Assembly: GCA_963965975.1 (NCBI GenBank)
Contig: OZ014420.1
Location: 1,204,001 to 1,268,000, forward strand
Direction of reading: 5' to 3'
Length of the DNA: 64,000 bases
DNA from: Xestospongia bergquistia
Lineage: Eukaryota; Porifera; Demospongiae; Haplosclerida; Petrosiidae
Both the position numbers and the translations under genes were made by a program. Positions 1-64,000 of the stretch are shown here, in pieces (the first letter of the stretch is position 1; each line of letters starts with the position of its first letter). The notes under the pieces were generated by a model. The model was given only the letters and a program-made list of their open reading frames with translations, had not been told where the DNA came from and did no database searches.

Positions 1-361
1 TTCACAAACATATCAATTGTAAAAGGAATTAATTATTTATAGTAAGTAAAACCAATAAATGAAATGGTCTTAAGTAAGAAAGATAATTGTACTTTTTATT
101 TTATTATATAAATAGCTAATAGTATCATTAAAATATTTTAAGAATAATATAAAAGTAATAATGAGATATCATGTATATGTAATCACTGCTTTGCCCAAAT
201 ATGGCAGTTATAGTCTAGCAGTATGTTCACAATACAAACAACACAGAATTAACTCTATACACTTTTGAACAAATCTACTCTAAGCAAATACATAACTTTT
301 TATTGGATCATGTTCAGTTAGAGGTAGTCACAATATTATAGTTCAGGCAACAGTCACACTG

Positions 362-1657
362 TCATATATCATGCTTAAATTTTTCATATTTTGACATTTC
401 TTCTGCATATTCTGCAAGAACTTCATGACAAAATATGTACTGCTCCTAACAATAACAATATTATAACTTATTATATCTACTACACACCAAAACATACCAC
501 TTCTTGGACTAGTCCTGCCCTCTGACTTCTAGCTTTCTTTATTAACTGAAATATATCAGCTATTCCCTCTGTCTTTACTCTCTCAAGTTCAGAGTAGATA
601 CTCACAAATGTACCACTTCTACAACACCATCACTTTAACAAATACAACACTTACACACACACACATATATATTACATGACTTACTTGCATACAACAGTAA
701 TAGGTTTGTTACCAATTTTACTTTGATTTTTAACTATGACATTAAACATATTGAGAAGTGAAGATCAAGTTTGTGGCAATGTATGTTCATACCAGCTATT
801 ATACCAGAAGATAGACACAGACATTTTCTGATCACAATTGTCCTAAATATTTTAATATCAGTTACTGCCAACGTTCATTTTGTATGTACCTCATTTAACT
901 CAAGACATTTTATTGTGTAATCTATTTCTAGATCTTCAGATATCATTTTAACAGAGATGTTTTCATAAGTCACAACTTCACTCATAGGATAGGAAAAGAA
1001 GTAGCTCTGCTCTGGATGTACTCTGATAGACACTCATGAATGTACACATACTGGGCCTATATGTGAGGAGGATACTAATCATTACACTATACATATACAT
1101 AAATACTTACTTCGGTTTGAACTAGTTTGACTCTTTGATGTGTGATCTCTAGAAGGAAGTCATAAATGTTAAGACTCTCTTCTTGTTCCACTCTCTGTAA
1201 CATAGTATCTAACACAATGAAGGTACCAGTTCTTCCCACTCCAGCACTACAGTGAACTACAAGAGGAGCTCCCTCAGGAGGATGTGCTTTACGAACATGA
1301 CCAATAAATTCAATCATACACATCTTATCAGTAGGTACTCCATGATCAGGCCACTCACTTGTCAGCCTATAAATATAAAATTATCACTGTTAATAGTGTT
1401 AAAGATAAGGTATGGAAATTTATGTTTCTACCTGACAATTTCCTCTTAGTATAGCCCTCAAGCCCCTCATACACGTTTATTAACTGTAAAGTGACATTGA
1501 TACTGTAACAAATGTTCTCCTCCTTGTCTACTTGTTCTGGCCAGTAACAAATATACCTATGCTATGTATAAATTTGGAAAAAATATGTGAACAAAGAAAT
1601 ACTGGCCTACTTTCCTGTTTCAATTAACATAACAATAATAGGTAGTTTATCCTCCCA
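362..1657 (-). pseudogene. Tyrosine phosphatase fragment A (D1 part plus D2), truncated and frameshifted
   Basis: These exons encode parts of a tandem receptor-type protein tyrosine phosphatase. In minus order they are an IWE...IVMLIETG exon (1,611-1,657), a YWPEQVDKEEN exon (about 1,432-1,560), the D1 catalytic exon with WPDHGVP and the P-loop HCSAGVGRTG (1,087-1,360), an IHECLSEYI exon (about 1,000-1,060), and D2 exons down to a stop at 362-364. The copy cannot be functional. The 5' half of D1 is missing. Compared with the RPTP copy at 18-19 kb, the segment encoding FDVTHYHF is deleted. D1 is fused to mid-D2 with an immediate TGA after TSFPI. The D2 P-loop has lost one base near 625, which destroys the DGVGRSGT reading seen in fragment C. 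It lies just downstream of gene A and is nearly identical to 41,708-43,009. Confidence 0.85.
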
Positions 1658-1682
1658 TATATAGTAATATACATTGATGTTA

Positions 1683-2125
1683 GGTTCTTTTCTACATCAG
1701 CTGGTGAAATACAAGCTAAACTCTCATCACAACAATCTATTATTGAAGTTGCAGGAATGGGTAAAGTTGATTTTAATTAAACTGATGGAGGATTGTTGTG
1801 CAAGATCATCAATAGGCATATTTGGTCACTAGATAATGTCAGAGCAACCACTTTTGGGTGGTTTAAGAAACTAAGAGAGCCACTAATATTTGATAAAGAT
1901 AAATTACCTTATAACACAGGCCCACTTTGGACTTATAATCTGTTGGATAGAATCATTGACAATCAGGGAAATACAATTGTAGAGATTCGATCACCAATGT
2001 TGCAGACTTCAACTGATCTTTTCATCAAACAATCACTGGATTTTACTATTGCAAACTACTGTCTCCAGCTCATGCTATGGATATTGTTATTGCACATAAA
2101 ACAAAGCAGTATAATATAGTATTCC
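1683..2125 (+). pseudogene. Plus-strand coding-like fragment of unknown origin, copy A
   Basis: A reading frame of about 145 codons runs on the plus strand, opposite to every host gene here. It contains motifs such as RHIWSLDNVRATTFGWF and PYNTGPLWTYNLLDRI. The frame is broken by an in-frame TAA near 1,779 and a one-base loss near 2,033 relative to the copy at 43,048-43,507. That copy stays in frame there but has its own stop after VEI. A third, internally deleted copy lies at 26,490-26,665. I do not recognise the protein. It may be a retrocopy fragment or part of a mobile element that travelled with the segmental duplication. Confidence 0.4.
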
Positions 2126-2326
2126 CAATATTGATTAACATTATAATTGAAAGGAGTTTCTTTAAAAAAAGGAAGCCTTAGTATTTCAATCACACAAAAA
2201 ATAAAGTTGCTGGTCAAAGTGTGTAACAATAATAGTATGCAAGATTACTTGCATAATATATATAATACTTGACCAAGCAAACAAAAACCTAAAAACACAA
2301 TCAAAGTAGTAATTATAATATGATAG

Positions 2327-5300
2327 TCAGAGCACACTTATCAATGTCAAGACATCAGTGCCTAACACAGGCTTTGCGGTTCCAACAATGAAAATTGTTT
2401 GAATTAATATCTTGAGGTAGAATCTATAATTAAATATAATGAACATACATTAGTGATTAAATTATATAACTTGATCAAAAATCAATCTTATATTACATAC
2501 CGTATTATACTTTTCAAGAAAAGTGCTACGAACACAACGACCCCATGTCTTCATACATGTCTCATTTAATGGATTGTCACACTCATGAGGACAAGAGGGA
2601 GGCAACTGAGGGAATGGTAGTGTGTTAAATGAATAGTAGCAAGCATAACAATTAGTAATAGTACAATTATTTGATTTACAGTCAATACCAGATTCCATAG
2701 GTCTATATGTAAGTTAATGAAAGAGAGGGTTAAAAATTATATTGGATTAGTAACTTACATTGAACAGATGGCACCTCTTTTAACTGTACAAAATTCATGA
2801 CTACATGTTGGAGGGCAATCTATCATGACATAAGACATCTCATTAATAAGAAATCATATTAACAATCAGAGAATAACTTATAAACTTGTCTTTACTGACT
2901 TGAGCATTGCTGTTGACATTCATGTAGACTGAAAAAATTATTCTCATTGGCATAGCAACCTCCATAAATAAATTTTTCACATTTCTGACTAGTAGCATTA
3001 TAAAAGTATCGTGAAAAACTACCATGACATGGACCAGTAAATGGAGGTTGATGACATTGACTAATTTCTATACAAAAAGAGTTAAAATTATATAATAACT
3101 ATAAGTAAAGAATTATATGTGGGAAATTAATAGGATAGGATCTGTTGTTATTACTTATTTATATAAATACCTCTACAAATAGGACAACCACAACTGTCAG
3201 TTTGTGGTCGTGTGCAGTTAGAAGGTAATGGAGCACATTGTAGATTGCAGGATCCTATTCAAATAAGTTATACAATTACAATAAGATATTTGTTAAACAT
3301 TAGATATTGTAGTAATACTTACTGCACTGATCTGTGACATCAGTTCCATTGACTATAAATTTTACTTGACATTGTCCACAATTGTCAAGAACACATTGAG
3401 CATCAGGAAAATTAGAACAGGTTTGTTGATCACAAATATTAGGACAATAAACTGGTGATTTATTAGCAGAACATGAATCTAATAAAATGAAAGCATCAAG
3501 TTAGTTGGATTTTACTATTAACTAACACATACTGCAACTATTTGTGACATTATGACCAGTACTGTTGAAGAATTGTGCTGAACATTGACCATAACTTGAT
3601 GGTATACATATAGCATCAGGTATATTGGGACATTGTGTAGATTTACATGGGTTGCCTAGACATTGTACATCTTGAACACCCTTTCCAGATCTAACACCTG
3701 ATATAAGAACATATTATCATATACAGTGTTTCCTTAATTAATACATCTAAATGAAATTAGTAAATAAGATCAAACAATGTTTATTTTATGGTAAATTAAA
3801 TTAAAGAAAGTCATCCACTACCAACGTTGTCATAGATATTTTTTCTAATGTTTCAACATGTGACTATTAGTCATTTAATTAAAAATAATATTATAAGATT
3901 TATAACATTGTAAAGATCTAAGTGGTTGGGAAAAATTGAAATCATGTTTATTATCACTACTATGTCTTCCTATAAGTGTGAAGCTCAATCTATCAGTTCT
4001 TATCTATGCAAGAATCTTCATCAGGGGATATAAAAAGTCAATTATGATGCAGTTATATATCAACTGATAAAGATTCTTGGATATATGCAAAAACCTCAGA
4101 TTCTTTAAAAATTAAAACTTTAGTTACAGATACCTATAATTAATATGATGCATAAGATGTATTTTTAAAGCAAATTAAGATGGTTTAACAACTTACCACA
4201 TTGTTGTAGACATTTTTTAAAACTATCAAAGTTATTTTTGTTACCACCACAACCACTATATGTGAATTGTTGACATCTATCTATTGCACTATTGTAATAC
4301 CATCGATTAATATTATTAGTGCATGGACCTCTAACTGGTGAGAGTATACACTTGTCTGTAAGAAAATGTAATAATTAATAAGACATTATAATTTACATTC
4401 AAAGAAATTTATTATTATTTGGCTTTACCACAAGCACTTGTGACTTCATTATATCCAATAAAATATCTCGGTTTACAATCATCACACTCATCAGGATAAC
4501 ATTTTGCTCTAGGATAGTCAGGACAAGTATTAATATCACAAATGTCTGAACTACACATTTTGATTGGTTTACCAAATGAACAGCCTACATCAAAGTAATG
4601 TACATTAAAGTTTTGTTTTATATGAAGCCAGAATACAAGTAAATTGATCCACTAACCACAATGCTTAATGCATTCTTTAAGACTCCCAAATTTATTTTCA
4701 TTACCCTCACAACCACCATATGTGAACAGTTCACACTGACTTGAACTAGCATTGTAAAACCAACGAGGAAATCTACCTCTACATGATCCAACTTCAGGAA
4801 GTTTATGACAGACAGCTAAAAAATTGTAACTCATAATATATATTTTCATTGTAGCTATGTATATATGTTTTAACTAATAAATATAATAAACAATATTTAA
4901 TTGAATTAAATAACCTCAAATGAATCATCTCCATACATTACAATAGTCAGTATGAATTCTACTTACACAATTCATGTGTTATTTCAAGTGTTGCAGTACC
5001 AGTGTCATTACAACAATCATTGATACTCATACAAGTATAGTTTCCTGCATCAGATGATGTAGTGGTAAATGTTAGTGGTACATTTATTGACGTCCTTTGA
5101 TTGGGACCACTTATCACATAACTATCAGCATATGAGGTGTCACATGTTATTGTGACAACATCTCCTATAGCAGGACAGATTTTTCCTGCTACACTTGGAG
5201 AACATCGACCACCAAGAGGATTTCCTTGAATGGATGGTGTAACTACATTCACCTTTGAATCTAAACAAGACACAAACATACATAGACAATAATGGTTTAG

Positions 5301-8300
5301 TATTTATTTCTGCTCCTAATTTTATCGTAATAATACAGTACTAACAAATTATTCTTGAACTAACAATATCAAAAAATTATTCACATACTATCATTATATG
5401 TTATAATAATAGTGACTAGATCAGGTAACAAGATATGTACATACCTAAGAGAAGTTTACTGGATTCAGTATCCATTCCAAATTGATTTGAGAGAGTACAA
5501 TTAATAATTGTGTTATGAGCCATTAAATTCACTAAGACTGGTTTAACAAATTGAAGTTCAGCGTCTCTTCCAGCTATACCATCAGGACTGGCTTGAGAAT
5601 AAATGCCATTTAAATGTCCTTCTACTTGTCTTCCATTTACAAAGAATGTGGCTGAAGGTTCTGGTATTATTGGATGAGTTTGAGCACACAGGATTGGTGT
5701 AAAGACTGGTGGTTGATTTAAGCAGACATGTTGTCCAATTAGTACATATTTAGTAGAACCATTTGTGAACAATTTATTTCCTCTTGCAATAGTTGGAGAG
5801 TCACCTAATATTTAAATACATGATATGATAATTACTATTATACTTATATATTATTATAATATATAATAATAATTATAATATTATATAATTAATTAATGTA
5901 TTATGAAGATATATCTTCTGACCTATAGTTCTCACAGTAGATGATGAATTAACACAAAACCTGAGAGAAGGCCCAAAAGGTGCCATTTGATCAAAACAAA
6001 CTTTACAAGTGTAAGTACCAGAGTTCCCTATCTTGGCTTGAGAGGTAATAATTGGTTCAAAAACTTTTAAAAAACTACCATCTGATGATATATAAATTCT
6101 GATAGATAGAGAAAGAGAGAGAGAGAATAAGAGAGAGAGAGAGAGAGAGATCAAGTCATGTATGAACATTAAAAAAATAACATACCCATCAGTACTATTG
6201 GTAACTGTTTGTTGTGAATCATTGAAGGTACCATCTACTTTTATTACAAGAAGTAACCATTCAACCATTATATTAGAAATAGCGCCTCCTCCAGCTATAA
6301 TAATTTTAGTAATTGTTTGAGTACAGTTGAGGGTCAATATAACATCAGGTCGAATTTTTATTAATCGTTTGGATTTATTGCTAGGAAGCTCCATTGTCAC
6401 ATTACCAGCTAAACAAAGAAGAAATATATAATATATATAACATCATAGTATCATCTTACAGTTAATGAATGATCTGCCATCATTGGGGATTTCTAGGGGA
6501 CCAGGCCAGGGGTAATATTCATTTGAAGCATAGTCTAAAATATGAAGTATATGTACACAGATACAATTATTGTCATAATAACAATATATTAAGGCATATT
6601 AAAATAAGAAAAAAATATGCATAAAAAGACAAAAATAAACATCTTTTACTACTAGCTGTATGATTATTATAATATATAAAAATTAGATTAGTTATACCTT
6701 TTAAACACAGAACAGTAGTATTAGTAGTAGCACTATGTCCAACAATGTTAGCACTACAGGTATATATTCCAGCATCATTTGTCTGTACTTGTGAGATAGT
6801 TAGTGTAGTAATAAATAATAATGAGACAGTTGATGTTGATGAAATAGAGATGTGTTCATCAGTTGTAGAGATATTGTTATGAAACCATTTGATTTGTAGA
6901 GAAGATATATTTGGACCAATTTCATTATTAAGAGTGATGTTACATTGAATTATCACCATATCACCAATGGTACGGGACAGGACTGGCTCCATAGAAACTG
7001 ATGATACACTAGTGTCTGAAAATTGAAGGAACAACAATTCTGCAAAATTTAACATTATTACTTACCTTTTACAATAATTGTAATATTTCTTGCTAAGTTT
7101 ATAGACAACAAATCTGATGATACATGACATGTATATACTAAACTGTTATAAGATGGTATTACTGGATTTAATATTAGTTGTTTTGACATAATAGTACCAC
7201 CATTATTAGGTAACAACCATATTATATCACTGTTAGATATAGAAGGTATTGTAGTACAGGTAATGTTAGCTTTACTACCAACAATAAGATCAGTATAGTC
7301 ACCAGCAATAGTGATATTGGGAACTATTATAGTAATAGATGAAGGACAAGATACAAAGAATGATTCATTATGAGTGAAATAAAAGTAACCAGGACCAAAA
7401 TATGTGTCATTTGAAAAATTAGTAAACATTTCTGGAGTAGCATGATTTGTAGTATACACGGTAAACTTGTCTGTTTGTATCATACCAACTACTTGTCCAG
7501 TAATTACATTAGTATTGATAGCAACAAAATTATGATATGAGATGTACTCATAATATTCAACATAATTTACTCTTGTTCTGCTAATAGCAATGATATCCAT
7601 TCCTCCAATGATTAGAATAATATCACCATTTGGTTCAGTACGATTTTTTGGCTCCAGGCAAACAACTTCAGTTATAGCACGAATTACATCATCACGATTA
7701 GTGATTAAAGTACTAAAACCATTTATTGGACGAGGTATGCCCCCAATACCATCAGTTGCAATAGTAACAGGACCATTAATACGTATAGCTGTGCCTCCTG
7801 TACTTACAGCTGGAATACTATCATTTCTAAAATATTTTATAACTCTGTCATTATTGGTCGTAATATTAAAGATCAAATTACCAGTAGCATTATCATAAAC
7901 TAGATACCCAGTTGATGAAACGACGGCATATTGTCTTGAGTCAATAGTTGTCCTTGTTGATCCTGTTAAAGTTATTACATCAGCTCCTCCAATTGTAAGA
8001 CCAATTCTAGCAACACTAATTGCTCTATTAACAACTCTTAAGTTAGCTGGAGGGACAAATGAATTAATAACATTAATAGTACTTTGATCATGAGTGAAGA
8101 AGGCTTCTCCAGAAAGTTGGTTGATGTAAATTTTACCAGGTCCTTGTTGATTAGGACCACTTCCTTGATAAAATTGGACATTTGTGCTTCCACTTTGATA
8201 AACACCTAGTTTTCGGATGTTGGTAGCAGTAAAAACAACATTATTGTTATTGTCAAGAACAGTCACAACATTATCATTGTATATAACACGTTCATTACCA

Positions 8301-11300
8301 CTAATGTCCCTTGAAAATCCACCTGTGAGAATAATAACATGGGTAGTACCAATAGATAGACTTTGGCCATTATCTTTATCTATAATACTTGGTGGTAGAC
8401 CAGTGGGAGTAGGTGAAGGAGATGGTCGTATTGTAGTAGTGGGCAGTACTATTGGTGGAGTAGTTGTTAATACTATTGGTGGAATAACTGGTGTTGTTGT
8501 TGGTGGTGGTGGTGGTGGTGTTGGTTGGACAGTAAGAGTTGAAGCAATAGATGAAATTAGATTGATAATGTTTTGTCTGTCAGTAATAAGTGCTGTCCTA
8601 TCTCCAGGTTGGTAGTAGACAGATAATGGACCAAGTTTAAAACTGATACTATCTCTTGTTCTTGGAGCAGTGTCAGTGTTCCTGTATTGATATACTGTGT
8701 TAGCTTGTACATTAAATATATTTCCTCCTGCCATTGTACTCCCAGTCAAAGTGCTCAAACTATAAGAAATATCATCAGTAGCTCCAAGATCATAACGTTG
8801 AACACTGCTATCCAGAATAATAATATCACTACCTCCAATTGTTAACACAGCCTGTCCAAGTGAATTAGTACGTGTACTTACAGCAAACACAGGATTGTTA
8901 ACAAGATCAATTACATTAGGTGCATTGACAAGAACAGCTTGGTTACCATTGATATAAAGTCGATAAGAACTGTCCACTGATATAGTCTCATCTGAAGCAC
9001 TAGGATAGATAAAAATATTCTGTGCACCAGCTCTATAGTATGTTAACTGAGAAATACCAGTAAATGGTCCTCTAGAGTCAGCAGGTGATAAAGTAATAGT
9101 ACCACCATTATATCGAATGGAATCACCATTTCGTAAAGCCAAATTCATGAAGCCTGTGATATCAACAATGTTGTTACCATTTAGTGTCAATGAAGTAACA
9201 CCATTATTCCATGTTGTTGTGAAGGTAGCAGTACTAGAAGCAATTGTTTGAGTAGTAGTAGCAGAAGTGATAGCATTTTGTGTAGACTGAGATGCTGTAA
9301 AAAAAGCAGTGTCACCATTGATATATAAAACCCCTGGTCCTGAGACAGAAGGACTAGTACCTACATTAATTGAAAATGTATTACCACCAGAGGAAGTCTC
9401 TGATGCAAAAAATGCTATACCAGGGATGGTGTTTGAAGAATATAATACTTGTTGTTGCGCATGTGTTAGTGCAACACCTGAGGGTATATTGATAGTTTGA
9501 CTTATGTCAGATAATGTTATCACATTAAATCCTGCAATACGCACAGCATTACCTGAGACAGTGAATTGAGCTATAGGAATCCCTCCACTTCTAAAAAAGT
9601 CTATAATTTGTTGGAAGATATTATTAGTTATCCTTGAACCAACAGAAAACACAGCACTTTTATTGTTGATAAAAAAGGAATCATACTCCAGAAATGCAGT
9701 CTCTGTATTTTGAAATGGAGTATCCTCAAAACCTCTATCTCCAATACGAATAACTCGATCAATAGGTGAATAACTAGATGAACCAACTTGTAGAACTTTA
9801 GAAGATGATGAATAACTCACTGCTCCAGCAGCATTGTTTAAAACAGTGGAAGATGTTATAATGATAGCACCCTGTCTTGAAAACTCAAAGTTAAATGAGA
9901 CATTCCCTTCATTGCAAATACTAACACTAAATAGAGCACCAAGAGTTTTAAATAGGTTAGTATTTAAAGTATCACTTTGAGAATAGACAGCAACAAATCG
10001 GTTTAAAAAGTTATTTTGACGAACAAGAAGCAATCCAGTAGACACATCCTGAACTCCTTTAGTACCACTAAATACATATGCAATACCCAAGGAAGAAATA
10101 TAGTAGTATCTGGTGATACCAGCTGCTGTAAAGCCTGCTACTCCAGTAGAATATGTAACATTATTTCCAGAATATGTTATTGTCTCATTAGTGGTATTGA
10201 GATAACGTACAAAACTATAACCAGATAGTTGCATCACTGTTGTACCATCAATAATTAAATTGTTACCAAGAGTAATAGTGGAAGGATTAGTCACTTGAAA
10301 ACTGACACCACTAGCAAGACCTCCACCAGGAAGTATTATATGAGTGAAGGTATATTGGATGCGTTGTTCATTAAAGATGATTATAATTGTTGTTGTATTG
10401 TCATTGGCTACTTGAATATTGACTATTGAGGAAGCGTTTAACTGAAATGATCCTGGTATATAAGGAGGATCTGGAGGTGGATCTAGATAATAAGATTTAT
10501 AACAATTGTTTTATTGATATAAAGCAGCCAAAAGTCAGTAATAAATGAAAGAATACACAGTATTTTATTCTATCAATAGCTTTGTCTTAGATTTTTCACT
10601 TAAAAAACCACTGCGGTATAATTAACTGAGGCCTTTCTTACTATAGGCTAATCAACATGATTTGATCTCAATACCAAGTTACAACAAAGTCAAACCTAGT
10701 CTAACCCAACATTGTTCTTTTCCTTTTTGGCATTGTCATCTCTGTATTTTTCATTAAAAATAATTTTTTTAATTATTTGTTTCCATTTTTTAGGTATATA
10801 AAAGTATACCATGTCTGACCTAAGCATGAAGAATCACTTATCTGGGCAGAGAGAGTTTATAATAGGAAGTGCTTATAGGTCCAACAGGAAGTCACACCTA
10901 TTGTATACGGCTAATGGTTAGGGTTTAGGGGGTGGAAATCAGTTTAATATACAATGAAGTATGTACTTCCTACTGGACCTGCCTTTGAAAATAATGCCTC
11001 TGCAGCTGTAATTTTTGATCTAGCAGATCATAGGTGACTCAATCAACCATTTGCTCAAAACAGAACCATAACTATAGTTATTGTAGGTTTGAAAGAGTTA
11101 TGTAATCCTTGACTGAACAGTTCACTACTCCAAGGCATTGGAGCAGCTACAGTCTCTTTTCCAGTAATAAATCAGAACATTTGGAGTGACAACCTCGATT
11201 CACGTGATCACATGGTGCTGCTCACGACCAAGCTCAGAACTCAGATTTAATTATTATTAATTAGTGTTATAATAATTGTTATTAATTTAATTATTAACTT

Positions 11301-13077
11301 ATAAAGTGTACATAATTATATTCAAATATTTAATAATTTTCTCGAAAGGAAGCAATCAGGGAGCAGGTCCAAATCACAATTGCTTCAATCAATTTTTCTC
11401 TCTTAAATACTTAACTTGATGAATGAAATTATACACTGTACTATTGAATACAATATATATTCACTGCTCTTTACCAGGGACACAAATATATGAGTTTGTA
11501 TCTTTGACAATAGCCTACTATTTTTTGATATACTTTTCACTGCACTAGCCATGAGAAAAGTATATAATTGTAGTGTTTTTAATAAATAAACAATACATAA
11601 TTAATAACTATGTTATTGTCTTACTTGAGTCACAACTCTGTTGATTACAGGTCTCAAACCAAACAGGTTGTACACTAATAAAATAATCAGCAAAGGGACA
11701 GCAGTTTTCAGTAAGTGTGTGTGAACAAAATCGATAAACAACACCATCCTTATCTACACACTCTGGTAACATAGTCCTGACACCACCACCACAAGAGACA
11801 GTACACTAAAGAATAGAAGATAAATTTTAAATCACATTTTTTATCATGATTAGTTTAACAATTCTACTGTGACCAATAGACTTTCATTTCATTTCATAAT
11901 TTATTAAAGGAGAGGAAATGGATTCCCAATGGAAGCCCACCAACCAAATTATCTTTTGTTACATGTCATGCATAAAGTTCAATATATTATATTATTATAT
12001 TACTTACATTTGAAGGACCACCTGTTACTACAGTGAGCGTCCTTGAAGCTTCTCTTTTTGTCTATATAAAAATAACAATAAACCACACAGCTATGCCAGT
12101 ATGTAGTTATATCCACCATATTATTTTAATATGCCTATCAGTAAAGTTTAACTATTGTCAAAACATACCCTAGTAATTGTGATAAATTGTCACATACTAT
12201 ATATAGCATTTATCTTCAGCTGTTGCTATTCATTAAAAATATTTGCTACAATTTTTTTGAAAGCTAAAAACATACTCAACACTTATAGTCTCCATTTATC
12301 CACCACAGGTAGGTGACAATACACTATAAACATGATATAGATCATAGTATGTTTATGTATGAAATTTGTAATATTTCCAAATAAGGTTACACATGTTACA
12401 TTAGTAAAAGATAGCTTATAATTCTAAGGAAAGTTACATAACTTACAGTAACATGACCACAATAACATCTGGTCATCTTACTATAAGTTTTGCTAGATAC
12501 TTATAATTAATAATAAAAACCACATATCATGAAATTAAATGAGAATAACCTAAAGAAGTAGCTATAAGTGGGACGACAAAAATCTTTAGCCAAATTTGTA
12601 AAAGTAACAAACTTAGCAGCTGCTGCACTTTTAATGAAAAACCACATAACATGAAAGTTTAATGAGAATAAACACTTAAAGTAGCTATGGGTAGAATAAC
12701 AAAAAACATTATTATCACAAAACTATAACTGAGCTTTTAAAGATCTAAAATTGAATCAAGTCATGGACTTTACATGATTCTGTGAAGCAATGTTACAAGT
12801 ATGTCAGAAATGTCTTAACAATGCTGTCCATATATTATTATAATTCAAAAAGACTTGGGAACAGTTTATTTACAATTGCCTACAAAACAGGTACTAATTA
12901 TAGAGTCAAGAAGTAAACTGTTTTCATTTCCATTGCAATTGCAAGTACATACTATTAAATGTGATCTTACAACAACCAGTCTCACAGCTGCAAACATTAA
13001 CTAAATAAGAGAAAAGAGAGTTATATCATGTAAGTCTCCATTAATACACTCACCAAAATAATCCCAACAGGAGCCAT
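2327..13077 (-). CDS. Gene A: secreted TSP1 / beta-repeat / Ig / Kunitz protein (papilin-like mix)
   Basis: Predicted extracellular or matrix protein of about 2,181 aa. Exons: 13,054-13,077; 12,971-13,000; 12,008-12,061; 11,625-11,805; 7,066-10,482; 6,698-7,015; 6,460-6,534; 6,186-6,408; 5,923-6,098; 5,445-5,804; 4,967-5,260; 4,657-4,815; 4,429-4,584; 4,197-4,355; 3,533-3,697; 3,323-3,478; 3,171-3,254; 2,900-3,067; 2,759-2,819; 2,501-2,702; 2,327-2,410 (TGA). All junction phases agree and the sum is divisible by three. Order: a signal peptide split over two short exons (MAPVGIILLMFAAVRLVV), a TSP1 repeat (CTVSCGGGVRT), a roughly 1,000-residue unrecognised repeat region, Ig domains, Kunitz, Cys-rich, Kunitz, three Cys-rich exons, Kunitz, and Cys-rich. 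There is no membrane segment, so it is probably secreted. Met at 13,077 gives the better signal peptide; an upstream in-frame Met lies at 13,122. TSP1 plus Kunitz plus Ig recalls papilin, but the repeat region does not. Confidence 0.8.
2501..4815 (-). other. Kunitz and Cys-rich C-terminal block of gene A
   Basis: Ten of the final exons encode three Kunitz/BPTI domains (4,657-4,815, 4,197-4,355 and 2,900-3,067; spacing C...G.C...RWFYN...C..F.YGGC..N.N.F....C...C). Between and after them are Cys-rich modules: two like CPN.C...TC..FPDAQC...CGQC, one with CGCPICRG (3,171-3,254), and the last exons at 2,759-2,819 and 2,501-2,702. Kunitz domains usually inhibit serine proteases, so a protease-inhibitor role is likely but unproven. 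Confidence 0.8.
4009..4079. repeat. Intronic inverted repeat (hairpin) in gene A
   Basis: Arms CAAGAATCTTCATCAG (4,009-4,024) and CTGATAAAGATTCTTG (4,064-4,079) pair with one mismatch around a 39-nt loop. The same hairpin occurs in the equivalent intron of gene C near 45,393-45,465. Confidence 0.55.
4967..6534 (-). repeat. Five-exon Ig cassette in gene A (E1-E5)
   Basis: This is one copy of a cassette found throughout the locus. E1 (6,460-6,534) is a 25-codon linker with NEYYPWPGP. E2 (6,186-6,408) and E3 (5,923-6,098) form one Ig split by a phase-2 intron. E4 (5,445-5,804) starts DSPTIARGNKLF and E5 (4,967-5,260) holds NPPGGRCSP and GNYTCMSIND. Cassette ends are phase 1, so it can be inserted or lost without frame damage. 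The E3 acceptor is preceded by a CT-rich microsatellite. Confidence 0.8.
7066..10482 (-). other. Giant 3.4-kb exon of gene A with a tandem beta-rich repeat of unknown family
   Basis: This one exon (phase 1 at both ends, 1,138 codons) holds a degenerate repeat of about 95-125 residues. Each unit opens with a motif like LTIGGADVITL (near 8,005), LTIGGSDIIIL (8,852), LTLNGNNIVDI (9,195), VRIAGFNVITL (9,553), LSIGTTHVIIL (8,364) or LIIGGMDIIAI (7,626). Most units close with a motif like GPGKIYIN...AFFTHDQST, GPGVLYINGDTAFFTASQST or a weaker form. A Pro/Thr-rich linker (about 8,370-8,540, PTPPPPPPTTT) splits the array. The last 90 or so codons are an Ig-like domain with Cys in ANITC and YTCHV. The region is rich in Asn, Ser, Thr, Ile and Val and poor in Cys, as expected of an extracellular beta-fold. 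I recognise no family. Confidence 0.75.
10483..11624. other. Long intron of gene A between the TSP1 and giant exons
   Basis: A 1.14-kb intron with no coding exon that I can see. It contains an inverted repeat: AGGTCCAACAGGAAGT at 10,877-10,892 and its near complement at 10,965-10,980, a small MITE-like structure. The neighbouring intron 12,062-12,970 shows no feature I can support. Confidence 0.5.
10877..10980. repeat. Short MITE-like inverted repeat
   Basis: Arms at 10,877-10,892 and 10,965-10,980 are complementary over 16 bases with two mismatches. They flank about 70 bases of non-coding sequence. No clear target duplication is seen, so the call as a mobile element is weak. Confidence 0.35.
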
Positions 13078-13369
13078 GTCACGCAATTTCTCTAACAAGA
13101 GTTTAAAAGAAGCCATAAACATTTAAAAATTAATTTAACTATTCAGGAAGTGTATACTACAATGAGAAATTAATATTATACCCCAGACCCTAAATCCTAA
13201 ACATTAGAACCTAAATCTATTAATTTCACATTGAAGTATGCACTTCTCGTGTCGTACAAACATATACTTTTGTTTACATTTAAATAGCAACTTTTGAGCA
13301 GTAATATATATTTATATAGGAAATCTTTACTTCTCAAATTAGCATGGTTGTTTGCAGTATTAAAGTTTG

Positions 13370-13665
13370 CTTCCATTATATTGGAGTACGTAGGTTCTAT
13401 TGAGTTAGGCTTTGCGATTTGTTGATGCAAGTGAAGCAAAGACGAGAGTCTAACTCAACAGACTTGGTTAACATATTCAAAGAGCTTTTTCTAGAAAATT
13501 GAACTAGAACTTTATAATAAACTAACATACATTTAAAACAAAACTATACTAGATCTAACACAAAGTTGTTTATTATAGAAACACAAACACAAATGAAACT
13601 GTTTGTTTTTGAGACTGAACTCATGATTGATATTACTCTTCTTCTTCTTCTTCTCTTTCTAGCTT
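13370..13665 (-). repeat. Relic of an adhesion-GPCR 3' end
   Basis: This stretch matches 26,890-27,170, which is the 3' flank and last codons of the adhesion GPCR (shared pieces include GCTTCCAT..ATTGGAG and TTGTTTTTGAGA). At 13,665 the match stops and sequence typical of the phosphatase 3' flank begins. It marks a duplication breakpoint between a GPCR unit and a phosphatase unit. It also contains a small hairpin (TTGAGTTAG / CTAACTCAA near 13,400-13,458). Confidence 0.55.
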
Positions 13666-14498
13666 ATTTTAAGTAAGAAAGATAATTGTATTTTTTATTT
13701 TATTATATAAATAGCTAATAGTATCATTAAAATATTTTAAGAATAATATTAAAGTAATAATGAGATATCATGTATATGTAATCTCTGCTTTGCCCAAATA
13801 TGGCAATTACAGTCTAGCAGTATGTTCACAATACAAACAACACGGAATTAACTCTATACACTTTTGAACATCGTATACAAATCTACTCTAAGCAAATACA
13901 TAACTTTTTATCGCATCATGTTGAGTTAGAGATAGTCACAACATTATAGTTCAGGCAACAGTCACGCTGTCACATATCATGGTTAAATTTTTCATATTTT
14001 GACATTTCTTCTGCATATTCTGAAAGAACTTCATGACAAAATATGTACTGCTCCTAACAATAACAATATTATCACTTATTATATCTACTACGCTAAAACA
14101 TACCACTTCTTTGACTAGTCCTGCTCTCTGACTTCTAGCTTTCTTTATGAACTGAAATATATCAGCTACTCCCTCTGTCTTTACTCTCTCAAGTTCAGAG
14201 TAGATACTCACAAATGTACCACTTTTACCAACACCATCACTTTAACAAATACAATACTCACATGCACACACATGTATATAGTACATGACTTACTTGCATA
14301 CAACAGTAATAGGTTTGTTACCAGTTTTACTTTGATTTTTAACTATGGTATCAAACATATTGAGAAGTGAAGATCCAGTCAGTGGTTTTGTATGTTCATA
14401 CCAGCTATCATACCAGAAGATAGACACTGACATTGTCTGATCAGAATTATCCTAAATATTTTAATATCAGTTACTGCTAACATTCATTTTGTATGTAC

Positions 14499-14660
14499 TG
14501 TACTAATATTGTTTAACAAAGTATTATTGATTTCTTAAAGGAACTCCGTTTACAAGATGGAAAGTCAAATTATATAGACAGTATACAGGATGTGGTTAAA
14601 CTAAGTAAACATACATTTAATTAAGCAACTAAGAATCATAATAATAATACATTTATTACA
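14499..14660 (-). repeat. Copia 3' LTR
   Basis: 162 bp, starting TGTACTAATATTG and ending CATTTATTACA on the plus strand. It carries an 8-bp insertion relative to the other LTR. Confidence 0.9.
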
Positions 14661-17600
14661 TTTATTAAATCATTTAGTAATCTTTTAAGCCATATAGCTT
14701 CTTGAGTAGCTGATCCTAATGACATATACTCCGCCTCTGAGGTAGACAGTGCTACTGTTGGTTGTTTTTGACTAAGCCAGCTAATGGCTCCACCAGCCAT
14801 AACAAATACATTTCCTGTGGTAGAGTGACGATTCTTTAAATCATTTGCCCAGTCAGCATCTGAGTATCCAATTATTTCTTGACCTGTGACTTTGTATTGT
14901 AGTGAGAGATTGATAGTACCCTTAAGGTAACGAAGTATTCTCTTTATAGCAGTAAAGTGTGCAACTGTTGGTGATGAATTGTATCGTGATACAACAGCAA
15001 CAGAGTGCAATATGTCCGGTCATGTTGCTCTTGCCAAGTGTAATATACTGCCAACCATGGACTGATAGAGAATCGAGTCAACTGTCTTGCTGTAACCATC
15101 ATCTTCAACTAGTTTGACGTTAGAGTCCATTGGTGTGGCAACAGTATTAGCGTCAGATAGTTCATATTTCTCCAGTAAACGGTGAATATATTGGCTTTGG
15201 CACATGTAAAGACTGTCTTTGGTTCTGTAAAAATTAATACCGAGGCAATAATATAACTCACCAAGGTCTTTCATTTTAAATGTTGATGTCAATGATTTCA
15301 AGTAATGATGCATATTCTGCATCTGTCGCTTCTTTCCACTCTTTAGAGTTAATGCTTTGAAACGCTTCTTCAATAGTAGCTGGTTCTACAATCTTGCTAG
15401 CTTGATCACATGCCTGGTTGGCATAATCATCATGTCCATAACGAACTGGCGGTTTTTGTGATCTTTCAGATCGGCGTGGTGGCTGTGAAGTTGGTTCTTC
15501 ATCTTGTGCAGGAGTGATTTGTTGTTGACTAGGTGTTGTCGGTAAGGTAGGTTGGTGCTCCTGGTCTAATAATTCTTGATTCTCCTCCTGCACCTCAACC
15601 TCCCTTTCAATTAACATTTCCTCATTATCTATCTCTGTATTTTTCTCTTCTATAGACTCACAGTTATTAATTTCTTTTCCACCATAGTCATTCTCATTAA
15701 AGATGAGGTCATGTCTGACATAGCACCTCCTTTTCTCCTCATCAAAGACTCTGTAATTCTTTGTTGTTTCAGTGTAACCAATGAACCGGAGCTTGTGGGC
15801 TTTCTTATCAAGCTTCTTTGGATTGCCTTCCCAGACATGGGAGTAGATTATATGTCTCAGGTCAGGTTTCTTTCCAAACCACAATTGGTAAGGGGTGAAC
15901 TTTGACTGGAGTGCTGTTGTCACCATCCTATTTCTCAAATAAGATGCTGTAGATACGCCTTCAGCCCAAAGCGAGTTAGGGAGCTTTGCATGTATTAACA
16001 TTGATTTACCAGCTTCCATGAGGGTTCTGTTGAACCTCTCAGCAGTCCCGTTCTGTTGTGGTGAATGTGCTGCTGTAAATTCCTTTCGAATTCCATTCTC
16101 TTTCAGTTAAGTTAAGAACTCTTCAGAGGTATACTCTCCACCTCTGTCAGCCCTTAGTGATTTGATAACATGATTTGATTCCTTCTCTACTTCAGCTTTA
16201 AATTCCTTAAACTTTTCTAAAGCCTGTGACTTGTATCTCATAAAGTAACATCTACAGTAACGGGAATGATCATCAATAAAAGTAATAAAATACTTGCTAC
16301 CTCTAATTGATTCGGTTTGCATTGGACCACAAACATCTGAGTGAATTAATTGAAGTGGTTCTGTGGACCTAATTTCATTGAGTGTGTGGTGTGGCTTTCT
16401 TTGCATCTTTGCTTCTACACAAGCCTCACAGAAATCATACTTGCCATTAGATGGTATGTCGATACCATCAGCAATAGTACTCAGCTGTCGTAATTGTTGA
16501 ATATTGACATGTGCTAGTCGTTTATGCCATAGATTGGTTTTCTGGTTATCCTCTTTAGTAACGTGAGCAGCTTGTTTTAAACATGGTACTATCTTACAGT
16601 CTAACTTGTACAGTTTTCCTACAGGTGATCCAACACCAACCAGTCGATTTCTTTTGCTACGTATCCAGCACCTTCTTCCAAATGATGTTACGTTTCCATT
16701 GAACGCTGCTTCTCTAACACTAAATAAATTGGTTGAGAGTTTTGGAACATACAGTACATTGTTCAACCATCCAGTAATTCGTTTATGGTTTGGTAGTTGG
16801 GAGATAACTTTAATACTTCCGGTTCCTAATGCGTTCACAGTATGACCATCCCCCAATCCCACTAACTCAGGAGTATCGAACTCCTTGTAATTTCGAATAA
16901 TACTCTGTTGGAAGGTCATATGTCGACTAGCTCCAGAGTCTATTATCCAGCCTTCATCTTGTGTTTCGGCTGTCAATGCAGTAGCTTCATGAGCAATGAA
17001 CATGACCTGTGGCTCAGAATCTGATTCAGAAGGAACACTGCTGTCTGTCTTTTCTCCTGTTCTATCTGCTGTGTGTTCAGTGTGATGCTTTGGCCGCCGA
17101 CGGCCACGATACTGTTTCTTCTTGGTTTGTTCAGGCAGTGACCTTCTGCAGTCTCTCTGGAAATGACCTACTTCTCCACACCTATAGCACCGTCTGTCTC
17201 CTCTATATCCGACTCTTAGTGCCGAATCTCTGCCAGACTTTGTCTCACCACTGGCTCCACTACTCTGCCTTTGTTCCTCGTCTAGCAATGCTTGCTTTAC
17301 AAATATAAGGGTTAGTTCAGCATCTCCCCTTGCAAGTAGGGCTGTCACCAACGTTGGGTAACTCTCCTGAATGCTTCGTAATAACACTGCTACCTTGTTT
17401 AACTCACTAATGTTCTCTTCAAGGGCAGTTAACTGGTCTACTAGCTCATCTAGCTGTCTCAAATGGTCACGAATTGATCCTCCTTTCTCATTCGAAGACC
17501 ATACAGTTGCATCAACACGTTAACTTTGTTACTGACTGTCTTTCTCTCGAATAATTGACACAGTGTATCCCACAGTTCTTTTGGATCTTTGCACTTCATA

Positions 17601-17821
17601 ACTGCTGGGATGTTTCTCTGTCCTATACATTGAAGTATGGAGTAGAACGCTTTCTGTCTATTAGTCTCGTACCCTTGAGCAGAGGAACTTGCTGTACCGG
17701 TACCAAACTCCCATTGGCTAGCTGCCTTCAGTGCATGAGTCACCTGGAACTTCCACACTTGCCAATCTTTATCATTGTTCAATTGAGGTATGTTACCAAA
17801 AAGTCTGTCGTTATTACTCAT
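14661..17821 (-). pseudogene. Copia gag-pol remnant
   Basis: Starting at ATG 17,821, gag runs to a one-base frameshift near 17,465, then continues in another frame through the zinc knuckle CYRCGEVGHFQRDC (about 17,160-17,200), the protease motif DSGASRHM, the integrase zinc region (HKRLAH...CEAC) and core motifs (HSDVCGP, SLRADRGGEYTS). A TAA near 16,106 interrupts integrase. Downstream sequence resumes with QQNGTAERFNRTLMEAG. The RT core, including its YxDD motif, is missing: a deletion near 15,300 joins the start of RT (EWKEATDAEYASLLE) to its end (FKMKDLGELYYCLG) out of frame. RNase H sequence (SDADWAND, STSEAEYMSL) follows to about 14,660. The element cannot move on its own. Confidence 0.9.
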
Positions 17822-17832
17822 GGTTCAGCTAG

Positions 17833-17852
17833 AGGATCCTGGGCTCATAACC
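17833..17852 (-). other. Copia primer-binding site matching the anticodon arm of initiator tRNA-Met
   Basis: Directly inside the 5' LTR the plus strand reads CTGGGCTCATAACC, which resembles the anticodon stem-loop of initiator tRNA-Met (one base different from the common CTGGGCCCATAACC). Copia elements are known to prime from an internally cleaved iMet half-tRNA, so this placement fits the family. Confidence 0.65.
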
Positions 17853-18006
17853 TGTACTAATATTGTTTAACAAAGTATTATTGATTTCTTATAGGAACTC
17901 TGTTTACAAGATGGAAAGTCAAATTATATAGACAGTATACAGGATGTGGTTAAACTAAGTAAACATACATTTAACTAAGAATCATAATAATAATACATTC
18001 ATTACA
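17853..18006 (-). repeat. Copia 5' LTR
   Basis: 154 bp, starting TGTACTAATATTG and ending CATTCATTACA on the plus strand. It borders the primer-binding site at 17,833-17,852. Confidence 0.9.
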
Positions 18007-21000
18007 TGTACCTCATTTAACTCAAGACATTTTATTGTGTTATTTATTTCTAGATCTTCAGATACCATTTTAACAGAGATGTTTCAATAAGTCACAACTT
18101 CACTCATAAGGTCTGGACAAAAATGAGAGTTCTCTTCCTATATCATGAACACATTGAGTCAATAAGAAGTTAGTGTACAAGTCAACTAACTTACACTGTC
18201 AGTACACAATAATACAATACTTTTACTCTCTTCTTTCCATATCATTCTCCAGAAATCAGGTATGGTCTCTTTTACTGGTGCTTGTGCTATTATGAATACT
18301 GAGTTTTGTTTGTAACTCTATAATAGAGATATGATATATTGTATGCTAATAAATATCTCTTACATCAACTTTGCTGGCATTAACATAATTTTCAAGAACA
18401 TTAGAATGAGATGTTGTGTTGTTTGACAGTTCTTTTAAGAGCTATAAATTAAGGATATTTTTAAAATGATCATGATGACCTTACCTCAAATTGTCTTTCA
18501 AAACCACTTTTTCCTTCCTTTCTCTGACTAAGTTTTCTGATAACACCATATGTTCCAGTGATAGGAAAAGAAGTAGTTCTGCTCTTGATGTACTCTGATA
18601 GACACTCATGAATGTACACATACTACTGGGCCTATATATGAGGAAGAGACTAATCATTACACTATACATATACATAAATGCTTACTTCAGTTTGAACTAG
18701 TTTGACTCTTTGATGTGTGATCTCCAGAAGGAAGTCATAAATGTTAAGACTCTCTTCTTGTTCCACTCTCTGTAACATAGTATCTAACACAATGAAGGTA
18801 CCAGTTCTTCCCACTCCAGCACTACAGTGAACTACAAGGGGAGCTCCCTCAGGAGGATGTGCCTCACGAATATGACCAATAAATTCAATCATACACATCT
18901 TATCAGTAGGTACTCCATGATCAGGCCACTCACTAAAATGATAATGAGTTACATCAAAAGATGAAATACCTCCATTTTTAGTCTGGAAATAAAATGAACA
19001 ATGTTAATAGCATAAAGGATAAGGAGATGTCATTTACATTTCTAATAGACAATTTCCTCTTAGTATAGCCCCCATACACATTTACTGACTGTAAAGTGAT
19101 ATTGATACCACAACCAATGTTCTCCTCCTTGTCTATTTGTTCTGGCCAGTAACTAGTACACTTACGCTATGTATAAATTTGGAAAAAAATATGTAAACAA
19201 AAAAAATACTGATTTACTTTTCCTGTTTCAATTAACATAACAATAGTAGATAGTTTATATTCCCATATCATCCTCCAAAAGTCAACAACTGTATTTGGTA
19301 GAGGTCCTATAATGACAAATGTAATGTGAGTTGTCTACTAAGTGAGATTATAACTGACCTTGTGTTACAATGTAAGCATTCTTCCTGTTATAGCCCTGTT
19401 TGTGTAATATAGATATTAATTAATATATCACTAGTACTAATGATATACTTACATTAACATAAGATGCATTGATATAATCTGATCCTTCCTCTCCTTCTAT
19501 TGGACTTAATGGAACAATCTTGTCATCAACTGAAAAGAGAAAAACAACATTTAAATAATTGTAAGATTGTTTGCTAACAAGGAGTAATGTTTTGAAACCG
19601 ATTCTTTGTCTGATGTATCATAGCAATCTCAGATGACTTTATTTGTGACAACTTTTCAATATCCTTCATATAAAACAGATAAGTCAAATTTAAGACCTAT
19701 TCATTATGTACCTTGAATTCACTTTTAAGAAACTGTTGAGATGTTTTAACAAATAAACAAAAGTCCTTCATGTTAATATTATGACCAATATCATGATCAT
19801 AGATCATTGTTTCATATCTGGGTTCTATGATTCATTATCATAGTATATGTCAACTTATTGTACCTTCAAGTGAGGGATGATGTTTGACATCATGTTCATT
19901 TGTAACTTCAATATTTTCATACAGCACATCTACAGTAAAAACAAAAATTAAACTTGCATATCTACAATATTATATAATAGTGTATTAACTAAATAATGTA
20001 CAAATAACAGAATAAATATGATTGTTTTATAATTGATTACCAACCTTGATTTAATTTAATTACATCATACCCATTCTGTTCTTCTAATAAGTCTGAACAT
20101 GATATGTAATGGAAACAAGATTACATAACTAACCTTTCTTTAACTGAAAAGTGTCGTAGTTGTGTATTTCCACTGCTCAGTGTGTCAATGATAAAGGAAT
20201 ATTACTAACAATTTTGAATGATAAAACTAACTTTGTTTAATATCAAGAGCAGTATAGTCATGCTTACCTATTGACAATATGTATACAATTATTATATATA
20301 CTTTATATTATATAATGTAGCAATAAAGGTTGCTATAGCCTCTATAACCAGACTCTATAGAGCCAAATGTGTTGTTATGTAGTATGCAATGGTTGCTATA
20401 AACAACAATACATATATGTAACCAAACTCTATAGATAAAATATATTGTTGTGCATGTACAACTAACTATCCTTTAACTCAATCTCTTCATTTACACATAT
20501 TTCATTTCTTTTCTGTTTGAGAACATTTTTATCGTGAAACCTAAACTTTAGACTACAGAATAAGAACACAAGTTAAGCATAAATGAACACGCCAATTTTA
20601 ACTCTAAAATGATTTAACTTACATTAGTATTGCTGTACATATTATCATGAGAAGTATTACTGCCACAGAAAGTGTGCTCCCAATTATTGTTATTGGAAAT
20701 CTTGAAGACATTGTTATCATTGACTCTGTAAAATAAAATATAACATCACATTACTATTTTATGTATCTGTAATAAAGGAGACCTTACCTAGAGCTGATAA
20801 TGTGATATTGATGTTATTAGTACTCTCTCCAATCTTAGTACTAGCAGACACTGATATTACATAGTTTAGTGTAGGATTTAAACTACTTCTTATAACAAAA
20901 CTAGTTTTATTTGATGATGAAGTTGTAACTCTTAATAGTTTACTAGTCTCCTCTCTCTTCCTATTACTACTAGTTAACTGAACAGGTTGTACAGTCACAG

Positions 21001-22624
21001 TGTAGTTTGTAATGAAGCCTCTTGCCTCTATAAGACTCAGAGCTAACCAACTAACTTCAATAGATGTTCTGTTCAACCATCTCCCTGTTATATTCTGAGG
21101 ACCATATTTAGGAACTAAATGATACGAATTGAAAAGTAATTGTATAATGTTCTATTAACTGACTTCCTTCTTGTGTAAAGACTATACCAGTCAAAACAGC
21201 TTCTCCTCTTCCTTTAATAGTAACTCCAGCTACAGATATAGTGTATGGTATAAATGGATCTATTAGATCAGAACATTAAATAATTTATCATAACAAGTCA
21301 CATACTTAGAGTTACATCAAGTACATGGTCATTGTCAGTGAGTGATGAATTATAAAATAAAATGTCCATTAAATTGTCAAGAACATATATCTTCAACTCA
21401 TAGTCGATAATGATACCAATGGGATTAAGAGGACTACTCCAATGTACACGAACTGTACTACTGTTTATTACAATGACTGTGATATTGGATATTTGTTCTG
21501 GAATTGAAATGACTTAAGAACCAAAGTCCTCATTTTATTATGATTAATTTACTTACTTCTCACAATAGTAGTAGCACTATCTTCACCACATTGGTTACTT
21601 ATTACACATGTGCAATTTGTGCCTTTGTTATTAGCAGATATAGTAAGTTTAGTTCCTGTTTCAGACTGTAGTACTCCATCTCTATACCATTGTCTAGTTA
21701 CACCGCTACCAGCTGAAAGTTCAGTATATAATATCCACGACACCACTAAAGAATAGGTCTTGGATTTAGAGTATAAATAGTGTAGTGTTAGTATTATTAC
21801 AGGTCATTATTATAGTGTTAGTATATATAATGTAGTATGAGTCTGGGACCAGCACTAGTGCAGTATGGGTCTCAGACTGTTTAATATAGTGATCTATAGT
21901 TAACTCTTACCTGATACAGTGCTTTGTGCTATTTCATTACCACAATCATTAGAAACAGTACACATATAGGTACCAGTCATGTTTACAGTAATAGTTGGAC
22001 TATTACTACCAGTAGGACTCCAAGTATATGTTTTAGGATTTGTTGTCACGTCATCTTTAACCAACATACAGCTTAATGTAGTTGAATTACCAGACCTAAT
22101 ACATACATTTTGACCATTGTGAACTGAAACCATAGGAGATATAGCTAAACCACCCTCCTCATTAATGTCTGGTGGCTCTATTATTAAAGATATATAATAG
22201 ATGATTGATTTGGAAAAATGTTAATTGCATAATGTATAGAGACAAGTTCACTGTTAGTGTTAATTGTTGTGTAAATTAAATTACATGTAATAATTTTGTA
22301 GTTATTAATCTTACCTTTAACAAGAAGTGTAGTATTTAAGGAAGCACAAATATTTGATAGCTCACAAGTATAGGTACCAGATGAGGTTATAGATAAGGTA
22401 GTACCATTACCAAATAAAACACCATTTCTAAACCATCTAATAGTGGCTATTGGTTGTTGTCCTGATTGTTGAGTACAAATTAGAGTTAGAACTTTCCCAG
22501 GTTTGTAGCAAGGAGGACTGATAGTGTTACCATTTCTGGATAGTGCTATTGTGCCATTAGGAATAGGACCTTTTAATATAAAGTGACAATAAATTTGTAA
22601 TTTTCATATTTAAAAATGTCTTAG

Positions 22625-22885
22625 ATTGTGGTCACTAATATCAGGACTTAACTAATAAACCATTGTGGTCACTAATATCAGGACTTAATTTATAAACCAT
22701 CGTGGTCACTAATATCAGGACTTAACTTATAAACCATTGTGGTCACTAATATCAGGAGTTAACTTATAAACCATTGTGGTCACTAATATCAGGACTTAAC
22801 TTATAAACCATTGTGGTCACTAATATCAGGACTTAACTAATAAACCATTGTGGTCACTAATATCAGGACTTAACTTATAAACCAA
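22625..22885. repeat. 37-bp minisatellite, seven copies, in an RPTP intron
   Basis: The unit TGGTCACTAATATCAGGA plus TTAACTTATAAACCATTG-type sequence repeats seven times. The equivalent adhesion-GPCR introns hold two copies (33,655-33,728) and one copy (36,826-36,862). Confidence 0.9.
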
Positions 22886-23123
22886 AGTATTAATTAAATA
22901 TGGCAGACATTCACAAATTCAATATAAATAGCTAATAGCATCCATTATCCATTTTACTACTAAGTGTATTGTAAATATTAAAGCTTTAACTAATTAATAA
23001 TAAACCTAATTAGTATATATGTGTAGTAAAACCATTTATGAACAATAGCTAGAGAGTCACCTATTGGTTAAGAGTACATGACAATTATTAGATGGTTATT
23101 ATTATCATTTACTATGCAATTAC

Positions 23124-23128
<5 letters not shown>

Positions 23129-23169
<41 letters not shown>
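23129..23169. repeat. AT microsatellite
   Basis: A pure (AT)n run of about 40 bp beside the second E5 exon of the RPTP pseudogene. A paralogous run lies at 37,104-37,149, and a short degenerate one at 33,972-33,995. Confidence 0.9.
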
Positions 23170-23175
<6 letters not shown>

Positions 23176-24295
23176 TAATATGTAATTGTCAATCCATCCA
23201 CATTTACAACAGTTAGTGTGAACTTACACAATTCAAGTGTTGCAGTACCAGTGTCATTATGACAATCATTGATACTCATACAAGCATAGGTTCCTGCATC
23301 AGCTGATGTAGTGGTAATGTTAGTGGGGTATTCGTTGACATCCTTTGATTGGGTCCACTTATCACATAACTGTCAGCATATGAGGTGTCACATGTTATTG
23401 TGACAATATCTCCTATAACAGGACAGATTTTTCCTGCTACACTTGGAGAACATCGACCACCAGGAGGATTTTCTTGAATAGATGCTATAACTGCATTTAC
23501 TATTGAATCTAAGCAAGACATAAACACATATAGACAATAGTGGTTTAGTAATCAATTCTGCCTCTGATTTATTGCAAATTAAATATTAGGACACTACCAA
23601 ATTACAATCCTTGTTTTTGGTGTTGCTTTAACAATTAAATAAATGCAATCAACATATCATAATATAAGATTTTACCTTTAGTGAAAATTGTAGAATCATA
23701 AAAAGTGCCACATGGAGAGTCCATTTGACATGTGTAAGTAAAGACTTGTCTATATCATGATCAATAGTGTCATTAAATGCCCTAGGAATGAACTGATCAT
23801 TGCAAAAAAGTAATAGAAAACACCAGATTGCTCCACATCAGGTCTACATCTGAGCCTAAGTGTTTGAGGTAGATTCTGAAACTTTTCAAGACATCTTTCT
23901 GTAACATCATTCTCGCCTGTTGATACTTCAAATCTTACCATACCAGTTTGACCTAAATAACAAAATAAGGAATGTCTCTAATTATTAGTGTGAATAGACT
24001 TACACGATTCAAGTGTTGCAGTACCAGTGTCATTTTTACAATCATTGATACTCATACAAGTATAGGTTCCTGCATCAGCTGATATAGTGGTAAATGTCAG
24101 TGGTGTATTTATTGACGTCCTTTGATTGGGTCCACTTATCACATAACTGTCAGCATATGAGTTGTTACATGTTATTGTGACAACATCTCCTATAACAGGA
24201 CAGATTTTTCCTGCTACACTTGGAGAACATCGACCACCAGGAGGATTTCCTTGAATAGATGGTATAACTTCATACACAATTGGATCTAAGCAAGG

Positions 24296-24334
<39 letters not shown>

Positions 24335-24392
24335 GAACATATATATAAAATGTCTTAATAAAGCTAGCATTTTTTGTTTTGATTTTAATTTT

Positions 24393-24577
24393 GGGTGGTT
24401 CTTGGTGTAACTTCACTCTGATGACATCATCATTAAATGACAGGTAGTGATGTCATCATATATGATGACATCATCTAAATCCATCACCTACACCCTAAAC
24501 CAAACCTTATGACACATAGTGATGTCATCATCATAATACAAGTTACATCATCATAGAAGTTACACCAAGAAGGACCC
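24393..24577. mobile_element. MITE, 185 bp, with terminal inverted repeats and 8-bp target duplication
   Basis: The left end GGGTGGTTCTTGGTGTAACT and the right end (reverse complement GGGTCCTTCTTGGTGTAACT) are near-perfect inverted repeats. The element is flanked by TTAATTTT (24,385-24,392 and 24,578-24,585). The unoccupied site, with a single TTAATTTT, is present in the paralogous adhesion-GPCR intron at 35,996-36,003. Inside are palindromic TGATGACATCA-type motifs. An 8-bp duplication fits hAT-like elements, but the ends do not decide the superfamily. A related end lies near 55,993-56,006. Confidence 0.85.
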
Positions 24578-26198
24578 TTAATTTTGATGGTGCTGCCAAA
24601 AATTAAAAATAAAATTAAAAGTTAATTAAATATTAATTAAATCCCACAAAAATAAAACAGGTATTAATTAAACATGGCAAACAGGAAACAATCTTAAATT
24701 CATGTAAATTTCATCAACGAATTTTTATATCCACAAATAAAACTGACTATACTGCATATACAATAGTTGATTAGCGTCCATTTTACTACTAAATTAATTA
24801 GCATCCATTTTACTACTAAATGTATTGTAAATATTAAAGCTTTAACTAATTATAAAACCTCAAACACTAGAAAATTACTCACATATAATAATATATTTTA
24901 CGTTAGTATTAGAGATTATATCTAGGTAACAAGATATGTACACACCTACCTACCTAAAAGAAATCTACTGGACTCAGTATCTATTCCAAATTGATTTGAG
25001 AGAGTACAATTAATAATTGTGTTATGAGCCATTAAATTCACTAAGACTGGTTTAACAAATTGAAGTTCAGTGTTTCTTCCAGCTATACCATCAGGATTGG
25101 CTTGAGAATAAATGCCATCTAAACCTCCTCCTATTACTTGTCTCTACTTGGCTTCCATTTACAAAGAATGTGGCTGATGGGTCTGGTATTATTGGATGAG
25201 TTTGAGCACACAGGATTGGTGTAAATAATGGTGGTTGATTTAAGCAGACATGTTGTCCAATTAGTACATATGTGGTAGAACCATTTGTGAACAATTCGTT
25301 TCCTCTTGCAATAGCTGGAGAGTCACCTAATGTTTAAGTACACGATAATTCTTACTCCTACAGTCTTTAAGTACTGCATTACATCTCTAGACATTATGTT
25401 GAAAATCTAGAACCTGAGGGCATAAAAGTTTGTTCCTTCTTTATAAGAAGCATAGTGGCATGGCCCTTGAATGATATAATTTACAAATTCCTTTGTTGGC
25501 AGTTTTGTGTAACACATTTAAACTTCTGAATGATGATATATATAAAGCATACACAGACATATTATTGTATATTATAGAGATATGTTTTTCTGACCTATAG
25601 TCTTCACAGTAGATGAGGACTTAACACACCTCCTGAGAGGAGGCCCAAAAGGTTGCATTTGATCATAATAAATTTTACAAGAGTAAGTACCAGAGTTTCC
25701 CAGCTTGGCTTGAGAGGTAATAATTGGCTGAAAGACTTTTAAGAAACTACCATCTGAAGATATATAAATTCTGTGTGTGTATGTGTGTGTGTGTGTGTGT
25801 GTGTGAGAGAAAGAGATCAAGTCATGTATGAACATTAAAAAAATAACATACCCATCAGTATTATTGGTAACTGTTTGCTGTGAATCATCAAAGGTACCAT
25901 CTACTTTTATAACAAGAAGAAACCATTCAACCATTATATTAGAAACAGTATCTCCTCCAGCCATAAAAATTGTATTAATTATTGGAGTACAATTGAGAGT
26001 CAACATAACATCAGGTCGAATCTTTATAATTCGTTCAGATTTATTGCTGGGAAGTTCCACTGTCACATTACCAGCTAAAGCAAAGAAGAAATATATAATA
26101 TATATAACATCATATTATCATCTTACAGTTAATGAATGATCTACCATCAATAGGGATTTCTAGGGGACCAAGCCAGGGGTAATATTCATTTGGAACAG

Positions 26199-26880
26199 CT
26201 ATAAATATAAAAAGATCAGTTTTAATAGCGTTAAAGATAAGGTGTGGACATTTACATTTCTAACTTACAATTTCCTCTAGTATGGCCCCATACACATTTA
26301 TTGACTGTAAAATGACATTGATACTGTAACCAATGTTCTCCTCCTTGTCTACTTGTTCTGGTTAGTAACAAATACACTTACGCTATGTATAAATTTGGAA
26401 AAAAATATATAAACAAAAAGTACAGGGTTAATTCCTTTTTTCAATTATCTTAACAATAGTAGGTAATTTATCCTACCATACATACTGGGTTCTTTCTTAC
26501 ATCAGCTGGTGAAATCTCATCATGACAATCTATTATGGTATCTATTATTTCAACTGATGTTTTCATCAAACAATCAAGTGGATTTCACTATTGTAAATTA
26601 CTGTCTCCAGCTCATACTATGAATGTTGTTTGTACATAAAACAAAGCAGTAGTATTCCCAATATTGATTAACATTATAATTGAAAGGAGTTTCTTTAAAA
26701 AAAGGAAGTCTTAGTATTTCAATCACACAAAAAATAAAGTTGCTGGTCAAAGTGTGTAACAATAATATTATATATATTATGCAAGATTACTTGCATAATA
26801 TATATAATACTTGACCAAGCAAACAAAAACCTAAAAACACAATCAAAGTAGTAATTATAATATGATAGTCAGAGCACACT
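26199..26880. pseudogene. Duplication scar: phosphatase exon D and plus-strand fragment
   Basis: 26,255-26,480 matches the YWPEQVDKEEN and IVML exons of the other phosphatase copies (minus strand) but is degenerate. 26,490-26,880 matches the coding-like fragment and flank at 1,690-2,330 and 43,055-43,710, with an internal deletion. The scar lies between the 5' end of the RPTP pseudogene and the 3' end of the adhesion GPCR. It joins directly to the first Ig cassette exon at 26,198. Confidence 0.65.
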
Positions 26881-27153
26881 TGGTATGCTTCCATTGTATT
26901 GGAGAACTTAGGCTCAGTTAGACTATTAAATTAGATTTTTCTCTTTGCTGATGTTTGTGAAGTAAAGACGAGGCCTAACTCAATAGACTAAGGCTCAGTG
27001 TTCTTAGTTAAGTTTTAGTATATATTCAAAGAAACCTTTTTTAAATAAAATAATTAAATTGAGCTACAACTTTCAAATAAACTAGCATATGTTTGAAAAA
27101 ATACTATACTAGATCTAACAATACAAGTTTGCTAACTGTTTGTTTTTGAGAAC

Positions 27154-28500
27154 TTATGATTGATATTGTTCTTCTTCTTCTCTTTGTAGTATTTTCTTTT
27201 CATCTACTTCGTCATCTTTAGTGAATGATGTCTCAACTGGCACATTACCTTCTATCTCAATCTCTTTACCAATCTCCATATTGTCTAATGCTATGGTAGA
27301 AGAGGGGAGACATTCACTTTCCTTCTCTACATTAAATTGAAGATTTCCACCATCCTTCTCTAATGTGCTATCATTACATCCATGTATTGGGACAGCTGTT
27401 CCAGATGTTGCACCTGAACTACTAACACCAGCATGTCTTTTATGATGTTTATTGGATGATGTAGATAATGCTATTTCATGAACATCTTTGCCTGTGATAC
27501 TAAAGAACCATTGCTTCCAAGCATTTCTCACTTCATTTGAACGAAGACATTGCATTATAAAAATGAACACACCATGGAAGGCAGTGATGATCACAAACGA
27601 TGCAGCAAAGAGATCTCGCACTGTCTTATTGGTGTAGATATCTTGAGTAGCTAACAATCCAATACCCCATCCTAACCCAAATAAGACTGACAATGTTACT
27701 GCTATGATCAGTTGTTGGCATATATTGTCTTTCTTTGACCTGATATCTTTTATATGGGGTTGAAAGGCTTTATGTACAAGAGAGACAATGATGATAAAAA
27801 AGACTACCCAATTGAACAAGTAGGTGATCAGAAATGGAACTAACATACCAATATAGTAAGGTTCATTAAAGGCTCGACAGCTGTGTATAAAAATATACAA
27901 ACATTTTGCAATAAACTAGAATATGATACTACTTACAAATGATCACTCAAGTAATTTTTGTAGTTGGGAGCAAAACAGAACAAAACAATAAAGAATGGAG
28001 TAACTATAAAAATGAAAGATCTCAACTAATATTATAGTCAATTAATGAGTACTGACCCCAAGATGAAATCATTGCTTTCAATACAAAATGATGAATTTTT
28101 CTTCCAAGAACAATCACTAAATTCATATACAAGTTAATAGCTTCAGCAGCCATTATCATGAATGTTACTAAGAAGAAATACTGCAATACAGCAGCTGTAG
28201 CAGCACAGAGACTTGGGACAGTTCGACTGTGGACAGCAATAATAAAGGTAATATAGAGACCCATCAAAGCAAAACAGAAGTTAAGAAGAAGTTGTCCATG
28301 ATCAGAAGTACGTAGTTTTCTAATAATAATATAATGTAATAAGATGTTTATAAATCTACAGTTTACTTGTTAAGGAGATAAGAGATGATTGTAAGAGTCA
28401 AACAAAAGAGGGAGATAATAATACCAATATAAGTCACTGAATCTAACAACAATGTCAGTCCTGTTTTCTCTGTTGGTTCATCAATAACAGGAGATACATC
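27154..28500 (-). other. 7TM and cytoplasmic tail exons of the adhesion GPCR
   Basis: Four exons: TM1 (28,367-28,500, SVTYIGIIISLFCLTLTIIS); TM2-TM3 (28,057-28,319, with a Cys before TM3 in VPSLCAATAAVLQYFFL); TM4 (27,937-28,003); and TM5-TM7 plus tail (27,154-27,880). TM6 contains GLGWGIGLLA. The tail carries Ser-rich and acidic stretches and no recognised motif. Confidence 0.85.
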
Positions 28501-31500
28501 CTATAATATCATAATAATGATGATGTTCATTATTCCTTATTAACTAACCAATAATATAGCAAAGCTAGTAAGATGATTACACTCACAGATAACCTCTGTT
28601 TCATTATTAGTAATGTTATGACATCCTTCTCTTGACCAGTCTCCATATCCATCTTTTTAAAAGATACAATTAAACCTCAGTCAGTAAGTACTCTCTGAAC
28701 TTACTATCTAAAGATTGATTCCAGAATGAACATACTGGAGATGATCCATTTACATTCTGAAACAAGGAAAAAGAGATAAAGCATTACAGCTAAGTTAATC
28801 CTGTCTACTTACTGGATTAGCCAAAAATATGAGACCTACTGGAGGATTAAGTCCTCTTAAAGTATCTTTTCCAACAACAGTAGTTGAGATGACAACACTA
28901 CCAACTTCTAGGAAGTTATTATGTCTTCGCAGAAATAGAGAGTCAGTGGTAAAGACTGAATGAGTAATTCTAGTACTATTAGTAACATTTGGAAGTGCAC
29001 TTAATAAATTATTTGGTAAATTAATAGTTGCACTAGTCGGTAGTTGACTATTCATTCCAAACACCAAATCATTGGAGGTGAGAATTTTATTTCCATCTGT
29101 AAAGTCTTTATAATTTACACTGAATGTTTGACCAAATAGTTTGAATTCTTCAATATCCACTTGTTGTATGGAAACAGCAAATGATTTCTGTGTGATAATC
29201 ACAGGTTCAGAAATATTTGTGATTGGAATATTCTCCACAATTGATTCAATGGCTTCTAAAATTCTAATTGAAGGCATAATATAGAATATATCTATTATTG
29301 TCTTTAAACTAACTTAGCTGATGTATTGGATGTTTCTTGACTATCCTGTAGAATGTCTTTATCAACATCTAAAATATTGTCCACAACTTTCAAAAATGTT
29401 GTTGAGAGCTAAAGGTTAATGACAAATAGTCACATGATCAAATTAAGGTATTCTCATACAGTAAGATTCCCTGCAGTATCTTCATTAGCTGTTAACAATA
29501 TAATTACACTTGCTGCTACTTCAGTAGAACCTAATTTGTTGCTGTCACTTGTGAAGCTCTCCAGTTGATCCAGCTTTTCTGCAACAGGAAGCTAAAAAGA
29601 AGTCAAAGTATATTATTAATATTTACATGTATTTAATTAACATTTCTTAGCTGACATATTTCACGAACTAAATCACTAAAATTACAAGCTGCTACACTTG
29701 GTTCAAACCACATAGCTCCATTTACAAAGTCTCCTCCACAATATCGAGTAGCTTGAAATATTCCTTCTCCTTTTGAATCTCTATTTCCACAAGGGCAAGT
29801 CATTACAGCTTGTACTCCAACATTAGTTTCAGGCCACGAGATAGTGATAGTGAGATCTTGTCTCCCAGAATATGATGGTATAAAAGTACTGTTAGCTGGA
29901 CAACCATCTGATAATAAAGAGACACACACAAATGTCACTGTACTATATATATGCCATACCAAATCTCTCCACTTCAATTATTGAGATATTTATTCTAAAA
30001 TATTCATTTAGTGCTGCTATTTGTTGTTGCATTCTATCTATGAGTTGTTGTGAGGTTTTATTCTTTGTTACAAAAGTGATAACAATAGGAACTGTATGGA
30101 TTTGTGAAGTATAACTGAATATGAGATTATGAGATCACAGTCTTATTATAGTCTGTAATACAAGCTCACTTTATTGTAGATGAATCAAGAATCTCCACAA
30201 AGAAAAAGGAGACATTAGGTAAATTGCTACCAGTAAGATAGTTATTGGTCTATAGTAAAGACAATTTATTTTTATGTACTGATGTATAGTACCTGATGAA
30301 TAAGAGTAGAGATTATCTCTGATATTGTCTGATTTGTTGCCTCATAATAGTCTTTTGGTAGTTGTAATTCACCTCCATATTGAACAACACCTGTGTATAC
30401 AATTAAATGGAAGATGCCATTTACAAATATCAGTAATTATTATAATACCTGAAAGGGTTAGTATAACACTTGAAGAGTTAACAGAGATAACATGTCCATT
30501 AATTATACTTCTAGCTTCACAATGATAAAATCCTCTGTCATATAAACTCAGTTCAGAGAAAATTAAGACAGAAGGATTATTGTTGTCATTTGAAATTAAC
30601 ACATTATCTTTATACCACAAAATAGTAGGAATAGGATTACCAGTAGCTCTACAAGTAAGATTAACAGTAGAATGAAGGTTTCCTGAAGTACTGACAGGAG
30701 GTTGGGTTATTGTTGGTGGGATTGACACTATTACAACTGTATTAAAGTATGAGTGATTGTACTTAAGACTTTCTATTTATTAAAACTTGCCTTGTTCACA
30801 ATTGATACCAGTATATCCATTTGAGCAACTACATATGTATCCATTACTCAAACTATGACATTTACCATGTTCACCACATGGAATACTCAAACAATAGTTA
30901 GTTGGTAAAGCTAAAAAGACAATCATAAATTGTTAATGAGTATATATTAACTAACGTTCTACTACTTTAAGTACATATGGTGTTGTTAATACAGCTCCAA
31001 CATAGGCTTTATTATCAGCTCGACAGAAATAATTACCATTATCATTTCCAGTTAAATTAGTGATAGTTAATACACTGGTAAGTTGTAAAACCCCAGGAGT
31101 AATGTTTGAGTGAAAACTATTGGAGTATTTTAAAGATACAATTTTCACTCTACTTGTGTTAAATAAAAGTTGTCCACTTTTCCTCCACACAATAAATGGT
31201 CGTGGAATACCATCAGCAGTACAGTTGAACTTAACAGTCTGTCCTCTCTCTTTGGTTACAAATCCTCCAGTATAGTTCATTAATTCTGCCTTAACTATAT
31301 AAAAAATAATGATTATCTTTATCATTTTAAAGTTTTTTTTTAATATTGTTTGGTTGTCTATAATTTTTCTCTAAAAATAGAAGCCTATAAGGATGGTCTA
31401 AATAAATACATTACTATAGTTTTTTAAAATTTCTTGCATGGTGTATACTGGCCCATACATACTACATACTATTGTTTATATAACTCAACAGCTGTATGAT

Positions 31501-34500
31501 ATGACAATGACTGTTTAATCTCAGTTCTCGCTAATCCTTAAGTCATTTTAACATAACACAATCCCAGTATTACTGTTTGATGTCAATATTCAATATCCAT
31601 TCTTTTTTCAAATAAGGTTGAGTACTAAGATTAAGTACATGCTCAAAATTAGACCGAATTTACTGATGACAGTAGTTGTTATAATCACAATCATTTTCAA
31701 CTTTGCAGATATAAGTACCAATGTCTTCATTTTATAATTATTTATTTACTTACTTCTCATAATAGTAGTAGCTCTGTCTTCACCACATTGGTTACTTACT
31801 ACACATGTATAATTTGTGCCTTTGTTATTAGCAAATACAGTAAGTTTGCGTCCTATTTCTGACTGTAGTACTCCATCTTTATACCATTGTCTAGTTATAT
31901 TGCTAACACCAGTTACCACATCACATATAATCATTAAAGTCATATGATCAAGGTAGGCAACCCCTCCTACATCAACCATAATTCTGTTAACGTTACCAGA
32001 ACCCTTTCTAATAACAGGAATAACTAGAAAGAAATATAGAAAATGTAAAAATGTCATCATTTAAGAATTATAAATGTTATTATATATGTACTCTTGATAA
32101 TGTAATGTACTATAGTATGAGTGACTTTAGTATGAGTCTGTGATCACTACGTCAATGTAGATAAGTCTATAACAGTTTTATAGAAATGATTTGCAAAAAC
32201 TTTAAAATGACATTATAACAAAGCTAATGTACAGACAAGTTCACTATTAGTACTAGTTAGTATGTAAGTGAAATTGCATTGTTTAAATCACTGTAAAAGT
32301 AAATGTTTTATTTCATACTTCATTAGTTTTATTACTTACTTCTCACAATAGTAGTAGCACTATCTTTACCACATTGGTTACTTGCTACACATGTATAATT
32401 TGTGCCTTTTATGTTATTAGCAGATATAGTAAGTTTAGTTCCTGTTTCAGACTGTAGTACTCCATCTCTATACCATTGTCTAGTTACACCACTACCAGCT
32501 AAAAGTTCACATATTATCATTAAAGTCTCACTGTAGAGACAAGCATCTCCTCCCACGTCAACCATATTTCTGTTATTGTTACCAGAACCCTTTCTAATGG
32601 CAGGAATAACTAGAAAGAAATATAGTATATACTATAAATGTAAAATTAGCATCATTTAAGAATTATAAATGTTACTATATAAGTACTCTTGAGAATATAA
32701 GTCTTAGTACACATGTTCAATGTTATGAGTGTTATCTGAGTCTGGGACTATTGTAATGTGTGTCTCAAACTGCTTAAAGTATTAAATAAGAGTCTTACTT
32801 GATACATTACTTTGTGCTGTATCATTATCACAATCATTAGAAACAGTACACACATAGGTACCAGTCATGTTTACAGTAATAGCTGAACTATTACTGTCAA
32901 ATGGACTCCAGGTATACATTTTGGGATTTGTTGTGATGTCATCTTTAACCAGAATACAGCTCAATATAACTAAAGCACCAGACCTAATACATACATTTTG
33001 ACCAATGTTAACTGGACTCATAGGAGATATAGTTAAACCACTCTCCTTATTAATGGCTAATCGTTCTATTAAAAAAGAAATATAATCAATGTATATAAAT
33101 ATAATAATTTAAAGTTAAATTTTTATATACACCAACTTTATTAACGAAATGACGATTAACAATAATAATGGAAAGATTGGCACAACATTAACAAATACAG
33201 TATAATAGCCAATTAAATTTTATAATAATAAAGACATTGCAGACAAGTTCATCATTATTACAAGTTAGTAATAATGTGACAGTTAAATTACACACTACAA
33301 TTTTGTTGAGAAATGGTATAACTTTTATTAATGTATAACTTACCTCTAACAAGAAGTGTAACATTGGAAGAACCACAAGTATTTGATAGCTCACAAATAT
33401 AGGTACCAGATGAGGTTATTGGTAAGGTAGTACCAGTACCAGATAAAACACCATTTCTAAACCATCTAATAGTGGCTATTGGTTGTTGTCCTGATTGTTG
33501 TGTACAAGTTAGAGTTAGAGTTTTCCCAGGTTTGTAGCAAGGAGGACTGATAGTGTTACCATTTCTGGATAGTGCTATTGTGCCATTAGGAATAGGACCT
33601 TTTAATATAAAGTGACAATAAATTTGTAATTTTCATATTTAAAAATGTCTTAGATTGTGGCCACTAATATCAGGACTTAACTTATAAACCGTTGTGGTCA
33701 CTAATATCAGGACTTAACTTATAAACCAAAGTATTCATTAAACATGGCAGACACTCACAAATTCAATATAAATAGCTAATAGCATCCATTATCCATTTTA
33801 CTACTAAGTGTGTTGTAAATATTAAAGCTTTAACTAATTAATAATAAACGTAATTAGTATATATGTGTAGTAAAACCATTTATGAACAATAGCTAGAAAG
33901 TCACCTATTGGTTAAGAGTACATGATAATAATTAGATGGTTATTATTATCATTTACTATGCAATTACATATTATATATATGTATATATATATTAATATGC
34001 AATTGTCAATCCATCCACATTTACAACAGTTAGTGTGAACTTACACAATTCAAGTATTACAGTACCAGTGTCATTATAACAATCATTGATACTCATACAA
34101 GTATAGTTTCCTGCATCAGCTGATGTAGTGGTAAATGTTAGTGGCGTATTTATTGACGTCTTTTGATTGGGACCATTTATCACATAACTGTCAGCATATG
34201 AGATGTCACATGTTATTGTGACAATATCTCCTATAACAGGACAGATTTTTCCTGCTATACTTGGACAACATCGACCACCAGGAGGATTTCCTTGAATAGA
34301 TGCTATAACTGCATTTACTATTGAATCTAAGAACGACATAAACACATATAGACAATAGTGGTTTAGTAATTAATTCTGCCTCTGATTTATTGCAAATTAA
34401 ATATTAGGACACTACCAAATTACAACCCTTGTTTTTAGTGTTGCTTTAACAATTAAATAAATGCAATCAACATATCATAATGTAAGGTTTTACCTTTAGT

Positions 34501-37099
34501 GAAAATTGTAGAATCATAAAAAGTGCCACATGGAGAGTCCATTTGACACGTGTAATTACCAGTAAGTAAAGACTTGTCTATATCATGATCAATAGTGTCA
34601 TTAAATGTCCTGGAAATGAACTGATCATTGCGAAAAAAGTAATAGAAAACACCAGATTGCTCCACATCGGGTCTACATCTGAGCCTAAGTGTTTGTGGTA
34701 GATTCTGAAACTTTTCAAGACATCTTTCTGTAATATCATTCTCGCCTGTTGATACTTCAAATCTTACCATACCAGGTCGACCTAAATAATCATAATAAGA
34801 AATATCTCAATATATTACAATTGTTAGTGTGAATTCAACTTACACAATTTAAGTGCTATGGTACTAGTGTCATTATGACAATCATTGATACTCATACAAG
34901 TATAGGTTCCTGCATCAGCTGATGTAGTGGTAAATGTTAGTGGTGTATTTATTGACGTCCTTTGATTGGGACCACTTATCACATAACTGTCAGCATATGA
35001 GGTGTTACATGTTATTGTGACAATATCTCCTATAACAGGACAGATTTTTCCTGCTACACTTGAAGAACATCGACCACCAGGAGGATTTCCTTGAATAGAT
35101 GCTGTAACTGCATTTACTATTGAATCTAAGCAAGATATAAACACATATAGACAATAGTGGTTTAGTAATTCATTCTACCTCTGATTTATTGCAAATTGAA
35201 TATTAGGACACTACCAAATTACAACCCTTGTTTTTAGTGTTGCTTTAACAATTAAATAAATGCAATCAACATATCATAATGTAAGGTTTTACCTTTAGTG
35301 AAAATTGTAGAATCATAAAAAGTGCCACATGGAGAGTCCATTTGACAAGTATAAATACCAGTAAGTAAAGACTTGTCTATATCATGATCAATAGTATCAT
35401 TAAATGCCCTAGGAATGAACTGATCATTGCGAAAAAAGTAATAGAAAACACCAGATTGGTCCACATCAGGTCTACATCTGAGCCTAAGTGTTTGAGGTAG
35501 ATTCTGAAACTTTTCAAGACATCTTTCTGTAATATCATTCTCGCCTGTTGATACTTCAAATCTTACCATACCAGGTTGACCTAAATAACAAAATAAGGAA
35601 TGTCTCCAATTATTAGTGTGAACTTACACAATTCAAGTGTTGCATTACCAGTGTTATTACTACAATCATTGATACTCATACAAGTATAGGTTCCTGCATC
35701 AGCTGATGTAGTGGTAAATGTTAGTGGTGTATTTATTGACGTCCTTTGATTGGGTCCACTTATCACATAACTGTCAGCATATGAGGTGTTACATGTTATT
35801 GTGACAATATCTCCTATAGCAGGACAGATTTTTCCTGCTACAATTGGAGAACATCGACCACCAGGAGGATTTCCTTGAATAGATGGTGTAACTGCATCCA
35901 CCCTTGAATCTAAGCAAGGTACATACACATAAATTATATATACATGAACATATATATATAATGTCTTAATAAAGATAGCATTTTTTGTTTTGATTTTAAT
36001 TTTGATGGTGCTGCCAAAAATTAAAAATAAAATTAAAAGTTACTTAAATATTAATTAAATCCCACAAACATAAAACAGGTATTAATTAAACATGGCAAAC
36101 AGGAAACAATCTTAAATTCATGTAAATTTAATCAACAAATTTTTATATCCACAAATAAAACTGACTATACTGCATATACTATAGTTGATTAGTGTCCATT
36201 TTACTACTAAATTAATTAGCATCCATTTTACTACTAAATGTATTGTAAATATTAAAGCTTTAACTAATTATAATAATTTAAAGTTAAATTTTTATATACA
36301 CCAACTTTATTAACGAAATGACGATTAACAATAATAATGGGAAAGATTGGCACAACATTAACAAATACAGTATAATAGCCAATTAAATTTTATAATAATA
36401 AAGACATTGCAGACAAGTTCATCATTATTACAAGTTAGTAATAATGTGACAGTTAAATTACACACTACAATTTTGTTGAGAAATGGTATAACTTTTATTA
36501 ATGTATAACTTACCTCTAACAAGAAGTGTAACATTGGAAGAACCACAATTATTTGATAGCTCACAAATATAGGTACCAGATGAGGTTATTGGTAAGGTAG
36601 TACCAGTACCAGATAAAACACCATTTCTAAACCATCTAATAGTGGCTATTGGTTGTTGTCCTGATTGTTGTGTACAAGTTAGAGTTAGAGTTTTCCCAGG
36701 TTTGTAGCAAGGAGGACTGATAGTGTTACCATTTCTGGATAGTGCTATTGCGCCATTAGGAATAGGACCTTTTAATATAAAGTGACAATAAATTTATAAT
36801 TTTCATATTAAAAAATGTCTTAGATTGTGGTCACTAATATCAGCACTTAACTTATAAACCAAAGTATTAATTAAACATGGCAGACATTTACAAATTCAAT
36901 ATAAATAGCTAATAGCATCCATTATCCATTTACTACTAAGTGTATTGTAAATATTAAAGCTTTAACTAATTAATAATAAACCTAATTAGTATATATGTGT
37001 AGTAAAACCATTTATGAACAATAGCTAGAGAGTCACCTATTGGTTAAGAGTACATGACAATAATTAGATGGTTATTATTATCATTTACTATGCAATTAC

Positions 37100-37153
<54 letters not shown>

Positions 37154-39234
37154 GTAATTGTCAATCCATCCACATTTATAACAGTTAGTGTGAACTTACA
37201 CAATTCAAGTGTTGCAGTACCAGTGTCATTATGACAATCATTGATACTCATACAAGTATAGGCTCCTGCATCAGCTGATGTAGTAGTAAATGTTAGTGGT
37301 GTATTTATTGACATCCTTTGATTGGGTCCACTTATCACATAACTGTCAGCATATGAGGTGTTACATGTTATTGTGATAATATCTCCTATAATAGGACAGA
37401 TTTTTCCTGCTACAATTGGAGAACATCGACCACCAGGAGGATTTCCTTTAATAGAAGGTGTAACTGCATTCACCCTTGAATCTAAACAATACACACACAT
37501 ATATATTATGTATAGACAATAGTGGTTTAATGTCTATTTCTACTCCTGATTTTATTGTAAATATTAAAATTTCGACGAGTTATTCTTTAACTTATGATAT
37601 TAGAAATCATTCACATATTATCATTAATATGATAATCTATGTTAGTAATAGAGACTAGATCAGGTAACAAAAAAATATGTACACGTCTACCTACCTAAGA
37701 TGAGTCTACTGGATTCAGTATCCTTTCCAAATAGATTTGAGAGAGTACAATTAATAATTGTGTTATGAGCCATTAAATTCACTAAGACTGGTTTAACAAA
37801 TTGAAGTTCAGTGTCTCTTCCAGCTATACCATCAGGACTGGCTTGAGAATAAATACCATCTAAACCTCCTCCTACTACTTGGCTTCCATTTACAAAGAAT
37901 GTGGCTGATGGGTCTGGTATTATTGGATGAGTTTGAGCACACAGGATTGGTGTAAATTGTGGTGGTTGATTTAAGCAGACATGTTGTCCAATTAGTACAT
38001 ATGTGGTAGAACCATTAGTGAACAAATTACTTCCTCTTGCAATAGTTGGAGAGTCACCTAATGTTTAAATACATAAAAAATAATAATTACTATTATACTT
38101 ATATTTAATACACAATATATAATAATATATTTTATATAATTTATTAATATGCTATAAAGATGTATTTTCTCTGACCTATAGTTCTTACAGTAGATGAGGA
38201 ATTAACACACCTCCTGAGAGAAGGCCCAAAAGGTTGCATTTGATCAAAACAAACTTTACAAGTGTAAGTACCAGAGTTCCCCAGCTTTGCTTGAGATGTA
38301 ATAATCGGCTCAAAAATTTTTAACAAACTACCATCTGATGATATATAAATTCTATGTGTGAGAGAAGGAGATATCAAGTAATACATGAACATATTAAACA
38401 ATAAAATACCCATCAGTACTATTGGTGACTGTTTGTTGTGAATCATCAAAGATACCATCTACTTTTATTACAAGGAGTAACCATTCAATCATTATATTAG
38501 ATATAGGGCCTCCTCCAGTCATACTAATTATATTATTTATTGGAGTACAGTTGAAAGTCAACATAACAGAAGGTCGAATGTTTATAAATCGTTCAGATGT
38601 ATTGCTGGGAAGTTCCACTGTCACATTACCAGCTAAAACAAAGAAGAAATATATAATATATATAATATCATAGTATCATCTTACAGTTAATGAATGATCT
38701 GCCATCACCAGGGATTTCTAGGAGACCAGGCCAGGGGTAATATTCATTTGAAGCATAGTCTAAGGTACAATATGTATGCAGATACAATTATTGTCATAAT
38801 AACAATATATTACACTATACTGTCATTATATTACTGTTGACATGACTTGATAGACATCATTAAAAAAAGACTAGATCACAAAAGGCCAAAACAAAAGGAC
38901 AAAATTAAACATCAACACATTCTTGTATATTTGTATAATAAATGGAAATATACCACAATTGTAATAATATGCATTAATAGCTCTCATTGTGTGTGAATTA
39001 TGACTTAGCACAACATCTAAAATATCCAACATACTGCTATAACAATCAGTGACATGATGTTAGCATCAACAGGTGAGATCAATATACTCATCAGTAATGG
39101 CAATTGTTGGAGTATGCATGGAGTACTTAATTAAATATAATATATATATACTTACCACTATTTTGCTGTGAACATCTAAACTGAAGAGAAATGACAATAA
39201 TCATCAAAGAAAAGATCATCTTCATCTCTGTCAT
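27154..39234 (-). CDS. Adhesion GPCR with about 15 Ig domains, EGF, HRM-like, GAIN/GPS and 7TM
   Basis: Predicted cell-surface receptor of about 2,435 aa; 32 exons with consistent phases and a total of 7,308 nt. The signal peptide exon (39,156-39,234) starts MTEMKMIFSLMIIVISLQF. Then: Ig cassette E1-E5 (38,685-38,759; 38,410-38,632; 38,176-38,351; 37,695-38,057; 37,200-37,481); Ig (36,514-36,768); alternating E5/E6 exons (35,628-35,909; 35,293-35,580; 34,844-35,125; 34,494-34,781; 34,045-34,326); Ig (33,344-33,598; 32,799-33,065; 32,340-32,609; 31,754-32,023; 30,956-31,294); EGF (30,791-30,910); Ig (30,449-30,736); SEA-like (29,960-30,390 in three exons); HRM-like (29,642-29,907); GAIN (28,705-29,591); GPS (28,549-28,652); 7TM (27,154-28,500). 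The tail, about 110 residues, ends EEEQYQS. It should bind an extracellular or cell-surface ligand and signal through G proteins or by GPS autoproteolysis; the ligand is unknown. Confidence 0.9.
28549..28652 (-). other. GPS motif exon of the adhesion GPCR
   Basis: The exon encodes WSREGCHN...VICECNHLTSFAILL, with the Cys pairs and the HL/T tripeptide where adhesion GPCRs of this family cut themselves. The key residues are all present, so autoproteolysis is expected. The residues just after the cut would form the tethered agonist (TSFAILL). Confidence 0.9.
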
Positions 39235-39320
39235 TTTTATTGACAGATGTACAGTAGACTGAAGTGAAACACTAATAATCTATATATACAGAACTTTGAA
39301 GAAAAGATACTAATTGATAT
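39235..39320 (-). promoter_or_regulatory. Conserved 5' flank of the adhesion GPCR
   Basis: The bases just upstream of the ATG are clearly related to those upstream of gene C at 55,644-55,720 (shared ATTTTTATTGA and GAGTGAAACACTAAT-like blocks). This suggests both genes inherited the same promoter or leader. No transcription start can be fixed; a TATATATA-like stretch lies near 39,280-39,290. Confidence 0.35.
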
Positions 39321-41346
39321 TTTAGACAAAATTATCATTCATCAATTAGGGATGGTATATACAGACAACTTTATATGTTTACATATTTATTATTAAATTA
39401 GCTAAGTTATGTTATCACTCATTAGTGTGTATACATCATGTTATTATATATTAAACTAAGTAAACAGTTAACAAAGGGAAAACATATTTTTTGTGATATA
39501 CATGAATTAAATTAAATGATCACTTAAACATTCATACATTAATACTTTAAAGTGATCACTCACCAATGTGTGTACATAGCATGTTGGTATATTATCAAGA
39601 ATCAACCTATAACTATCAGACTAAGTAAACACTCATTACTGATCATATTATATGTTGTTTATATATTATCTATTATTAGACTAAGTATACATTCATTACA
39701 ACATAAACTTCATTTACATAGAGCAACTTATTAAATAAATTATGAACTGATCAATAGACAAAAATGAGAAACCACAATTGATTTCGAAAGAAAACAAAAA
39801 TGAAAGCAAAAAAACAAAAACAAACAAACAAACAGACAGCAACAAGCAAGACTATTACTATTGGTTAAAATAACCCAATGAAAATTATAGTTAAAGCAAC
39901 TGTCAAATGTATTGGTGATTATAACCCACACCTGTAGTTAAAGTTACATCTGATATAAGTAGTTGATGTAACAATTGCTGTTACTTTAACTTCATGCACT
40001 GTGGTTACTGTAACACTTAGTAGGTTTGATTCTAACATATGTTGTGGTTATCATAACTAACAAAATAGGTTGTTATAACTAATATTGTTAATATAAATCA
40101 TTGGTGGTGACATGTTTCTTTGTTTGGTTTTATCATGTAATGTACTTTATTTTGATAGCCACACTGAAAAAAGCATGTTGTCCTTTTAACTATAGTTACA
40201 TCAATATGATGTAAGCCCAATTCAAAGTTGCTACAAGGCTAATACAAGTGTAACCCAATAAGCATGAAGCAAACTAGTTGCATCTACAACCACATTGCTT
40301 TTACACCCACTTTGCTATAGTAGTCGAATCATGACTTCAATTGAAGCTATAAGCAGATACTATTTCAACTGAACTAACCTAGTTGGTTAGGTTGAAATAG
40401 TATCTACCTCTCCCTCATAATTTCAGTTATTGGACAATAAACTACAAAGATTACTTTTTGGCTTCTAGTTGGCTTTATACATATTAAGTTAGACCAGTTT
40501 TTGGCTTTATGGTAACTCAATATTGGGCTTACATCAACTTGATGAGATTCTGGTAACAAAGACAATTAAGGGTTGAAATGACAAAATTCTATTTTAAGTG
40601 CATTATTATACCTATGTCATTTCTGTTTCTTCACACCAGTCATTAATATCTGATTTATTTAATTACAATGTTTATCATGGTCATATTTATATAAACTAAC
40701 AGATGTTTGACTTATATTTATATTTATCTAAAACACTATGTTATGTAAACTAATATTGTTTTTTCTCCCTTTTACCAATTTGTTTAATAACTAGACTACA
40801 TTGTTATTCTGGTGTTAAACTAGTTATAGTAACAGTCAGTCAATATGGTAGCTTCAACCAACTTAGTTACATTAACCCATTTTAGTTAAAGTTACCCAGG
40901 AGTGTCACTTCAATTACATGTAAGTTAATATAACCAATTTGTATTGTAGTTGATACAACCATTGTGGGTAGTTTTATTTAACCTTGTGTTTTTTGCTGTG
41001 TACATAGCCAAAAGCACTACTTATTTCAACATGTTTCATATTAAGACTTTAAATGTGCATTATTATTACTTGTTATAAAAATGTAATCACTACATATATG
41101 GTTACTAAGGACAACTAATGGATAAATTTTATTATTATTTTAATGAATATAAAAGAATTTGGTTTTGTTCAATTTTATTTCATTTGCTTTAGCTAGACTA
41201 TATAGCAAGATTATAAATACATTGGCTTGCTTAGTCAGTAGCAACATTTTATTTTGTCTCAAACAATTTTTAATATAATTGTATGGCTGTATAATTGTAC
41301 ATTGTCAATCTCTGTGTGTTATTAATTTTGTCTTATAATTCTTATT
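39321..41346. other. Intergenic spacer with inverted-repeat structures
   Basis: About 2 kb with no credible gene. It holds a possible MITE (40,207-40,536) with a strong internal hairpin (40,355-40,405), and many short AGTTAAAGTTAC-like pieces on both strands between 39,930 and 40,980 that may come from the same repeat family. At 41,347 the segmental duplication shared with position 1 onward begins. Confidence 0.5.
40207..40536. mobile_element. Possible MITE
   Basis: TGATGTAAGCCCAAT (40,207-40,221) and its exact complement ATTGGGCTTACATCA (40,522-40,536) lie 300 bases apart. Between them is a perfect hairpin with 15-bp arms, AGATACTATTTCAAC (40,355-40,369) and GTTGAAATAGTATCT (40,391-40,405). 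No target duplication is clear. Confidence 0.45.
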
Positions 41347-41707
41347 TTCACAAACATATCAATTGTAAAAGGAATTAATTATTTATAGTAAGTAAAACCA
41401 ATAAATGAAATGGTCTTAAGTAAGAAAGATAATTGTATTTTTTATTTTATTATATAAATAGCTAATAGTATCATTAAAATATTTTAAGAATAATATAAAA
41501 GTAATAATGAGATATCATGTATATGTAATCACTGCTTTGCCCAAATATAGCAGTTATAGTCTAGCAGTATGTTCACAATACAAACAACATGGAATTAACT
41601 CTATACACTTTTGAACAAATCTACTCTAAGCAAATACATAACTTTTTATTGGATCATGTTCAGTTAGAGGTAGTCATAACATTATAGTTCAGGCAACAGT
41701 CACGCTG

Positions 41708-43009
41708 TCATATATCATGCTTAAATTTTTCATATTTTGACATTTCTTCTGCATATTCTGCAAGAACTTCATGACAAAATATGTACTGCTCCTAACAATA
41801 ACAATATTATCACTTATTATATCTACTACACCAAAACATACCACTTCTTGGACTAGTCCTGCCCTCTGACTTCTAGCTTTCTTTATTAACTGAAATATAT
41901 CAGCTACTCCCTCTGTCTTTACTCTCTCAAGTTCAGAATAGATACTCACAAATGTACCACTTCTACCAACACCATCACTTTAACAAATACAACATTTACA
42001 CACACACACACACATATATATTACATGACTTACTTGCATACAACAGTAATAGGTTTGTTACCAATTTTACTTTGATTTTTAACTACAACATTAAACATAT
42101 TGAGAAGTGAAGATCCAGTTTGTGGCAATGTATGTTCATACCAGCTATTATACCAGAAGATAGACACTGACATTTTATGATCACAATTGTCCTAAATATT
42201 TTAATATCAGTTACTGCTAACGTTCATTTTGTATGTACCTCATTTAACTTAAGACATTTTATTGTGTAATCTATTTCTAGATCTTCAGATACCATTTTAA
42301 CAGAGATGTTTTCATAAGTCACAACTTCACTCATAGGATAGGAAAAGAAGTAGTTCTGCTCTGGATGTACTCTGATAGACACTCATGAATGTACACATAC
42401 TGGGCCTATATATGAGGAGGATACTAATCATTACACCATACATATACATAAATGTTTACTTCAGTTTGAACTAGTTTGACTCTTTGATGTGTGATCTCTA
42501 GAAGTAAGTCATAAATGTTAAGACTCTCTTCTTGTTCCACTCTCTGTAACATAGTATCTAACACAATGAAGGTACCAGTTCTTCCCACTCCAGCACTACA
42601 GTGAACTACAAGAGGAGCTCCCTCAGGAGGATGTGCTTTACGAACATGACCAATAAATTCAATCATACACATCTTATCAGTAGGTACTCCATGATCAGGC
42701 CACTCACTTGTCAGCCTATAAATATAAAATGATCACTGTTAATAGTGTTAAACATAAGGTATGGACATTTATGTTTCTACCTGACAATTTCCTCTTAGTA
42801 TAGCCCTCAACCCCCTCATACACGTTTATTAACTGTAAAGTGACATTGATACCATAACGAATGTTCTCCTCCTTGTCTACTTGTTCTGGCCAGTAACAAA
42901 TATACCTATGCTATGTATAAATTTGGAAAAAATATGTGAACAAAGAAATACTGGCCTACTTTCCTGTTTCAATTAGTATAACAATAATAGGTAGTTTATC
43001 CTCCCATAT
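41708..43009 (-). pseudogene. Tyrosine phosphatase fragment C
   Basis: Near-identical to fragment A and with the same main defects: no 5' half of D1, loss of the FDVTHYHF segment, and D1 joined to D2 with an immediate stop after TSFPI. The D2 P-loop is intact here (CNDGVGRSGTF, across an intron at about 41,985-42,030), so the frameshift in fragment A arose after the duplication. It lies downstream of gene C. Confidence 0.85.
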
Positions 43010-43047
43010 ATAGTAATATACAATTATATATAGTAATATACATTGAT

Positions 43048-43507
43048 GTTAGGTTCTTTTCTACATCAGCTGGTGAAATACAAGTTAAACTCTCATCACA
43101 ACAATCTATTATTGAAGCTGCAGGAATGGGTAAAGTTGATTTTAATTAAACTGATGAAGGATTGTTGTGGAAGATCATCAATAGGCATATTTGGTCACTA
43201 GATAATATCAGAGCAACCACTTTTGGGTGGTTTAAGAAACTAGGAGAGCCACTAATATTTGATAAAGATAAATTACCTTATAACACAGGCCCACTTTGGA
43301 CTTATAATCTGTTGGATAGAATCATTGACAATCAGGGAAATACAATTGTAGAGATTTGATCACCAATGTTGCAGACTTCAACTGATCTTTTCATCAAACA
43401 ATCAACTGGATTTTACTATTGTAAACTACTGTCTCCAGCTCATACTATGGATATTGTTATTGCACATAAAACAAAGCAGTATAATATAGTATTCCCAATA
43501 TATTGAT
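43048..43507 (+). pseudogene. Plus-strand coding-like fragment of unknown origin, copy C
   Basis: The second copy of the fragment at 1,683-2,125. Its 3' part reads in frame as FIKQSTGFYYCKLLSPAHTM and ends at a stop near 43,505, but it has a TGA after NTIVEI (about 43,357). Different lesions in the two copies mean neither is functional. The parent is not recognised. Confidence 0.4.
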
Positions 43508-43702
43508 TAACATGATGATTAAAAGGGGATTTCTTTAAAAAAGGAAGTCTTAGTATTTCAATCAATCAAACAAAAAATAAAGTCACTGGTCAAAGTGTGT
43601 AACAATATATTATGTAAGATTACTTGCATAAAAATATAACACTTGACCAAGCAAACAAAAACCTAAAAACACAATCAAAGTAGTAATTATATAATATGAT
43701 AG

Positions 43703-46700
43703 TCAGAACACACTTATGAATGTCAAGACATCAGTGCCTAACACAGGCTTTGTGGTTCCAACAATGAAAATTGTTTGAATTAATATCTTGAGGTAAAATC
43801 TATAATTAAATATAATGAACATACATTAGTGATTTAATTATAATTATAACTTGATCAAAAATCAATCTTATATTACATACCGTATTATACTTTTTAAGAA
43901 AAGTGCTACGAACACAATGACCCCATGTCTTCATACATGTCTCATTTAATGGATTGTTACACTCATGAGGACAAGAGGGAGGCAACTGAGGGAATGGTAG
44001 TATGTTGAATGAATAGTAGGAAGCATAACAATTAGTAATAGTACAATTATTTGATTTACAGTCAAGACTAGATTCCATAGGTCTATATGTAAGTTAATGG
44101 AAGAGAGGGTTAAAAATTATATTGGATTAGTAACTTACATTGAACAGATGGCACCTCTTTTAACTGTACAAAATTCATGACTACATGTTGGAGGGCAATC
44201 TATCATGATATAAGACATCTCATTAATAAGAAAGGATATTAACAATCAGAGAATAACTCATAAATTTTCTTTTACTGACTTGAGCATTGCTGTTGACATT
44301 CATGTAGACTGAAAAAATTATTCTCATTGGCATAGCAACCTCCATAGATAAATTTTTCACATTTCTGACTAGTAGCATTATAAAAGTATCGTGGAAAACT
44401 ACCATGACATGGACCAGTAAATGGAGGTTGATGACATTGACTAATTTCTATACAAAAAGAGTTAAAATTATATAATAACTATAAGTAAAGAATTATATGT
44501 GGGAAATTAATAGGATAGGATCTATTGTTATTACTTATTTATATAAATACCTCTACAAATAGGACAACCACAACTGTCAGTTTGTGGTCGTGTGCAGTTA
44601 GAAGGTAATGAAGCACATTGTAGATTGCAGGATCCTATTCAAATAAGTTATACAATTACAATAAGATATTTGTTAAAGATTAGATATTGTGGTAATACTT
44701 ACTGCACTGATCTGTGACATCAGTTCCATTGACTATAAATTTTACTTGACATTGTCCACAATTGTCAAGAACACATTGAGCATCAGGAAAATTAGAACAG
44801 GTTTGTTGATCACAACTATTAGGACAATAAACTGATGGTTTATTAGCAGGACATGAATCTAATAAAATGAAAGCATCAAGTTAGTTGAATTTTACTATTT
44901 CCTAGCACATACTGCAACTATTTGTGACATTATGACCAGTACTGTTGAAAAATTGTGCTGAACATTGACCATAACTTGATGGTATACATATAGCATCAGG
45001 TATATTGGGACATTGTGTAGATTTACATGGATTGCCTAGACATTGTACATCTTGAACACCCTTTCCAGATCTAACACCTGATATAAGAACATATTATCAT
45101 ATACAGTGTTTCCTTTAATTAATACATCTAAATGAAGTTAATAAATAAGATCAAACAATGTTTATTTTATGGTAAATTAAAGAAAATCATCCACTACCAA
45201 CATTGTCATAGATATTTTTCTAATGTTTCAACATGTGACTATTAGTCATTTAATTAAAAATAATATTATAAGATTTATAACATTGTAAAGATCTAAGTGG
45301 TTGGGAAAAATTGAAATCACGTTTATTATCACTACTATTTCTTGCTATAAGTGTGATTATTAAAAAGCTCAATCTATCAGTTCTTATCCATGCAAGAATC
45401 TTCATCAGGGGATATAAAAAATCATTTATGATGCAGTTATATATAAACTGATAAAGATTCTTGGATATATGCAAAAACCTCAGATTCTTTAAAAATTAAA
45501 ACTTTAGTTACAGATACCTATAATTAATATGATGCATAAGATGTATTTTTAAAGCAAATTAAGATGGTTTAACAACTTACCACATTGTTGTAGACATTTT
45601 TTAAAACTATCAAAGTTGTTTTTGTTACCACCACAACCACTATATGTGAATTGTTGACATCTACCTATTGCACTATTGTAATACCATCGATTAATATTAT
45701 TAGTACATGGACCACTAACTGGTGAGAGTAAACATTTGTCTGCAAGAAAATGTAATAATTAATAAGACATTATAATTTACATTCAAAGAAATTTATTATT
45801 ATTTGGCTATACCACAAGCACTTGTGACTTCATTATATCCAATAAAATATCTCGGTTTACAATCATCACACTCATCAGGATAACATTTTGCTCTAGGATA
45901 GTCAGGACAAGTATTAATATCACAAATGTCTGAACTACACATTTTGATTGGTTTACCAAATGAACAGCCTACATCAAAGTAATAATGTACATTAAAGTTT
46001 TGTTTTATATGAAGCCAGAATACAAGTAAATTGATCCACTAACCACAATGCTTAATGCATTCTTTAAGACTCCCAAATTTATTTTCATTACCCTCACAAC
46101 CACCATATATGAACAGTTCACACTGACTTGAACTAGCATTGTAAAACCAACGAGGAAATCTACCTGGACATGATCCAACTTCAGGAAGTTTATGACAAAC
46201 AGCTAAAAAATTGTAACTCATATAATATATTTTCATTGTAGCTATGTGTATATGTTTTAACTAATAAATATAATAAACAATATTTAATTGAATTAAATAA
46301 CCTCAAATGAATCATCTCCATATATTACAATAGTCAGTATGAATTCTACTTACACAATTCATGTGTTATTTCAAGTGTTGCAGTACCAGTGTCATTATGA
46401 CAATCATTGATGCTCATACAAGTATAGGTTCCTCCATCAGCTGATGTAGTGGTAAATGTTAGTGGTGCATTTATTGATATCCTTTGATTGGGTCCACTTA
46501 TCACATAACTGTCAGCATATGAGGTGTCACATGTTATTGTGACAACATCTCCTATAATAGGACAGATTCTTCCTGCTACACTTGGAGAACATCGACCACC
46601 AGGAGGATTTCCTTGAATAGATGCTGTAACTGCATTTACTATTGAATCTAAACAAGACACAAACACATATATAGACAATAGTGGTTTAGCATGAATGTAT

Positions 46701-47498
46701 TGTAAAAGTTTTTTATTATTCTTTCACATCAAACATTAGAAAATTACTTACATATTATTATTATTAATATGATATTATATGTTAGTAATAGAGACTAGAT
46801 CTAGATAACAAGATATGTATGTACACCTACCAAAGAGAAGTCTACTGGATTCAGTATCCATTCCAAATTGATTTGAGAGAGTACAATTAATAATTGTGTT
46901 ATGAGCCATTAAATTCACTAAGACTGGTTTAACAAATTGAAGTTCAATGTCTCTTCCAGCTATACCATAAGGACTGGCTTGAGAATAAATGCCATCTAAA
47001 GTTCCTCCTACTACTTGTCTTCCATTTACAAAGAATGTGGCTGATGGGTCTGGTATTATTGGATGAGTTTGAGCACACAGGATTGGTGTAAAGACTGGTG
47101 GTTGATTTAAGCAGACATGTTGTCCAATTAGTACATAATCAGTAGAACCATTTGTAAACAATTTATTTCCTCTTGCAATAGTTGGAGAATCACCTAATAT
47201 TTAAATATATGATATGATAATTACTATTATTCTTATATATAATTATAATATATAACAATAATTATAATATTATATAATTAATTAATATATTATGAAGATA
47301 TATCTTCTGACCTATAGTTCTCACAGTAGATGAAGAATTAATACACCTCCTGAGAGGAGGCCCAAAAGGTAGCATTTGATCAAAACAAACTTTACAAGTG
47401 TAAGTACCAGAGTTTCCCAGCTTGGTTTGAGAGCTAATAATTGGCTGAAAGACTTTTAAGAAACTACCGTCTGAAGATATATGAATTCTGTGTGTGTA

Positions 47499-47537
<39 letters not shown>

Positions 47538-50233
47538 AAGAGATCAAGTCATACATGAACATATTAAACAATAACATACCCATCAGTACTACTGGTAACT
47601 GTTTGTTGTGAATTATCAAAGGTACCATCTACTCTTATAACAAGAAGTAACCATTCGATCATTATATTAGATATAGAGCCTCCTCCAGTCATAATAATTG
47701 TATTAACTATTGGAGTACAGTTGAGGGTCAACATAACATCAGGTCGAATTTTTATTAATCGTTCAGATTTATTACTAGGAAGTTCCATTGTCACATTACC
47801 AGCTAAAACAAAGAAGAAATATATAATATATATACCATCATAGTATCATCTTACACTTAATGAATGATCTGCCATTATTAGGGATTTCAAGGGGACCGGG
47901 CCAGGGGTAATATTCATTTGGAGCATAGTCTAAGATACAATATGTATACAGATACAATTATTGTCATAATAAGAATATATTATTATATATACTGTCATTA
48001 TAATTATTATTGTTGAGACAACTTGACAGACATTATTAAAATAAACAAGATTATATTCAAAACAATCATCCTATAATTGTTTGGAAGATACTGACTTTAC
48101 AATTAAACATTGAATAGAGCTAAAAGATCAGATAATTAGAAGCAGTGTCTGTGGAAGACTAATAGCTATAAAATGCTAGAAATATATGCAGAGAAGAAAC
48201 CTAGTGAAAAGCTTTGTGCAAGATTACTCACACCCACCATTATAGCACTTGCAGTTAATGTTAATAAAAGTCATTAGTTGCTATATACATAAGTGGTTAA
48301 AGGATAGTGCTATCATTTCTTGGCATTGTTACTATGCCAGTAGGAGTAGAATCTTTGAACACAAAGTGACAATAAATTTGTAATTTTCATTATTAAAAAT
48401 ACCTTAGATTATGGTCATTAACATTAGAACTTAATTTTTAATTTGTGAATTGCTAAACGTAATACAACAAGTACATGTGATTGTTATATTGTTATCACTT
48501 TGCAAACAAAAATACTCCTCAACTAATGACCTTAAATTAGAAGGACATGTGTCACATGTGTAATAATATTATTTACAATCTATAAGATAATAGGCATACA
48601 TTACTGAATCATACATTAAAATAAGGTATACATTTTGTCAATCATTATAGTTTCATGCAATGTCTTGCATGAAACAATAATGTTTATATACAAACTTTCC
48701 TAAAGCATTCTATGCATTTAGACTTACAGGTTACTGGTTCTAATCTCAGTGTTGACGTCCTCATTCCACATTCATTAGTGACAGTACACGTGTACGATCC
48801 AAAACCATTAGAAGTCACAATCATAATAGCAGGTGAATTAGTTGATAACACATTTATAGACCCACCAGCTACAAAAGCAATAGTGTAATTAAAGACACTA
48901 GCTTGACATGTGAAAGTAACTCGGTCTCCTATATTGGCACAGACTCTGTTCCCATTACTAAGTGGAGTACATCCATTACCTATAATACCTGGATATGTTC
49001 CAGCTAATATAGGCTGAGGAGGAGAACCTAATATTTAAAAAATATATGTAATTTACATTAAACATTTGTCAATCCATCCATATTTATAATAGTTAGTGTG
49101 AATTCTACTTACACAATTCAAGTGTTACAGTACCAGTGTCATTATGACAATCATTGATACTCATACAAGTATAGGTTCCTGCATCAGCTGATGTAGTGGT
49201 AAATGTTAGTGGTCTATTTATTGACGTCCTTTGATTGGGACCACTTATCACATAACTATCAGCATATGAGGTGTCACATGTTATTGTGACAACATCTCCT
49301 ATAATAGGACAGATTTTTCCTGCTACACTTGGAGAACATCGACCACCAGGAGGATTTCCTTGAATAGATGCTGTAACTGCATTTACTATTGAATCTAAAC
49401 AAGACACAAACACATATATAGACAATAGTGGTTTAGCATGAATGTATTGTAAAAGGTTTTTATTATTCTTTCACATCAAACATTAGAAAATTACTTACAT
49501 ATTATCATCATTAATATGATATTATATGTTAGTAATAGAGACTAGATCTAGGTATGTACACCTACCTAGTACAAGTCTACTGGATTCAGTATCTATTCCA
49601 AATTGATTTGAGAGAGTACAATTAATAATTGTGTTATGAGCCATTAAATTCACCAAGACTGGTTTAACAAATTGAAGTTCAGTGTCTCTTCCAGCTATAT
49701 CATCAGGACTAGCTTGAGTATAAATACCATCTAAACCTCCTCCTACTATTTGTCTTCCATTTACAAAGAATGTGGCTGATGGGTCTGGTATTATTGGATG
49801 AGTTTGAGCACACAGGATTGGTGTAAAGACTGGTGGTTGATTTAAGCAGACATGTTTTCCAATTAGTACATATGTGGTAGAACCATTTGTGAACAATTTA
49901 TTTCCTCTTGCAATAGTTGGAGAATCACCTAATATTTAAATACATGATATGATAATTACCATAATACTTATATATAATTATAATATATAACAATAATTAT
50001 AATATTATATAATTAATTAATATATTATGAAGATATATCTTCTGACCTATAGTTCTCACAGTAGATGAAGAATTAATACACCTCCTGAGAGGAGGCCCAA
50101 AAGGTAGCATTTGATCAAAACAAACTTTACAAGTGTAAGTACCAGAGTTTCCCAGCTTGGTTTGAGAGCTAATAATTGGCTGAAAGACTTTTAAGAAACT
50201 ACCGTCTGAAGATATATGAATTCTGTGTGTGTA

Positions 50234-50272
<39 letters not shown>

Positions 50273-53200
50273 AAGAGATCAAGTCATACATGAACATATT
50301 AAACAATAACATACCCATCAGTACTACTGGTAACTGTTTGTTGTGAATTATCAAAGGTACCATCTACTCTTATAACAAGAAGTAACCATTCAATCATTAT
50401 ATTAGATATAGAGCCTCCTCCAGTCATAATAATTGTATTAACTATTGGAGTACAGTTGAGGGTCAACATAACATCAGGTCGAATTTTTATTAATCGTTCA
50501 GATTTATTACTAGGAAGTTCCATTGTCACATTACCAGCTAAAACAAAGAAGAAATATATAATATATATAACATCATAGTATCATCTTACACTTAATGAAG
50601 GATCTGCCATTATTAGGGATTTCAAGGGGACCAGGCCAGGGGTAATATTCATTTGGAGCATAGTCTAAGATACAATATGTATACAGATACAATTATTGTC
50701 ATAATAAGAATATATTATTATATATACTGTCATTATAATTATTATTGTTGAGACAACTTGACAGACATTATTAAAATAAACAAGATTATATTCAAAACAA
50801 TCATCCTATAATTGTTTAGAAGATACTGACTTTACAATTAAACATTGAATAGAGCTAAAAGATCAGATAATTAGAAGCAGTGTCTGTGGAAGACTAATAG
50901 CTATAAAATACTAGAAATATATGCAGAGAAGAAACCTAGTGAAAAGTTTTGTGCAAGATTACTCACACCCACCATTATAGCACTTGCAGTTAATGTTAAT
51001 AAAAGTCATTAGTTGCTATATACATCAGTGGTTAAAGGATAGTGCTATCATTTCTTGGCATTGTTACTATGCCAGTAGGAGTAAAATCTTTAAACACAAA
51101 GTGACAATAAATTTGTAATTTTCATTATTAAAAATACCTTAGATTATGGTCATTAACATTAGAACTTAATTTTTAATTTGTGAATTGCTAAACGTAATAC
51201 AACAAGTACATGTGATTGTTATATTGTTATCACTTTGCAAACAAAAATACTCCTCAACTAATGACCTTAAATTAGAAGGACATGTGTCACATGTGTAATA
51301 ATATTATTTACAATCTATAAGATAATAGGCATACATTACTGAATCATACATTAAAATAAGGTATACATTTTGTCAATCATTATAGTTTCATGCAATGTCT
51401 TGCATGAAACAATAATGTTTATATACAAACTTTCCTAAAGCATTCTATGCATTTAGACTTACAGGTTACTGGTTCTAATCTCAGTGTTGATGTCCTCATT
51501 CCACATTCATTAGTGACAGTACACATGTACGATCCAAAACCATTAGAAGTCACAATCACAATAACAGGTAAATTAATTGATAACACGTTTATAGACCCAC
51601 CAGCTACAAAAGCAATAGTGTAATTAAAGCCACTAGCTTGACATGTGAAAGTAACTCGGTCTCCTATATTGGCACAGACTCTGTTCCCATTACTAAGTGG
51701 AGTACATCCATCACCTATAATACCTGGATATGTTCCAGCTAATATAGGCTGAGGAGGAGAACCTAATATTTAAAAAATATATGTAATTTACATTAAACAT
51801 TTGTCAATCTCCAACCATATTTATAATAGTTAGTGTGAATTCTACTTACACAATTCAAGTGTTATGGTACCAGTGTCATTACGACAATCATTGATACTCG
51901 TACAAGTATAGGTTCCTGCATCAGCTGATGTAGTGGTAAATGTTAGTGGTGTATTTATTGATGTCCTTTGATTGGGACCACTTATCATATAACTATCAGC
52001 ATATGAGGTGTTACATGTTATTGTGACAACATCTCCTATAGCAGGACAGATTTTTCCTGCTACACTTGGAGAACATCTACCACCAGGAGGATTTCCTTGA
52101 ATGGATGGTATAACTACATTCACCTTTGAATCTAAACAAGACACAAACATACATAGACAATAATGGTTTAGTATTTTTTTCTACTCCCGATTTTATTGTA
52201 AATATTAAAGTACTAACAAATTATTCTTGAACTTACAATATTAAAAAATTATTCTCATATTATCATTATATGTTAGTATTAGAGACTAGATCAGGTAACA
52301 AGATATGTACACATCTACCTACCTAAGAGAAGTCTACTGGATTCAGTATCCATTCCAAATTGATTTGAGAGAGTACAATTAATAATTGTGTTATGAGCCA
52401 TTAAATTCACTAAGACTGGTTTAACAAATTGAAGTTCAGTGTCTCTTCCAGCTATACCATAAGGACTAGCTTGAGAATAAATGCCATCTAAACCTCCTAC
52501 TATTACTTGTCTTCCATTTACAAAGAATGTGGCTGATGGGTCTGGTATTATTGGATGAGTTTGAGCACACAGGATTGGTGTAAACACTGGTGGTTGATTT
52601 AAGCAGACATGTTGTCCAATTAGTACATATGTGGTAGAACCATTTGTGAACAATTTATTTCCTCTTGCAATAGTTGGAGAATCACCTAATATTTAAATAT
52701 ATAATATGATAATTACTATTATACTTATATATTATTATAATATATAATAATAATTATAATATTATATAATTAATTAATATATTATGGAAATATATATTTC
52801 CTGACCTATAGTTCTCACAGTAGATGATGAATTAACACACCTCCTGAGAGGAGGCCCAAAAGGTTGTATTTGATCAAAACAAACTTTACAAGTATAAGTA
52901 CCAGAGTTCCCTATCTTAGCTTGAGAGGTAATAATTGGTTCAAAAACTTTTAAAAAACTACCATCTGATGATATATAAATTCTGATAGATAGAGAAAGAG
53001 AAAGAGAGAGAGAGATCAAGTCATACATGAAAATATTAACAATAACATACCCATCAGTACTATTGGTAACTGTTTGTTGTGAATCATCAAAGGTACCATC
53101 TACTTTTATTACAAGAAGTAACCATTCAATCATTATATTAGAAATAGAGCCTCCTCCAGTTGTAATAATTGTACTAATTATTGGAGTGCAGTTGAGGGTC

Positions 53201-55643
53201 AACATAACATCAGGTCGAATTTTTATTAATCGTTTGGATTTATTACTAGGAAGCTCCATTGTCACATTACCAGCTAAAACAAAGAAGAAATATATAATAT
53301 ATATAACATCATAGTATCATCTTACAGTTAATGAATGATCTGCCATCATCAGGGATTACTAGGGGACCAGGCCAGGGATAATATTCATTTGGAACATAGT
53401 CTAAAATATAAAGTATATATACACAGATATAATTATTGTTATAATAACAACATATTCTTATATACTATCATTATATTATTGTCGATATGACTTGATAGAT
53501 ATTATTGAAATTGGAAAAAAAGTAAGATGCATAAAAGGACAAAAAAAACATCTTTTCATAGGTTGTGTATTTCTATAACATATATATGTTCCTAAAGCAG
53601 TAATAACATATGACAATAGCTGTCATTGTGTCTAAAGGATAACTTAATATAATCTATACAACACACTGATAGAGTAATATTTATATGTAAATGACATGTG
53701 ACAATGGAATTCACTACAACAGGTGAGATAACTATTGATAAATAATAGCAATAGTAAAATATAGTTTGAACTAATAATCACAATAAGAAATGTCTCCACA
53801 TATTGTAATATTTAATGTCAATTCAACTTACACAATTCAAGTGTTACAGTACCAGTGTCATTATGACAATCATTGATACTCATACAAGTATAGGTTCCTG
53901 CATCAGCTGATGTAGTGGTAAATGTTAGTGGTCTATTTATTGACGTCCTTTGATTGGGACCACTTATCACATAACTATCAGCATATGAGATGTTACATGT
54001 TATTGTGACAACATCTCCTATAACAGGACAGATTTTTCCTGCTACACTTGGAGAACATCGACCACCAGGAGGATTTCCTTTAATAGATGCTGTAACTGCA
54101 TTCACTTTTGAATCTAAACAAGACACAAACACATATAAAGACAATAGTGGTTTAGCATGAATGTATTGTAAAAGTTTTTTATTATTCTTTCACACCAAAC
54201 ATTAGAAAATTACTTACATCATTATTATGATATTATATGTTAGTAATAGAGACTAGATCTAGGTAACAAGATATATACACATGTACCTACCTAAGAGAAG
54301 TCTACTGGATTCAGTATCTATTCCAAATTGATTTGATAGAGTACAATTAATAATTGTGTTATGAGCCTTTAAATACACTAAGACTGGTTTAACAAATAGA
54401 AGTGTAGTGTCTTTTCCAGCTATATCATCAGGATTGGCTTGAGAATAAATGCCATCGATACTTCCTCCTACTATTTGTCTTCCATTTACAAAGAATGTGG
54501 CTGATGGGTCTGGTATTATTGGATGAGTTTGAGCACACAGGATTGGTGTAAATAATGGTGGTTGATTTAAGCAGACATGTTGTCCAATTAGTACATATGT
54601 GGTAGAACCATTTGTGAACAATTTATTTCCTCTTGCAATAGTTGGAGAATCACCTAATGTTTAAGTACATGATATGATAATTACTATTATACTTATATAT
54701 AATTATAATATATAACAATAATTATAATATTATATAATTAATTAATATATTATGGAGATATATCTTCTGACCTATAGTTCTCACAGTAGATGAGGAATTA
54801 ACACACCTCCTGAGAGGAGGTTGTATTTGATCAAAACAAACTTTACAAGTATAAGCACCAGAGTTTCCCAGCTTGGCTTGAGAGCTAATAATTGGTTGAA
54901 AGACTGTTAAATAACTGCCGTCTGATGATATATAAATTCTATGTGTGAGAGAAGGAGATATCAAGTAATACATGAACATATTGAACAATAACATACCCAT
55001 CAGTACTATTGGTAACTGTTTGTTGTGAATCATCAAAGGTACCATCTACTCTTATTACAAGAAGTAACCATTCAATCATTATATTAGATATAGAGCCTCC
55101 TCCAGTCATGATAATTGTATTAACTATTGGAGTACAGTTGAGAGTCAGCATAACATCAGGTCGAATCTTTATAATTCGTTCAGATTTATTGCTGGGAAGT
55201 TCCATTGTCACATTACCAGCTAAAGCAAAGAAGAAATATATAATATAAATAACATCATATTATCATCTTACAGTTAATGAATGATCTGCCATCATCTGGG
55301 ATTACTGTGGGACCGGGCCAGGGGTAATATTCATTTGGAACATAGTCTAAAATATAAAGTATATGTATAAAAATACAATTATTGTCATAATAACAATATA
55401 TTATTATATACTATCAATATATTATTGGTGATATGACTTGACAGACAATATTGAAATTAGAACACCAATGGGTGAGATTAGTATACTCACCAATGGTGAT
55501 TGCTGGAGCATTGCGTACTTAATTAAATATAATATATATACAACATATATATATATATACTTACTGCTACTTTGTTGTGAACATCTAAACTGAAGAGAAA
55601 TGACAACAAGTGCCAAAGAGAATAGTATTTTCATCTTTGTCAT
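43703..55643 (-). CDS. Gene C: secreted Ig-cassette / Kunitz protein
   Basis: Predicted secreted protein of about 2,183 aa (6,552 nt, phases consistent). The signal peptide exon 55,565-55,643 begins MTKMKILFSLALVVISLQF. Four Ig cassettes follow. C1: 55,272-55,346, 54,997-55,219, 54,772-54,938, 54,291-54,653, 53,832-54,113. C2: 53,326-53,400, 53,051-53,273, 52,806-52,981, 52,323-52,685, 51,850-52,131. C3: 50,590-50,664, 50,315-50,537, 50,047-50,222, 49,566-49,928, 49,113-49,394. C4: 47,855-47,929, 47,580-47,802, 47,312-47,487, 46,831-47,193, 46,354-46,647. An extra Ig exon follows C2 (51,463-51,762) and C3 (48,728-49,027). The C-terminal block copies gene A: 46,044-46,202, 45,813-45,968, 45,581-45,739, 44,913-45,077, 44,703-44,858, 44,551-44,634, 44,280-44,447, 44,139-44,199, 43,881-44,082, 43,703-43,786. 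It has no TM helix. C1 E3 is 9 nt shorter than its paralogs but stays in frame. Confidence 0.85.
43881..46202 (-). other. Kunitz and Cys-rich C-terminal block of gene C
   Basis: Three Kunitz domains (46,044-46,202; 45,581-45,739; 44,280-44,447) alternate with Cys-rich modules in the same order and exon lengths as gene A at 2,501-4,815. The final exon at 43,703-43,786 adds 27 residues and the stop. Confidence 0.8.
46354..51849 (-). repeat. Recent tandem duplication of an Ig cassette unit in gene C
   Basis: Two units, 46,354-49,112 and 49,113-51,849, each run from an E5 exon up through E4, E3, E2, E1 and the extra Ig exon. From about 47,200 to 49,070 against 49,930 to 51,790 they differ only at scattered bases, introns included. 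This duplication is much younger than the spread of the cassette to other genes. Confidence 0.85.
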
Positions 55644-55720
55644 TTTTATTGATTGATACACAGCAGACTAGAGTGAAACACTAATAGTCTACTATAAGAC
55701 TTACTCTGAAGAAAGGCTAA
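55644..55720 (-). promoter_or_regulatory. Conserved 5' flank of gene C
   Basis: Related to 39,235-39,320 upstream of the adhesion GPCR, including GAGTGAAACACTAAT. Shared control of the two genes is an inference. Confidence 0.35.
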
Positions 55721-56094
55721 TTTATATACACAGATACAGGAAGTAGAGCATGAGAGTGATTCTTGACTGCCCTATTTCCCTGTAAAAACCTCTAATGCAT
55801 AATCTAATCAATTTGAGCCACCATGCCAGCCTGGTCATATAACAAGTGTGATGACTAGTATGATATAATTCTCTTCAATTCTCTGAAATGTGTTCAGTTG
55901 AAATAACATCCTCATGTCCTGTTTTCATTGGTTAGCAAAGAGTGCTTCTTGGTATGCATTGTCCTATGATGACATCACTATCATAAATTATAACAAGAAC
56001 CACCCACAATGTTTACATATACATGATTACTGGCAGGTTCAGTTGAAATAGTACAGCAATGGTAATGTTCATAATTCAAATATTGGTTAGCAAA
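55721..56094. other. Intergenic spacer with a MITE-related end
   Basis: No gene seen. AAGAACCACCC near 55,993-56,006 is the complement of the end of the MITE at 24,393. CCTATGATGACATC and CTTCTTGGTAT motifs appear twice (about 55,945-55,980 and 56,100-56,135), which suggests two related inverted-repeat elements side by side. Confidence 0.4.
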
Positions 56095-56876
56095 GAGTAC
56101 TTCTTGGTATGGATTGTCCTATGATGACATCTTATGATGTATGACATCACAAGATTAATTATGCTATTGCAGGTATTATAATATTAAGTGTATAACTAGA
56201 ACAGTAATATTGGTATTTAAGGTAATAGTATTGTAAGTAATTTAGTATTATATGTAATATTGGTATTGTAGGTAATACTGGTATTGTAGGTAATACTGGT
56301 ATTGTAGATAATATTGGTATTGTGGGTAATACTGGTATTGTAGGTAATACTGGTATTGTGGGTAATACTGGTATTGTGGGTAATACTGGTATTGTTGGTA
56401 ATACTGGTATTGTAGGTAATATTGGTATTGTAGGTAATACTGGTATTGTAGGTAATATTGGTATTGTAGGTAATACTGGTATTGTAGGTAATATTGGTAT
56501 TGTAGGTAATACTGGTATTTTAGCTAATACTGGTATTGTGAGTAATACTGGTATTGTTGGTAATATTGGTATTGTAGATAATACTGGTATTGTAGGTAAT
56601 ATTGGTATTGTAGATAATACTGGTATTGTAGATAATATTGGTATTGTAGATAATACTAGTATTGTAGGTAATATTGGTATTGTAGATAATATTGGTATGG
56701 TAGATAATACTAGTATTGTAGGTAATATTGGTATATAAGGTAGTACTGGTATTGTACCAGTACTACCTACAATATCAGTAATATCTACAATACTACTATT
56801 GTCATAATACCAACTAACCTTTTTATTAATAATAAATTAACCTTGTGGTATCAAGTTATACCAAGAAGTAGTACTC
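56095..56876. mobile_element. Inverted-repeat element carrying a minisatellite
   Basis: GAGTACTTCTTGGTAT at 56,095-56,110 is matched by the inverted ATACCAAGAAGTAGTACTC at 56,858-56,876 (one 3-base gap). The interior is mostly an 18-bp minisatellite. The ends resemble those of the smaller MITE elements here, so a non-autonomous DNA transposon is likely. No target duplication was confirmed. Confidence 0.5.
56256..56757. repeat. 18-bp minisatellite
   Basis: About 28 copies of GGTAATACTGGTATTGTA, alternating with an ATTGG variant. The plus frame is open and reads GNTGIV repeats, but this only reflects the 18-bp period. The array ends in a short palindrome (GGTATTGTACC). Confidence 0.9.
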
Positions 56877-57400
56877 AATAGACATCAAAGACTACTTTTT
56901 GGTGAATTGAGTTACAACTGTTGCTAGTGCTGGGGGTTTGTAGTAATTCACGACATGATATTGATGAAACCATGGCAACCAACACCACAGTTGAAATGAC
57001 ACAATACACTTTTAAAGTATACTCACAAACTAGTGATTATTCATTTAAATATATAAATAATAACATAACATGAAGACTGGGACCTGTTTTAATAGAATAT
57101 ATAATACCACATATAGAGTTGTTAATATATACTAGCACTCACTCACTTGTGACAGATCAACTCATTTTACAGTAAACACAAACAACTTCATTTACATAAA
57201 ACAATAATGAACATCATATGAAATGATTAATAGACAAGAGGTCATGATTGATTTATAGAAAATAAACAAAAAGAAACAAATAAAACAAATAAAATAAACA
57301 ACTAAATTATTACTTTCTCACCGGACAATATGAAACAATAACATTAATTATTATAATAATACCAGCCCTTGGTGTTGCTTAGCAACAAATGTGGGTTGAG
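56877..57400. other. Spacer downstream of the RasGAP gene
   Basis: AT-rich sequence with no feature I can support. It should include the 3' UTR of the minus-strand RasGAP gene. Confidence 0.4.
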
Positions 57401-63175
<5,775 letters not shown>

Positions 63176-64000
63176 CTGTATAAATAGATAAGAATAATTT
63201 GAGGTGTTGGCTTAAAGTTGACTTAGTAACTATTAATTGTTAGCTTGTGCGCAAGGAAGGAGTTGGTTTAACTAAATTTGTTAAACTAACCAGACAATGT
63301 CAGACAATGTAACTTGTAAATTGTGTTTACTGTACACTTAATGTTACTGAAGTGCTTTTATACATGGAGGACACTGGGTAGTACAAGATTTAGCTGACAT
63401 AGGATGCTACCCAGACCTTTAGATAAACAATACCACATCTATTTTATATGACAAAGCAGTTTACAGCTGTAAATAGCAGGATTTGTGGCATTGTACCACA
63501 AACCACTATAAGATGGTACTGCTTAAAATTTTTATTTACTTGATAAAAGTCCACTAAACAGAAAAACTCCTTTATAAACTGATACAACAGCAAGAATCTT
63601 AGGTACAGTGAGACCAATGTTCTCATACCCATGTTAATTGGTATGGGGATGAAAAAATTATAAACTGTTACACTATACAGTCTGTTTCCTCTAACTGTTG
63701 GCCTACAGTTGTCAGTCTGTTATTTTAATGATAAATGTAAACTTGAAGTGAGTTATGTATACCATAAAATAAGAAAAACGTTTAACGTTTAGACTTTAGT
63801 CTGCGTACATATATTATGTTGTTGTGATTAGATACATATTTACACAGCTGTCTTAAATTAGCATAGATAGTTATTATTGTTGGGAAAAAGGTGTAGAGGC
63901 AATGAGAGAGAGAGAGAGAGAAAGAGAGAGAGATTAAAGCTAACTAAATTAATTATTACAGTTGTGTCTCTGTGAATTTCTTGTCTAAATTCTCAGCTTT
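63176..64000. other. Intron or 5' region of the RasGAP gene
   Basis: No exon recognised. A short (GA)n/(GAAA) tract lies at 63,904-63,935. The first SH2 domain expected of RASA1 is not seen here. Confidence 0.45.

Follow-up and report, generated by a model that had tools for sequence, protein, structure and literature searches.

The window analysed here, a stretch of 64,000 nucleotides from the sponge Xestospongia bergquistia, probably lies within a cluster of multi-Ig genes undergoing birth and death, which covers about 0.97-1.26 Mb of C10 and deals phase-1 ectodomain exons to varied C-terminal modules. Blocks of these exons would have been copied and, presumably, recombined between GAIN/GPS-7TM modules, TM segments with two phosphatase domains, and Kunitz or TSP1 modules of probably secreted proteins, and this structural and evolutionary part of the explanation is very likely correct. 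The part that concerns function, a shared ligand with opposed outputs, is put forward tentatively.

The exons involved include an Ig-like cassette of five exons and about 1.6 kb (NEYYPW, AGNV|IYISS, GDSPT and E1), located by family searches and exon models in all four window genes (A, B, C and D), which lie on the minus strand. Four tandem units are found in gene A (46354..55346; units at 55.3-53.8, 53.4-51.9, 50.7-49.1 and 47.9-46.4 kb), and one each in GPCR B (38.8-37.2 kb; 37200..38759), the receptor phosphatase (RPTP) C (26.2-24.0 kb) and gene D (6.5-4.97 kb; 4967..6534). The limits drawn by the earlier note, 4967 and 55643, correspond to an E1 exon end and to the signal-peptide ATG of gene A. 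Cassette DNA identity was 89-97% among GPCR B and the Kunitz genes A and D of the window, the adjoining GPCRs E and F, and three TSP1 genes (T1-T3) placed 0.9 Mb from the window, and the cassette is also present in the broken RPTP C. The nearest relative elsewhere in the genome reached 42-54% identity over the four larger exons. With E1 as query, 16 full-length matches on C10 were obtained at 87-96% protein identity and the next genomic place at 49%, so that the resemblance is not due to chance. The earlier note had supposed such kinship, and genome searches with E1 and GDSPT bear it out, no other sequence in the genome being as close to the cassettes as they are to one another. Around a cassette relative on C9, the 8 kb examined held only the cassette, and no downstream module was found there. 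The units of gene A were 93-97% identical to one another in nucleotides, and GPCR and Kunitz units had a mean identity of 91.9%. The homology between Kunitz unit A4 and GPCR B extended over 1.7 kb, introns included, and ended no more than 16 bp from the E1 exon end; that between the cassettes of D and E likewise ran through introns and ended near the E1 exon end, the block edges thus lying at or near exon borders. The cassette exons fell below Pfam Ig cut-offs, and the predicted structure of E1 (pLDDT 67) had top-ranked PDB matches that were mostly Ig, the best at E 6e-3 and none at E <= 0.001. The assignment of GDSPT by fold was dropped, its model (pLDDT 32) being unusable.

Among window exons whose predicted borders fitted the family match, 52 of 63 were phase 1 at both ends, and the same criterion gave 93 of 111 when the entire region was counted; poor border prediction removed some exons from the count, IYISS in A3, A4 and C among them. 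In the flanking genes, taken as a control with the same gene finder, the proportion was 25 of 192 internal exons of at least 90 nt. The phase-1 symmetry suits domain shuffling, as had been proposed from the Ig exons, except that AGNV (phase 1-2) and IYISS (2-1) form a pair divided by a phase-2 intron.

Gene B can be assigned, from profile matches to the secretin/adhesion 7TM and GPS domains, to the adhesion GPCRs. On the minus strand, its signal-peptide exon (39157..39234), recognised by its match to that of gene A, and its cassette are followed by further Ig exons (PIPNG, E1, PGM, EPPD, IPAIR, KAELM and SIPPT by family matches; 30449..36769), whose spliced part matched Ig_3 at 7e-26, and by the HRM-like, GAIN, GPS (HL-T) and 7TM regions (27154..29908). 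With junctions joined by eye, 7tm_2 was matched at 6.4e-25 (88.3 bits, cut-off 20.6), and the last exon by itself reached 4.8e-7 (29.7 bits); GPS was matched at 2.9e-16 (60.1 bits) with the cleavage motif CNHLTSF, and HRM at 0.0014 (19.4 bits), below its cut-off of 26.2. After the cassette, the exon order is PIPNG, E1, PGM, E1, PGM, E1, PIPNG, EPPD, IPAIR, IPAIR in GPCR B and PGM, E1, PIPNG, EPPD, IPAIR in gene C; the nearly equal order claimed for the two was confirmed by family matches down to EPPD and IPAIR, after which gene C continues with FN3.

Gene C has the make-up of a receptor tyrosine phosphatase, with FN3 and a catalytic PTP domain above cut-off and a TM recognised by eye. Its minus-strand modules comprise FN3 and TM exons (20623..21497; fn3 1.6e-9), a first phosphatase domain with HCSAGVGRTG and WPDHGVP (18686..19824; Y_phosphatase 2.6e-65) and a second phosphatase domain (14104..18583). 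Nucleotide alignment to intact paralogues revealed that its Ig ectodomain (21557..26198) is broken in frame by a 10-bp insertion in GDSPT, 1-bp and 10-bp deletions in PGM and a 1-bp deletion in E1, and the 5′ half of IPAIR is non-homologous to the paralogues. The second phosphatase domain carries an in-frame TGA and holds an apparently intronic LTR retrotransposon on the minus strand (14498..17979; 128-bp LTRs 98% alike, 5-bp target duplication), which by eye we take to be copia-like. A search for a signal exon of gene C found none, and at its expected site there is a minus-strand phosphatase fragment (26207..26480) with 83% identity to 18989-19267. Gene C is a pseudogene in this assembly, and its candidacy as a live gene was dropped on account of the frameshifts in three Ig exons and the TGA. 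The earlier note had placed the same Ig exons on a GPCR, an RPTP and Kunitz proteins; the cassette is indeed present in A, B, C and D, but the RPTP is dead, so the GPCR/phosphatase pairing drawn in the window is not live in this assembly.

A live-looking counterpart of this pairing is located partly outside the window. It involves some 11 live-looking receptor phosphatases, which form a tandem array at C10:0.97-1.08 Mb on the strand opposite to the window genes. For example, RPTP U qualifies as a receptor tyrosine phosphatase, with a signal peptide (by eye), Ig, FN3, TM (by eye) and two phosphatase domains totalling 450 bits, its in-frame status coming from the gene model. Gene borders are those of gene-finder models, in which open frames are given by construction, and U and the examined part of W (between the signal exon and the second phosphatase domain) are modelled as long open genes; RPTP V was examined up to its last exons. 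The array RPTPs and the neighbouring GPCRs G and I have in common multi-exon Ig blocks of 2.5-4 kb whose DNA, introns as well as exons, is 85-90% identical, with 4.05 kb at 85% between U and I and 2.47 kb at 90% between U and G. These blocks, together with the cassettes and exon order of B and C, bear out the proposal that a GPCR and a phosphatase once shared an ectodomain. Besides DTSVS, LNIIDK, DTYV and IPDIIV, the exons shared by GPCRs and RPTPs include three that were searched genome-wide. VPNITI was found at 80-100% at 8 array places, at 3 places of GPCRs G and I and at a single one of gene D, with no further place above 42%; ISMDF at 80-99% at 7 array places and one each in G and I, the next at 37%, with a damaged extra copy at 1028.8-1029.1 kb; and SNNPT at 86-100% at 5 array places and one in I, the next at 36%. 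These three exons are confined to this cluster.

In gene D, on the minus strand, VPNITI (7067-7324), common to GPCRs and RPTPs, forms the 3′ end of a long exon, and DTSVS (6698..7016) is common to GPCRs G/I and the array RPTPs; the nucleotide identity of the block is 91% to RPTP U (640 bp) and 92% to GPCR G (649 bp). The presence of both exons in gene D (6.7-7.3 kb) places one Ig pair on GPCR, phosphatase and probably secreted outputs. This pair is the only three-way share across live-looking outputs, and none of the large blocks occurs on all of them. No live RPTP carries the cassette, and genome searches with E1 and GDSPT gave no match anywhere in the array; with gene C a pseudogene, a live pairing of GPCR, phosphatase and soluble forms within the window is not supported.

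The Kunitz genes A and D probably code for secreted proteins, as had been proposed, in that no TM exon was seen by eye in their frames. Gene A has its own minus-strand signal-peptide exon (55566..55643, ATG at 55643), whose translation is 73% identical over 26 aa to that of GPCR B, an SPPQ Ig-like exon that follows unit 2 and again unit 3, and three Kunitz domains with Cys-rich exons (43806..46203; Kunitz_BPTI 67-72 bits per exon). Its last open frame ends at 43806, the alternative end being a stop near 44.28 kb, just past the last of the three Kunitz exons. In gene D, conservation with G and I points to a signal peptide, and a 5′ stretch of 5.2 kb, which begins some 0.6 kb ahead of the predicted start, is 88% identical to that of GPCR G. 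Also on the minus strand, there follow a TSP1-like exon (11625..11805; TSP1_ADAMTS 0.0062, below cut-off), the long exon (7061..10510; a 1150-aa open frame with no Pfam match) and a Kunitz/Cys module with a stop (2462..4816; Kunitz_BPTI 66-71 bits in each of three exons), a near-copy of that of gene A which, as there, could instead end behind its third Kunitz exon. All six Kunitz/BPTI exons tested in the two genes were above cut-off (66-72 bits). A recent segmental duplication relates 0-4.9 kb to 41.3-46.3 kb at about 96-99%.

The earlier note had overlooked the damage in gene C and a 5′-truncated phosphatase remnant behind each Kunitz gene, the two remnants being recognised by homology on the minus strand, at 41692..43009 downstream of gene A and, with a stop, at 484..1678 downstream of gene D. 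Behind gene A, homology to gene C begins mid-exon at 19268, skips D2 exons and includes no TM match. Continuation of the Kunitz genes into these exons was dropped, since the exons start mid-exon, include no TM match and are missing half of D1, and since the remnant of D has a stop.

Regarding divergence, RPTP/GPCR dS over three shared Ig exons was 0.136-0.181, enclosed by the within-class range of 0.123-0.198. For the GPCR/RPTP block, the topologies grouping both GPCRs had AU values of 0.157 and 0.297 (not rejected) and 0.018, and with two of the three unrejected, separate classes would still fit. The cassette tracked output or locus weakly (identity 93.4% within, 91.9% between), with a permutation p of 0.02 for cassette and output in 8 units, four of them from one gene, and of 0.0008 when the T genes were added. 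Per-exon trees of the 12 units present for all four exons (C and F′ were left out, GDSPT being in two pieces) disagreed, IYISS rejecting the concatenated tree (AU 0.003) and AGNV, GDSPT and E1 not rejecting it (AU 0.143, 0.069 and 0.578); the alignments were short and weakly resolved, so this conflict permits no strong conclusion.

Neutral birth and death, in which tandem duplication, unequal crossing-over and gene conversion among abundant repeats of the Ig cluster yield chimeras, the shared ectodomains being a by-product with no common ligand or coordinated signalling, has about an even chance of accounting for the cluster. Frequent lesions are as expected of such turnover, and they affect gene C, the GPCR fragment H (window -49 to -52 kb), both phosphatase remnants and F′; the segmental duplication and a cassette pN/pS of 0.42-0.69, which indicates no overall positive selection, point the same way. 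However, every family exon of GPCRs B, E and F and of Kunitz A and D is free of stops, and these, the long open models of U and part of W, and a GPCR core dN/dS of 0.27-0.46 make the products look constrained. Splicing across genes, by which one ectodomain would serve alternative 3′ modules and gene C be fed from the start of GPCR B, suits head-to-tail genes on one strand, mostly of phase 1, and the failure to find a signal exon of C, but it is very improbable given the frame-broken Ig exons of C, the own conserved signal exons of A, B, E and F, and live-looking RPTPs on the opposite strand, among which U, judged by eye, starts with a signal peptide of its own. An assembly artefact, with collapsed or misjoined haplotypes mimicking chimeras and frameshifts, is hardly credible either, for although the repeats are highly similar and base errors could explain the 1-bp lesions of gene C, that gene further contains an insertion and a deletion of 10 bp each, an exon half without homology and a stop, and the sharing recurs in several genes at 85-92%, not about 99%.

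If, as preferred here, one pool of ectodomain exons has been dealt to varied modules, the sequences suggest that one recognition surface could be readable in several ways. Shared ectodomains may still bind the same or similar ligands, one ligand perhaps acting through a G protein on some cells and a phosphatase on others, with soluble forms competing or coating, in a setting of self/non-self or microbe recognition. It is possible, though doubtful, that the sponge has a combinatorial recognition system, an evolving Ig pool distributed by phase-1 shuffling among adhesion GPCRs, receptor phosphatases, and proteins that are single-pass or secreted, in which G-protein and phosphatase arms would both read one ligand, perhaps an allotype or a marker of microbes, under soluble tuning. 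To our knowledge, receptor classes are usually thought to retain their own ectodomains, and we know of no paired receptors built from 7TM, phosphatase and secreted modules. The sharing seen here between GPCR and tyrosine phosphatase is at the DNA level and recent enough for introns to align. If ligands are shared, the cluster would represent paired-receptor logic from new module types in a probably early animal lineage, and it would be a concrete candidate for what underlies self/non-self recognition in sponges.

The tails of paired immune receptors differ by ITIM/ITAM or adaptor charge. Such receptors of the FcR-like, KIR and PILR type form, in the part of the source consulted, a tandem cluster in which Ig ectodomains are near-identical and signalling tails differ (PMC2413239). 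In the present cluster, too, nearly the same ectodomains are joined to different signalling modules, but here whole modules differ (7TM, tyrosine phosphatase, secreted). Ig, FN3, TM and two phosphatase domains make up the receptor phosphatases of the LAR/type IIA kind; in contrast, the Ig exons here are common to GPCRs of the same cluster. Literature searches, largely of journals open without subscription, led to no recognised description of an ectodomain common to a GPCR and an RPTP. According to the parts consulted, the Botryllus fuhc locus holds adjoining Ig-family genes, the secreted fuhc-sec and transmembrane fuhc-tm, with receptors bearing ITIM/hemITAM tails, and allorecognition was tested in Botryllus, whereas the sponge cluster is known from sequence; no GPCR or phosphatase of the same ectodomain is reported in those parts (PMC12065747). 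Similarly, 40 adhesion GPCRs are reported in the sponge Amphimedon, with GPS in 28 of 40 and Ig, FN3 and HRM N-termini, but no ectodomain common to phosphatases or secreted proteins is mentioned in the sections consulted (PMC4302439).

Gene F′ (window -22.7 to -27.8 kb), with a cassette, a single TM and a tyrosine-rich tail, was not counted as a further live output, its signal exon being frameshifted. Beyond the outputs described in the earlier note, a further one of TSP1 type carries the cassette.

The assembly comprised 146.5 Mb in 21 contigs, and the regions analysed were C10:1104001-1368000, C10:306001-334000, C9:1410001-1418000 and stretches of C10:0.98-1.04 Mb; positions without a contig prefix are coordinates of the window (C10:1204001-1268000), negative values lying to its left. 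Gene models were obtained with a small in-house gene finder, for which long open frames served as training data, and were checked against family hits. Since this finder over-merges adjacent genes and yields open frames by construction, the placing of gene borders relies on signal exons, stops and homology.

On the minus strand, gene A (55.6-43.8 kb) encoded a signal peptide, four units of the cassette (a five-exon block of ~1.6 kb made up of the NEYYPW, AGNV, IYISS, GDSPT and E1 exons), three Kunitz domains and a stop; a minisatellite-like repeat array, several of whose frames are open, lay upstream of it (56.1-56.8 kb). The adhesion GPCR gene B (39.2-27.2 kb) carried a signal peptide, the cassette, ten more Ig-like exons, the KAELM and SIPPT Ig exons, GAIN/GPS and 7TM. 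On the same strand were the receptor phosphatase gene C (26.2-14.1 kb) and gene D (about 13-2.5 kb), the latter with a predicted signal exon, a TSP1-like exon, a 1150-aa exon ending in the VPNITI Ig exon, the DTSVS Ig exon, one cassette and a Kunitz module. The left flank held, also on the minus strand, GPCR E (-2.6 to -19.2 kb), the single-TM, cassette-bearing F' (-22.7 to -27.8 kb), and GPCR F (-29.1 to -36.4 kb). Still further left, on the same strand, GPCRs G and I extended to -48.7 kb and -66.6 kb, respectively; these two lacked the cassette, and the broken GPCR H lay between them. The 1150-aa open exon of gene D (7061-10510) had zero Pfam matches, and a shorter form (about 750 aa) was present in GPCRs G and I. 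The signal exon of F' was frameshifted, and its tail (-27.1 to -27.6 kb) contained several tyrosine motifs (YEIT, YERTVYDEI).

The earlier note had paired a receptor phosphatase with the GPCR and Kunitz genes of the window; this phosphatase, gene C, is dead in this assembly. Relative to intact paralogues, it had a 10-bp insertion in GDSPT and had lost 1 bp and 10 bp in PGM and 1 bp in E1. The first half of its IPAIR exon was non-homologous, and phosphatase domain 2 was interrupted by an in-frame TGA. At the expected place of its signal exon lay a piece of phosphatase sequence, with a copy of a Kunitz-gene flank before it. Moreover, an LTR retrotransposon, copia-like by eye (14498-17979; 128-bp LTRs 98% alike, 5-bp target duplication), was apparently inserted just inside an intron of domain 2. 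Its empty site was seen in both truncated phosphatase remnants; each remnant, together with a Kunitz module, belonged to one copy of a duplicated ~5 kb segment (0-4.9 kb vs 41.3-46.3 kb, about 96-99%). Phosphatase domain 1 was well conserved, and gene C was 87-94% identical in domain-1 exons and 85-91% in FN3 exons to a plus-strand array at C10:0.97-1.08 Mb, which contained 11 domain-1 places and 12 FN3 places, one of the latter partial with a stop and one spanning 84/109 residues.

In this array, the sharing of an ectodomain between GPCR and phosphatase looks live. RPTP U (C10:1032.4-1042.7 kb) combined Ig exons and FN3 with a signal peptide (recognized by eye), TM and a pair of phosphatase domains, and nine of its exons (1034219-1037071) were 71-93% identical in protein to GPCR I, where the ISMDF comparison covers 42 residues of the GPCR I model (84% at full length) and the best LNIIDK copy is an upstream one (in-order copy 77%). 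Six of the nine also matched GPCR G (72-89%). At the DNA level, the blocks included introns and extended over 4.05 kb (85%) for U and I, 2.47 kb (90%) for U and G, and 2.2 kb (89%) for another array phosphatase, W, and I; SNNPT was present in W at 93%. In the neighbouring RPTP V, the three exons preceding VPNITI were at most 41% identical to those of U or without match; elsewhere, identity between the two was 75-88% across FN3 and reached 86% in the domain-1 exon. dS between classes (0.136-0.181) fell inside the within-class range (0.123-0.198), and trees neither separated the GPCR and RPTP classes nor rejected their separation. Genome-wide searches with three shared exons (VPNITI, ISMDF, SNNPT) found no place beyond the cluster above about 38%. 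VPNITI and DTSVS also occurred in gene D (6.7-7.3 kb; 91% to U over 640 bp), so this Ig pair sits on predicted GPCR, phosphatase and secreted outputs.

The phase-1 borders that the earlier note had described for several exons were common among the matched exons, of which 93/111 were in phase 1 at both ends vs 25/192 in flanking genes. The edges of shared blocks lay at or near exon borders: the 5' edges of the U/I and U/G blocks were ~30 bp ahead of an exon, and the 3' edges were at most about 40 bp from the phosphatase's predicted first FN3 exon. Such blocks may have moved by recombination within introns and by gene conversion within the tandem array. The 5' part of gene D, counted from a point about 0.6 kb ahead of the predicted start, was 88% identical to that of GPCR G, which suggests common control as well as coding sequence. 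The 7TM module belongs to an extensive family: of 203 matches, at least 70 among those listed span TM5-7 (on C1, C2, C3, C4, C5, C7 and C10).

The cassette reached a further output. E1 and GDSPT each matched at C10:1.17-1.26 Mb and at C10:0.31 Mb, besides a single place on C9 (49% and 46%); E1 also had weaker matches (39-42%), to further Ig-like exons of C10 and C3. At C10:0.31 Mb (within C10:306001-334000), three tandem genes on the opposite strand carried the cassette ahead of TSP1_ADAMTS domains, which exceeded the cut-off in 3/3; these genes, whose products we assume to be secreted, are a fourth kind of output. The C9 copy was 42-54% identical over the four larger exons of the cassette, and 11 concatenated units, C9 excluded, were 89-97% identical in DNA. 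Between Kunitz and GPCR genes, homology spanned introns and ended where the E1 exon ends. Against Pfam Ig profiles the cassette gave matches below cut-offs only, and the best-ranked PDB matches of the predicted E1 structure (pLDDT 67) were mostly Ig folds at E 6e-3 or weaker, so that E1 is likely to be Ig-like, whereas for GDSPT this is unproven.

Adhesion GPCRs, like receptor phosphatases, are contact receptors, and one ectodomain on both, plus soluble forms, fits a paired-receptor or decoy logic. A similar arrangement is that of Botryllus fuhc, where Ig genes in secreted and transmembrane form adjoin each other (PMC12065747). What we infer for the cluster genes, namely a common ligand, their expression and their role, stays presumptive. 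As an alternative explanation of the shared ectodomains, neutral birth and death has to be taken seriously, and it probably holds in part. Cassette pN/pS was 0.42-0.69 and dN/dS of the GPCR cores was 0.27-0.46; cassette identity weakly followed output (93.4% within vs 91.9% between, p 0.02, among eight units of which four belong to one gene). At the right end of the window (57-64 kb), RasGAP-like (RASA-type) exons were recognized by eye on the minus strand, adjoining long CT/AG simple repeats.
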